DNA from: Bolinopsis microptera
Taxonomy: Eukaryota; Ctenophora; Tentaculata; Lobata; Bolinopsidae
Direction of reading: 5' to 3'
NCBI RefSeq assembly: GCF_026151205.1
Contig: NC_087083.1
Span: forward strand, 2,172,501-2,236,500
Length of the DNA stretch: 64,000 nucleotides
The notes beneath the pieces are model-generated. The model made no database searches, was not told the DNA's origin, and saw nothing but the letters and a program-made list of their open reading frames with translations. Position numbers and translations under genes: made by a program. Positions 1 to 64,000 of the stretch are shown here, piece after piece; the first letter of the stretch is position 1; each line of letters opens with the position of its first letter.

Positions 1-276
1 TCCCCGGTTTAACAAGCATTCAGGATAGAAGAACCAGCAGCGGTTAATGACACTAAAACAGAGGTGGAGAACAATAAGAACAGCAGAAAGAGTGGAGTGA
101 GATAAATATCTTCTCTTTTTCTGCACTGGTTACTGACACTCAACAGTTATTCAAGAAAATTCTGGCCTGGGTTATGTTCTAAAATTAGATATAGCCAGGC
201 CCATGTCAGTTTTGTTTATGTTCTATTTATCATGAAAAATGATTGTGCTCGGAGTGATCTGGGCAAAAAATTAATT

Positions 277-352
277 CGACCTCCACGGGGAATCGAACAT
301 GCGACCGCTTGGCGAGTAGATCGACGCTCTAGCCTTCACGCCACTCGGGATA
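277..352 (-). repeat. tRNA-like / tRNA-derived SINE head
   Basis: On the minus strand this stretch resembles a degenerate tRNA. It has an A-box-like block near its 5' end and a good B box (TGTTCGATTCC), with a possible stem between the ends. The A box departs from consensus and I could not fold a clean cloverleaf, so a tRNA-derived SINE head or a tRNA pseudogene is more likely than a working tRNA. The downstream AT-rich body was not matched to any other copy in the window. Confidence 0.45.
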
Positions 353-1332
353 TACACTGATTAAAATTGTGATGTCTATATGGTGCTTATTTGGCAGAAA
401 TTAGTACCGTATATAATCCTCAATTTTGAGTTTGTTATGATTGTAATTGGGAAGTGGGAACATTAAACAACTCTTCTGCATTTAATTGAAACTGTCTGTA
501 CAGTGTACACGATATAATACATTGGGTAATTACAAAGATTGTGTACAGTGCATTCGGGGGCTTTGCTTTTGACTGATTTATTTTCCGGACAGTTCTTGGA
601 AGTTCAATTAAAACCAGTGCAGTAGAAGAGTAAACTTGCATGAGAGTTAAAATGGTACTATTATAATTTGTGTTGTCAGGTAAGATTTCAGTTTTCACTT
701 TGATACATTGGTATGTGATTTATATGCTGATTACAGATAATTACTGATAAAGATTGTTACATGTACAATTCAGAAAAATGTGTACATCAAATGAGAGTCT
801 AACTGTCTTCTCATTTAACCTCTTAACTGACAAGTGACATGTCAGAAACATGAGTCGTCTTATAATGATACAAACACTATATTAATATAATAATATGATT
901 TTCACATTAAGTAGTCAGCTTGACCTTGATTGGCTGCAGACAATTGTTAATGTGGATTGTGAATACCGAGTTAATCTTACTTTAAAGTGCATAATCACTT
1001 ATTAGGTACCTAATCAGATATGATCCTAAATTTGGACTGCAGCCACAAACCAGCTCGATCCTGATTGGCCGCTGTATTAACCAATAACAGCGCCCCATTT
1101 CAGAGCACAATCCATACTATACACTCACACCAGGCCGACCATTTATGTGGTTCATCGATTAGTTATAATTAGCATTATTAGAACAAGTTGTTAAAATACA
1201 TTAAATTCCTTTGACAGATATTAATACAATATTTTCCTTGTCTGTTCATAGTTGCGAGATTGTAACTATACTAATTGCTGTTGCTGAGACAAAGTCACGC
1301 GGCGCGCTCAAAAACTTGCCCTCAAAAATCTA
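353..1332. other. no gene seen
   Basis: This is AT-rich sequence with only short chance reading frames on either strand. I see no exon-like segment with convincing splice signals and no recognisable repeat apart from scattered short palindromes. Confidence 0.5.
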
Positions 1333-1765
1333 TGAGGGCACGTTTTATGGTGGTTTTTGAAGTCGCGAGTAAATTTTACTTTTGAAAACTTTTTGTGAGG
1401 TGTTTGAAGCCATCTTAATGTCTAAAGAGATGAAACCTTGACTAGCACCTACCTGAAAGGATTTTATCGATCGGGTTTATCTCAGATTTTCGATATCTCA
1501 CTTCCTTTTTCCGCAGGTGACCGAAACGTACACGTCATTCTCTCGTAAAGGCGAGTACACTCTTTACTGAAACAAGTGCTGTGCGACACATGATTATCCT
1601 AGGATGATGAGAGTTAGTTTCTGGGAAAGCCCTAACGATGCTTAAAACGATAGGAACTGAAAAGTTTATGAATTATTGAAAACTTGTCCCCGGCACTTCG
1701 TTGAAGTCGCGAGATTCGATATCCATAAAGTAATGTCGCAAATTACTAGCAAAAACGTGCCCTCA
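1333..1765. mobile_element. possible MITE bounded by 14-bp inverted repeats
   Basis: A perfect 14-bp inverted repeat, TGAGGGCACGTTTT at 1333-1346 and its complement at 1752-1765, brackets about 430 bp with no coding capacity. A third copy of the core (GCCCTCA) lies just outside at about 1317, making a small hairpin with the left end. No target-site duplication is evident, so the mobile-element call is tentative. Confidence 0.35.
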
Positions 1766-1769
1766 CGCG

Positions 1770-2225
1770 CGGGGGGTGGTTATACTGCTACAAATGCGTC
1801 AAAACAAACACTAAAACAGAGCACTAGGCATCTTGGAGCAGTACTTGGCAATACAGGTGTCAAAGTTCAGTACATCGCGGATAAGGTCCAAGGTCAGGGT
1901 GGTGTGAAGACATCAAGTTGCTAGCTGATATTACAGAATCTGAGCCTCAAGCAGCCTCAAGCAGCCTAGCATCTCTGGCATCCAACACAGATGGAAGTTT
2001 GTTCAAAGGACTGTGCCTCACATCTCTGAGGTCATGGAGCCGCCAAAACTTGAGATAAGACAAAAGCTTTTACCAAAGATGCTGAGCAGGGAGATCTCAG
2101 ACTTAGAGAGAGACTTGTTAAGTCTACTAAAGCTGCAACATGCTTATAATGATTCAGCATGGAACTCAAGCGATTATGACATAATGCAGCTATCATTTGA
2201 AAACAATCCCCTTCAACAAATTTAA
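1770..2225 (+). pseudogene. decayed connector region of an RT/RLE-like retroelement
   Basis: Pieces in different frames resemble the segment that lies between the reverse transcriptase and the C-terminal endonuclease-like module in a retroelement family common in cnidarians. A first block contains TRHLGAVLGN and YIADKVQGQ. A second block at 2013-2225 contains EIRQKLLPKML and DLERDLLSL. Stops and frameshifts separate them, so it is a relic. The recognition rests on my memory of the family. Related C-terminal fragments at 4757, 6267, 6604 and 16366 in this window support it. Confidence 0.45.
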
Positions 2226-2249
2226 TCCAGTGTTCTCGGCCCACAGGTT

Positions 2250-3660
2250 CCTCCTATTAAAAAAATTTGATTTTGGTAAATGTGTGCTGACTCCACCACC
2301 TATGTATTTAACCTAATATTTATTGTATTTAATAAAACAAAAGTTTTTAATAAAACAAAAGTTAAATTTATTACCAATTATTCAATCAATACATATCATA
2401 AATTCTAATATTGGAAACACAATGCAGAATGGATGTCTTAAACTATAATTTGTTGTCACTAATAATCTATTTACTTTCAAAGTTGAAATTTAGTTAAGTA
2501 TGAAATGCCACCACATCATAGTTAGGGTAAAATATAATTCTTAAAAATTTTAAAATTAAGAAGATTGCTCTATGACTTAAAATTTAAAATTTAGCAAAAG
2601 ATACATCTAATTTTTAAATAGTTGGTTACAGTTTATGACAGTACTGGCATGACCAATTTTATTGTGGCTGGTAAAAGGACCCAGTTGCCTGTAAGGGCTT
2701 TACCGAACCCCTGGGGACCACAATGTGATAGGATCAGGCCTGATGTTTCCTTGTAGAGCAATTTATTTATTTCGGAGCTATGGTTACGTGGTATAGTTGG
2801 TGGTCATGTTTAAAGGTCAGTTTATCCTTGTGTGCTAATTATCCATCCAGATGCTTAGTGATGTGAGTAAATCATGCCCTTCTACATTATATAACGTTTA
2901 ACTATAAATTTGTTTTTACCACAGAAACTGTGGTACTAAGGTCAAGAATTAAAAATTTGTACTCTCATTGATAGTTAAAGCGTTTTTTTTTTTTTTTTCC
3001 CAGCACTACTACACAACAAAAACCTGTCGGCCCACCGAGGAAACACAGTCGCAGAACAAAGAACCCAATTGTGCTCCTCTATTCTGCGATCGTGTGTATT
3101 TACTATAAACTAGCTAAATGCAGTTAGTAAAATTTTCTGGAATCATTCAAGTCGTTTGATTAGTTTATGTGTCAAAGTAATGTCCATGATAATCATATTT
3201 TTGGATCCCCGGTGGGCAAACACTCGTCCCAAAGGCTAAGGCAAACCTGTCAATGTTTCACCATACGAAGTAAGGAGAACACATACTCAGCCTACAACTC
3301 CACCCATGGGACGAGACGTCGTGAGCCTCAAAATATATAGCATAAGTATTACCCAGTCAGCAAACACTATACACAACATACATACGATACCAAACAATGT
3401 ATAATGCCATTACTTCATTTAAAAGAAAATATATCTGCTATCTAATTTAAAAAAAATTGAAGAATAAACCTGAAGAGAGGAGAAGGAGAGAGGGGTTTGG
3501 GAGAGGTAGAGTAGGAAAACAACAGGATCCTGTGCCGCAGGATTTTAAAATTTGTTGTATGATGATTCGTTTTGTTTCGTTTCTTAGATTAATATAGGTC
3601 TGATACCCTTGTCATGGTTCTTTGCAATAACACCGTGGTTTACTCATATGATTATGTTTA
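2250..3660. other. no gene seen; AT-rich spacer
   Basis: There is no supported reading frame here. The stretch carries a short T run at about 2985, and GC-richer patches at about 3205-3320 and 3510-3540 that could be edges of old insertions. I found no terminal repeats or target duplications. Confidence 0.45.
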
Positions 3661-3670
3661 CTAAATCAAC

Positions 3671-4190
3671 TTATTTCAATGATAATTCATTTGCATCAAA
3701 GTTGTAACTGCACCAAAGTTGTCGATCATATTTAGATTGTAGTTCTAACAAAGATTTCTTAAGATTATTCTTGAATATACTGATGTGAGTGGAGAAGTCT
3801 ATTTCACTTGTTGACTTACGGCAGTGATTCCAAATACTAGTTGATTGATAGATGAATAGTGAGCATGGAGTGGGTGGGATGAAGTAGTTGTCTCGTCTTG
3901 GTGACCTGTTGAATAAAGAGAACATTGAGATTGGTGATTGGAACTTATTAATTTTAAACATTTCCAGTAAACAGTGCAACTTATGAAGATTGTGGACAGT
4001 CAGGAAGTTATACTCGTTACAGATTGGTTTACTGTGTTCTAGTTCAAAGAAGTCTTTGCCTAACATCTGCTTGATAACTTTACCGGTCTTATCTCTATTG
4101 ATAGGCCTCACTCTGGCACATGTTTTGAACTTATTGAAGTATGCATCATTATCACCAAAGAGAATTCTTATGCATATATGTATTACAGGT
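3671..4190 (-). pseudogene. LINE reverse transcriptase C-terminal tail
   Basis: The minus strand encodes an open segment of 146 residues ending at 3671, with readable sequence extending back to about 4190. It looks like the region after the RT domain in CR1/jockey-type LINEs: a basic segment, then an aromatic stretch containing YQSTSIWNHCR, then FKNNLKKSLLEL. That order (conserved IWN followed by a phenylalanine- and lysine-rich end) is typical of LINE ORF2 C-termini. No RT catalytic motifs remain, so this is a 5'-truncated dead copy. It is unrelated in orientation to the RT/RLE-like fragments on either side. Confidence 0.6.
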
Positions 4191-4756
4191 AGACATTGAC
4201 TTAGGTAGGTATTTTTCTCTTAGGTAGATATTAAGAATTTGGTAAATTTCTTAATTGTATGACTATTTCTATTATTTTTAAATTGTATTTTACTTACTTA
4301 TATTTTTAAACTGATATTTAATAAATGATTAAAAGAACCAATTTTAAAGTTGCCATACTAAAGCCTTTAGGTCCAAAAATATACCCATTATACTCACTTA
4401 GAAACAACTCTAAATCAGTAGGCTGTCACTCTATTAATGCACCACACCGCTACCTCCACTGCACTAAAAGTTATACAATATATTCTACAATCCTAATTTT
4501 GTATCGTGATGGAGACCGGTGTCCATACAAAACATTTACTAGGTTGCCGTTTGGTGTGAGCAATAGCGAACAGCACGCACACTCCTTTGCCCCATCAACC
4601 TATATCTAACCTATTTAAAGAGTGACAACCATACTACACATTGAATTAGGATTCCTTTAAATATCAAATTGATTTATTGTAAACTTGTTTACTCTGTAAT
4701 AAATGGCATAAAATTGTAATTTTTGTTTAACTGAATTTTTGTTTAACTGAATAAGA

Positions 4757-5935
4757 TTGGAAGGATTGGGCATTGGTAAACCTCACGAAGAATGCCATCC
4801 TGAGTACACAGCCTCCAAGCTACTTACCACCGAGCTGACAAAGGCAATAGTGGACCTACATGAAGTATACACTGCATCCAGTAACCTCACCAAATCCAGG
4901 AAAAAAATTATCAAAAAATTGAAGAATTTCGAGCTCCAAGCCAAGTTTGAGGCTTTAGCTGAAAAATGTGGCACCTCCTCTAAGAGAGTAAGTTACTAGC
5001 AGCAAGAGAAAAGGGGACATCCAGTTGGCTCAACACTGCCACTTCAGCAGTGTGGCTACAATCTGAACAAAGAGGGGTTTCGTGACAGTGTCTGCCTACG
5101 CTACAGCTGGTGGATACCAAACACTCCCATCACCTGCGGATGTGGGAAAACAAGTGATCTTGACCACCTTCTCACCTGTAAGCTAGTAATGTAATAATGA
5201 CCCACAACAACATCAGAGACACTGGCGAATCTTCAGCGTGAAGTATGTCATGATGTGAAAGTTGCAGAGGCGGCTCGTGGGAGGTGGCTGGCAGTTTTGT
5301 TGGGTGTCCAATCGACGGACTGAGGAGGGGAGGGGTTGGGGGACTTGGGGATGGCCCAACCTCCCTCCAAACTACCGATTACATTACACACAGGGCCTCA
5401 TGTATGTAATGTGTCACAGGCGACAGCAAACAAAAACAAAAACTTATAATATGGGTGAAACAAGACACCACACATGTACGATCTTAGCTGCGCAGTATCA
5501 TAACAGTCGATAGTTCAAATTGCAAGGTGTCCTGGACAAGCAAATTATATAGATAACATGTAGTGGGATGTGCTTGATGTGCTTTGTACCGTTTACAATT
5601 AACTATGTGTTAAAACTACGCGGCTTAGTCGTCCAAACGTAGGATTGGACAACCAACAACAAAAAATTTCACAAAGATCATGCGTGCACTTTCATTTGAA
5701 CGTTTGAGTGAATAAAGAGCTTTATATTGCAATAAGATATTTCCGAACACTATTACTAATCACTATTTCTATTTTTAAGCACCAGCCACCAGGTGGGTGT
5801 CCACGGACGCCTGGAGGCCCTCAATAGCCGCCTCTGGAAAGTTGAAACCCCTGCTACAGAAGGTAAATGAGGGTGACTGTCTCAACCCCAAGACTATAAC
5901 AGGTGACCAAGCTCGGATTGATGTATCTGCTAGAG
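4757..5935 (+). pseudogene. RT/RLE-like retroelement C-terminal relic split by a hAT-like insertion
   Basis: Reading from 4757 and allowing frameshifts, this stretch matches the intact fragment at 16366-17385. It has a leading charged helix, a segment RDSVCLRYSWWIP, a cysteine/histidine cluster with CGCG and DHLLTC (a zinc-knuckle-like CxC...H...C), then HNNIRDT, and after the insertion a piece equivalent to the RLDV part (ARIDVSARGV at about 5914-5943). Several stops and frame changes show that it is dead. Removing 5265-5836 plus one 8-bp target copy restores continuity of the homologous frame (…CHDVKVE|TPA…), which is good evidence that the insertion came later. Confidence 0.6.
5265..5836. 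mobile_element. non-autonomous hAT-like element, 572 bp
   Basis: The element begins CAGAGGCGGCT and ends AGCCGCCTCTG, an 11-bp terminal inverted repeat of hAT type. It is flanked by an exact 8-bp duplication GAAAGTTG (5257-5264 and 5837-5844). Eight-base target duplications and CAG-starting ends are hallmarks of hAT transposons. A subterminal GGTGGCTGG also occurs near both ends in inverted orientation. There is no transposase, so it is a MITE-like derivative. It interrupts a retroelement relic at a position where excision would rejoin homologous codons. Confidence 0.85.
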
Positions 5936-6266
5936 GAGTTTGAACTCTATTTGATAAAGTAAAGTAAAGTAAAGAGAAAAGACAATTTTTTTGAGAAAAG
6001 ACAATGAAAGTAAGGTAATAATTATTAACATCATCACTAATGTCTACAAAGTATCATCGCACTACATGAAAAAATATACAGTAACTATTTCTCCATCAAA
6101 TTTAAAAGTAATAATTTTTCAAATAAGACCTTTCTTGACATAAGGGTTTCATTTTTTTTATTTTTAAAAGTATTAAATTATTCAAACAATATACACATAA
6201 TATAGCAATGACCCTATATAAAATCTACTCTTTAAGAATTAAAAAAGTTTCCTAAACAATCAAAAA

Positions 6267-6602
6267 TTACCCTTGGACTTGTGGCTCCAAGTTAAGATCT
6301 AGACTGTTTATATCGACAAAGTTTTTTCTCGCACCTCTGTCTCCACGGAGAAAAATCACTGTTGCTCTTAGGATTTCAAAGCAAAGGCGCTTTCTAATGT
6401 ATCCTACAGCATCCGAGTACCTCTGGCCAGTGTGATACTCCATCTTACTGGCCAGCTTCTTAACCAGTCTTTCAGCTTCACCACCCATTCCACCAGAAGT
6501 CGAGAAAACTAAAGGTGTGAAGCCTCCTTTCTCCACTTCAAGAACCCTTGCGTTGTAACATCGCTTTTTCTCATTTTCATGGGTTTCATACCCCAATTGC
6601 AT
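6267..6602 (-). pseudogene. RT/RLE-like C-terminal fragment (minus copy)
   Basis: This is a 111-codon open stretch with the same layout as the last third of the 16366-17385 fragment: HENEKKR, then VEKGGFTPLVFSTSGGMGGE, then RKRLCFEILRATVIFLRGDRG. It lacks the zinc-knuckle and the D...FFDIRV block, so it is a 3' fragment only. It abuts, head to head, another copy of the same region that starts at 6604 on the opposite strand. Confidence 0.65.
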
Positions 6603-6603
6603 A

Positions 6604-6969
6604 TCAAACAGGACAAAAACTCTTCAAGAAGCATACGAATAGAAAGAGGTTGAGAAGAAGGATGAGTACTTGGAGAGAGTGTTGAATGTGGAGATGGCCA
6701 CCTTCACCCCGGCTGTATTTCTCACATCTGGAGGCATGTCCAAAGAGTATAAGCAGTTTATCAACAGATAAGCGGACCTCATAGCCAGGAAAAGGAAAAA
6801 GAGATATTGCGACGTGGTAAGGCATGTGAGGAAAAGAATAAGATTCGCAATGTTAAGAACAACGCCCATTGCTCTACGATGCTACAGAGGCAAGAAAATG
6901 GACAACAAATATGAGACCCCTCGATCAGAGGTTTCTTACAACCTCATCCCTGCCCCTATAATGGAGTAG
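6604..6969 (+). pseudogene. RT/RLE-like C-terminal fragment (plus copy)
   Basis: With two in-frame stops, this plus-strand stretch encodes a VEKKDEYLERVLNVEMATF segment, then LTSGGMSKE, then VRKRIRFAMLRTTPIALRC and a terminal SYNLIPAP. It corresponds block by block to 6267-6602 and to the end of 16366-17385. It is broken. Both copies start at nearly the same homologous codon, giving a divergent inverted pair centred on 6603. Confidence 0.6.
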
Positions 6970-7249
6970 ATGTGCATATATTTTTTAATGGAGGAAATAG
7001 TATTCAAACAATATATAGATAATATATCACAATGACCCTATATAAAAGTAAAAAACCTTTAATAAAAAGTTGTAGTATAGTTAAGATATCAGATTTAGAT
7101 ATTAATTTAGAGTCAACAAATTGAATTGGCTACTTTTACTACTACAACAAAGGATTTTGATGAAATTTTCTAAGATTTTTTATTGAATTTCTATATAGAA
7201 ATTTTATATAGGGTTAGTTATTGTTATATTATGTGTATATTGTTTTTAT

Positions 7250-8272
7250 AATTCTTCCTATCTTAATATTATATAAAGTTAAGGTGCACACATTTATACT
7301 TTAAATTTTTATATTATCATTATTGTTCACGGTAACTTTGAAACCAAAACTAATTTAAATCCTAAAGCATAAATAATATCGTTTTACAAGCCTGTCACTT
7401 GCGCGCGTCTGAAAAAAAGTGCAAGTGGTTATTTGCTCATAACTCGTCAAAAATGATATTTATGCTATGTAATAAGTTTTATTTGAAATCAGCGTAAAAA
7501 TATATTGTGTCTCGTCGTGACCCCCATTGTCGCTTCATGTCACTATAGTGTAAAGTTTCAACGATACAGCATACAGGATACAGGGAAGCATACAGGGGAG
7601 CCGCGCACTCGTACGTGCGCGGCAGGTCATCCCACAGTTTCCCACCGCGAGCTGATTACTCGTGAGGTCGAAATGGGCGCTGGGTGCGATCTTTCTGAAA
7701 TTTTGCCTGTTGGTTCGGTGGATGATTTTAGCCACAGCGCCTTAAAATTAGCAAGATCGCAGATAATCACACAAAGTTACAGCTAATTTAGTGATGTAAA
7801 CACTAGTCGCAATATACTGGAATTGGATCGAGCGCGTTTCTATGGTTACTAAGCGCGTGCCCAAATATAATAATGATTAGTCCGCTCATTAGCAATTTGA
7901 GAGCGTGTCGCATGTAGCATTATTATAATTCTATGATATAGTCTATATTAGATTTAGTTTTTCATTCCTTGGCGGTCCTCATTTCTGTGGGATATGTTAA
8001 TGTCCCAGTTTATGTACCTTACATGATTTTGAAATATAGTATCAAGGAGAAATAAAACATAAAATTCAGTCATCCGATCAACACTAGAGGTCCTAATGAA
8101 ATGAAATCAAGACTTCAAACACGTACAATTATTGGCACTAAAGAAGTATTGTCAAGTGTGATTCGTGGTCAGAAACGTATGCCATTCTGTATGTAAGCCA
8201 CAATTAGGAGGAAACATCAAGATAGTACAATATTAGTATTACAACTTTACAGATGACAGATAACAAATGTAA
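7250..8272. other. no gene seen
   Basis: This stretch has AT-rich sequence with a GC-richer patch at 7380-7760. That patch includes a segment (CCCACCGCGAGCTGATTACTC at about 7638) that recurs in inverted orientation at about 15520, suggesting copies of an old dispersed repeat. No coding feature is supported. Confidence 0.4.
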
Positions 8273-8365
8273 CTGTCACCAAAATGCAGTTAAGCCTAAC
8301 GCCTACTTTAGGCCTAACTCTGCGTTGGGCCTTTCTGGTTAGGTCTAACTGCATCTTGGTGACAG
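8273..8365. mobile_element. 93-bp palindromic MITE, Harbinger-like
   Basis: The element starts CTGTCACCAAAATGCAGTTA and ends with a near-complete inverse of this (ending GGTGACAG), forming arms of about 27 bp with two or three mismatches. It is flanked by TAA on both sides (8270-8272 and 8366-8368), which fits the 3-bp TWA target of PIF/Harbinger elements. It is non-coding. As RNA it would form a long hairpin. Confidence 0.6.
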
Positions 8366-8639
8366 TAAGGAGTAAGTATAACATCAAAATTTAACTAACC
8401 AAATATTTTAAAATTTAACTAACAACGACAGTTAAGACTAGCTTTGCAAATTTAAACTTGGCAATGTTGATACTAATTCGCGGCTTCGTTTTTAATACCT
8501 TAAAAACATTGGACAGTTGTAAACATCAAACACAGATGAAATCTTTAAAAGAGATCTCGCACTTTTAGTCATGACATATTATTATTATAAATACCAAACA
8601 AGATCTTAAAACTCAAAAGCTAGATTAGCACAAGTGACT

Positions 8640-9792
8640 AATTTAAGAATGCCCGACGGGTAAGGTGCACGGTTCAATACCGGCAGTCATCTCTTTTTTA
8701 CTTTTTGAAAAAGTTCGTCCATCTTCTCCCCCACATAGCATGTATTGACTGTTGAGTCTTAACTAGATCTACCGTATTTTCCAGGCTTCAAAGGGTGTAG
8801 TTGTTCCATGCTCCAATTAATTCTAATTAATAATAAATTGAATTATAAACACTGCTCTCAAGTTTTAAAACTTTTACTCAGCTGTGTGAGAACAACTACA
8901 AAAGAACAAACTGAGATAAGTGCCACAAAAACTCTATCCTAAATTAACAGCCTTCCCGGCAATACACGAAATAATAATATAACTCAGTAACTTAGAGTCT
9001 CGAGTTCATGAATTAAGTTTTTCCAAATCATGAGTTGATAAACCGGTGAACAGATAAGTCTTGTAGAACTTGTAACTCTTCACTTTATATATCGTCGATC
9101 GGGTCCTGAAATATTAAACTCTGTTAATTTATGATCACAATTATATATCTATGGGGCCATCAGCCATCTACTTAGTACGTCTTGCATATATGATATAGAG
9201 GGGTTGGATTTGGAATTTCGGACAGGGGGATGCATATGCCGAGGGGTGGTTTCTGAAAATCCGGACGTCCGTGGGGCGGGGTACACCTTTTCACACCAGC
9301 CAAACAAAGGCCTAAGTTCTCAAATAATTACATGATAAAATTTTATAATGGATTACGTGGTGGTGCAGTGTGCGCGCGCGGACGCGCGAAATATTAATTT
9401 GATTTTTGGTTGTTGAAAATTGTGTCTTTTTAGCACGAAAACTGCCGAAAATTTGCTAGTTGAAACAGATGTTAACTCACCCTGGTTATTTTGTGAAATT
9501 TGATTTGGTACATTGCAAACTAGGGCCTCTGACCGAACTTTTGAGGGGCTTCCGGACTTGAGGGGCTTAGGCCCCAAGTTGGCGCTAGCACCCTGCGTTG
9601 ATGAACGTTTTAGTAGAAGTTCAACTACAAATCGATTGTTTACATTTTACAACTAAGTCAAGTAACGACCACTTTGAGATCTTGCAGATCTTAGCACCGT
9701 AGCTGTTCATTGTAATAGCCCTCGACTATTGCAGGAGACAAGCCTTAAGCAAGCACCCTGAAATATGATTTACCATAAAGCCTTATAGGAGT
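8640..9792. other. no gene seen; one tRNA-like B box
   Basis: A B-box-like motif (GGTTCAATACC) at about 8672, followed by a T run, may be the tail of a tRNA-derived SINE, but no A box is convincing. Around 9340-9600 there is CG-rich alternating purine-pyrimidine sequence (GCGCGCGCGGACGCGCG). No coding exons are supported. Confidence 0.35.
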
Positions 9793-9954
9793 GGGAGAGT
9801 TAAGGCGGAGAATATATCGGACACAGTTTTTGCAGATGACATTGCTCTTATAGCGAATTCTGTAAAAGAGGCAGAGAAGCTGATGCAAGAGGTTGAAAGA
9901 GTTACCACTACAGTGGAACTTAGAATGAATGAAAGGAAAACCAAATTCATTACA
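9793..9954 (+). pseudogene. reverse transcriptase fragment with FADD motif
   Basis: In one frame the segment reads through a DTVFADDIALIANS block, then EAEKLMQEVERVTTTV and LRMNERKTKFIT. This is the classical non-LTR RT catalytic box (FADD in place of YADD) followed by the alpha-helix and the NxxKT motif of the palm/thumb region. It is open for about 54 codons only, with no flanking RT domains, so it is a short relic. Confidence 0.65.
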
Positions 9955-10133
9955 CATTTGTTTGGTTGTATTCTTAAGTGCTCGCTTATCAGTTATTTGT
10001 TGCTAAATTGTGAGCCGAGCATGCAATAAGGTGAAGCGAGACATACAATCACAAGTACGAGAGTTTATCAGCTGTTTATATACAACCACACTTCTGGTAT
10101 ATATACTGAAACGTGAATTATCGGTTTTAATTC

Positions 10134-10800
10134 ATGTCTGCTTTTTTTAAACCATCGAAGGACAGAGAGGATCTCAACAGCTGGTGGACACAGACGGCAA
10201 CTCCGATCCTAATGAAAATAAACAGATGGATATCGACGCAGATGAACTATCTAAGAAACTGGATGCATCATGCAGCAACAAGCAACGGATGTGTTGACTA
10301 CACAATGGGGATATGCCCTCACGGAATAAGTGGACGGACTCTCCACCAGGGTAAAACTACATACAGCAAGCTTCATCCTAAGCCGCTGTAAAAAGTTTAC
10401 ACGTTTCAGCACTGATTCTAATGAGGGCTGTACTTTAGGTTCAGGGTGTCAGCTCTACCACCCAAAGCAAAAACTCGGTTCAACACAAGCAGTGTTTTAA
10501 AGAACAATGCACTCTTGTTCATCTGGTGGGAACTAAGCGTGTTAAACCCTCCAAAGATAAAGATACTCGGAAGAAGGACGGCAAATATCCAGGTGGTGAG
10601 AGCCGTCCAGATCGGGGATCTTACAGGCGCACTGAGGGTACTTCTGCTGCCAACGAGCCTTCGGAAAAAACGACCGACATGGCAACTCTCAACATTCAAC
10701 CTCTTTAAATTTAGAGATACAGTACAGAACCTACTCAAAGTGATGCAGGCAAACTTTCAGTCGGAAATAATTTCCCTAAAGAATCAAATAAAATAGCAGG
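10134..10800 (+). other. short overlapping reading frames, possible LINE ORF1 debris
   Basis: Several short plus-strand frames overlap here. One (10526-10708) is unusually hydrophilic and basic (KRVKPSKDKDTRKKDGKYPGG), as often seen in nucleic-acid-binding ORF1 proteins of LINEs, and it continues past a stop with MQANFQSEIISLKNQIK-like coiled sequence in another frame. I do not recognise a family. The call is weak. Confidence 0.2.
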
Positions 10801-12866
10801 TCAAGAGTCGAAATTCAGCAGCTTCTTCCCAACTGCGAACCAGATGCCTCATGCTCAAATGTTCCCGCCAAAATTTTACATACCTAACTTCCTGTTCCAT
10901 TTGTCCTTGTATCTTTCAACCGGATATTATCCAACTACCAGTATACAATTTACACTATACATTGCACAGTGCAGTGTACACTGTACACCTAAACTCACGA
11001 ACATGCAGTAGATGAATCCATAAATTTGGAACATGGGGACATCGAAGTATTGGCTGTATTTGAGTGCTGGGAAGCCTCAATTCGGTTTTCTAAGATGGAA
11101 AAAGTAGTCAGAACGGTCCAAAATTGGTCGAGTGACATATTGGGTACTTGTGGAGATATGAGAGCAGCAAACCCCAGATAAGTTCGCACCAAAGTGTCAC
11201 TGTTATAGAGAAATGTAGCATAATATTTTGTGCTCCTCTTGATTGCAGTAGAATGTCCAACTTCTCAGTGGTATGGGTAACACTATTGTGGCCCCAATAT
11301 ATTCATCACTAAATGTTAAGATCGTAAACAGGGAGACAATTTGGACTCACCCTATGTGTAACCCCATCGTTGATGCTGCCCTCCATGCCAACTCCATAGG
11401 TTTACCTCGCATATAGTGATTAGTGATAGACAGTTACCTGAAAGATGAAGTGGTTGGAAAAGTGAACAGACTATATTCAGGGACAAACCGTCCTTTTAAT
11501 AGGAAAGATGATGTTTTTTTTTATTATTAAATACTTTTCAAATTTTACAGAGTACAGCAATAGATGAATATAAAATAGAATCGTTCAAAATATCGCCCCC
11601 ATCTGTAAAATATGATGGGCACCCAAACACGGTAAACACATAGTGAACTATGTCCGCAGTAACTTGGACCCATACATAGTAGCAAGCATTTAATGTTTAA
11701 TGCGGTTTTCAGCGAACCTTTTCGTCGTTGAACTTGAGAAGCATTTTCTTTTCGTTAGCACTACGGGACGAAAAACAGGACACCGGAGTTGGAGATTGTT
11801 GACACGGAGAAGTCCAGCACGAACCTGGGTAACTTAAATCAGTCTTATGAGGTGGATTAATTTCGTTACTGAACAAATTTCGATATTTTAAAGTCAGTAG
11901 TCGGTACCATCTTTTGCGGTTCGATTTTATAGTAGAATTCATAAGATTTGATATCAGAATCTTGCCATAATTCTGTTATACAGTGGACTGAATGACAGTT
12001 AATTAACAAGCACGCATATTAGACGACCTGCATTAGTGCAAGATATCACGTGGACCGGTCACGTGCAAAGCATCTCAACTCCCGCACTATCTGGGTAGTT
12101 TGTACATGAGAACCCTCGTTACCATGGTTTCTACGCAACTTGTATTCGTTTACATAATTTGCACGTGGGCGGTCGTACATTATACATTATACAGCAGAAA
12201 TAATTCTTTGAATTATAGTATTGATGAGAGGTTCAGTTGGTCCTTACTGCTTCAAAGTCAAACACAATATAATCTACAGGCTTTAGTACTTTATAATTAT
12301 TACTCATGTACGAGTTCTAAATATCATGTAGCTTTATATATTATAGAATATTCGGTGCAACCATATTTTACTTTGAGCAAACAATTGTACCTATATATTC
12401 TCATCGTTGAGAGTAGTAGAATATTCTATATCACGTGCTCCGGAACTCCGTTATTATCCAACTTTTAACATAATATACATTTTAGAGGCAGCTTCTAATT
12501 TTAGCATGTTTGGAACATCATAAGAAGGGAAGCTTTGTAAGTAAGGGGTATTGTTTACTTTTACGCGATCGTGATATATAAGACCAACAAATTAAGATTT
12601 AAAATATTTCTCACGGTAGCAAATATTTTGTAATGCGATGTAACTTCGCTTCCTTTTCATAACATAAAACCGCAGTACTAAACACAGCACTTATATCGAC
12701 TCAGCCCTGCTCATTAATTATTAACACTAGCTGCAGGTATAGCTTATAATTACAAGAATGTTAGTTCACATGTCCATGTCCATCTAAACTTTAATGAAAA
12801 GGATTATTGCTAAATAAATGGCCCGCTTGTAACTGATTTTAAACAGACCTGGTATATAATTTTCCA
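10800..12866. other. no gene seen
   Basis: There are only chance reading frames, such as a 122-codon AT-rich frame at 12100-12468 with no recognisable features. A palindromic patch of TGTACACTGTACA type lies at about 10950-10990. Confidence 0.4.
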
Positions 12867-13846
12867 TTAAGTTCCTTTGATAGTAAGTCTAGCCAATCTT
12901 CGAGCAGTATCCGTGGCATCCGTACTAACGTCAACACACTCTTTCATAAAGTACAGTACTGGAACCAAATTTACGATCTGAAGAGTAAATATCACAATAA
13001 TTTACAGAAATTATTTGAAACCTACTTGTCAGTTATATCAATTTACAATATATAGTAATCTGCTAGGGCTTTCCTAATATTGATTATACGGTCCGGTTGA
13101 GTACACATTCTAAAACAATACCAGTTTAACGATATTTTAATTCAAATTCTACTCTATTCTTCTATTTCAGTCTGTTTCTAATATGAGCATTGCTCCTCGA
13201 GGCTCGACCATCTCAAGTTTAATTGTTACCAATTTAAAACGAAAAGTGCTGCAGTCTTCAATCTAAAACTGACCTGAACACTGAAGGCGGCAATGCTTGA
13301 CATCTTGTTAGTATGAAGTATCCCTTCATCAGGTTCAGGAGAGGTGTGCGGGGATCTTTATTAGCAGGCTTTCCTGGACCACGATTTAGCTGACAGGGTT
13401 CTCCTGAGAAAATAAAATAGTCAACATGCGTTTTGCATTTATGTTTGCAACTGTCAGACAGCGACAGGATGCAAAAATATGAACTTTCATAAATTAAATA
13501 TAAAGAACAAAAGGTACCATGCAGCTGTAAAATTCAGTCAGTATATTTTTAAATGCCTTAATTGGTAATCAGAATCCAGACAAAAGATGGTGGCTTAATA
13601 AATACGTTACATAAACTTTATACCAAAAGCATAGACCGTACCTGACTCAATCGATTATTGGTATCGCCGTTTGCACCGTTTACTTAGGGAACAGAGGCGA
13701 TAATACCAACCGGATAGCAGGTCAATGGCAGTTTTGTCAGATTTGTCAGAGAATTTGGCATGTCTCTAGTACCTTTTGGTCTTCCCAAGATGCTCGATCA
13801 TGGACATTCTTAAGAAGCTTGTCGATAATTTCAACACTAGGGTAAC
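12867..13846 (-). CDS. unrecognised minus-strand gene, 3' exons
   Basis: Three exon-like segments share protein-like character. The last exon is 12977 to 12867, with a strong acceptor (TTTACTCTTCAG). It is phase 0 and reads IVNLVPVLYFMKECVDVSTD, continuing to TIKGT and a stop. The segment 13403-13274 has an acceptor TTTTCTCAG and a donor AG|GTCAGT. Its first half reads best as ENPCQLNRGPGKPANKDPRTP. Its second half reads best in another frame, SPEPDEGILHTNKMSSIAAF, which joins the last exon in phase. The segment 13846-13773 reads YPSVEIIDKLLKNVHDRASW and ends at a donor. A one-base shift inside the middle exon, and phases that I could not link between the middle and upstream segments, leave the model incomplete. 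It could be a damaged gene, or a real gene with an assembly error. Upstream exons and function are unknown. Confidence 0.45.
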
Positions 13847-13849
13847 CTA

Positions 13850-16365
13850 GAAACAAACACAATTAACTCATAATAGTAAGAGGACATAAATTAGACCATG
13901 CAGTACGATGTTAACACTGCGATGTTAACACTGGACGGTTACATAGCGAATGTAGTTGATTAGAATTCCTGCAATTCAAGCAGTTATTCGCATACAAAAT
14001 CTTTGAAAAGCGAAGCGGGATATGTACAGGAATCTTAACTTACTTTTTGTTTGGTTGCCACCTCTTGGCAAAGAATGCAGTTATCTAGCGTAAAGTTGAC
14101 CCGAGAAACGTTATTATTTAGACAAGATTATAGTAATCTGAAAGTGAGGACGGTTAGATTAAATTAACAGATTACGAAAGTAAAAAGTAAGATAGATTAA
14201 ATTCGAATTTCTAACAATTTTTTATGCACAAATATTCATGGCATGCGAGTATAAAAGTTGTACAAAAAGAGCACACGTACCTTTTGATTGCAGTTCACGA
14301 ATGAACAATGTGAGAAATCTTTATCTATCGGGCATCCCTGGGGAACGCAGGGCGGGCCTACACCCCACACACTTCGAGTTCAAGTCTTCCTCCACAGCAT
14401 TCCAATAATATGGTACAGTAGAATGATCCCAGGGGTGAAGCAAAATAGGGAGTGGCAGCGCGACAAAGTTGGCAACAATATGATCGTAAGGGTCTTAGCT
14501 AATACTACCATATTCCGTTGCGAAATCGTTGTGAACAAACAAACCGATCCGATTCCAACCACAAACGGAACTCTACAAGCAACATAGATTTAGAGTTCCT
14601 ACAATTACCCATAGAAACGTAACGCTTGCGGAGATATTCAAATATTAAAAATGTACAGCATTTAGTGTTTTGAGCCGCGCATTTTTGAACTTTTGTCGTG
14701 TTTATTTACACAATTATTTGGCGAATGTAATTACAAATCTAAATATCGAAAATATGAGATTCCAGATTCTTAATTTCAAAATTTATGTTTCTTCATACTT
14801 AAATAGGTACGTGGCACTAATATTTGTCATTTATTTTGCACGATACGTGCTTTTAAATTTTAATAAGTGTAATGAAACTATAAATTTACTTTATCATTTA
14901 TATATTATGATTTTGGCCTAATAACTTGGTGAATTAAAACTTTGTGATCGCAATGTATATTTGAAGTTTACTTGTGATATCATTATTTCTGCCGCAACAT
15001 TGTGATTTTTAATAAAAATTATCAATAACTAGAACTTACAACATATAAAGACGCGCGCGATAAAAATACAAAGTTATAATGAATAATTTATATATAAACA
15101 GTTTTTTCAATTAGTAATTTACAATGGAAAAGGTTGTTATATATTAAAATAAAAATAAAAGCGACCAAATGAATCAACTTCAACACGGGAAAAAAAGTGA
15201 TGTACATTTTACAATGTGTTTTAAATACAAGTAATCGTATTACTTATATTTTGCATTATCAATTATATAACGGCATAGTCATACTAATTCATATAAAAAA
15301 CAGCAATTGCACATCAAAATTCCCATCAAATGTCAAAAATTAGAAATTTAATGCAGTATAAATATTAACAATAGTTATATGCATGGTTGATGTTGAACTA
15401 AACTGTGCAAAAGCTGCGCGCGCAATGCAAACTACAAGCGTTTAGTTGCAAATCAAGGTCTACCGAACTTTGTAGGGCGCGAAACGTTTTTATCTTGACG
15501 TGTTTGCGCGTCCTGAGTAATCAGCTCGCGGTGGGTTACCCTTATTATAACCTGCTAGATATTTCTCATAAAACAAAACGTTTAAGCGTGTACACAGAAC
15601 TTGTATAATGTAATACGTTGTCATGACCCCCATGATTACAGTAATTGTCATTTCAAAATTCACTTAGTATTGAAAGCCACGCGGATACAGCTGGGCACTT
15701 GCGCGCGGAAGCTATTTACAACGTAAAAAACACAAAACAGTCAAAATTTAATCGCACCCGACATGTAATGAAATGACAAACTAAACTTTAAATGCCGCCC
15801 TGCCAGTAAAAGAGTTCGACGCGAATACTGAGCCGCGCGCGGCCGCGCTCAGCCTGCCATTCTGCTAAATTTGTATTATTATAGTATTGATACACGCTGC
15901 ATTCCATTTTTCGCAACAAATTTTCGGTCCTCGGCCGCCGCGCGCTTCACACCTAAAATAAGTATAATTTATACATTAACGTTTATTAAGTCAAAATTGA
16001 TTAAATGATAATTGCAAATATAATAACTATTTGATGTGTAATTTTTTGTCCTCGACCGCTAATTTTTAATTAAATTACGTGAATTAAGGACAATCAACAA
16101 ACGGAATATAAAATTGCAGCTGTTTTAAAACTGACCCTGTGACTGCTTCTGTAGCCAGGAAAATGTTAAATGACAGGACTTGGAGTTGTTCTTGAAGATT
16201 TTTGCTTGAAGTCATGGGCATTCTCTGATATGGCTAGCTGTTATTTAATGTTTGGAGTGTTCTTAAATATTATGAATGAAAATATAGCGGAATGATAGTG
16301 CAGGCTGAAATGAGTGTGGCCTTTTAAATATGGAGGGCGTGGGTTCATTGATTTTGCGCTAGTAA
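13850..16365. other. no supported gene
   Basis: A 99-codon plus-strand frame at 14288-14587, preceded by an acceptor-like TTTTGATTGCAG, contains VRVLANTTIFRCEIVVNK and could be a lone exon, but I have no family or neighbouring exon to support it. The rest is AT-rich with CG-rich islands near 15410-15960, part of which is an inverted copy of sequence at about 7.6 kb. Confidence 0.3.
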
Positions 16366-17385
16366 GCTAGTCGATTCAGGATAGCATCTCGTGAATATGC
16401 ATTCTCAGTGGCACTCACTAAAGATCTTGTGAGTTTAATCAACCAACAAGACCAGGATATCACCAAGCTGGATATGGGCAAGATGAAAGAAAAGAAAGAA
16501 GAACTGAGAAAACAGAAAGATGAGTTTCTATCACAAAGGTTCAAGATGCTTTATAATGGGTCAGATCATCTTCTTAAGAACCACTTAAACCAAGCAAGAG
16601 AGAAGGGAGCATCAACATGGCTTTCAGCATTACCTCTAAAGGACCTCAACTATGTTCTAAACAAGCAAGAGTTCCAAGACAGCATACGCCTACGCTATGG
16701 ATGGAAGATCCAAGGAGTGCCCTCTAAATGTGCTTGCGGACATGCAAACAGTGTCTACCACTCCCTTGATTGTAAATTAGGTGGATACGTTTGCATGCGC
16801 CACAATGCCATTAGAGACACTGCAGCTTTCTTCCTTCAAGAAGCAAAGTGTAAGGATGTAAGGATAGAACCTGCACTCCTACCTGTCCAACCAACTTCAT
16901 TCTCCAGGAAGACCAACACCCAGGATGAAGCCCGTCTGGACGTAGCAGCTGTTGGACTGTATGCACCATTCGAAAGAACATTCTTTGACATCAGGGTCAC
17001 TCATCCTAATTGCGACTCCAATACATTTAAGCCACTAGATAAAATCTACAGTGCGCATGAGAAAGAGAAGAAAGATCTATATGAGGAGAGAGTACTTCAG
17101 TCAGAGAAAGGGTCCTTTGTCCCACTAGTTTTTACAACATCCGGAGGTATGGGCCCACTCTGCACTGTGTTTGTAGATCGTATTTCTGAAAGGATAGCTG
17201 ACCACAATAAAGAAGCTAAGAGTCAGGTCAAAAATCACATCAGAACACGATTCAGGTTTGATCTGCTACGAAGCACACTCATAGCACTCAGGGGAATCAG
17301 AGGAAGACAAAAAGCCCAGCACCTTGGACTGGTTGACGTATCCTTCAATCTCATTCCTCAGAAGACGAGCTTTGAGGTCTCTTAA
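16366..17385 (+). CDS. C-terminal part of an RT/RLE-like retroelement protein
   Basis: The frame is open from 16366 to the stop at 17385 (about 339 codons) without a proper start codon, as expected for a 5'-truncated copy. Order of features: a charged helical region (KMKEKKEELRKQKDE); EKGASTWLSALPL; a domain starting with RLRYGW; a zinc-knuckle-like cluster (CACG...YHSLDC); GGYVCMRHNAIRDTAAF; then ARLDVAAVG...FFDIRVTHPN, which resembles the acidic core of PD-(D/E)XK nucleases; and an end module with FTTSGGMG and RSTLIALRGIRG. A CxC...H...C knuckle, an RHN box and a D...D-x-R core in this order resemble the restriction-like endonuclease end of R2/NeSL-type non-LTR elements. The catalytic assignment is an inference. 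It is the least damaged of five family fragments in the window. Confidence 0.6.
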   Translation, partial: ASRFRIASREYAFSVALTKDLVSLINQQDQDITKLDMGKMKEKKEELRKQKDEFLSQRFKMLYNGSDHLLKNHLNQAREKGASTWLSALPLKDLNYVLNKQEFQDSIRLRYGWKIQGVPSKCACGHANSVYHSLDCKLGGYVCMRHNAIRDTAAFFLQEAKCKDVRIEPALLPVQPTSFSRKTNTQDEARLDVAAVGLYAPFERTFFDIRVTHPNCDSNTFKPLDKIYSAHEKEKKDLYEERVLQSEKGSFVPLVFTTSGGMGPLCTVFVDRISERIADHNKEAKSQVKNHIRTRFRFDLLRSTLIALRGIRGRQKAQHLGLVDVSFNLIPQKTSFEVS

Positions 17386-17869
17386 GTTTGTTTATGTAAA
17401 TTTTATAGACAATTTATTGTAGCTATTAAAGGGGATGTACGGATAAAGTACCAAACCTTATTGTGTATATTTGGTTGCAATTCCGGTAAATGATGAAACA
17501 TGTCTCTTCTGAGAGTGATACCGTGAGTTGCTTCCTTTTTTTAGTCGATCGTAAAGTACTTTGCCAGGGATTGAAATAGTTGTAGTCGTTGATGAAAGTG
17601 GCAATTGATAATACTTCATAGAAATGGAATGACGTACATATAATTTACCACAATTAATTAATTGCAATCTTTGAATTCATTCAGCAATTTGCAATTAATG
17701 CTAGTCGTCACTAATTGTATTCAAGATAGATAGACAAGATTCTATCTATATGATTTTCTGTTTACCATTTATATGATCTGTTTACCATGATGTCATAAGT
17801 AGTCAGGGATTGTTATTGTTGTTGTCCTTGATGAATGTGGAAATTAATACTCCATAAAAGTCGATTGAT
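17386..17869. other. AT-rich spacer, no gene
   Basis: No exon-like segment is supported. The sequence at about 17565-17625 resembles that at about 17812-17850 (GTTGTNGTNNTTGATGAANGTGG...AATTNATA), suggesting a diverged local duplication. Confidence 0.4.
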
Positions 17870-18012
17870 GTATGTATACATTGATGTATGTATACATTGA
17901 TGTATGTATACATTGATGTATGTATACATTGATGTATGTATACATTGATGTATGTATACATTGATGTATGTATACATACATGTATGTATACATACATGTA
18001 TGTATACATACA
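17870..18012. repeat. 16-bp minisatellite (TGATGTATGTATACAT)
   Basis: About nine head-to-tail copies of a 16-bp unit, changing to CATGTATGTATACATA at the right end. The unit is largely purine-pyrimidine alternating and partly self-complementary (GTATAC). It ends exactly where the LINE tail at 18012 begins. Confidence 0.85.
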
Positions 18013-18494
18013 GTCGTCGACCGGAAATCCTCAATTTAACAACGCTGGCAGAGCGGCGAATACGTGGGGACCTCATTGAATATTTTAAAATGATAAGTGG
18101 TTTGGCCAATTACGGAGCTGGTTTGTTCAGTATGAGCAGATCTGGTCTTAATGTGGTATCAAACAGTAGATGCAGTAAAAGTAGCAGTAAAATGAAGAAA
18201 GTCCACAGTTCTTTTCTTCCGGAGAGGGTGAGACCATATTGGAACAAACTCCCCTCGGATGTCAAGAATTGTGGGACAGTATCAAGTTTTAAAATAAGAT
18301 TAGAGGCTTTTAAAAAAAAGACTATTTTAAACGGATCTGTAAATGATAGTCATTTTTGGTATGTTTCGGACGAAGTATTAGGAAAGATTGACAAAAATGT
18401 ATTGAAATGGATATCATCTGCAGTTTTTAAATACAGTATCATATATTGTTGTCCTAATGTTTTTCTCAAAATCTCAATTAAATTGTTTAAATAG
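18012..18494 (+). pseudogene. LINE ORF2 C-terminal tail
   Basis: An open frame encodes RRPEILNLTTLAERRIRGDL, then a variable region, then SSFLPERVRPYWNKLPSDV and FKIRLEAFKKK. The sequence LNLxTLxxRRxRGDLIE followed by a W-N-x-L-P block is the standard end of CR1/jockey-type LINE ORF2 proteins. The RT domain is absent. The fragment ends about 20 bp upstream of the acceptor-like site in front of the HECTD1 start codon, so it lies in the promoter-proximal or 5' UTR intron region of that gene. Confidence 0.65.
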
Positions 18495-18516
18495 AAAGTG
18501 TTGATTTCCTAATCAG

Positions 18517-21500
18517 ATGGGTGATGTTGACCCTGACATGCTCCTTGAATGGCTGGAAATGGGCCAGGGTGACGTCAGGGACATGCAGCTCATTGCTCTG
18601 GAACAGCTCTGCATGCTCCTGCTTATGAGCGACAACATAGATCAATGCTTTGAGAGGTATGTGATTGTAACTTAGATTTTTAGCCATGTACTTAATGTAC
18701 TTAATGTACTTAATGTACTTAATGTACTTAATGTACCTACTGTACATGTACTTAATGCCATGTACACTTAATGTACATGCTTTTTTATGATGATTCCAAT
18801 GATTTTTAATCATAAAACTCTATCTCAACTTGGATTATCATTTACTCACAGTTTTTATTTACAGCTGTCCCCCAAGAACCTTCCTCCCAGCTCTATGCAC
18901 CATCTTCATGGATGAATCTGCTCCAGAAAACATTCTAGAAGCCACTGCAAGAGCAATGAGATTTTATCTAGATGTCAGCGCTGAGGTTAGTGTAGGCAAA
19001 AACAGATGTAGCTTAGGCCTTAGTTTCAGCAGTCAGTAGTTCAGTAATGCAGGAAAAATAGAAAATTGTCCATTAATGATGTTGAACTTCAGTGTTTCAA
19101 CATCATATATCTTGAAAGTGTCTCACTTATTTACTTAAAACCTCATGTAACTCCTTCACCCATCTTATCTGTGATGTCCTAACTACCAGCTAACTATTTA
19201 CCAGTGCACAAGAAGGATAGTGTCAGTTGACGGAGCTGTAAAGGCTCTGTGTGACAGACTCAGTAAGAGGAGCGATACTAGAACCGGTAAAGACCTCTCT
19301 GAGCAATGTATCAAGGTAAATACTTTGTAAATTACCATATCTTGTGGAAGCACGCAAGTTATATAATAACAATTATTTTACTTAGGTGTTTATATAATAA
19401 CAAGAGAATGGAATTATTTTACTTCTTTACAAAATGTCTTATCATGTGCATTATTTCAAGCCCAAATGTTTTACTGCAAAATTAAGAATCACACAGTTCT
19501 CTCCATTCCGCCTAATAATCCATCTTATAATCAACATTGCCTCCCAGGTGCTAGAATTCATGGTGACAAGAGAGGCGGGTCTGATATTCCATCTTATAAT
19601 GAACATTGCCTCCCAGGTGCTAGAATTCATGGTGACAAGAGAGGCGGGTCTGATATTCCATCTTATAATGAACATTGCCTCCCAGGTGCTAGAATTCATG
19701 GTGACAAGAGAGGCGGGTCTGATATTCCATCTTATAATCAACATTGCCTCCCAGGTGCTAGAATTCATGGTGACAAAAGAGGCGGGTCTGATATTCCATC
19801 TTATAATGAACATTGCCTCCCAGGTGCTAGAATTCATGGTGACAAGAGAGGCGGGTCTGATATTCCATCTTATAATCAACATTGCCTCCCAGGTGCTAGA
19901 ATTCATGGTGACAAGAGAGGCGGGTCTGATATTCCATCTTATAATCAACATTGCCTCCCAGGTGCTAGAATTCATGGTGACAAGAGAGGCGGGTCTGATA
20001 TTCCATCTTATAATCTAAACTGCGAAAGTCGTTCCTATCCATAAAGGTGGTTCAAAATTGGAAGTAGCTAATTATAGGCCGATCTCTCTTTTGGGATCAT
20101 TCTCGAAAATTTATGAGAAACTTATGCATGCTCGTGTTTTAGAATTTTTAGATAAGAACGATTCTCTTTTCGAAAATCAATACGGATTTCGGCCAGGAAG
20201 ATCGTGCGAACATGCACTGCTCAATGCCCAAAATTCCATACTACACTCTCTGAATAAGAAACAAATTTCCCTACTGCTCCTGCTCGATTACAGTAAAGCC
20301 TTTGACGTGCTTGATCATGAGACCTTGCTTAAGAAGCTTGACCATTATGGGATCAGGGGAGTCGCGCACGAATGGTTTAGATCTTACCTTTGTAATCGAT
20401 CTCAATACGTAACTTTAAACGGAACTTGCTCTTCTAGCATGCCCATAGTTTACGGCGTACCTCAGGGTAGCATTTTAGGACCTCTCTTATTTGTAATTTA
20501 TATAAACGACCTACCTGGAATTAGTGATTTTGCAAAGTTCATCCTTTATGCCGACGACGCAAACATATTAATTAGTGGAACCACCCTAGAAGAAATACAA
20601 TTAAAAGCTAATCAGCTAATTTCACGTCTTGTAGATTGGGTAGGTGTTAATGGGCTATCTTTAAATGTAAAAAAGACGTGTTACATGATTTTCACTAGAA
20701 AAAGAATCGACTTCAGCGGCTTTAATTTGTCCATTGACAACACTGTAATCGAACGTAAGACTGAAGCAAGATTTTTAGGAGTGATCCTAGACGAAAAGCT
20801 CACTTGGCAAAAACACATTACGGCCGTTAGAATAAAGATGGGTCGCTACCTCGGAGTTATGTATAAGCTAAAGCACCTTCTACCTATCAAAGCCCGCCTA
20901 AACATTTTCCAAAGCCTTATACAATCCCATCTAAATTTCTGTTCTTTAGTGTGGGGATTTGCCTCAAAATGTCACATTGAATCTCTGTTCACCAAGCAAA
21001 AGCAGGGAATTAGAGCTGTTATGTCAGGATATGTAAATTATAGATATAAAGACGGCAATCCCCCGGAGCACACAAAAAGTGCGTTTAGATTGCATAATAT
21101 CCTAACAGTCCATAGCGTCATTGTAAAAAACGCTCTTATTCTACTACACAAAGTAAGGAACATGCCAAGCCTTCTCCCTAAATCCATCAAAGAACTTTTC
21201 CCTCACGATATTCCCACCTATAATTCCACATTCGAACATAACCTTTCTTGGTTCACAACTTACAACGGCCCAACATTTAGAAATACTCTTTTCTTCAAAG
21301 GACCCATGCTCTCTATTACAAAACAAAGTAAAGATATAACTATTCCAAGTTCTACCTTTTCAATTGAAATCTTTAAAAATTCAGCTAAGGGCGAACTCCT
21401 CAAGCTGCAAAGCTCAGGAGACGATGAAAATTGGCCAAATTTCTTACTTTATAGTATACCTGGGCTAAGAAAGTCTCAAAGAGAAGGTCGCTCGCAAATA

Positions 21501-24500
21501 GACTACAGCACCGAGTTAGTAAGCGACAACGCGTAAAGAAAGATCACTCGCGTCAAATGACTATGATCTGTTATCAACAACATATCATTTTAATTTCACT
21601 GCCATTATGCAATGCCGAATTTACATCTGCCGCGCAAAACTTTTTATCTATTACTATTAAATAGTAATTAGCATGTTTACAAATTGCGACTTCAACCAGT
21701 TTTGCAGACCGTTAGTTATATAGTACTTTTAGTAGGGCATTTATTTTAATATATTTATTTTACATTATTATATTTTAGTGTGACTTCTATAATTTTATTT
21801 ATGTAATAACCATTGATCAATAAATTGCGGCACACGCCAACCTCCACCGTGGGGTTTCAAAACCAGGTGCTAGAATTCATGGTGACAAGAGAGGCGGGTC
21901 TGATATTCCATCTTATAATCAACATTGCCTCCCAGGTGCTAGAATTCATGGTGACAAGAGAGGCGGGTCTGATATTCCATCTTATAATCAACATTGCCTC
22001 CCAGGTGCTAGAATTCATGGTGACAAGAGAGGCGGGTCTGATATTCCATCTTATAATCAACATTGCCTCCCAGGTGCTAGAATTCATGGTGACAAAAGAG
22101 GCGGGTCTGATATTCCATCTTATAATCAACATTGCCTCCCAGGTGCTAGAATTCATGGTGACAAGAGAGGCGGGTCTGATATTCCATCTTATAATCAACA
22201 TTGCCTCCCAGGTGCTAGAATTCATGGTGACAAGAGAGGCGGGTCTGATATTCCATCTTATAATCAACATTGCCTCCCAGGTGCTAGAATTCATGGTGAC
22301 AAGAGAGGCGGGTCTGATATTCCATCTTATAATCAACATTGCCTCCCAGGTGCTAGAATTCATGGTGACAAGAGAGGCGGGTCTGATATTCCATCTTATA
22401 ATCAACATTGCCTCCCAGGTGCTAGAATTCATGGTGACAAGAGAGGCGGGTCTGATATTCCATCTTATAATCAACATTGCCTCCCAGGTGCTAGAATTCA
22501 TGGTGACAAGAGAGGCGGGTCTGATATTCCATCTTATAATCAACATTGCCTCCCAGGTGCTAGAATTCATGGTGACAAGAGAGGCGGGTCTGATATTCCA
22601 TCTTATAATCAACATTGCCTCCCAGGTGCTAGAATTCATGGTGACAAGAGAGGCGGGTCTGATATTCCATCTTATAATCAACATTGCCTCCCAGGTGCTA
22701 GAATTCATGGTGACAAGAGAGGCGGGTCTGATATTCCATCTTATAATCAACATTGCCTCCCAGGTGCTAGAATTCATGGTGACAAGAGAGGCGGGTCTGA
22801 TATTCCATCTTATAATCAACATTGCCTCCCAGGTGCTAGAATTCATGGTGACAAGAGAGGCGGGTCTGATATTCCATCTTATAATCAACATTGCCTCCCA
22901 GGTGCTAGAATTCATGGTGACAAGAGAGGCGGGTCTGATATTCCATCTTATAATCAACATTGCCTCCCAGGTGCTAGAATTCATGGTGACAAGAGAGGCG
23001 GGTCTGATATTCCATCTTATAATCAACATTGCCTCCCAGGTGCTAGAATTCATGGTGACAAGAGAGGCGGGTCTGATATTCCATCTTATAATCAACATTG
23101 CCTCCCAGGTGCTAGAATTCATGGTGACAAGAGAGGCGGGTCTGATATTCCATCTTATAATCAACATTGCCTCCCAGGTGCTAGAATTCATGGTGACAAG
23201 AGAGGCGGGTCTGATATTCCAAGCTGGAGGACTACCGGCTATCCTGAGTTTCATATCAGATAACCAGTCAACTACTCACAAGGACATACTTCACTCTGCC
23301 ATGGCGGTATGTGTAAAATATGTGTAAAATATGTGTAAAATATGTGTAAAATATGTGTAAAATATGTGTAAAATATGTGTAAAATATGTGTAAAATATGT
23401 GTAAAATACAGTGTTGCGTGTTGGTTAGATATCACAGGCCACTTATATTATGTGGTGATCCATTGGGGGGGGAATACGAAAGTACATAATTAAGTTATGA
23501 TCAAAATCAATATCTTACATTTTGGCTGTAACATAAAATATTGAACTCTGTTACTATAATATAAAAAATAACAACATTTATCGTATTTCCCACCAGGTGG
23601 TCAGCAAACTTTGTACTAAATGTGAGCCAACAGATGAGACACTGCCCGAGTGTGTAGTTACACTCTCTACACTCCTTGATCACAGTGATAACCAGGTTTG
23701 TCCTTAATACTGATATTGATTTTTTTCATGCTTTACCTTAATACATATTTTAAGACAAATGTAAGGACTATAACAGGAGTATCTTACCCCCAGGTATCAG
23801 ACGGGTCACTAAGATGTTTTGCGTCTCTCTCTGACCGCTTCACTAGAAAGAACATAGACCCCGCACCTATTGGACATCACGGACTGGTAGAGAACCTGTT
23901 GAGCAGGTTGACGATAGCGTTACCCAGTACCTTCACTCCTACTAGGAACAACGCTGCGGGAAACAGACCTCAAACTACTAATAGTCAGACTCCTAGCGAG
24001 GGTAACAGCCCTATTTTAACAGCCCTATTTTAACAGCCCTATTTTAACAGCCCTATTAAGATAATGCTGTGCATGTTTTGTGTACTGATTATTCTAGTTT
24101 CTATAAATTATGAAACATTGACGATGTCGATATTAGCTCAATAATGTAACTAATAGTGACATAACATTTGACTGCTCAGCATACCATAAAGTGTTACCAC
24201 TTAAGTTAAGACTTCTTAAACTGACAATATCACACGCTCCCAGGTACAGTAAGCATGGTGATATCACTGCTAACAGCTCTGTGTAGAGGGAGTGACAGTA
24301 TCACTAACAAACTACTTTCCCAGGTACAGTAAGCATGGTGATATCACTGCTAACAGCTCTGTGTAGAGGGAGTGACAGTATCACTAACAAACTACTTTCC
24401 CAGGTACAGTAAGCATGGTGATATCACTGCTAACAGCTCTGTGTCGAGGGAGTGACAGTATCACTAACAAACTACTTTCCCAGGTACAGTAAGCATGGTG

Positions 24501-27500
24501 ATATCACTGCTAACAGCTCTGTGTAGAGGGAGTGACAGTATCACTAACAAACTACTTTCCCAGGTACAGTAAGCATGGTGATATCACTGCTAACAGCTCT
24601 GTGTCGAGGGAGTGACAGTATCACTAACAAACTACTTCACAGTAATCTAGCTGAGGCTCTTACCTCTGCTCTCATGGCTAACGAGAGGTAGTTATTTACA
24701 TTTGTTCTTGATCTAAGATTAGAGAGAGGATGCCTCTAGATATTATATTATCTTGTTAAGAATTAACAATTATTATCTTGATAGAAAGAGGATGCCTCTA
24801 GATATTATATTATCTTGTTAAGAATTAACAATTATTATCTTGATAGAAAGAGGATGCCTCTAGATATATATTATCTTTACAATTATTGTCCAATCTCAAT
24901 AATTCTAATTGACAACACTTTATTAAACTAAAATTAACAACTAATTAATGTACATGCTGTAATGCTGTATGATCTACAGATGTGTTTTGGACACCATGAG
25001 GTTTATAGACCTCTTACTACTGCTGATGTTTGAGGGGCGCAGTGCACTGCCACGTACTAATCAACCTACTGTTTCCTCCTCTAACCACGGTAACGACTCA
25101 GCTAATCACAAGCAACTTATAGACAGGATCAGGAGCAAGGACTCTAACGGCCTCATTGAGCTCATGGAGAGTGGTAGGTTATAATTATTATTTATAATAT
25201 TATTTATAATTATAACTTAAAGTTTAATGTTTTTTACAGGCTCTAATGATGTAGTTTTACGAAGATTTCAAGCCTTACGTTGTGTGTTTCTCTTCGTTTC
25301 CAAAAGCATTATATATATGTATATGTGTATATATATATTTCGTTTTTAACTCTGGCTTACAAATCTGGATTGTGGTAGGAACCATATATTTTGTCCTCAC
25401 ACATAAAAGGTGATTAACTATAGAAAAGTAAGCTTACGGCGCCATACAATAATATAATTTAGTATAAATTTACTATTTTCACAATATATTCGTGATAAAC
25501 CGAACCTGGTGCTCAATATTGTCTGGATGTATAAACTTAAAAAACTCTTAAATTATACCAGGGAGCTACGACGTAAACTTTATGGACGACGTGGGACAAA
25601 CTCTGTTGAACTGGGCAAGTGCGTTTGGGACTCTGACTATGGTGGAGTATTTGGTGAAAAGAGGGGCTGATGTTAACAGAGGACAGAGGTCCTCCAGTCT
25701 CCACTACACCGCCTGTTTTGGTAGGTTGTTTGTGATCCCCCCCCCCCCCGCCCGGCCGGCCCCCTAGACTTTTTTTCAATCATATATCCATTCATAAAAG
25801 CGATTATTATATTGTAGAAGATACCGTTAAAGAGGACCGGCATTTGACCTCCCTAAGAGTGTCTTAAAAACATGTGACTGCCTTATATTCAATTCTTACA
25901 ATTTCTACTGGACTTTTTAAAACATTGTCTCTGTAGGGAGGCCAGCAATTGCTAAAGCCTTGCTAAGAAGTGGAGCTAATCCTGACCTAAGAGATGAGGA
26001 TGGAAAGACGCCGTTGGACCGGGCGCGTGAGAAGAACGACGAGGGTCATCGCGAGGTGGTACACATCCTACAGAACCCCGGTAAATTGCACATAATATTA
26101 TATTATATCCTTTAAGTTTGTGTTTTTTATTTCTGTGGAAAGTTGAAAAAATCAGTGCAGGTGATCCAAAATTGGAGAGTTTGTTATCCTACATTGCAGG
26201 TGAGTGGATGATGAATGAAGCGAGCGGGGAAGGAAGTGGCAGTGCCACTGCCACATTACCTCCAAAACAAGAACCCATCCCGGCGGAGGAGGAGGAGGTC
26301 CCCGAGGAAGATGCGGAGGAGACTCAAGCACCCTGGGTACGAGACGACGAACTGATTGTAAAATACCTGAAATACTGGATTCCTCAGTTCACTGATATCT
26401 TCCAGAACACCCTTTACACCAGGTTCACATTTCAGATCGTTTTTATTCTCCTGAGTAAAAGTGTAAGAAATCATGTAAGAGTGTTATCTACATTAAACTG
26501 TACTAGACAACAAGATACATTATAATTTGATAACGAGTAGATCTACTCATCTACTCAGTGTAATCTACATTATTATTTATGGTAATATTATCTAGTTATC
26601 TACATTATCAAGTTGTATCTAGGTGTCCTGTATCTTTGTTACATTGTGCATGGATAATGATTGTTCTTATCTACTGTACTTGTAGACATGATAATATCAG
26701 CTGATGAGATTTAAATATATCCAGTGTTTGTAAAGATCATCATAGTAGTATCTAAGCTACTGTACCATGTACATACTACCATAGGTTTTAAAAGTTGATT
26801 ACTAATAAAGGTGAATATTGTGAGGGATCGTTGACATATATTACGCCTTGGGGAGTTGGGGAGTGAGTTTGAAAAAACAAGTTTAATTTTTACACAATAG
26901 CTGTTTGTGAAGGAAGGGGGTTTAAAATTGTCAACAAATTCTCTACATAATGTATACATATATGTGTACTATTCCTATCTTATTAATGTTAAATAACACA
27001 ACGTCTCAGTGTAAAGAAGAGTGCGCTGACCCTACTACGGAAAATAGTCCGGTACACTACACTCAACATTGTTCAGACACTCTGTGAAGAAGGGGCTCCC
27101 TACAGCGCCCAGATTGTGGAGACCATTGCTTACGTGCTGGAGGTAGGTTCCGTGAGTTGTTGGAATATTTGGAATATTTGGAATATTTGGAATATTTGGA
27201 GGATTGCCAGCAGGATGTTGTTAGAAATAGTTTGATAGAAATAGTTTGATAGAGACGTTATTCTTCCTGTTTTTACTGGATATTACTACGTGGTAACTGC
27301 TTAGTGTATTATTACAGCTGACAAAGACTACCTGTGTATCTTGACGCTGTATCTAGATAACTTAATAACTTGTAAATTAATAAAATAAAAGTAATTACAT
27401 TATAACTTTATACATAAGTTAAAACATAATAGCAAGCTTTTACATAAGATACTTTAAATATAACACATGTAGAGAAAGGTATGACAGTGTGATGTCATGT

Positions 27501-30500
27501 TCATTGCAAAGTGTAGCTGTAAAGCATACACCACTAATTGTTACTATACGCTGTACACTAGACCACTATGATACTACTAACAATGTACTTCAACTACAAG
27601 TTAACCATATTACGTTTACTATACATTTAAAAACTTTAAACACGGATAAAAGAAATAATGCCCGGCGGTATTACCAGAGTTATAACAATATATCAGTGAG
27701 TGTAAGAGTGAGTGTAAGAGTGAGTGTAACAGTGAGTGTAACAGTGAGTGTAACAGTAAGTGTAACAGTGAGTGTAACAGCGAGTGTAACAGTGAGTGTA
27801 ACAGTGAGTGTAACAGTGAGTGTTAGAGTGAGTGTAACAGTAAGTGTAACATTAAGTGTAACACACCCCTACACTAGGAGGAGGGAGACGATAACAAAGT
27901 ACCAGCACTCTCCATGGTACGGGATCTGTGCGAGAAGGGAGCAGACCACTTCATGGACCACTTCTGTAGACTGGGAGTCATAAACCACATCAGTAAACGA
28001 GCTAAGATATACTCAGATGAGAAGCTCAAGTCAGATAAGGTACTACTAATCTTTACTAATACTACTACTAATCTTTACTAATATCAGTTGGTGATCAGTT
28101 TCCTGTTATCATTCATTACCAGCTTCCTATTAACCCTCATATAATTTGTAGCCCCAAAATCACGTTCTTTTCATCCTTATTGTTCTGACTCACTATAATA
28201 GTTTAAACTGTTATAAGAAATTCCAAGTGTTTTCCTGGGTAAATTTCTTTTGATCCCGTTTGATGCGACAAGTAGAAGGCTCATATCAGGAGCATTTTCC
28301 TTGGGATCAATACAAATTTACCCAAGAAAACATTTTAACTATGTGACTCATAAATAATATTCCAATCCGGATTTTACATACACATTCCAAGTATAACAAC
28401 TATTTTACAACTATTTGAACAGGAGGATCAGTACATGGAGGACGCAGCGGAAGTACTGCCCTACAGACCCTACCACTGGTGCCAGTGGAGTATACTGCAC
28501 GCTAAGGAATGTATCTATATCTGGTGTGATTACACTGCTATTGCTCTCAGTTCCGGCTCTAACGGCTGGTTTAGGTGGGTTTAATTTGTGGGGATATTTA
28601 TGGGTGGTTTGATTGTGGGGTTATGAATGATTATTGTGTGGTTCATGTGTGGTTTCATTGATTATTTTTTAATGGTGTGGTTTATAAAGTTATTGTCTTG
28701 TTTGGTTTGTATAGTGTCCCACTGTGAGGCTGATCAAGGTGGCATGGTGGACAAACATGACGTTTAAACAAGTACAGATTGTAGTGATACCACGCAATAC
28801 ATAATAATATGTTATACATTAGCAGTACATGATAACATGAAGTAATTTATTTAAAATTGTGTTGTTTCAGTTTTATAATGGACGGCAAGTTATCTACCAT
28901 TTACAGTGCAGGGTGTCTTGACTCTAGCGGCACTGACACTTCAGGTATATAGTAATAGTAATAATAATATGTTTACAGTATGCACTAAAGGGGTATCTTA
29001 GGAAGTTTCTTGAACTTTTAACAGGTACCCCTCCTCACTTAACCCTCAATTAAGTTTCCTATCATTCGTGATTCGGCTGAGTCGACCGAGGAGATCGCAT
29101 AGATCCAACTCCCTAGACTAGATATAAAGGGGGGTATAGTAATGATACTGATACTTCATACTATACCATCTATAATTAACTTGTTATTTAATCAATTAAA
29201 CTAGTTAGTAGTAGTTAATTAATAAAGCTTCAATTACCCGAACTCTACAGATTCCCGCTGTGAGTTCCTGGAGAAGCTACAGAGAGCCAAATGTCAGGTA
29301 GCATCTGATAAACCATCCCAACCCATACTGTCAACTCCTGGTAATACCATTGAGTTGGACAAGTGGCGACTCAAGTGCAGGTTAGTTTATATTGTAGTAT
29401 TGTGTTCATTAAGTGTTATTAGTTAATCAGTAACTCTCATTGTTTGTTTTTTTTTCTTCTCTGCTGGATTAGAATTATACGTTTAAAAATTACATTTATA
29501 TGCTATTCTTGTAATTATATTTATATGATTTCTTGTAACTTTGTAATGATGTAAATCAATATCCTTCTGATTATTAAACAATTTAGCTAATATTAATTGG
29601 TACAACTTATTTTAGGCGTGAAGGAGAACTTGCGATAGATAACGTAGAAGGACAACAGAGCACTGTGCTCCGAGAGGATTTGCCCGGTTTTATATTTGAG
29701 TCCAACAAGGGCGCCACACATTCCTTCAATGCCGAACTTACTTTAGGTCAGATATCATTTATTTACAACTACACACTTCAAACATATTTGTTGATTGAAA
29801 GTAACTTTGTAATGATGTGTCCTGGTTGAGATTGGTTGTACGATGAAAAGTAGCAATTCTTTACTTTAGGAGTGGAGTTTGCTGCTGGATGGGGAAAAAA
29901 GACGTGCAAGGTTAAATCAAAATCGAAGCAACTGCAACAGCAGGTCAGTTAATATAATGATGTAAAATGACAAAGGAGTAACGGGGATGTAGCTCAGCGG
30001 TAGAGCGTGTGCTTTGCATGTACAAGGTCCGGGGTTCGAGACCCCGCATCTCCACTTTTTAAATGCTTTTTATCTTCATCATTTTATTCTCTGCTTGAAT
30101 TGGACAAAGATTGTGTGCATTTTCTTGATAAATATCGATGAAATAATGTGGGACAAATTTGCAATATTAACTGTACGACTAGCAAAAATGCGCGTCTTAT
30201 TCGATTATTTTAGAGATTTTAGCAGCGTTTTTAAGCACACATTTAGAAAACAACTGTAAATCATGGGGCGGCACTTGGAGCATAGGTGCAGCACTTACCT
30301 CTCTACCTTCAATATAGAATTTATAGATTTATCTACGAATTTGTATTTTGGAATTATATGTAAAACACCGATGACCTCAAAGGGGTGGCATGAATTTACT
30401 TAAACAGTGTAACTGAAGAAATGACCTCAGAAATTGGAATTTTCGTAACGCGCGGCCAGTATTTTATTGATGGTATTGCGCTAAATTTGCTGCGCGTTAT

Positions 30501-33500
30501 ATTGCGCGTTTCTCTATTTAGCGAATTAATGATAAACTGCCAGCGTTTCTCATTTGATAAGCAGACATACGATAGTTTTATTATCAAATTGATCAATCAG
30601 TTATGACTCTTCCAACAACGTTCAATGCAAATGTATACCGATCATCACTCCGTTCTATTTCAGATCAATGTTTTATCGGAGGAGATTTACATGACATATT
30701 TCGAGAACAAGATGAATCACATGCGTCCTGTTGTAGCCAAACTGAAAGTGATCCTCAACAACATAGATTCTGCTGTATCGCTTCACAATGACGCTAAATC
30801 GGTATGTTAACCTCCAAAACATCCCATTAGTTATTTTACAAAACTGGACATTTGTGGGAAAGGAGTATAGTACGGTAAATCGGGGGTTTGAGTTTTGAAG
30901 CCCCAGCGGATCAAATGGTTTCTTTCTGCAAAGTACTGGTTCCAAATTATATTAAGTAATGGATAGTTTAAAGAAGTAACGACTAACGAGCCTGACAAGC
31001 TCGTTTGTCAGGCCCATTTATAAGCTGTATTTCAAAGCATCACGAGATATTAAAACTAAATTGAGGGGAAAGGGAAGACGAAAGGTAAATCGTGGTAAAT
31101 CGAGCCACGTAAAATGGGGTTTTTACTGTACATTGATTATTTCCACAACATTTATAACAACTCCTCCCATTAGTTATCAACTGATTAACCCCCCAGGAGA
31201 GTGAATGGAAGCCTCTCCTTTCCTCTTCCTTCAGAAGTTTAGCTGTATTGCTCCACAGTGACACATCCTTATCTACCTTCGAACTTAACTCGTGTGAACT
31301 TGTACCTAGTTTACTACGTGCACTTAGTTACAATGTTAGTGCACTCATTCGAATTATTATTCTGTGTAATTGGGAAATGTTTTTGAGAGTTTTTTTCCTT
31401 TAAACTTTGTTTGAATTTTTGTTTTTGGTGGTAAAATTCGTGAATATTTCTAGATATTAGGTTACGTTAAATTTGAATAACTAATTGTCCAGGACATGAA
31501 GACAGGAGCGTCCTGCAGCAGTGTTAAACAGCAGAATGCTATTAACACTAGTCTACACAAGAGCCAGGAGCGGATAGAAGTGTTTAAAGAGTGCTTCTTG
31601 AACGGGTCCCACGCTCAGGAGTGAGTTGTTATTTAGTTAATTAGTAACTAATTAGTAACTAGTTTAATTAGTAACTAAAGAGTAACTAATCAGTTATTAC
31701 TCTTTTAATTAGTCACTAATTAGTAACTAGTTTAATTAGTTACTAATTAGTAACTAATTAGTTATTACTCTTTAAATTAGTAACTAATTTGTTATTACTC
31801 TTTTAATTATCTGATTAGATTATGATTGTGATCTGCGACAGACTTTTTCACCTCTGCTAAACGTCTTCATGTACCGTCAATATCACGTGACTTTAATTGT
31901 TGATATCACGTGATTTTCAGGGAGATTGCGACTAATCTAGTTAAGAAGTTGGTGTCAGTGATGGAGTCGGTTGAGAACTTACCGTTGTACTTGTACGAGA
32001 GTCCGGGAGCGCTCTATAGCTTGCAGATACTTACAAAACGGTAAGTTACGAGAATCACAGGGAAAATAACATGGTTTTGCAATATTTTGTTCTATGGCTA
32101 TGAATTTGGAATTTGCAGAAATTTTAAAAAGGGTACAAAATGTGCCTTCAAAGAAATTTCCAGGGGGTTTGAAGACGTTTCAATGACTCCATTTTCTACC
32201 CTCCAAAATAGTAACCCCACACTTGAACCGCAGGTTGCGGTTCAGACTAGAGCGGTACGCTGGTGAGCACACCCTGTTGGACCGCAGCGGTAGAACACTC
32301 AAGATAGAGCCCATGACGGCGGTGGGAACCCTCGAGGAGTACCTTCGTAAAAACGTGAGTATTTTGGTTTACAGATCCAACAATTCACGTGAGTGATAAG
32401 ACTGTTTCAGTTTGATTAATCGAAATTGAACGGTTCGTAATATTTAAAAAATCAGATCATTCAGCAACATGTTTAATGTAGTTTGACTCCTCACTTTGCT
32501 CACGTCCGACAATGGTGTTTCTCTTGTCGCTAATATTATAATTTGGCTCAGGTTGCGAAGCAGTGGTTTGACTACGACAGGTCGACCTACAAGTTTATAA
32601 GGGAGGTAAAAGAGGGCGGGTCCCTCAAGTTCACACAAACTTCAGACTTTGACGAGAATGGAATTATATACTGGATTGGAACAAACGGAAAGTGCGTGAG
32701 AACTTTCGTTATGTTTATATTAACAAGTTACCTTAACATGATAACTGGATTTATAGTGTTTATCGTATGATAATATGTATGATTATAGTACACAGCTTGG
32801 AAGCTTCTGGAAGACAATCCCCAGTGGTCGTCCCTTAACTCATACATTACCCTGTTTAGGAGCTCTAAGGAGTGGAAGAACCCCAGCTCTATCAAGGCTG
32901 TGGTGTTATCTTCTTCTGATGGCAGGAACCTGCCTTACGGATCTCTTGGTGAGTTTTATCTTCAATAATATGAACCTAAATTATAGACCATACTGCATTT
33001 AATAAAGTCAGTGTTTTTGGATTGCAAGAATGAACGGCCCGGCATGATGTTTTTCCAGTTTTAGGCGTTTGCAACCATCACGCCATGTTAATGATTTTCT
33101 GTGTTTTTTGTTTTCTAATATTTCAATTGTTCGCATGAATGAGTACCCAATATTACCAATATCTTTCAAACATACAAATACCAATTCCCCACATACCACT
33201 AATACCTCTCTCTCCCAGATGATGTGCTGAGCCGGACATACCACATACCACACATACCACATACCAATCCCCCACATACCACTAATACCTCTCCCTCTCA
33301 GATGATGTGCTGAGCCGGACATACCACATACCACACATACCACATACCAATTCCCCACATACCACTAATACCTCTCCCTCTCAGATGATGTGCTGAGCAG
33401 GACATACCACATACCACATACCACACATACCACATACTAATCCCCCACATACCACTAATACCTCTCCCTCTCAGATGATGTGCTGAGCAGGACATACCAC

Positions 33501-36500
33501 ATACCACACATACCACACATACCACATACTAATCCCCCACATACCACTAATACCTCTCCCTCTCAGATGATGTGCTGAGCCGGACATACCACATACCACA
33601 CATACCACATACCAATTCCCCACATACCACTAATACCTCTCCCTCTCAGATGATGTGCTGAGCAGGACATACCACATACCACATACCACACATACCACAT
33701 ACTAATCCCCCACATACCACTAATACCTCTCCCTTTCAGATGATGTGCTGAGCCGGACGGGAGCTGCTAAGAACGTCCATACTAGCGATGATAAGAACGG
33801 TTGGATCAGTGTGGACCTGGCTATGTGGGTTATACCCTCCCACTACACACTGAGACACAGCCGGGGTTTCGGCAGGTCAGCTCTCAGGAATTGGCTCTTC
33901 CAGGTAGGCACAGTCACGTGCACAGTTAGTGTATCACGTGCACAGTTATTGTATCACGTGCACAGTTAGTGTATCACGTGCACAGTTAGTGTATCACGTG
34001 CACAGTTAGTGTATCACGTGCACAGTTAGTGTATCACGTGCACAGTTAGTGTATCACGTGCACAGTTAGTGTATCACGTGCACAGTTAGTGTATCACGTG
34101 CACAGTTAGTGTATCACGTGCACAGTTAGTGTATCACGTGCACAGTTATTGTATCACGTGCACAGTTAGTGTATCACGTGCACATTTAGTGTATCACGTG
34201 CACAGTTAGTGTATCACGTGCACAGTTAGTGTATCACGTGCACAGTTAGTGTATCACGTGCACAGTTAGTGTATCACGTGCACAGTTAGTGTATCACGTG
34301 CACAGTTATTGTATCACGTGCACAGTTAGTGTATCACGTGCACAGTTAGTGTATCACGTGCACAGTTATTGTATCACGTGCACAGTTAGTGTATCACTTG
34401 CACAATTAGTGTATCACGTGCACAGTTATTGTATCACGTGCACAGTTAGTGTATCACGTGCACAGTTAGTGTATCACGTGCACAGTTAGTGTATCACGTG
34501 CACAGTTAGTGTATCACGTGCACAGTTAGTGTATCACGTGCACAGTTAGTGTATCACGTGCACAGTTAGTGTATCACGTGCACAGTTAGTGTATCACGTG
34601 CACAGTTAGTGTATCACGTGCACAGTTATTGTATCACGTGCACAGTTAGTGTATCACTTGCACAATTAGTGTATCACGTGCACAGTTATTGTATCACGTG
34701 CACAGTTAGTGTATCACGTGCACAGTTAGTGTATCACGTGCACAGTTAGTGTATCATTGTGGCAGTTTTGTTTTTTTTTTTTTTTGTGATTTTAGTTTGA
34801 ACAATAATTTGGCGAAATAAGATTTTTAACGGATGAAGTGGAATCATCGAGTTCATTCTGAACAGGTGTCGAAGGACAGTAAAGCTTGGGTAACCTTGAG
34901 ATCACATTCCGATGACACGGCTCTCTCAGAACCTGGTTCTACTGCAACCTGGGAAATGGAACCGCCTCCCGATGAGAAACAGGTACAAACAAACAAACAA
35001 TAAAATTATCAGCCGAACGAATACTCATATAGAGTTAGTCTTACGTACTGTTTATATGCTTGTACATTTGTTTGTCTGTACGCTTGTGTGTAACACTGTT
35101 CATTTCATCAGGGTTGGAGACATATGAGAGTACACGTGAACGGTAAAAACGCTAGCGGTCACTCTCACTACCTCTCAGTGTCCGGTACTTATTTTATTTT
35201 GTTATTATTTTCAGGGACTAATTTAAAAACAATCGAGTATTTTATCAATTCTAAAATCTGTAATTTACCTTAATGTATGTTAAAAAATCGAGCTTCTTTG
35301 TTTTAAACTGATTACAAAACTACAAATACCAGGTGTAGCTAGTCCACACCCTAGCTCTATAATAATAATATGTAGAATTTGTCTCACTTTTAGATACAAA
35401 TCTCTAATAACACCATAATTACCAGTCTGATTGTAACAGATTCGAACCCCCAGAATTCCAGTCTCACATTACTACCAGACTAAACCCACTCAGTACATTA
35501 AACAGTGTACATTATACATGAATACATTATACATGTTAATAACAGCAGTACATTATATATGTAATTAGTAATTAGTGATAATTAACCAGGTTTTGAAGTG
35601 TACGGTACAATAACGGCAGTACATTATATATGCAATTAGTAATTAGTGATAATTAACCAGGTTTTGAAGTGTACGGTACAATAACGGCTGTGTGCGACGA
35701 CCCACCAATAGAACTCCTCCCCACCAAACCTCCTCCTCTCATGATGGGAGCTGATAAGGTGCTCAAGAGATTAAATAGGGATTCAGATAGTCTGATGTGT
35801 AGACAGAGACTCAGGATATATCGCAAACAGGTGAGGGGTTTTTATCACATTCTTTACAATACCTACTTTTACTTATTCCTTTTGTTATATCAAAGAGCTC
35901 ACACCGTATACAGTTAAAGTGTTGTTTATTTACCGTTTACCGTGTAATGATATGATAATAAACCCAGTTCCGCCGTTTTTAACTGTTAAACTAGTAATAT
36001 TCTAACTAATATCGTACTATTTTACGAAGACGGCCGCACAAGTGCTCCGAAACCTGGGTTCCAGGCCGAGTAGAGTGGACTGGAAGGCTCTTCAGAGTGA
36101 TACTGAGAGTATTAAGAGTTGCAGCAGCACTGGTACAGGTGATTAGTGATTAGTGATTAGTAATTAGTGATTAGTGATTAATAACTAATATGTAATTAGT
36201 GATTAGTGATTAATAACTAATATGTAATTAGTGATTAGTGATTAATAACTTTATTATTTCTAAAGTAATAGATAATTGAGATCTTAATTATAGATAATTG
36301 ATCTTAACTCCATCAGCCGAAATGATAGGGAGGGAATAAGTCATCACTTCTAAGTTACTAGATATAACAGATATCCCGAATATGATGTTAAACTTTACCC
36401 ATCACCTCTAAGTTACTAGATATAACAGATATCCCGAATATGATGTTAAACTTACCCATTGTGTCAGGAGAAGGAGTACCAGGCACACCTGACTCAACAG

Positions 36501-39500
36501 AAGCTGTGGGGGGTTCAGAGACCCTCTCCATAGCTACCATATCTTCTACCCCTGATGTAGGAACTGTAGATGAACTAGAGGGTAAGTGGGGCTGTTTGAG
36601 GGTAATGAAATAATTTAAGGGTTTGTAGTTGGAACTTGAGTGGTATTAAACTTAAGGTAAGTATTAGTAATACTTGTAATACTAGTAAAACTTTCTCCGT
36701 ACTGACAGTTTCCACCCAAATCACGTGTTTAACTCCGTAGCCTTCTCCCAAATGCTTCGGATTGCTAACAGGAACTCAAGAGAGGATACACGGCAGGCGG
36801 ACCTACAGCAATTGAAATCGGATTTGCGTCGTAGTGGACACGACCCAGCGAAACTGAACGCCTTAGAGCCAAAAGTGTTGGAGAAGCTGTTCAATCCTCC
36901 ACCCAACTCAGAAGGAAGTGTTCATGTTCCCCAAAAAACTTCCATGGTGTTTTCAGTCCAACACCTCTCGGAGATGCCCCAGCTTAAATCAGTCTTAAAG
37001 GAGTTGGAACCGGACATTGAAGCACTATTAGGCCCAACACAAATCACGGTGGCATCGAAGAAAGGCTGCTCGATTGGTAACAGAGTACTGAGAAACAGTG
37101 CTATCTGCAGAACACCGGCAGAAAATAATTCAGAGTGGACTCAGAAATGCAATGCACCAAGATGCCGAACATGCAGGCATATGTGTAGGGCAGGGGAAGA
37201 ATTTGTAGTTAATGGACAGAAGATAGTAGTTCCTATCAGATATAATTGTAAATCTAAAAATGTTATTTATGTGGCCCAATGTAAGCTTTGTAATCTTATA
37301 AAGGAAGAAGGTTATGAGATAGTTGTAGAAGACACTTATTTCGGGCAAACAATGCAAAACTTTCATAAACGTGTCAATGGACACAGAGCCTGTTTTAAAG
37401 TAGAGGATCGTAATAAATCAGCCCTTTCGATTCATGCCTATGAACATCACAGAGACATTTTTACTATAGACAACTATAAATTTGCCATTTTGAAAGAATG
37501 TAACCCCAGGGGATTAAATAGGGAGGAATTTAGGTATATTGAGAAGTATAGAACTAATTGCTTGGGTTTAAATAGATGCAAAGTTGAAAGATAAGGTTCT
37601 TAGTTTTTATTTCTTCTTTTTTAAAGATTCATTTTTGAAGCTATATTTTTGTGTAATTCATCTCCATTTACCTTGTGTATTTTATTTAGGTTATTTGATT
37701 CTCGATTGTTTGAGGCATTTTAGATCTTCGTATATATAGTACTAATAAATCTAACCAACTTAATCCCTTTGTAGCTAATGATGTAATTTAACGAAGTATA
37801 CACTACATTTGCGTGTTTCACTGTCTAGCCCACCAACCATAAGTAATAATTACATACATAATTGCTCAGATATCTTAAAATGATTGACAACATGACTCCC
37901 TTAGTTGGAGGGTAAGCGGGGCTGTTTGAAGGTAATATACCTTATATAATATATCTCATATATCTTATATGATATATATCTTATTGACAGTAAAACTCCC
38001 CTAGATGCAGGCAGTGTTGCGTCCCGCCAGGACACCCTCAATACCTTCAACCAGCGTAACCTAGCAACTGATCTGGAGAACTTTGTGCTGGAGCTGGCCC
38101 AGGCCGTGATGGACACGACCGATCGGTCCAGTGACAGGAACACTGTGTGTACTATAAATGAGCTGCTGGGAGCCATGCCTCATAGAACTCAGAGATCTGC
38201 TGCTGATGTTCTTCTTTCTCAACTAGCTGATCAGGTACGCGCTGGGTTTATTGGTGTGGACCTTGGCAAATCCTCAACTTTATAGTTTCTTAATCACGTG
38301 ATAATGTGATTATTTAATTAATCAAGTGATTATGTAATTGAAGATTAATTAATTAAGTGATCCTGTAATTAATTAAGTGATTATGTAATTGATAATGTAC
38401 TACTCGCCAGGTTTCAAGACCAGGACCTAGTAGCAGTAACACAGTCCAGCAAAATAACACCCTGAATAAGGGAGAGGGTGAAGACAAGAGTAACTTTGCG
38501 GAGGAGGAAGACGAGGAGGACGAGGACGAGGAGGACGAGGAGGACGATGGTAAGTTTTAATCTCAAATTTAAAAATTAAAAAAATCTATTCACAAGTTCC
38601 CTATATCAACACAGATTCTTCAACATATTTAACCTATAATAAAGCACAACTATTTATCACCCCTCTCAGGAGTAGATGATGAAGAGTTCTCTGACATTCC
38701 CGAAACCCCTGACGAGCCCAAAGAAGGAGTGACCCCAACAGATTCCACAAACCATGACCTCAGCATCACCGACATCATCCCGACCCTGCCTGAGATGGCA
38801 GTGTAGCGGAGGAGGGCAGTGATCAGACATCACGAACCAACTCTTCCAGTGACTACCTCACCCCTGATACCACCAGTGAGCACAGCGGTGACGTCATAGC
38901 TCAGGGTGATGACGTCACCCAGCACCAAGGTGATATCACGGTTCAAGATGACGAATCACCGGCGGGAACACAAGAACCTGACCAAGTCGCAGCTGCGTCA
39001 AACGTGGAAGTCTTGGACTCGGTAGCCCAACAATTCCCAAGCGACGGTGACCTAACAGAGGACGCTACCCCGTCCCTCGACCACGATACCTCCTCCAGCA
39101 GCAGCGGCTCCTCCAACGACATCACCGACCGACAACAACCACCCTCTGTGTCTTCAGGAGACCCTAACACCTCGGACGCTCCTGACTCCTTCGCTTCTGA
39201 CTCCTACTTCCCCTACTTCCCTCAACGCAACCTCCTCTCCGAGTTCTCCGACATCCCCCTCAGCCTGCAGAGTCTACAACGGACCACAGCAGACCAGGAG
39301 TCTCCTTCCACTCCCACTAACGATCTGTCAGCTCAGGGAGCTTCCACTTCGTCAGGTGAGGTGGTACAGGAGGCCGGGTCAGCCGACCAAGATGTCAACA
39401 ACATTCCTGTAGGAGCACAGAGTGGGCACAAGAGAGAGCTGCCTGACTGGCACAAACCCAGGTTCCCAGGAAGATCTTCCGTGGGAGAGAGGCTGGAGTT

Positions 39501-42500
39501 CCTTTCGTTTGACGACAGCGATTTAGTGGGTGAAGGTATCGCACATCCAGAAGATATGGACATCGAGGATGATGACGAAGAGGACGATGACGAGGAAGGG
39601 ATGGAGTTTGGAATTGATCTAGAAAGTGACGAGGACACGGAAGACCAACGACCCCTAAAACGCCGCGTCTGGGACGACGACATCGTTCTAAAACGCCAGT
39701 TCTCCGCCCTGATTCCGGCATTTGATCCCAGACCAGGCCGCAACAACGTGGCTCACACCACTGATGTCGAGATAACAGCACCTGGCCCCGACTGCTTTGA
39801 TACCGTGTCCGTCAGAGTGCAAAAAGACGTCACGATAAAACCCAGACTGGCTCTCTTCATTAGATGTCCCGCGTTACCGGGGACTAAAGCTGTGGAGTAT
39901 CTGTGTCCACATGACAAGACAGTGTTCTCATGTCTGGTGGAGATGACGTGTAGGGAGAAAGCTGGCTATTTGCCAAGTACTAATGTGAGGAGGTTTTGGG
40001 AACCTACTTACACGCTCGTTTATAGGGAGACAAGACCTTCTGATCTTTATAGGTCAGTTTAGCTGTGCTATTTTTACGATTTTGTGCTTTGATTCGGGAT
40101 TACAAATTCAAAGTCCGAGCATGATGTACATTTATCCGGTTATATAATCGTCAGGTTTGTATTGTTGACTTTGAAACTCCAAAATAACCGCAGATTACTA
40201 AACCAAAAACAAGACCCATTTGAAACCTCTCCATTCAAACCACGGTGGGACTACGAGTTTGTTCGCAAGTACCTCGGAACGGAACGGCTCCCCAAGATGG
40301 AACTACTGAACTATCTTCAATCCCACGCTGACAGTGTCTGGCTCAAAAAGTGGCGCCTCACCGGATCTCCTAAAACGATCAAGAAGAGCAAGAGTTGCAG
40401 CAACCTGGCAAACGCGTACAAGGATTTCGTTCAGCATTGTGTTTCAGGTATTTTGAGATTAGGATCGAATAATTGGTTAAATGTTTGGTAATCCGCGACA
40501 TGATAAACTTGCAGTTCTAAAATATTCTTTGCAAGATATATCTGGATTTACGATAAGGTCCGTTCGTTCTTCTTGTCAATCCTTAATTCGAAGATTAAAT
40601 TTTAAAGAAAATATAACCCATTTGTCAGGCTCAGGAAGTGAGACGGAACACGAGTGGTACAAGGAATTCTCCCAATGTCTCCATCTCCTTAACATAGTCT
40701 ACTCCGCCCTGGTCCAAACAGACACCTCCTCCTCAGCGGAGGAGGAGGAGGGGGAGAGGAGTATTGTTAGTGCGGATAGTTTCCATTCCAGTAGACTGAC
40801 CACCAGGTTGATGCAGCAGGTTCAGGAACCACTGATGTTGGGGACTAGGTCTGTGCCAGGTATGTGTTAGTGAGGACACGTGGTAGTGATACTGGGATTT
40901 AATTGGTCGCTGCTGGAACTGGAAGCTGACACAATGGAATGTGTTGATAAAGTTCTTATCTCCTGCTATCATCCTGCATTCTTCTTCTTATTACATTATG
41001 ATCGCCGGTTTGTTTTAGGTCCCCAGAGCTCCACTCATCATTAATTAAATACTCCCAATACTTGGGACTCTCAATACTCCCAATACTTATTTAACTAACT
41101 TTACTAACACTACTGTTGCAGGTTGGTGTGACAGACTGGTGAACCAGTACCCCATGTTAATTCCATTCGAGACGAGGTCTGTGTACTTTAACGCCACCGC
41201 TTTCGGTATCTCCCGCTCTATCCACTGGTTACAGAGCCTCAGGTTTATAACTGTTTATAACTGTTTATAATAATCATTTATAACTGTTTATTTGTCTAAC
41301 AGAGCTCAGACTTTGTTCGTCTGATGATTTAGGCCCTGGCTTTAAATTGTGCAGATACATTTATTTGATATCGAGCAACTAAAACGGGTGATTAAAAGTT
41401 GGACGACTGCTATAGACGATTCAACACTTGTTATTGAATGTAAACTAATTGGTTAATTGATTAATTGTTATCTAATGCAAACTAATTAGTTAATTAATTA
41501 ATAGTTATCTAATGTAAACTAATGAGTTAATTAATTAACAGGGACACAACAGAGCAGCGACCCCGGACAGTAGCGACTAGACGGGTAGACGAGATGGGAG
41601 AGTTCAGGATTGGAAGACTAAAACATGAGAGATGTACCATTCCCAGGGGGGAGGATTTCCTGGACTGGGCTAACCAGGTTAGATCTTTAGATTCAGTGGT
41701 GATTAACTTAATTAATAATTAACAGTGGTAACTAACTTACGTCACACGATACTGAAATTATATATTTTAAGATGTTAGTTAGTTAGTTGGGTTGTTTTTA
41801 TACAATATACATGCACGCAGGCAGCACCTAGTTTGAGTGGGAGGATAACAGCACTTTACACCCGCAGGTTCTGAACACACACGCCATTAACAAGAGCGTA
41901 CTGGAGATAGAGTTCCGCGGGGAGGAGGGAACAGGAATAGGACCCACACTGGAGTTCTACTCTCTAGTCGCTGCAGAGCTCCAGAGGAAGGAGCTTGGAA
42001 TATGGGTGCGTTTTTATTATTTGTTTTTATTAAAGAACATCCTTACTTATTGGTGTAAAACACTGACTGATTTTTAGAAATATACCCACTCACCGGCATA
42101 TGCTTCAACCACTTACTGCACCCCCGCCAGAAACATTCAGTACTTTGAGATAATATGTCTGTTATTTTTAGCTTTATTCGTATTATTACATTATAGATAA
42201 CAAATATAATAAGATTACCCTTCTCTACAAGCCACATGTTCAGGTATGTGACGACGAGATAACCTCCTCAGAGGGAGTAGAGTTAGATCTGGGACAGGGC
42301 CCTAAACCACGTGGGTACTACGTCAAGGCTGGATCTCATGGTCTCTTCCCTGCACCTTACCCTCAGGTTTAGTTTCAGAACATTAAAATCTACCGGCTTA
42401 CTTACTGTTTCAATCTAAATAAACGGTTGCTGAGAAATCAAGAAATGTGAAATATGAAATACCAACTGACCCTACTCACAGGATTCCCCAAAACTAACGA

Positions 42501-44563
42501 AGATCTGCTCGCTCTTCCATCTGCTGGGCATGTTCGTGGGGAAGAGTTTACAAGATCAGAGACTGGTTGACCTACCCTTGTCCTTACCTTTCTTTAAGAT
42601 GTTGTGTAGAGGTACTGTTCAGAGACACGTGTAATTTGGGCATGTCAGCCGTGTTTGACAGTTGTCTTTTCTGATTTAATGATTTTCAAGAGGTCTTTAA
42701 AATGTATGTCGACATCGAGTTATAACTTTTTCTCAAGTCTCAACCCCAATAATATAAATCAATTGGGAATGTAACGAACACATTCTCCCCAGGTACCACT
42801 TCGGAACACGTGTCAGACACTAATTCAGACTCTGGTGATCACAGTGACAGCGAGGGTACGCTTCTAGAACATTCCACTGATTTTAGTTTGTTAAATCTGA
42901 ATACTGCAATAGTGGGACGTGAACCGTGTTTAAAGTTACACGTGGTTGCAATCCTGAGTTATGATTGGTCAATACTGGAGACCATCACGTGACAAAATAC
43001 GGTTCACCTTCCCACCAGTATATAATATTAAACTCGTCATTGTTGTACAGAATTCTACGATCGTTTCTTGTGAACTGATAAAAGCAAAAGATAATGATAT
43101 TTAAAATTTAGTATGTTGGTTAGGGGTCGTTATATTATATTATATTATTACGTAATCACTTTTTGGACAATTTTTAACCCCTCCCCCCTCCGTAATCAGT
43201 TTTACACATAACTATTGTTTCAAAATTACACTAGCTCAATCAAACCCCCTCCCCCCTCGGCTGATTACGTAATATGTAAACGACCCCCTTAACTTATGCT
43301 CACGATTGGAGTGAAAACATTAAAATCTCATCTCGCAGGAACATCAGAGTCCTTCCTGTTGAAGTCAGAGAGTTTAAGTAGTCTAACAGAAGGGGAACTG
43401 AGGTTTAGATGTGATAGTGATGCTGCTTCGGATATATCCTCTGTACAGGTAATTAATTGGTTAATTTGTAGTTAATTAGTTGTGAGATGAGTTATTTGTT
43501 CTTTAGAGAACAGACAGTTTCAACGATTTTGTTGATGTAGAGTTCTTAAGCGTTGTATCTCACTAATAAACATTATTCCCCTCAGGGTACAAGCTACGAA
43601 GATGCACCAAACGAGTCTCTCAACAGAAAATGTGGACCCCTGACAATCGAGGACATAGCAGTGGACACTTCCAGCGAGTCCTCCTACACCAAGACCGACA
43701 CCAGACCGACCGCTGACCGACAGCTGGAATCACGGTCTGACCGTCACCAACAGGCCTGGTTCTCTGGCATCCTCAACAACAACGACTTCACCGCCACCAA
43801 CCCGTACCTAGCCAAGTTTCTCAGCTCACTTGATGTGCTGGCTGAGCAGAAGAGGAGTATTTTATCGGACACAACCCTTACTGAATCACAAAAACAGGAG
43901 AAACTGGACGGTTTGAACTTACCAGGAACCAGTGCTAAGCTAGAGGACCTGTGTGTTTTCTTCCAGTTCACCCCCAGTTCCAACGTGTACGGGTACACGG
44001 AGTTCGACCTGAAACCAGGCGGACAGCACATCCCACTTTCTCTACAGAACATTGAGGAGTATTGTGACCTGAGCAGGTCCTTCTGTTTAGACACCGGTAT
44101 CAAGAGACAAATGGAGGCTTTCAAAGGCGGTTTCAACACCGTCTTCTCTTTATCCCACGTGAAAATGTTTACTCCGCAAGAATTCCGACTGCTGCTGTGC
44201 GGTGAGATGTCACCTGATTGGTCACGTGACGACCTGCTCGAGTACACGGAACCCAAGTTCGGCTACACCCGGGAGAGCACCGGTTTCCTGAACCTGGTGG
44301 AAGTGCTGGTGGAGATGTCCGGGGCCGAGAGGAAGAACTTCTTGCAGTTTGCGACAGGGTGCAGTTCCCTGCCCCCAGGTGGGTTAGCTAACCTCAACCC
44401 CCGGTTAACGGTCGTACGGAAGGAGGGAGAAGGAGGGGATTCCTGTCTTCCCAGTGTTAACACGTGCGTGCATTATCTGAAACTTCCAGAGTATTCCAGT
44501 AAGCAGGTGTTACGGGAGAGACTTTTACAGAGTACTCAGGAGAAGGGATTCCATCTTAATTAA
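18517..44563 (+). CDS. HECTD1: HECTD1-type HECT E3 ubiquitin ligase, 44 coding exons
   Basis: Exons: 18517-18656, 18865-18985, 19205-19315, 23178-23306, 23597-23695, 23794-24001, 24564-24687, 24980-25173, 25562-25720, 25937-26080, 26200-26422, 27010-27142, 27878-28039, 28423-28574, 28871-28944, 29251-29380, 29616-29746, 29870-29943, 30664-30801, 31197-31334, 31493-31620, 31921-32040, 32234-32354, 32552-32695, 32789-32948, 33740-33903, 34866-34982, 35112-35184, 35661-35830, 36030-36138, 36468-36581, 38005-38234, 38411-38549, 38670-40052, 40194-40447, 40629-40859, 41122-41242, 41542-41677, 41868-42005, 42244-42366, 42482-42611, 42793-42855, 43339-43448, 43586-44563. All junctions are GT-AG and phases agree, except for one frameshift near 38.80 kb. 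The product is about 2,746 residues. Family knowledge: HECTD1 transfers ubiquitin through a C-terminal HECT cysteine. The start [20 protein letters not shown] matches the family N-terminus. A TTTCCTAATCAG acceptor directly before the ATG implies an upstream non-coding exon, which I could not locate. Most introns are small. The exact donor of exon 24 (32695) was chosen by phase. Confidence 0.93.
19548..23220 (+). repeat. 69-bp minisatellite spanning the exon 4 acceptor, 27 copies in two blocks
   Basis: The unit begins GTGCTAGAATTCATGGTGAC (the first bases of exon 4) and ends with intron sequence ACATTGCCTCCCAG. Unit starts lie every 69 bp from 19548 to 19962 (7 copies) and from 21867 to 23178 (20 copies); the last is the real exon. 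A 1.85-kb LINE separates the blocks. The unit is 23 codons without stops in the exon frame, so any of the 27 acceptors leaves the reading frame open. It is also bounded by GT...AG. Copies are almost identical. The fourth copy in each block shares an ACAAAAGAG variant, and array-1 copies 1, 2 and 4 carry GAACATT. Confidence 0.95.
20016..21862 (+). mobile_element. 5'-truncated LINE inserted in the 69-bp array
   Basis: The insertion starts within codons for [10 protein letters not shown] and continues with [76 protein letters not shown] and [18 protein letters not shown], i.e. RT domains 1-7, and then a C-terminal region to a stop at 21536. It lacks the endonuclease and ORF1. A 3' untranslated tail of about 320 bp ends near 21862. 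The array resumes 11 bp further along the unit (bases 55-65 are missing), so insertion came with a target-site deletion instead of a duplication. The RT frame is intact over about 500 codons, so it is young. CR1/jockey-like superfamily by motifs. Confidence 0.85.
23307..23408 (+). repeat. 11-bp minisatellite starting at the exon 4 donor
   Basis: Directly after the exon 4 donor (GCG|GTATGTG) the unit TATGTGTAAAA is repeated about nine times with no mismatches. The first unit contributes the donor bases themselves. Confidence 0.9.
24002..24056 (+). repeat. short tandem repeat at the exon 6 donor
   Basis: The intron begins GTAACAGCCCTATTTTAACA and the 14-bp unit AACAGCCCTATTTT is repeated about four times immediately after the donor. 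Confidence 0.8.
24244..24643 (+). repeat. 80-bp minisatellite spanning the exon 7 acceptor, 5 copies
   Basis: Unit starts at 24244, 24324, 24404, 24484 and 24564; the last is exon 7. The unit is 74 bp of exon 7 (GTACAGTAAGCATGG...) plus 6 bp of acceptor (TCCCAG). Exonic bases CACTAAC followed by CTACTTTCCCAG give each copy a good branch-point and pyrimidine-tract context, and GTAAGC just inside the unit is a strong donor. Because 80 is not a multiple of 3, use of an early acceptor without further splicing meets a TAA at the next junction. Each unit is bounded by GT...AG and could be removed as an intron. Copies 3 and 5 share a GTGTCGAGG variant. Confidence 0.95.
24712..24880 (+). repeat. ~80-bp intronic tandem duplication
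   Basis: The block containing AGAGGATGCCTCTAGATATT and ATTATCTTGTTAAGAATTAA occurs two and a part times just after the exon 7 donor. GATGCCTCTAGAT... copies are nearly identical. It does not include a splice site. Confidence 0.8.
25562..26080 (+). other. HECTD1: HECTD1 exons 9-10: ankyrin repeats
   Basis: Residues about 376-476 contain ankyrin signatures: [20 protein letters not shown] then [29 protein letters not shown] then [19 protein letters not shown]. The intron between the exons splits one repeat. Ankyrin repeats in this family are taken to bind substrates or partners. Confidence 0.9.
27150..27200 (+). repeat. 9-bp tandem repeat near the exon 12 donor
   Basis: GGAATATTT is repeated about four times starting some 15 bp after the donor at 27143. 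Confidence 0.7.
27694..27868 (+). repeat. 12-bp minisatellite before exon 13
   Basis: AGTGAGTGTAAC-type units, about 14 copies with minor variants, end about 10 bp before the exon 13 acceptor (27877). Each unit carries both a GTGAGT donor-like and an AACAG acceptor-like core. Confidence 0.85.
28228..28383 (+). mobile_element. ~155-bp foldback MITE, copy 1
   Basis: The element is flanked by an exact 8-bp duplication ATTCCAAG (28220-28227 and 28384-28391). It contains the inverted segments GGGTAAATTTCTTTTGATCC and GGATCAATACAAATTTACCC and ends near AATCCGGATTTTA. It is homologous, in opposite orientation, to 57609-57761. It is non-coding and lies in the intron between HECTD1 exons 13 and 14. 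The superfamily is uncertain; the 8-bp target suggests hAT or a related group. Confidence 0.8.
29983..30054 (+). tRNA. tRNA-Ala (anticodon TGC)
   Basis: The 72-base sequence folds as a cloverleaf. Acceptor stem GGGGATG pairs with CATCTCC (one G-U), the discriminator is A, the A box is TAGCTCAGCGG, the anticodon stem TGTGC pairs with GTACA around loop TTTGCAT, and the B box is GGTTCGAGACC. The anticodon is TGC at 30015-30017. A T run follows at 30056, as expected for Pol III termination. It lies in the sense orientation within the intron after HECTD1 exon 18 and has no intron of its own. Confidence 0.95.
31634..31810 (+). repeat. AT-rich degenerate tandem repeat (TTAGTAACTAA)
   Basis: Units of TAGTAACTAATTAG type, partly palindromic, fill most of the intron after exon 21, starting about 13 bp from the donor. 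Confidence 0.7.
33180..33762 (+). repeat. 83-92-bp minisatellite spanning the exon 26 acceptor, 7 acceptor copies
   Basis: Acceptor-plus-exon starts (CTCTCAG|ATGATGTGCTGAGC) occur at 33219, 33302, 33385, 33475, 33567, 33650 and 33740, the last being exon 26. Between them lies ACATACCACATACCA-type sequence whose copy number varies, giving unit lengths of 83, 83, 90, 92, 83 and 90. Exonic bases shared by all copies are about the first 20. Lengths are not all multiples of three, so reading through from an upstream acceptor changes frame. The first copy has TCTCCCAG, and others TCTCAG or TTTCAG. Confidence 0.95.
33911..34757 (+). repeat. 20-bp minisatellite with CACGTG in every unit, about 42 copies
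   Basis: Starting 8 bp after the exon 26 donor, the unit CACGTGCACAGTTAGTGTAT repeats with an exact 20-bp period. The few variants are single-base changes (TTAGTG/TTATTG, CACTTG). Each unit has the palindromic E-box CACGTG. The array occupies almost the whole intron before a T run and exon 27. Confidence 0.95.
35548..35690 (+). repeat. 71-bp tandem duplication spanning the exon 29 acceptor
   Basis: Two copies of a unit that includes AGTAATTAGTGATAATTAAC, CAG and the exon start GTTTTGAAGTGTACGGTACA. Exon-like starts are at 35590 and 35661, the second being the real exon 29. Splicing to the first copy gives a stop within 17 codons. The unit is again bounded by GT...AG. Confidence 0.9.
36139..36250 (+). 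repeat. GTGATTA-type tandem repeat starting at the exon 30 donor
   Basis: The donor itself (ACAG|GTGATTAGTGATTAG) is the first unit of a 7-bp repeat that then becomes a higher unit containing TAATAACTAATATGTAATTA. Confidence 0.85.
36350..36455 (+). repeat. 61-bp intronic tandem duplication before exon 31
   Basis: A segment with CTAAGTTACTAGATATAACA and GATATCCCGAATATGATGTT occurs twice, ending about 12 bp before the exon 31 acceptor. Confidence 0.8.
36700..37594 (+). mobile_element. Penelope-like element C-terminal fragment with GIY-YIG domain
   Basis: An open frame of 289 codons encodes a lysine-rich region, a cysteine cluster ([13 protein letters not shown]), then [16 protein letters not shown], a [20 protein letters not shown] block, and [22 protein letters not shown]-rich linker followed by a (V)IY...YFGQT...R..GH arrangement and a downstream R..E is the GIY-YIG endonuclease layout found at the end of Penelope-like retroelements. 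The RT part is missing. It lies in the intron after HECTD1 exon 31, flanked by a 29-bp near-perfect direct repeat that includes the exon end and donor (36578-36606 and 37908-37936). Confidence 0.75.
38411..40447 (+). other. HECTD1: HECTD1 exons 33-35: acidic linker, long exon with frameshift, helical bundle
   Basis: Exon 33 ends in an acidic run of about 18 Glu/Asp. Exon 34 (38670-40052) is by far the largest internal exon. It encodes a Ser/Thr- and acid-rich low-complexity linker, a second acidic patch, and then a conserved block ([20 protein letters not shown]). Its first 45 codons run in one frame to a TAG at 38804-38806; the rest is open in another frame from about 38794. Exon 35 contains [20 protein letters not shown] and [19 protein letters not shown], a basic helical region upstream of HECT. 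Confidence 0.8.
42612..42792 (+). other. ordinary HECTD1 intron
   Basis: No repeat or element is seen in this intron between exons 41 and 42. It shows that not every intron carries a tandem repeat. Confidence 0.5.
43123..43288. mobile_element. 166-bp MITE with GGGGTCGTT ends
   Basis: The left end GGGGTCGTTATATTATATTA and the right end (inverse of GGGGGTCGTTTACATATTAC) form imperfect inverted repeats that also include the internal TTACGTAATCA pair. It is flanked by TTA on both sides (43120-43122 and 43289-43291), consistent with a Harbinger-type TWA target. A related single end (GGGGTCGTTTACATATCACG) is found at about 58436. It lies in the intron between exons 42 and 43. Confidence 0.6.
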
Positions 44564-45005
44564 CTGATTTGTTAGCTAATTAATTAGCTAATTGATTAAT
44601 GCGATTTGAGTTTTTCGTTCTGTTGACTGAAGCTTGTCTGTAATTTTGAGCTTTCATAATTTGAACAGCCTGAAGCTGTATTTAAATTTTGTATTTAATT
44701 GACCATTGGGGATTGGGGCATCGGAAATTATTTATATGGGCATTTTAGATGTGCAATGTAATCATAGATTTCATTATATACTTTCTTGATAAGAATACCA
44801 AGTTTTTTTTCCATTTTTTGCCGCTGAGGTTTAATTTAATATCAATTGCTTGTTTGTTAAAATGGATCACACAACTATCCTCCTGATGATCGAATACGGA
44901 TTTCTTTGTTAAGACGAAAACATTTTTGATTAGATTTAATCACTCTGATTGCTTGCCATCCGAAACAGCTGTTAATTGTTAAGCTTGAATTTTTACGTAC
45001 TTTGA

Positions 45006-45011
45006 AATAAA
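45006..45011 (+). promoter_or_regulatory. possible HECTD1 polyadenylation signal
   Basis: AATAAA lies 443 bp after the HECTD1 stop codon, with a T/GT-rich stretch (TGTTGTGTATGATTG) downstream. The 3' UTR would then end before the convergent gene's stop at 45359. Other AATAAA-like sequences are present at about 45165, so the site is not certain. Confidence 0.45.
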
Positions 45012-45358
45012 ATGTTGTGTATGATTGTATTTAAAATTCTTAGAAAACACAAAAATTTACCCGAGTCTTATTTAGATCTAGTGGTGCCATACCCCAGAGG
45101 TAGGCAAAGCATCCACATGCTATCCTCTCGTGGGCCAACCAGGCCCAGCCTCTCTTTAAAAAATAAAATAAAATAAGAAAGTGGTGACGGGGGCCGGGGG
45201 ACACATGAAAATAATGCTTTGAGATAACTGTAAGCATAAACATACTTTAAAAGCAATCAACATACTATTACTATGTAGTTTATTGATATTAACGATCAAC
45301 GCATCAAAACATACAACACCACGTGTCTACTGTCTATCTCCAAAAAAGAGCCTTTTAT

Positions 45359-48300
45359 TTATCTCCAGAACAAGTTGAGTAAAGTAGAGGAAACAAGAAT
45401 GAGAAGTGTAACTGGTAATCCTCGCGAACTGCTTGTTATCTTCGTTGATTCGGGATCGTTACATCTCTGAAAATAGGAACGTTGTATTAATAATTAGATT
45501 ATTAACTATTAATTGTCTATTTATAATGAAATGACCTAATGCGAGCTAACTGTCTTATTCATGATATTTCTAATGCTGATAGTGATAGTTGACGCCACCG
45601 TGTTGAACTTGAATAACGATATAGGTATCGCAGCAGATCGGTATTATTATTAACTTAAATCGGATGATCGGCAATGAAATAAGAATGCTAAAAATAAAAT
45701 ATGAATGTTAAAAACGTACCTCTGTTTTACATCTCTGAACCTTGCAGTCATCAATCTCATCTTCATTAGCGCCACTTGATTTACAAATCTCAGCTGCAGT
45801 AGAAAATTATGTTACACTGGTAAGACTGGTGAGTGGTGACGAAACAAGTAACATTACAATATTTAGCAATGAGCACAAATTTTCGATTTGCTCAAATGTT
45901 TTCCATTTTCTCCATACAAATTTGTGCCATTTAATGACATTTTTCATCATCTGTTAGCTACCTACGACGAAACCAAACTTCCAGCACCTCAATCATGTCA
46001 TTTCCAATATATAGTTGACTTACTACTACTAGTTGGTTGCAGGTGAAAAAAGCAGTAAAAACTGTAAAATTTCGGTCCTGAAAATTTCATCTTCAAAAAA
46101 TTTGTGTTTTCAGATTGTCATACTTGAATTTGAAAATGGAAAAGAAATTAGAAAATACGAATTTTTGTTTTGTTAAAGTGTTAAGCTATCTGAGAACAAT
46201 TTCTCTAGCAAAAAGTCCATCCAATCTGCCAAATTTGTGTTCAGAAAATTTCTTATTTGAAAATGGGACAGAATTTTGAAAATACAACTTTTTGTTTTGT
46301 TAAGGTTTCTGCTGTGGGCTTCCTCTGACTTCAATCAGACTTCCAGCACCTCAATCGTGTCATTTGCCATCTATAGTTGACTTACTAATTGGTTGCGGAT
46401 AAAAAATCAGTAAAAACTGTAAAATTTCGGTCCTGGAAATTTCATCTTCAAAAACTGAAAGTGGGACAGAGATTGGGGATAATATGATTTTGCAAATTTA
46501 TTCGGAATTTTGACTCCCAGTACCCCAATTCGGTTTCATACCCTCATCAATTAACTGACTAATTGGTCCATGGGCAAAAAGTCCATCCAATCTGCCAAAT
46601 TTGTGTTCAGAAAATTTCATATTTGAAAATGGGACAGAATTTTGAAAATACAACTTTTTGTTTTGTTAAGCTTTCTGCTGTGGGCTATTTCCGACCTCAA
46701 TCAGACTTCCAGCACCTCAATCGTGTCATTTGTTATCTATAGTTGACCTACTAATTGGTTGCTAGTGAAAAAATCAGTCAAAACTGTAAAATTTCGGTCC
46801 TGGAAATTTCATCTTCAAAAACTGAAAATGGGACAGAGATTGGGGATAATATGATTTTGCAAATTTATTCGGAATTTTGACTCCCAGTACCCCAATTTGG
46901 TTTTATACCATCATCAATTAACTGACTAATTGGTCCGTGGGCAAAAAGTCCATCCAATCTGCCAAATTTGTGTTCAGAAAATTTCATATTTGAAAATGGG
47001 ACAGAATTTTGAAAATACAACTTTTTGTTTTGTTAAGCTTTCTGCTGTGGGCTTCCTCTGACTTCAATCAGACTTCCAGCACCTCAATCGTGTCATTTGC
47101 CATCTATAGTTGACTTACTAATAGGTTGCGGGTGAAAAAATCAGTCAAAACTGTAAAATTTCGGTCCTGGAAATTTCATCTTCAAAAACTGAAAGTGGGA
47201 CAGAGATTGGGGACAATATGATTTTGCAAATTTATTCGGAATTTTGACTCCCAGTACCCCAATTCGGTTTCATACCCTCATCAATTAACTGACTAATTGG
47301 TCCATGGGCAAAAAGTCCATCCAATTTGCCTAATTTGTGTTCAGAAAATTTCATATTTGAAAATGGGACAGAATTTTGAAAATACAACTTTTTGTTTTGT
47401 TAAGCTTTCTGCTGTGGGCTATTTCCGACCTCACTCAGACTTCCAGCACCTCAATCGTGTCATTTGTTATCTTTAGTTGACCTACTAATTGGTTGCGGGT
47501 GAAAAAATCAGTCAAAACTGTAAAATTTCGGTCCTGGAAATTTCATCTTCAAAAACTGAAAATGGGACAGAGATTGGGGATAATATGATTTTGCAAATTT
47601 ATTCGGAATTTTGACTCCCAGTACCCCAATTCGGTTTCATACCCTCATCAATTAACTGACTAATTGGTCCGTGGGCAAAAAGTCCATCCAATCTGCCTAA
47701 TTTGTGTTCAGAAAATTTCATATTTGAAAATGGGACAGAATTTTGAAAATACAACTTTTTGTTTTGTTAAGCTTTCTGCTGTGGGCTATTTCCGACCTCA
47801 ATCAGACTTCCAGCACCTCAATCGTGTCATTTGTTATCTATAGTTGACCTACTAATTGGTTGCGGGTGAAAAAATCAGTCAAAACTGTAAAATTTCGGTC
47901 CTGGAAATTTCATCTTCAAAAACTGAAAATGGGAACGAGATTGGGGATAATATGATTTTGCAAATTTATTCGGAATTTTGACTCCCAGTACCCCAATTTG
48001 GTTTTATACCATCATCAATTAACTGACTAATTGGTCCGTGGGCAAAAAGTCCATCCAATCTGCCAAATTTGTGTTCAGAAAATTTCATATTTGAAAATGG
48101 GACAGAATTTTGAAAATACAACTTTTTGTTTTGTTAAGCTTTCTGCTGTGGGCTTCCTCTGACTTCAATCAGACTTCCAGCACCTCAATCGTGTCATTTG
48201 CCATCTATAGTTGACTTACTAATAGGTTGCGGGTGAAAAAATCAGTCAAAACTGTAAAATTTCGGTCCTGGAAATTTCATCTTCAAAAACTGAAAGTGGG

Positions 48301-51300
48301 ACAGAGATTGGGGACAATATGATTTTGCAAATTTATTAGGAATTTTGACTCCCAGTACCCCAATTCGGTTTCATACCATCATCAATTAACTGACTAATTG
48401 GTCCATGGGCAAAAAGTCCATCCAATCTGCCTAATTTGTGTTCAGAAAATTTCATATTTGAAAATGGGACAGAATTTTGAAAATACAACTTTTTGTTTTG
48501 TTAAGCTTTCTGCTGTGGGGTATTTCCGACCTCAATCAGACTTCCAGCACCTCAATCGTGTCATTTGCCATCTATAGTTGACCTACTAATTGGTTGCGGG
48601 TGAAAAAATCAGTCAAAACTGTAAAATTTCGGTCCTGGAAATTTCATCTTCAAAAACTGAAAATGGGACAGAGATTGGGGATAATATGATTTTGCAAATT
48701 TATTCGGAATTTTGACTCCCAGTACCCCAATTCGGTTTCATACCCTCATCAATTAACTGCCTAATTGGTCCATGGGCAAAAAGTCCATCCAATCTGCCTA
48801 ATTTGTGTTCAGAAAATTTCATATTTGAAAATGGGACAGAATTTTGAAAATACAACTTTTTTTTTTGTTAAGCTTTCTGCTGTGGGCTATTTCCGACCTC
48901 AATCAGACTTCCAGCACCTCAATCGTGTCATTTGTTATCTATAGTTGACCTACTAATTGGTTGCGGGTGAAAAAATCAGTCAAAACTGTAAAATTTCGGT
49001 CCTGGAAATTTCATCTTCAAAAACTGAAAATGGGACAGAGATTGGGGATAATATGATTTTGCAAATTTATTCGGAATTTTGACTCCCAGTACCCCAATTT
49101 GGTTTTATACCATCATCAATTAACTGACTAATTGGTCCGTGGGCAAAAAGTCCATCCAATCTGCCAAATTTGTGTTCAGAAAATTTCATATTTGAAAATG
49201 GGACAGAATTTTGAAAATACAACTTTTTGTTTTGTTAAGCTTTCTGCTGTGGGCTTCCTTTGACTTCAATCAGACTTCCAGCACCTCAATCGTGTCATTT
49301 GCCATCTATAGTTGACTTACTAATAGGTTGCGGGTGAAAAAATCAGTCAAAACTGTAAAATTTCGGTCCTGGAAATTTCATCTTCAAAAACTGAAAGTGG
49401 GACAGAGATTGGGGACAATATGATTTTGCAAATTTATTCGGAATTTTGACTCCCAGTACCCCAATTCGGTTTCATACCCTCATCAATTAACTGACTAATT
49501 GGTCCATGGGCAAAAAGTCCATCCAATCTGCCTAATTTGTGTTCAGAAAATTTCATATTTGAAAATGGGACAGAATTTTGAAAATACAACTTTTTGTTTT
49601 GTTAAGCTTTCTGCTGTGGGCTATTTCCGACCTCAATCAGACTTCCAGCACCTTAATCGTGTCATTTGTTATTTATAGTTGACTAACTAATTGGTTGCGG
49701 GTGAAAAAATCAGTCGAAACTGTAAAATTTCGGTCCTGGAAATTTCATCTTCAAAAACTGAAAGTGGGACAGAGATTGGGGACAATATGATTTTGCAAAT
49801 TTATTAGGAATTTTGACTCCCAGTACCCCAATTCGGTTTCATACCATCATCAATTAACTGACTAATTGGTCCATGGGCAAAAAGTCCATCCAATCTGCCT
49901 AATTTGTGTTCAGAAAATTTCATATTTGAAAATGGGACAGAATTTTGAAAATACAACTTTTTGTTTTGTTAAGCTTTCTGCTGTGGGGTATTTCCGACCT
50001 CAATCAGACTTCCAGCACCTCAATCGTGTCATTTGCCATCTATAGTTGACCTACTAATTGGTTGCGGGTGAAAAAATCAGTCAAAACTGTAAAATTTCGG
50101 TCCTGGAAATTTCATCTTCAAAAACTGAAAATGGGACAGAGATTGGGGATAATATGATTTTGCAAATTTATTCGGAATTTTGACTCCCAGTACCCCAATT
50201 CGGTTTCATACCCTCATCAATTAACTGCCTAATTGGTCCATGGGCAAAAAGTCCATCCAATCTGCCTAATTTGTGTTCAGAAAATTTCATATTTGAAAAT
50301 GGGACAGAATTTTGAAAATACAACTTTTTTTTTTGTTAAGCTTTCTGCTGTGGGCTATTTCCGACCTCAATCAGACTTCCAGCACCTCAATCGTGTCATT
50401 TGTTATCTATAGTTGACCTACTAATTGGTTGCGGGTGAAAAAATCAGTCAAAACTGTAAAATTTCGGTCCTGGAAATTTCATCTTCAAAAACTGAAAATG
50501 GGACAGAGATTGGGGATAATATGATTTTGCAAATTTATTCGGAATTTTGACTCCCAGTACCCCAATTTGGTTTTATACCATCATCAATTAACTGACTAAT
50601 TGGTCCGTGGGCAAAAAGTCCATCCAATCTGCCAAATTTGTGTTCAGAAAATTTCATATTTGAAAATGGGACAGAATTTTGAAAATACAACTTTTTGTTT
50701 TGTTAAGCTTTCTGCTGTGGGCTTCCTTTGACTTCAATCAGACTTCCAGCACCTCAATCGTGTCATTTGCCATCTATAGTTGACTTACTAATAGGTTGCG
50801 GGTGAAAAAATCAGTCAAAACTGTAAAATTTCGGTCCTGGAAATTTCATCTTCAAAAACTGAAAGTGGGACAGAGATTGGGGACAATATGATTTTGCAAA
50901 TTTATTCGGAATTTTGACTCCCAGTACCCCAATTCGGTTTCATACCCTCATCAATTAACTGACTAATTGGTCCATGGGCAAAAAGTCCATCCAATCTGCC
51001 TAATTTGTGTTCAGAAAATTTCATATTTGAAAATGGGACAGAATTTTGAAAATACAACTTTTTGTTTTGTTAAGCTTTTTGCTGTGGGCTATTTCCGACC
51101 TCAATCAGACTTCCAGCACCTCAATCGTGTCATTTGTTATCTATAGTTGACCTACTAATTGGTTGCGGGTGAAAAAATCAGTCAAAACTGTAAAATTTCG
51201 GTCCTGGAAATTTCATCTTCAAAAACTGAAAATGGGACAGAGATTGGGGATAATATGATTTTGCAAATTTATTCGGAATTTTGACTCCCAGTACCCCAAT

Positions 51301-54300
51301 TTGGTTTTATACCATCATCAATTAACTGACTAATTGGTCCGTGGGCAAAAAGTCCATCCAATCTGCCAAATTTGTGTTCAGAAAATTTCATATTTGAAAA
51401 TGGGACAGAATTTTGAAAATACAACTTTTTGTTTTGTTAAGCTTTCTGCTGTGGGCTTCCTCTGACTTCAATCAGACTTCCAGCACCTCAATCGTGTCAT
51501 TTGCCATCTATAGTTGACTTACTAATAGGTTGCGGGTGAAAAAATCAGTCAAAACTGTAAAATTTCGGTCCTGGAAATTTCATCTTCAAAAACTGAAAGT
51601 GGGACAGAGATTGGGGACAATATGATTTTGCAAATTTATTCGGAATTTTGACTCCCAGTACCCCAATTCGGTTTCATACCCTCATCAATTAACTGACTAA
51701 TTGGTCCATGGGCAAAAAGTCCATCCAATCTGCCTAATTTGTGTTCAGAAAATTTCATATTTGAAAATGGGACAGAATTTTGAAAATACAACTTTTTGTT
51801 TTGTTAACCTTTCTGCTGTGGGCTATTTCCGACCTCAATCAGACTTCCAGCACCTCAATCGTGTCATTTGTTATCTATAGTTGACCTACTAATTGGTTGC
51901 GGGTGAAAAAATCAGTCAAAACTGTAAAATTTCGGTCCTGGAAATTTCATCTTCAAAAACTGAAAATGGGACAGAGATTGGGGATAATATGATTTTGCAA
52001 ATTTATTCGGAGTTTTGACTCCCAGTACCCCAATTTGGTTTTATACCATCATCAATTAACTGACTAATTGGTCCGTGGGCAAAAAGTCCATCCAATCTGC
52101 CAAATTTGTGTTCAGAAAATTTCATATTTGAAAATGGGACAGAATTTTGAAAATACAACTTTTTGTTTTGTTAAGCTTTCTGCTGTGGGCTTCCTCTGAC
52201 TTCAATCAGACTTCCAGCACCTCAATCGTGTCATTTGCCATCTATAGTTGACCTACTAATTGGTTGCGGGTGAAAAAATCAGTCAAAACTGTAAAATTTC
52301 GGTCCTGGAAATTTCATCTTCAAAAACTGAAAATGGGAACGAGATTGGGGATAATATGATTTTGCAAATTTATTCGGAATTTTGACTCCCAGTACCCCAA
52401 TTTGGTTTTATACCATCATCAATTAACTGACTAATTGGTCCGTGGGCAAAAAGTCCATCCAATCTGCCAAATTTGTGTTCAGAAAATTTCATATTTGAAA
52501 ATGGGACAGAATTTTGAAAATACAACTTTTTGTTTTGTTAAGCTTTCTGCTGTGGGCTTCCTCTGACTTCAATCAGACTTCCAGCACCTCAATCGTGTCA
52601 TTTGCCATCTATAGTTGACTTACTAATAGGTTGCGGGTGAAAAAATCAGTCAAAACTGTAAAATTTCGGTCCTGGAAATTTCATCTTCAAAAACTGAAAG
52701 TGGGACAGAGATTGGGGACAATATGATTTTGCAAATTTATTCGGAATTTTGACTCCCAGTACCCCAATTCGGTTTCATACCCTCATCAATTAACTGACTA
52801 ATTGGTCCATGGGCAAAAAGTCCATCCAATCTGCCTAATTTGTGTTCAGAAAATTTCATATTTGAAAATGGGACAGAATTTTGAAAATACAACTTTTTGT
52901 TTTGTTAAGCTTTTTGCTGTGGGCTATTTCCGACCTCAATCAGACTTCCAGCACCTCAATCGTGTCATTTGTTATCTATAGTTGACCTACTAATTGGTTG
53001 CGGGTGAAAAAATCAGTCAAAACTGTAAAATTTCGGTCCTGGAAATTTCATCTTCAAAAACTGAAAATGGGACAGAGATTGGGGATAATATGATTTTGCA
53101 AATTTATTCGGAATTTTGACTCCCAGTACCCCAATTTGGTTTTATACCATCATCAATTAACTGACTAATTGGTCCGTGGGCAAAAAGTCCATCCAATCTG
53201 CCAAATTTGTGTTCAGAAAATTTCATATTTGAAAATGGGACAGAATTTTGAAAATACAACTTTTTGTTTTGTTAAGCTTTCTGCTGTGGGCTATTTCCGA
53301 CCTCAATCAGACTTCCAGCACCTTAATCGTGTCATTTGTTATCTTATAGTTGACCTACTAATTGGTTGCGGGTGAAAAAATCAGTCGAAACTGTAAAATT
53401 TCGGTCCTGGAAATTTCATCTTCAAAAACTGAAAATGGGACAGAGATTGGGGACAATATGATTTTGCAAATTTATTCGGAATTTTGACTCCCAGTACCCC
53501 AATTTGGTTTTCTACCATCATCAATTAACTGACTAATTGGTCCGTGGGCAAAAAGTCCATCCAATCTGCCAAATTTGTATTCAGAAAATTTCATATTTGA
53601 AAATGGGACAGAATTTTGAAAATACAACTTTTTGTTTTGTTAACCTTTCTGCTGTGGACTTCCTCTGACTTCAATCAGACTTCCAGCACCTCAATCGTGT
53701 AATTTGCCATCTATAGTTGACTTACTAATAGGTTGCAGGTGAAAAAATCAGTCGAAACTGTAAAATTTCGGTCCTGGAAATTTCATCTTCAAAAACTGAA
53801 AGTGGGACAGAGATTGGGGACAATATGATTTTGCAAATTTATTCGGAATTTTGACTCCCAGTACCCCAATTTGGTTTTATACCATCATCAATTAACTGAC
53901 TAATTGGTCCGTGGGCAAAAAGTCTATCCAATCTGCCAAATTTGTGTTCTTAAAATTTCATATTTGAAAATGGGACAGAATTTTGAAAATACAACTTTTT
54001 GTTTTGTTAAGCTTTCTGCTGTGGGCTTCCTCTGACTTCAATCAGACTTCCAGCTCCTCAATCGTGTTATTTGCCATCTATAGTTGACTTATTAATTGGT
54101 TACGGGTGAAAAAATCAGTCAAAACTGTAAAATTTCGGTCCTCGAAATTTCATTTTCAAAAACTGAAAATTGGACAGAGATTGGGGACAATATGATTTTG
54201 CAAATTTATCCGGAATTTTGACTCCCAGTACCCCAATTTGGTTTTATACCATCATCAATTAACTGACTAATTGGTCTGTGGGTAAAAAGTCCATCCAATT

Positions 54301-57300
54301 TGCCAAATCTGTGTTCAGAACGCCAAGGCGTTTGACAAAGTGGATCTCAACATTCTTCTAGCTAAAGCCAAACGCTACGGTATCACGGGCAAAACTCTAC
54401 AGTGGCTTGCTGAGTTTTTAAAGAATCGCCTGCAGACAGTGGTCGTCGAAGGAGAAAAGTCGTCCTTCCAGATTGTGATAAGTGGTGTCCCACAGGGAAC
54501 TGTGTTAGGTCCAATCTTGTTTATTCTGTATATAGATGACCAACTGGACACGTTATTAACTGCTCTTGGAAAGGTCTTTGCTGATGACACGAAGCTTATA
54601 AGCAAAATTACTGATTTAGTAGCAAGGTGTTTGCTTCAAGAAGATCTGTTTAATGTCATCAAATGGGCCCTGCAAAATAACATGCAGCTAAACGAAACCA
54701 AATTTGAAGTTATCAACTACAAGCTGAATAAATCCCTGCTATTGAGAGAACTCCCCTTCTCCAACGAAGACTACAGCTATAGCTCAACAAACGGGGAAAT
54801 TATCGAACCAACGCAAACAGTCAAAGACCTTGGAGTACTCCTCTCAAATGACTGCTCATGGACGCCCCATATCCATCAGATGCTGAAAACTGCTAAGAAA
54901 ATGGCATCGTGGGTCTTCAGTGTCTTCAGTGACAGATCACCTTTCCTGATGCTCACCCTTTTCAAAACAATGGTGAGGAGCAGGCTAGAATGCTGTTGCC
55001 CGGTCTGGAACCCCAGCAAAATCACCGATATAGAGGCAATCGAAAATGTTCAGAGGAACTACACTCGCCGTATCTTAGGTTGTCAGCAATTGGACTATTG
55101 GGACCGTCTTAAGAAGCTGGACCTGCTCTCCCTGCAGAGGCGGAGAGAGCGATACATCCTGATCCATACATGGAAGATGGCAAACGACCTTGCTCCAAAT
55201 GACATCAACATGGTATTCAAGGAAAACGCTCGACATGGCATAAAAGCCATAGTCCCACCACTGAACAACAAATCGCAACGATCAGTCGCCACTCATTACG
55301 AAAATTCCTTTCGAGTGAATGCAGCGAGACTATGGAACCTCCTCCCACGACAAGTGAACAGTTTAACTGCTCTAGGACCCTTCAAGATATCACTTGCTCG
55401 ATTTTTGGAGACGTTTCCCGATACCCCGCCAACCAAAGGATACACCGCCATCACCAACAACTCACTCCTGGAATGAAATCTACAGAAAGATCTGAACCAG
55501 GAATGAATGGAGGACGTACTAGTTACTGTTGTCCAGAAGCAATCCCTGCCAAACCAACCTAAAGTACCTAAAGTAAGTATATTTGAAAATGGGACAGAAT
55601 TTTGAAAATACAACTTTTTGTTTTGTTAAGCTTTCTGCTGTGGGCTTCCTCCGACTTCAATCAGACTTCCAGCACCTCAATCGTGTCATTTGCCATCTAT
55701 ATAGTTGACTTACTAATTGGTTGCGGGTGAAAAAATCAGTCAAAACTGTAAAATTTCGGTCCTGGAATTTTCATCTTCAAAAACTGAAAATGGGACAGAA
55801 ATTGGGGACAATATGATTTTGCAAATTTATTCGGAATTTTAACTCCCAGTACCTCAATTTGGTTTTAAACCATCATCAATTAACTGACTAATTGGTCCAT
55901 GGGCAAAAAGTCCATCCAATCTGCCAAATTTGTGTTCAGAAAATTTCATATTTGAAAATGGGACAGAATTTTGAAAATACAACTTTTCGTTTTGTTAAGC
56001 TTTCTGCTGTTGGCTATCTCCGACCGAAATCAGACTCGCAGCACCTCAATCATGTCATTTGCAATCTATAGTTGACTAACTAATTGGTTGCGGGTGATAA
56101 AATCAGTCAAAACTGTAAAATTTCGGTCCTAGAAATTTCATCTTCAAAAACTGAAAATGGGACAGAGATTGGGACAATATGATTTTGCAATTTTATTCGG
56201 GATTTTGACTCCCAGTACCTCAATTCGGTTTCATACCATCATCAATTTACTGACTCTTTGGTCTGTGGGCAAAAATTCCATCCAATCTGCCAAATTTGTG
56301 TTTTCAGATTTTCATACTTGAAAATGGAACAGAAATTAGAAAATACGAATTTTTGTTTTGTTAAAGTGTTAAGCTATCTGAAAACAATTTCTCTAGCATC
56401 AGTCCAAATTCTATCGAATCATGCCTCTAACAGTAACAGCCTCTTATTCTTATGAGCTTCAAGTGCCTGGTATGATCTTTGTGCTTTGGCTAGCCTGGTA
56501 TTTGTAATTAATAAACATTTTAGGATGTCCATGAATTTAGTTACATATGTAATTGTAATTCGAAGACCAAAAGGTTAGGTTTCCCACTTACTCTATAAAA
56601 GTATACCTTAATTCCCAAAAATTTGGGTGACAAAAAATTTGAGCGGGCCTCTCGCCCAAATTTTTTGCAGACCAAATAAATTGCATAAATCTTTTCCGTC
56701 TGCTAAATTTTTTGCTAACCAAACTTTTGGCATTTAGCCTGTGGCCCTGAGATCTATAGAAAGATGGCTTTTTCTTCATATCCAAGTGAAATAATATTTG
56801 AAATTTTAGTTTTCTAATCTGTCATTCATGGCTTAACCAAGTGAATCGACAGATTTCACTAAAAATGAACGATTTTTAGTGGAAAATCGTTCATTTTTCG
56901 AAGAATTTGTGCCCAAATTTTTGGTCGCCCAAATGAGTTCAAATTTTCTGCCCAAATTTTTCGGGCTCAAATAAATTGTGCTCAATATAATGGCACACAA
57001 ATTTTTGGGAACTAAGGTATATCACATTTTAATTAATACTTACAGTCGAATAGTGAGGATTGTTGACAGGAGAAATGTATTCTGTTGATGTCATTGAAAG
57101 TGTCTTTGTAGGAAACAGATACGCAAGTATCCTCGTTAACCTGAAATATTTTTAGGAGGACTGTCACAAACTTGAGAAATTTGTTAGTATTTGCTACATG
57201 TTGCACAATATCTGATATGATCCCTTTTGCCGGCTGTTAAAAGGCCATCGCGCAAAAAATAAATGTTGTAAAAACTAACAATGTATTCTATTTTCATGAT

Positions 57301-59864
57301 TAGAGTACAGAATAAAGATTGTATTTGTAGGAATAGGTTAAAACTATATAACCGGGTGTAAAACTTACAGCCGAAAAAAAAAGAAGAAAAAAAAGGAACT
57401 GAAAACTAACCTTGCATTCCGCAAGAGGGCAGGATTCCACGATCACCGTGCCTCCTCCAACCAGTTTAACATACCTCGTCCTACCCCCACTGGTTTCTTT
57501 GTAACAGGAATCGTAACAAATCAAACCGCCCGGGTTCTGCTCGGCTGTGGGAAATATTACAAATATTCATGTGTGTGACGTATGATCGTCCATTAAGATC
57601 AGGAGCGTCTAAAATCCGGATTATTTATGAGTCGCATTGTTGAAATGTTTTTTTGGGTAAATTTCTATTGATCCCGTTTGATGCGACAAGGCCAGGAAAA
57701 GGTTTTTTCCTTGTCGCATCAAACGGGATCAATAGAAATTTACCCAAGAAAACATTAAAAAAGGAGCGTGTTCATTATACTTAACTAATAATTAAAGTTT
57801 GATCTCAGATGAATAAGAAGGACTATAATTAATAATTAATAAAGGATTGAGAACGATCAAAATAAGATAAATAACTGCAAACACTTGGGCTTACTATAAA
57901 GATAAGGTAGTTATAATTAAATAAGTTATAATTAAATAAGTTATAATTAAATAAGTTATAATTAAATAAGTTATAATTAAACAAGTTATAATTAAACAAG
58001 TTACAATTAAATAAGTTATAATTAAATAAGCTATAATTAAATAAATTATAATTAAATAAGTTATAATTAAATAAGTTATAATACTAATAGGGCTAGACTC
58101 TTCATTACAGTTCACGTACCAGCTTCGTTACTATTCACACAGGTGTTAGGAAGGGCAAGCGTCTTGAAAGTGGCTGTGCAAGTCAATATCAAGTGTGTGA
58201 ACTCGGTCTTAACCACGGTGTGATCTGTAACATACTTTATTATAACTAATTAATTAATTAAAGTACGCTCATTAAATAACTAATTAATTAATTTAAGTAT
58301 TAGCTAATTAGGTTCTACTTATATATTAGTATTACTCGGTCTTAACCACGGTGTGATCTGTAACATACGGATAACAGTTTTACAATTATGGGTAAATTAT
58401 AACTCTGCAACTTTACAATTTATGAGAAAGATTAGGGGTCGTTTACATATCACGTAATCAATTTAGTAATAATCACCGTCGTCAATACACTGCAGGATAA
58501 TTTGATCCCCGGCGACAACTCTATTTCCAGCGTCCAACAAGGAATTTGTTTCAACCATCTCGTAGTAAGACTGCACTGTAGCAGGGATCTCACACACATC
58601 TGTGAAAGAGAGAGAGACTTAAAGTTAAGGGGAAAATCAAAACCAATTTAGTGATTATAATTACATCTCTAATTATTTTGAGATGGACGTTACAAAGGGT
58701 TCTGATTTTAAGAAGAAATGGTCGAGGGGGTTGAGTTTGGATTGATATGTAACAAAATGTATGCGGCAGGAAATACTATAAAGTACAATATTATGTATAA
58801 TGAACACCTCCGCTGTGCGGGGGGGGGGGGGGGGGGGGGGGGGGGGGTGGGGCACAATCTTAGGGGGGCGTACTATAACGTACAATAGGCTAACGTGTCC
58901 GCAAGCAATAAAAAGTACAATATTATGTATAATGAACAACTCCAGATGAGTCCATGCTGTACCACGTGGGACACCACGTGGTTTGTGACGTCACAAGATG
59001 ACCCACCTACACATAGATCCACACTATTGCTGCCAGTATCAGTGGTATTCTTATCTCCCGGGCATGGTGTGCAATCTACATTAGCTTTCGTGTCGGAGTA
59101 AGTGTTCAGTGGACATATCAGGCACTGCTGGATGCTGGTGTCCGCGTATAACCTGGGGTTAATACCACGTGTTAGAGAGGTGAGATAGCATGCTCCTTCA
59201 TAATATTTTGCATCATTTCTCAAAAAAGTCACACTTTCTGAGGTACACCATGCAGATTCTATATGCTATCGTTGGCAACCCAGGTCCAACCTCTCTCTAG
59301 AATGGAGCTGTGAAACTAGAGTAATGTGAGATATTGAAAGTAAACTTACCCTGCTAGAATGGAGCTGTGAAACTAGAGTAATGTGAGATATTGAAAGTAA
59401 ACTTACCCTGCTAGAATGGAGCTGTGAAACTAGAGTAATGTGAGATATTGAAAGTAAACTTACCCCGCTAGAATGAAGCTGTAAAACTAGAGTAATGTGA
59501 GATATTGAAAGTAAACTTACCCTGCTAGAATGGAGCTGTGAAACTAGAGTAATGTGAGATATTGAAAGTAAACTTACCCTGCTAGAATGGAGCTGTGAAA
59601 CTAGAGTAATGTGAGATATTGAAAGTAAACTTACCCCGCTAGAATGAAGCTGTAAAACTAGAGTAATGTGAGATATTGAAAGTAAACTTACCCCGCATAA
59701 CACTCCTGGCAGGTAGTATCTATGTTGGGAACCTGCCCCGGGTCACACCCTTTACTCGACACATCCTCCACATCTGCGTTTTCGAAATCACTCTCGTCGA
59801 ACTGTGAGCTGATTGACACGAGGAGGGCCACGAGGACGAACCAATAGTTTAGTTGCTTTTGCAT
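45359..59864 (-). CDS. secreted cysteine-rich, probably GPI-anchored protein, 8 exons, 319 residues
   Basis: Exons in transcript order: 59864-59692, 59152-59007, 58599-58477, 58224-58120, 57544-57411, 57140-57044, 45793-45720, 45466-45359. All junctions are GT-AG, phases match, and the total is 960 nt. Residues 1 to about 20 (MQKQLNYWFVLVALLVSISS) form a signal peptide. Residues about 40-106 form a GCC2/GCC3 (ephrin-receptor-like) cysteine module: CDPGQ...CQECYAGLYAD, CLICPLNTYSDTK, CTPCPGDKNTT. Later exons each carry Cys pairs (LILTCTATF, CYDSCYKETSGG, CPLAECK, CVSVSYKDTFNDINRIHFSC, CKVQRCKTE), and the C-terminus GLPVTLLILVSSTLLNLF is a hydrophobic tail like a GPI-attachment signal after a Ser-rich stretch. 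Intron 6 is 11.25 kb and holds the satellite. I do not recognise an orthologue. The reconstruction is mine, from splice signals and phase. A TTTATT (AATAAA on minus) overlaps the stop region. Confidence 0.75.
46030..56405. repeat. ~367-bp satellite array, about 25 units, intronic
   Basis: A unit of about 367 bp recurs from about 46.03 to 56.40 kb. It is recognisable by GGGCAAAAAGTCCATCCAAT, TTTGAAAATGGGACAGAATT, AATACAACTTTTTGTTTTGT, CTTCCAGCACCTCAATCGTG and GTAAAATTTCGGTCCTGGAA. Landmarks at 46572 and 54280 are 21 units apart. Neighbouring units alternate between TTGGTTTTATACCATC and TCGGTTTCATACCCTC types. Shared rare variants 1,469 bp apart show four-unit block duplications. The outermost units are more diverged and share an edge form (GTTAAGCTATCTGA..CAATTTCTCTAGCA). 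The array lies inside intron 6 of the minus-strand secreted-protein gene and is non-coding. Confidence 0.95.
54321..55577 (+). mobile_element. 5'-truncated LINE inserted into the satellite
   Basis: The insertion begins in the RT motif A region (AKAFDKVDLN) and continues with GVPQGTVLGPILFILYIDDQ, VFADDTKLISK, QTVKDLGVLLSNDCSWTPHI, RSRLECCCPVWNPSK and a C-terminal VNAARLWNLLPRQV, to a stop at 55476. About 100 bp of 3' sequence ends in TAAAGTACCTAAAGTAAG. The frame is intact for 385 codons. Satellite sequence stops at TGTGTTCAGAA and resumes at ATATTTGAAAATGGG, so 6-7 bp of the unit are missing: a small target-site deletion. CR1-like by motif style. It differs from the LINE at 20016. Confidence 0.85.
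56605..57017. mobile_element. ~413-bp MITE with 23-bp inverted ends
   Basis: The left end (TATACCTTAATTCCCAAAAA) and the right end (inverse TATACCTTAGTTCCCAAAAA) differ at one position over the first 20 bases and continue as AATTTG. TA borders suggest a TA-target (Tc1/mariner-like) insertion. The interior is rich in CCCAAATTTTTTG and its complement, so it can fold extensively. The right end is 27 bp from exon 6 of the minus-strand gene. Confidence 0.6.
57609..57761 (-). mobile_element. ~153-bp foldback MITE, copy 2
   Basis: Flanked by an exact 8-bp duplication AGGAGCGT (57601-57608 and 57762-57769). Inside, 48-bp arms (57644-57691 and the inverse at 57709-57756) with one mismatch contain TTGATCCCGTTTGATGCGAC. 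This gives a near-perfect hairpin. The segment CTAAAATCCGGATTATTTATGA at its left matches the right side of the copy at 28228-28383, which is in opposite orientation. Confidence 0.85.
57894..58082. repeat. 15-bp AT-rich minisatellite
   Basis: About twelve copies of ATAAGTTATAATTAA with few variants, in the intron before exon 5 of the minus-strand gene, ending about 38 bp from the exon 4 donor. Confidence 0.85.
58200..58371 (-). repeat. duplicated exon 4 acceptor of the minus-strand gene
   Basis: A segment of about 35 bp (ACTCGGTCTTAACCACGGTG plus TGATCTGTAACATAC on the plus strand) occurs at exon 4 and again 133 bp upstream in transcript terms. Exon-like starts are at 58224 (used, in phase) and 58357. 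The copy contains the acceptor and the first 24 or so exon bases. Confidence 0.85.
58781..58940. repeat. duplicated ~30-bp segment around a poly-G tract
   Basis: AAAGTACAATATTATGTATA followed by ATGAACAMCTCC occurs at 58781 and 58911, separated by a run of about 30 G (58819-58847). It lies in the intron after exon 2 of the minus-strand gene. G-run length may be unreliable in the assembly. Confidence 0.7.
59278..59696 (-). repeat. 57-bp minisatellite carrying the exon 1 donor, 7 copies
   Basis: Plus-strand landmarks TAAACTTACCC lie at 59341, 59398, 59455, 59512, 59569, 59626 and 59683, an exact 57-bp period. On the minus strand each unit contains GC(G/A)GGGTAAGTTTAC, that is the strong donor GTAAGT in its exon-like context. 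The copy nearest the coding exon (59691) is the working donor by phase. The other six are downstream in the intron. Read-through past the real donor hits TAA at once. There are two unit subtypes (GGAGCTGTGAAAC and GAAGCTGTAAAAC). Confidence 0.93.
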
Positions 59865-62800
59865 CTTTGTGGGCAGGTGTTTATGTTTTCTTGGAGATCA
59901 CAGCAATTGATCTTAGTTGAGGGTGTTTATAAGCGTTTATATCTGGACTAGAATTAATCGGTTTAAAAATGCGTTGGATTGTTTAATTATTAAATTAATT
60001 GCTTATGAAATAGTGGCGTTGGATTTTTTAGTCTAAATTTGAACAGCAACGTATTTATTTAACAAACATGGGTGAACAAAAACTCAGTTAAACGATCAAA
60101 CTCTAAAATCTTATCGGAAGGAAAACTTTACTTATGCAAACAAAATTAAAAGTAGAACGGTAAAAATGACAAACAAAACCTAATTAACAGTACTAATACG
60201 ATGCTCGTGCAATCAACTTCGTGCAATGATTGCGTTCTGCAGTTGTAGTAAAGTGAGTATACCTTACAGAAGCTACAACAAGCGAGATTATGAAAGTTCT
60301 AATACATAATAGGTTGCTTGTGACCAAATGTACTTCCTTGCTGAAAATAACAGGTGAACATGGTTTCCAATACAGATCTAGGGTACAGTAAAAGATGCCT
60401 AACACAACTGTGTTTTGCTCTAGAAACACACTCTTTTATAAATTTTACCGGCGTATCCTATAAAATCACCTAATTTGTTCAAATTTAGGGAGGGGCACCA
60501 AAAGGGGAGGGGCGCCAACAGGGGGTCGCATTTTCGGCGGGGGGGGGGGGGGGGGCACCAACAGGCAACGTTAATATTAACGCCAATGAATAGTCAATAA
60601 CAGTGGTCACATAGCACCTGCACAATAACCTGTCCTTTAATATTGGAGACAATGGTAAAGTTTGGAAGTACATTACATTGTTGGCTAGAAGTAGAACAAT
60701 AAATTATTAACTGTCAACGAATCACCGCCTGTTAATGTTATTATGGGGGGTTGGCCTTATCGTAATTAAGATTGCTAATACCATGCTAAAGGATGAAAAT
60801 TACTGTACTAAAACTAAAGGCACCCTGCTGAAAAGTTATAAACTGACGGCTCTTAAAGCTTTAAAGCAAAATATTTGCATCAATGAAGAAACAAAGGTCA
60901 AAGAAAACAAAAGTCATCAAGTCTGAGCCAATGATCGAGCGATATCGAGTGTACTGCTAAATAGATTATACATATCACAGTTAGAGTAAACAACCTCTCT
61001 AGGAACTAGAAAACTATAAGATACGTCACTGAGAACTATTTGGTAGGAAGTAAAACTTCACTGTCACTGACTAGTATTCAGAGGCAGTGCAGAAACCTTC
61101 AAAATTAGAATTTGTGACGTTACGTAAGCAAACTTACTAATTTTCGTAATTCCTACTAATACGTTATTTGGAAGGTAATTTAAAAAGCTGAAATAACGGG
61201 AGGCCAGCTTAAATTAGGGCCCCCTAATATAACTATAAGGGCTAAAAGTTCAGTAAACTATACTTTTGGAGAGAGTAGGAGAAACTTTCACTCTAAGTTT
61301 AAAAGTTATTTATGTATTTATTGAGCTGAACTGCCATGAAGCACTATTTGATAAGAAAGCATGAAAAGTCAATTTAAAGGTACACGCACTAAATTCCAAC
61401 TAGAACTCAATTCCAACGGTGCACTTAATTCCAACTAGCACTTAATTCCAACGGTGCACTTAATTCAAACTAGCACTCAATTCCGATACTAATTAGGAGA
61501 AAGTGCGTACGGAATTCTGACAGTGCACGGAATCCCAAAGCAGCGAACGTTATCCGGACTCAATACCTGTAACCTGACTATTTGACCGACTAGACACTGC
61601 AGCTTTTATTTTCAAATTCTGTTTGAGCTTGCGAGGTTCAGTTTCTGCAATCTTCGTGGGAGTGGGTATGGGGTAGGAGAGGGTGAAACTAGCTGTTAGT
61701 GTTGGCCGAAGGTAATGACTGGTCAGATCACAGCACTTGAAACCGGGCATGGTTGCATAAAACAACACGCATCAAGTCGATTAAAGAGCATCTCTGATTC
61801 ACATTACCTTTCATAGTCTACCATCAGACATCAGTTGTATCGGGGAAGTATATGTCCCGGAGTCGAAATTGCGTGCGCTACCTGCGAATCCCTAACGCAC
61901 AGAATTCTTTAATTAGGAATTTCAGCTGTCGGAATTCCGTAAGAGAACCAAATTTTAACCGTCAGTCTAACTTTTCGAAGTTCAGAAAAAAATCGTTCGG
62001 CACAGTAATTGAAAGAGCCCTGAAATTAAAAGACATTTATGTGATTAACTCACTATGCTCACTTTAATTTTGATGAGTTACAGAGAAGGAAAACTGTCAT
62101 TATATGCGCATTTATTGTGACTTTTATCTGGCCGAATATACTAATAAAGAAAAACAAGCTTGATTCATTCATGATTTATGAAATCATGATTTATGAAATC
62201 ATGTTTTTACAACTGTTCGTGCTTATTGAATTGCTCAATGATATTGTCTTTGGAACAACACTCAAAAAATATCATTACCATGCTAATCCTGCAACTATGA
62301 AATTGCAAATGACATGGACAAGATGGGTAGATGGCCCAGCTTTACAATTATTACAATTATCTGTGTAAGCTAATTACAAAAACAAATAGTGATATATTCC
62401 TTATTGATTACCTTATGATATTTATAATTAATTGTAGCTGTAATCTTCAAAATAACAGGACTAGGAGGATTCTACTCCAAGTGTAGTACCACTATTTCTC
62501 CAGTTCCACAGCTAGATATGCGATCACTCTACAGTTTCACAAGATTGAAACTGTTGCAACGTGTTTTCATACAGTACTAATACTACTTGCATTATCATAC
62601 TGAGCTGAGCGCGTGTTTTATCGGAATTTGACCGTTATAACTTGACCTTGCGTGGACAGTAGCTTTAAACTTAAGGTTGGAGCATGCCAACAATGCACAA
62701 TTGATCAACTAACTATTTAGTTAATACTTTTAGCATGGCATCTTATTCCGAATGTTTGTACTTATATTAGAAGGAAAGTTTTAAATAATATCGGGTTGTC

Positions 62801-63047
62801 GCGGAAATCTCTCCTACTGCATGAGCAAGGTTTGTTAAAATATGTTATCCAGCAAATTCAATCCACGAAAATTTGGACAACATTTACAACTAGAGTACGT
62901 TTAATAAGCTTGATGCAGGTGAAAGAGTTGTTCAATTAAAAAATGTTGTATTTGCTAGTTGGCTACAGAACATTGATCATATTGATTATTGATGACTGAA
63001 GTTGATTCTTAGTTTCTGATTGAAATCGTTGTGTAAATTTTAACATG
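59865..63047. other. intergenic, no supported gene
   Basis: This should include the promoter of the minus-strand gene just right of 59864, but no clear TATA or initiator stands out. A G run occurs at 60538-60555. At 61385-61480 a unit of about 35 bp (AATTCCAACTAGCACTTAATTCCAACGGTGC type) is repeated about three times. Reading frames such as 61768-61550 (minus) and 61852-62067 (plus) have no supporting features. Confidence 0.4.
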
Positions 63048-63426
63048 CAGTCAAACCATTCTATAGTAGGCCTCTCGGGGAAACAAAAAGCTCACAGCCG
63101 CGGTATATAAAACCCCGATATACAGCTTTATATGCTCCCAGTGTATGTAATCTCTCAAACTACCTGTCAAGCGTCTCACATATCCCATTAGGGCCTTATA
63201 TTTTTATATGCACGTATGGTCATGGATTACAGGATTACAGCTCGACAATCGACATGTTCTAAAATCACCACCAATTAATGTGATCGGAGCTATAATAGAT
63301 CACAGTTATTGCACAAAACTATAGCTAATTAACTAAACGTTTGTGAGAAAAGAAGAGGCCCGGTATATCGAGGTACCCGGTATATAATAGAGAGGCACGG
63401 TATATAAAAGTATAAAGGTTTGGCTG
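63048..63426. mobile_element. pogo/Tigger-like MITE
   Basis: The left end CAGTCAAACCATTCTATAG and the right end (inverse CAGCCAAACCTTTATA) resemble terminal repeats of pogo/Tigger-type elements. The interior repeats the CGGTATAT(A) motif. The right end overlaps a perfect 34-bp hairpin (63424-63457), followed by a second CAGTCAAACC start at 63455. Target duplication is unclear. Confidence 0.5.
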
Positions 63427-63591
63427 TATTCACTATAGTTATCTATAGTGAATACAGTCAAACCTTTACAGTCAAACCCTTTTTATATATACGAAACGTA
63501 GAAAGACAAATAATGTGTAATGATTCAAATAATATCATAATCATTCAACGTGGTAAAATATATTTTACATAACATTTTAATCTATTTTCAG

Positions 63592-64000
63592 CTAAGGATG
63601 GCTCCTGCTGCAGATGGCTGTTGCCATCATTCCCAATCCTCCAAAGAGCTAAGAGGGAAGATTCTGAAAGCATTTTTATATGACTCAAAACACAAATCTT
63701 TCCAAGACCTCAAAGACGGAGCCTTCTCCATAAAGGATCACCTCAAAGATCACAAAAATGTGGATGCAACCGTGAAGGAGCTAAAAATCGCTGCCAAACC
63801 AGATTTCAGCGTGTTCATAGAGGAGGACATGCGAGAAATTCAAAGAATTTCCGACCAGTTACAGAGAAAACCAATTAACAATGTGATTAACGCATTTCGT
63901 TACCTCAGGACAGCCTGTCCTAACAGCACGTTTGTTGATCATCTAGCCAGAGTGACCTTCCAGAACCACCCAGCCAGTAGAAACGTCCCCCTTCCAGCTC
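63592..64000 (+). CDS. 5' coding part of an unrecognised gene, cut by the window edge
   Basis: An acceptor (TCTATTTTCAG) at 63591 is followed after 6 bp by ATG (63598) and a frame open to the window end, 134 codons. It starts MAPAADGCCHHSQSSKELRG and contains KAFLYDSKHKSFQDLKDGAF, EDMREIQRISDQLQRKPINN and FRYLRTACPNSTFVDHLARV. It is hydrophilic and mostly helical in character, with no signal peptide or membrane segment. The acceptor before the ATG implies a 5' UTR intron. Start and frame are supported by length and composition. I do not recognise the family. Confidence 0.6.

Follow-up and report, generated by a model that had tools for sequence, protein, structure and literature searches.

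The DNA analysed here (hereafter the window) is a 64,000-nucleotide stretch of the genome of the ctenophore Bolinopsis microptera. Positions below refer to the window unless a locus label precedes them. Two genes were modelled in it:

18517..44563, plus strand: HECTD1 orthologue, 44 coding exons, 2702 aa, 43 introns, all GT-AG (manual model, homologues, HECT domain)
57044..59864, minus strand: neighbour gene, first six modelled exons, the gene running on further (open model, GT-AG introns)

The 44 exons of HECTD1 were placed by hand and gave a stop-free translation with a HECT domain at its C-terminus. The N-terminal region is 74% identical to eukprot sb/3463913, a label which we take to stand for the ctenophore Pleurobrachia bachei, and 60-63% identical to three other aligned proteins. 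The start of exon 34 is uncertain in the model. An acceptor-like site is found at about 38670 (window 38670-38806), and the frame opened there soon meets a stop; the model uses a poor-looking acceptor at 38795 instead. An alternative exon would explain the segment 38670-38806, as would a frame change in the assembly.

Tandem arrays span splice junctions in both genes. Copy counts and spacings of these acceptor and donor arrays were determined by exact search, and arrays were also called with Tandem Repeats Finder (TRF):

19515..20015, plus strand: exon 4 acceptor array, first block, 69 bp x 7 (TRF and exact search)
20019..21536, plus strand: reverse-transcriptase ORF within the exon 4 array (Pfam RVT_1, E 2e-34)
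21863..23221, plus strand: exon 4 acceptor array, second block, 69 bp x 20, last acceptor 23177/23178 (TRF and exact search)
24238..24637, plus strand: exon 7 acceptor array, 80 bp x 5, functional acceptor 24563/24564 (TRF and exact search)
33170..33758, plus strand: exon 26 acceptor array, 83-92 bp x 7, functional acceptor 33739/33740 (TRF and exact search)
35538..35688, plus strand: exon 29 acceptor array, 71 bp x 2, functional acceptor 35660/35661 (TRF and exact search)
58200..58364 (extent approximate), minus strand: doubled exon 4 acceptor of the neighbour gene, exon starts 58357 and 58224 (exact search)
59297..59693, minus strand: exon 1 donor array of the neighbour gene, 57 bp x 7, functional donor the first copy, 59692 (TRF, model and exact search)

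A sequence-only reading had listed four multiplied HECTD1 acceptors (exon 4, 27 copies of 69 bp; exon 7, five of 80 bp; exon 26, seven of 83-92 bp; exon 29, two of 71 bp) and, in the minus-strand gene, an exon 1 donor present seven times at 57 bp and an exon 4 acceptor present twice. The exact search returned all of these. The total of 27 acceptors for exon 4 is correct, but the array is interrupted by the reverse-transcriptase ORF, which splits it into 7 and 20 copies. The doubled acceptor of the minus-strand gene was absent from the TRF output and was found by exact search. TRF match values were 97-99% for exons 4, 7 and 29 and for the minus-strand donor, and 88-94% for exon 26. The unit of exon 7 consists of 6 nt of intron and 74 nt of exon. 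Since it contains just six intron bases, what immediately precedes the working acceptor is copied exon sequence.

The product of every array copy was translated, with the doubled minus-strand acceptor left out. Premature stops followed from each earlier acceptor of exon 7 (4/4), exon 26 (6/6) and exon 29 (1/1), and all six later copies of the minus-strand donor led to premature stops as well. At exon 4, the seven copies before the insert also led to stops, and the 19 other copies after the insert keep the frame open, adding 23 aa per unit. The earlier claim that the last acceptor copy is the functional one by phase therefore holds for exons 7, 26 and 29 but not for exon 4. Where the four aligned homologues cover the exon 3/4 and 6/7 joins, they show no such insertion, with P0126 and P0212 covering the first join incompletely. 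For exon 4, it is homologue continuity alone that points to the last copy as the functional one.

Predicted acceptor scores were 8.4-9.0 for the exon 4 copies (1.0 for the first copy after the insert), 10.7 for the exon 7 copies (7.2 for the first copy), 7.3-7.9 for exon 26, where the functional copy was the lowest at 6.6, and 3.5 for both copies of exon 29. Splice signals are retained in the copies, as 26 of the 27 exon 4 acceptors and all those of exon 7 (5/5) and exon 26 (7/7) score between 6.6 and 10.7. Since predicted strength does not mark out the used copy, the choice of copy is probably positional. Together with the stops and the homologues, this would be in line with exon definition, that is, with use of the copy giving the shortest exon. 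Unit length (TRF period) was not divisible by three in five of the seven acceptor-spanning arrays of all genes tested (see below). Non-triplet unit lengths and the stops from other copies imply that those copies cannot routinely be used. The stops and the homologues thus suggest that a single copy is used and that regular splicing is undisturbed.

In HECTD1, further arrays lie inside introns with one edge close to a splice site (offset in bp in brackets), and these are called flush arrays here:

23308..23408, plus strand: donor-flush array after exon 4 (+2), 11 bp x 9
24003..24057, plus strand: donor-flush array after exon 6 (+2), 14 bp x 4
25179..25210, plus strand: donor-flush array after exon 8 (+6)
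27160..27200, plus strand: donor-flush array after exon 12 (+18)
27694..27863, plus strand: acceptor-flush array before exon 13 (-15), 12 bp x 14
28041..28083, plus strand: donor-flush array after exon 13 (+2)
31637..31818, plus strand: donor-flush array after exon 21 (+17)
33914..34756, plus strand: donor-flush array after exon 26 (+11), 20 bp x 42, CACGTG in the unit
36139..36250, plus strand: donor-flush array after exon 30 (+7)
36342..36459, plus strand: acceptor-flush array before exon 31 (-9), 58 bp x 2
41243..41291, plus strand: donor-flush array after exon 37 (+1), 10 bp x 4.6
41428..41538, plus strand: acceptor-flush array before exon 38 (-4), 37 bp x 3

The minisatellites previously reported at the donors of exons 4, 6, 12, 21, 26, 30 and 37 are all present and start 1-18 bp past the donor. 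Exons 8 and 13 likewise have donor-side arrays, in addition to those seven.

The position of arrays relative to splice junctions was then analyzed in 94 introns (52,764 bp) of four genes: HECTD1 (43 introns), the minus-strand neighbour (5), the dynein-1 heavy chain (33) and CAND1 (13). For dynein and CAND1, exons were predicted with a small gene finder that had been trained on genes of the window and that recovers 40 of the 44 HECTD1 exons, part of its own training set. Solved cytoplasmic dynein-1 and CAND1 chains were aligned to these predictions to check the exon order. These two genes were chosen for their well-scoring exons, after arrays near exons had been noticed in loci L027 and L023, and loci L031-L035 were added afterwards. 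Between true dynein exons, the finder also called ten exons that could not be placed in the dynein alignments (five in the intron at 21596-28613 and five within 14407-19707 of the joined stretch); these were dropped. The intron preceding dynein exon 5903-6069, an exon whose start is doubtful, was omitted here and kept in the unit-sharing test described below. Gaps occur in the alignment of the final CAND1 exon used (8291-8372), whose intron is array-free. An EGF-type gene in L023, which is without homologue support, was left out of the counts; an array of 105 bp x 40 (L023:2862-7109) lies over its predicted donor. For flush edges, the expectation was derived from uniform placement within the same intron (100,000 permutations), and for spanning arrays from founders placed at random outside exons.

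The 94 introns contained 86 array-intron overlaps, and 78 arrays lay inside introns. Of the edges of intronic arrays, 33 were no more than 20 bp from a junction, against 10.9 expected, an approximately 3-fold excess (p = 1e-5, the permutation floor); with TRF run on the other strand, the numbers were 34 and 10.8. The excess was found at donors (19 vs 5.45) and at acceptors (14 vs 5.46, p = 4e-4). By gene, 12 edges against 3.7 expected were found in HECTD1 and 21 against 6.2 in dynein. CAND1 and the neighbour gene, with few arrays in both, had no flush edges (0 vs 0.8 with five internal arrays, and 0 vs 0.2 with two arrays, respectively); dynein and CAND1 pooled gave 21 against 7.0, every edge being from dynein. 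The excess was retained among arrays with a score of at least 150 (12 vs 3.2), among those with a period of at least 10 and complex units (18 vs 5.8) and in introns with a single array (18 vs 8.0), and it persisted in short and in long introns. In successive 20-bp steps from the junction, the ratio of observed to expected edges was 3.0, 0.8, 0.5, 0.3, 0.0, 1.0 and 0.7. A positional bias of array edges is thus supported in two of the four genes, HECTD1 and dynein.

The spanning arrays gave a different picture from the flush edges. With periods of at least 20, eight of 45 arrays spanned a junction on the gene strand, against 5.9 expected (p = 0.23), and 10 of 47 with TRF on the other strand, against 6.3 (p = 0.08). 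With periods of at least 30, the numbers were 8 of 25 against 4.5 (p = 0.06) on the gene strand and 9 of 25 (p = 0.03) on the other. The junction-spanning arrays are therefore at most weakly in excess, and as stand-alone evidence of bias they were rejected on the p values of 0.23 and 0.08. On the gene strand, seven of the spanning arrays in the four genes lie over acceptors and one over a donor. Dynein heavy chain acceptors carry arrays of 58 bp x 19 (L035:7729-8798) and 199 bp x 4 (L035:4595-5380), and a dynein heavy chain donor carries one of 143 bp x 2 (L035:1641-1921). This second donor array, with a 143-bp shift and 89% identity over 46 exon bases and more, is one of the two further arrays that count as spanning on the other strand; direct comparison also shows it as spanning, but TRF on the gene strand does not.

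We also surveyed 19 arbitrarily placed ten-kb loci (L009-L030 without L023, L026 and L027) using predicted exons. No edge peak was found in these loci; at the loosest thresholds the profile was flat, with two edges within 20 bp at 154 junctions and three donor-spanning arrays, the exon calls being partly false (81 exons called against 31 in a reversed-sequence control, probably with transposon ORFs among them). Stricter thresholds (56 and 30 exons) left zero edges at 1-10 bp and at most one at 11-20 bp. Since this survey had no peak, our claim is limited to the genes tested.

Structures of this kind have been described in amphioxus. Two papers report 'mirages' in Adh3, in the globins BflGb6 and BflGb9 and in PGBD5: minisatellite-like tandem duplications over an exon-intron boundary, on its 5' or 3' side. 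Many of the copies contain splice signals, and the way in which they are generated is described as unclear (PMC3087553, PMC3902484). Regular splicing was apparently undisturbed according to globin RT-PCR and Adh3 data (PMC3087553, PMC3902484). As in amphioxus, the B. microptera units span the boundary (eight arrays in four genes, with a ninth on the other strand), both boundary types are involved (acceptors of HECTD1, dynein and CAND1; donors of the minus-strand gene and dynein), and the copies retain splice signals as judged by predicted scores. The spanning arrays have the structural features of amphioxus mirages. Unlike the amphioxus cases, the host is a ctenophore rather than a cephalochordate, up to 27 copies occur, one array is split by a reverse-transcriptase insert, and a much larger number of arrays are flush inside introns and do not reach over the junction, their excess having been measured in the tested genes.

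Intron gain by tandem duplication at AG/GT proto-splice sites, which is named in PMC3087553, similarly multiplies splice signals. Tandem repeats make up 13% of the Hormiphora genome (PMC8527503). B. microptera is likewise a repeat-rich ctenophore, with 19% of the 324 kb examined in tandem arrays. What sets ordinary intronic minisatellites apart is that, to our knowledge, no link to splice sites is expected of them. Among the open-licence papers searched, no title dealt with minisatellite enrichment at ctenophore splice sites. The flush arrays and their measured excess are thus an extension of the mirage kind, for which we found no precedent in that literature.

We consider it about an even chance that the arrays are ctenophore 'mirages' and their close kin, that is, minisatellites with position-biased birth that are tolerated through exon definition. 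A short tandem duplication would arise on or next to a splice junction and would then be expanded and homogenised; it might be produced by slippage between the splice signal and a similar sequence nearby, or by end joining of the two. Extra copies would be nearly neutral if exon definition reads the copy giving the shortest exon, namely the last acceptor or the first donor, and arrays inside exons would be purged by selection. Junctions would be a more frequent birthplace of duplications than the rest of the intron, and some units may have been copied from intron to intron within a gene. Of the elements of this explanation, tolerance has the better support and biased birth is the least certain step; spread between introns is a live rival. 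Selective tolerance had already been proposed from the sequence, and the counts agree with it: three arrays lay wholly in 15.8 kb of exons, against the 86 array-intron overlaps in 52.8 kb of introns.

The same counts could be produced by random minisatellite birth followed by purifying selection only, in which exonic founders are lost and junction-spanning ones survive as a full exon remains. The near-expected number of spanning arrays and the weak 19-locus survey without a peak are also consistent with this explanation. It leaves unexplained, however, the threefold excess of intronic edges within 20 bp, which is also found when dynein is taken by itself, and we consider it unlikely. The earlier argument that the arrays are hard to attribute to random minisatellite birth is accordingly upheld by the flush edges, again in dynein, a gene that was not part of the sequence-only reading, but not by the spanning arrays, which are at most weakly in excess.

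A further alternative is that units spread among the introns of one gene or neighbourhood, by gene conversion, template switching or as a small mobile repeat, and settle at intron ends. Intron pairs with at least six complex 8-mers in common belonged to the same gene in 22 of 24 cases, against 9.0 expected from label shuffling (p = 5e-5, the floor of 20,000 shuffles). The excess was also seen with at least four common 8-mers (37/58 vs 21.7, p = 6e-4) and with at least eight (15/16 vs 6.0). In dynein, with introns numbered from the first available exon, the CTATATTTCA family recurs in introns 23, 27 and 30 and the GGTTACTA family at the donors of introns 9, 11 and 18. Since such sharing does not follow from independent births, it counts against position-biased birth, our best explanation. 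Regional base composition could, however, account for part of the excess. At the loosest cut (at least one common 8-mer), sharing was about equal between genes (143 of 2022 pairs) and within genes (134 of 1609). A common orientation of the shared units was sought and not found, the orientation being mixed, and four genes only were compared. Among the array units of these genes, two of the 24 strongly sharing pairs joined different genes; an introner-like feature would be near-identical sequence at many unlinked genes. We regard spread as quite unlikely to be the main origin of the arrays.

It is also conceivable, at a low probability, that DNA change in this animal is directed by its splice junctions. 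Some process linked to transcription or splicing, such as copying via RNA-DNA hybrids or via spliced or partly spliced transcripts, would seed duplications at intron ends and would also carry units from one intron to another within a gene, and the introns would in this way be rebuilt from their ends.

The arrays might instead be kept by selection as splicing or regulatory elements, providing an extra branch point, pyrimidine tract or donor, or transcription-factor sites by the exon. Their flush position at both intron ends and the splice signals in the copies are compatible with such a role, as is the over-representation of CACGTG, which occurs in the units of 13 of 208 arrays against 2.2 expected, a count in which one array cut in two (L027/L031) is included twice and two L029 arrays have the same unit. 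The CACGTG arrays are those at window 33914-34756 and in L011, L016, L027, L029, L031 and L032. Acceptor-flush units, however, were not richer in pyrimidines than distant ones (0.57 vs 0.54, p = 0.27), the units are very diverse, and the copy number of flush arrays varies from 2 to 58. We therefore consider a regulatory role improbable.

An assembly artefact, either false array expansion or split haplotypes joined in tandem, is very improbable, since junction-spanning units were found in four genes from three parts of the genome and the PacBio reads for this species are presumably longer than the spanning arrays. PacBio CLR and HiFi libraries were made for B. microptera and two sponge species (PMC10232365).

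With this result, splice-junction repeats are known from comb jellies as well as from lancelets, two lineages far apart in the animal tree. Their occurrence in both means that the phenomenon is very old or has more than one origin. The genes studied here are natural test genes for splicing. As many as 27 near-identical acceptors are in competition, of which a homologue-like product requires the last, so that acceptor choice and exon definition are directly measurable. If the flush excess were genome-wide, the position of minisatellite birth or survival would be tied to splice sites, unlike in random slippage.

Several minor features were also observed. Direct repeats at the ends of founders were seen by eye. 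A tRNA-Ala (TGC) gene is located at 29983-30055 in HECTD1 intron 18, on the same strand as HECTD1. Intron 31 contains a 301-aa ORF (36689-37594) that looks like part of a mobile element and has a sub-threshold Pfam match only (SLX1_C, E 0.007); past this ORF, a segment resembling the exon 31 donor was seen by eye again near 37911. A 367-bp satellite of 22 copies occupies 46208-54320, and a reverse-transcriptase ORF at 54286-55476 adjoins it.
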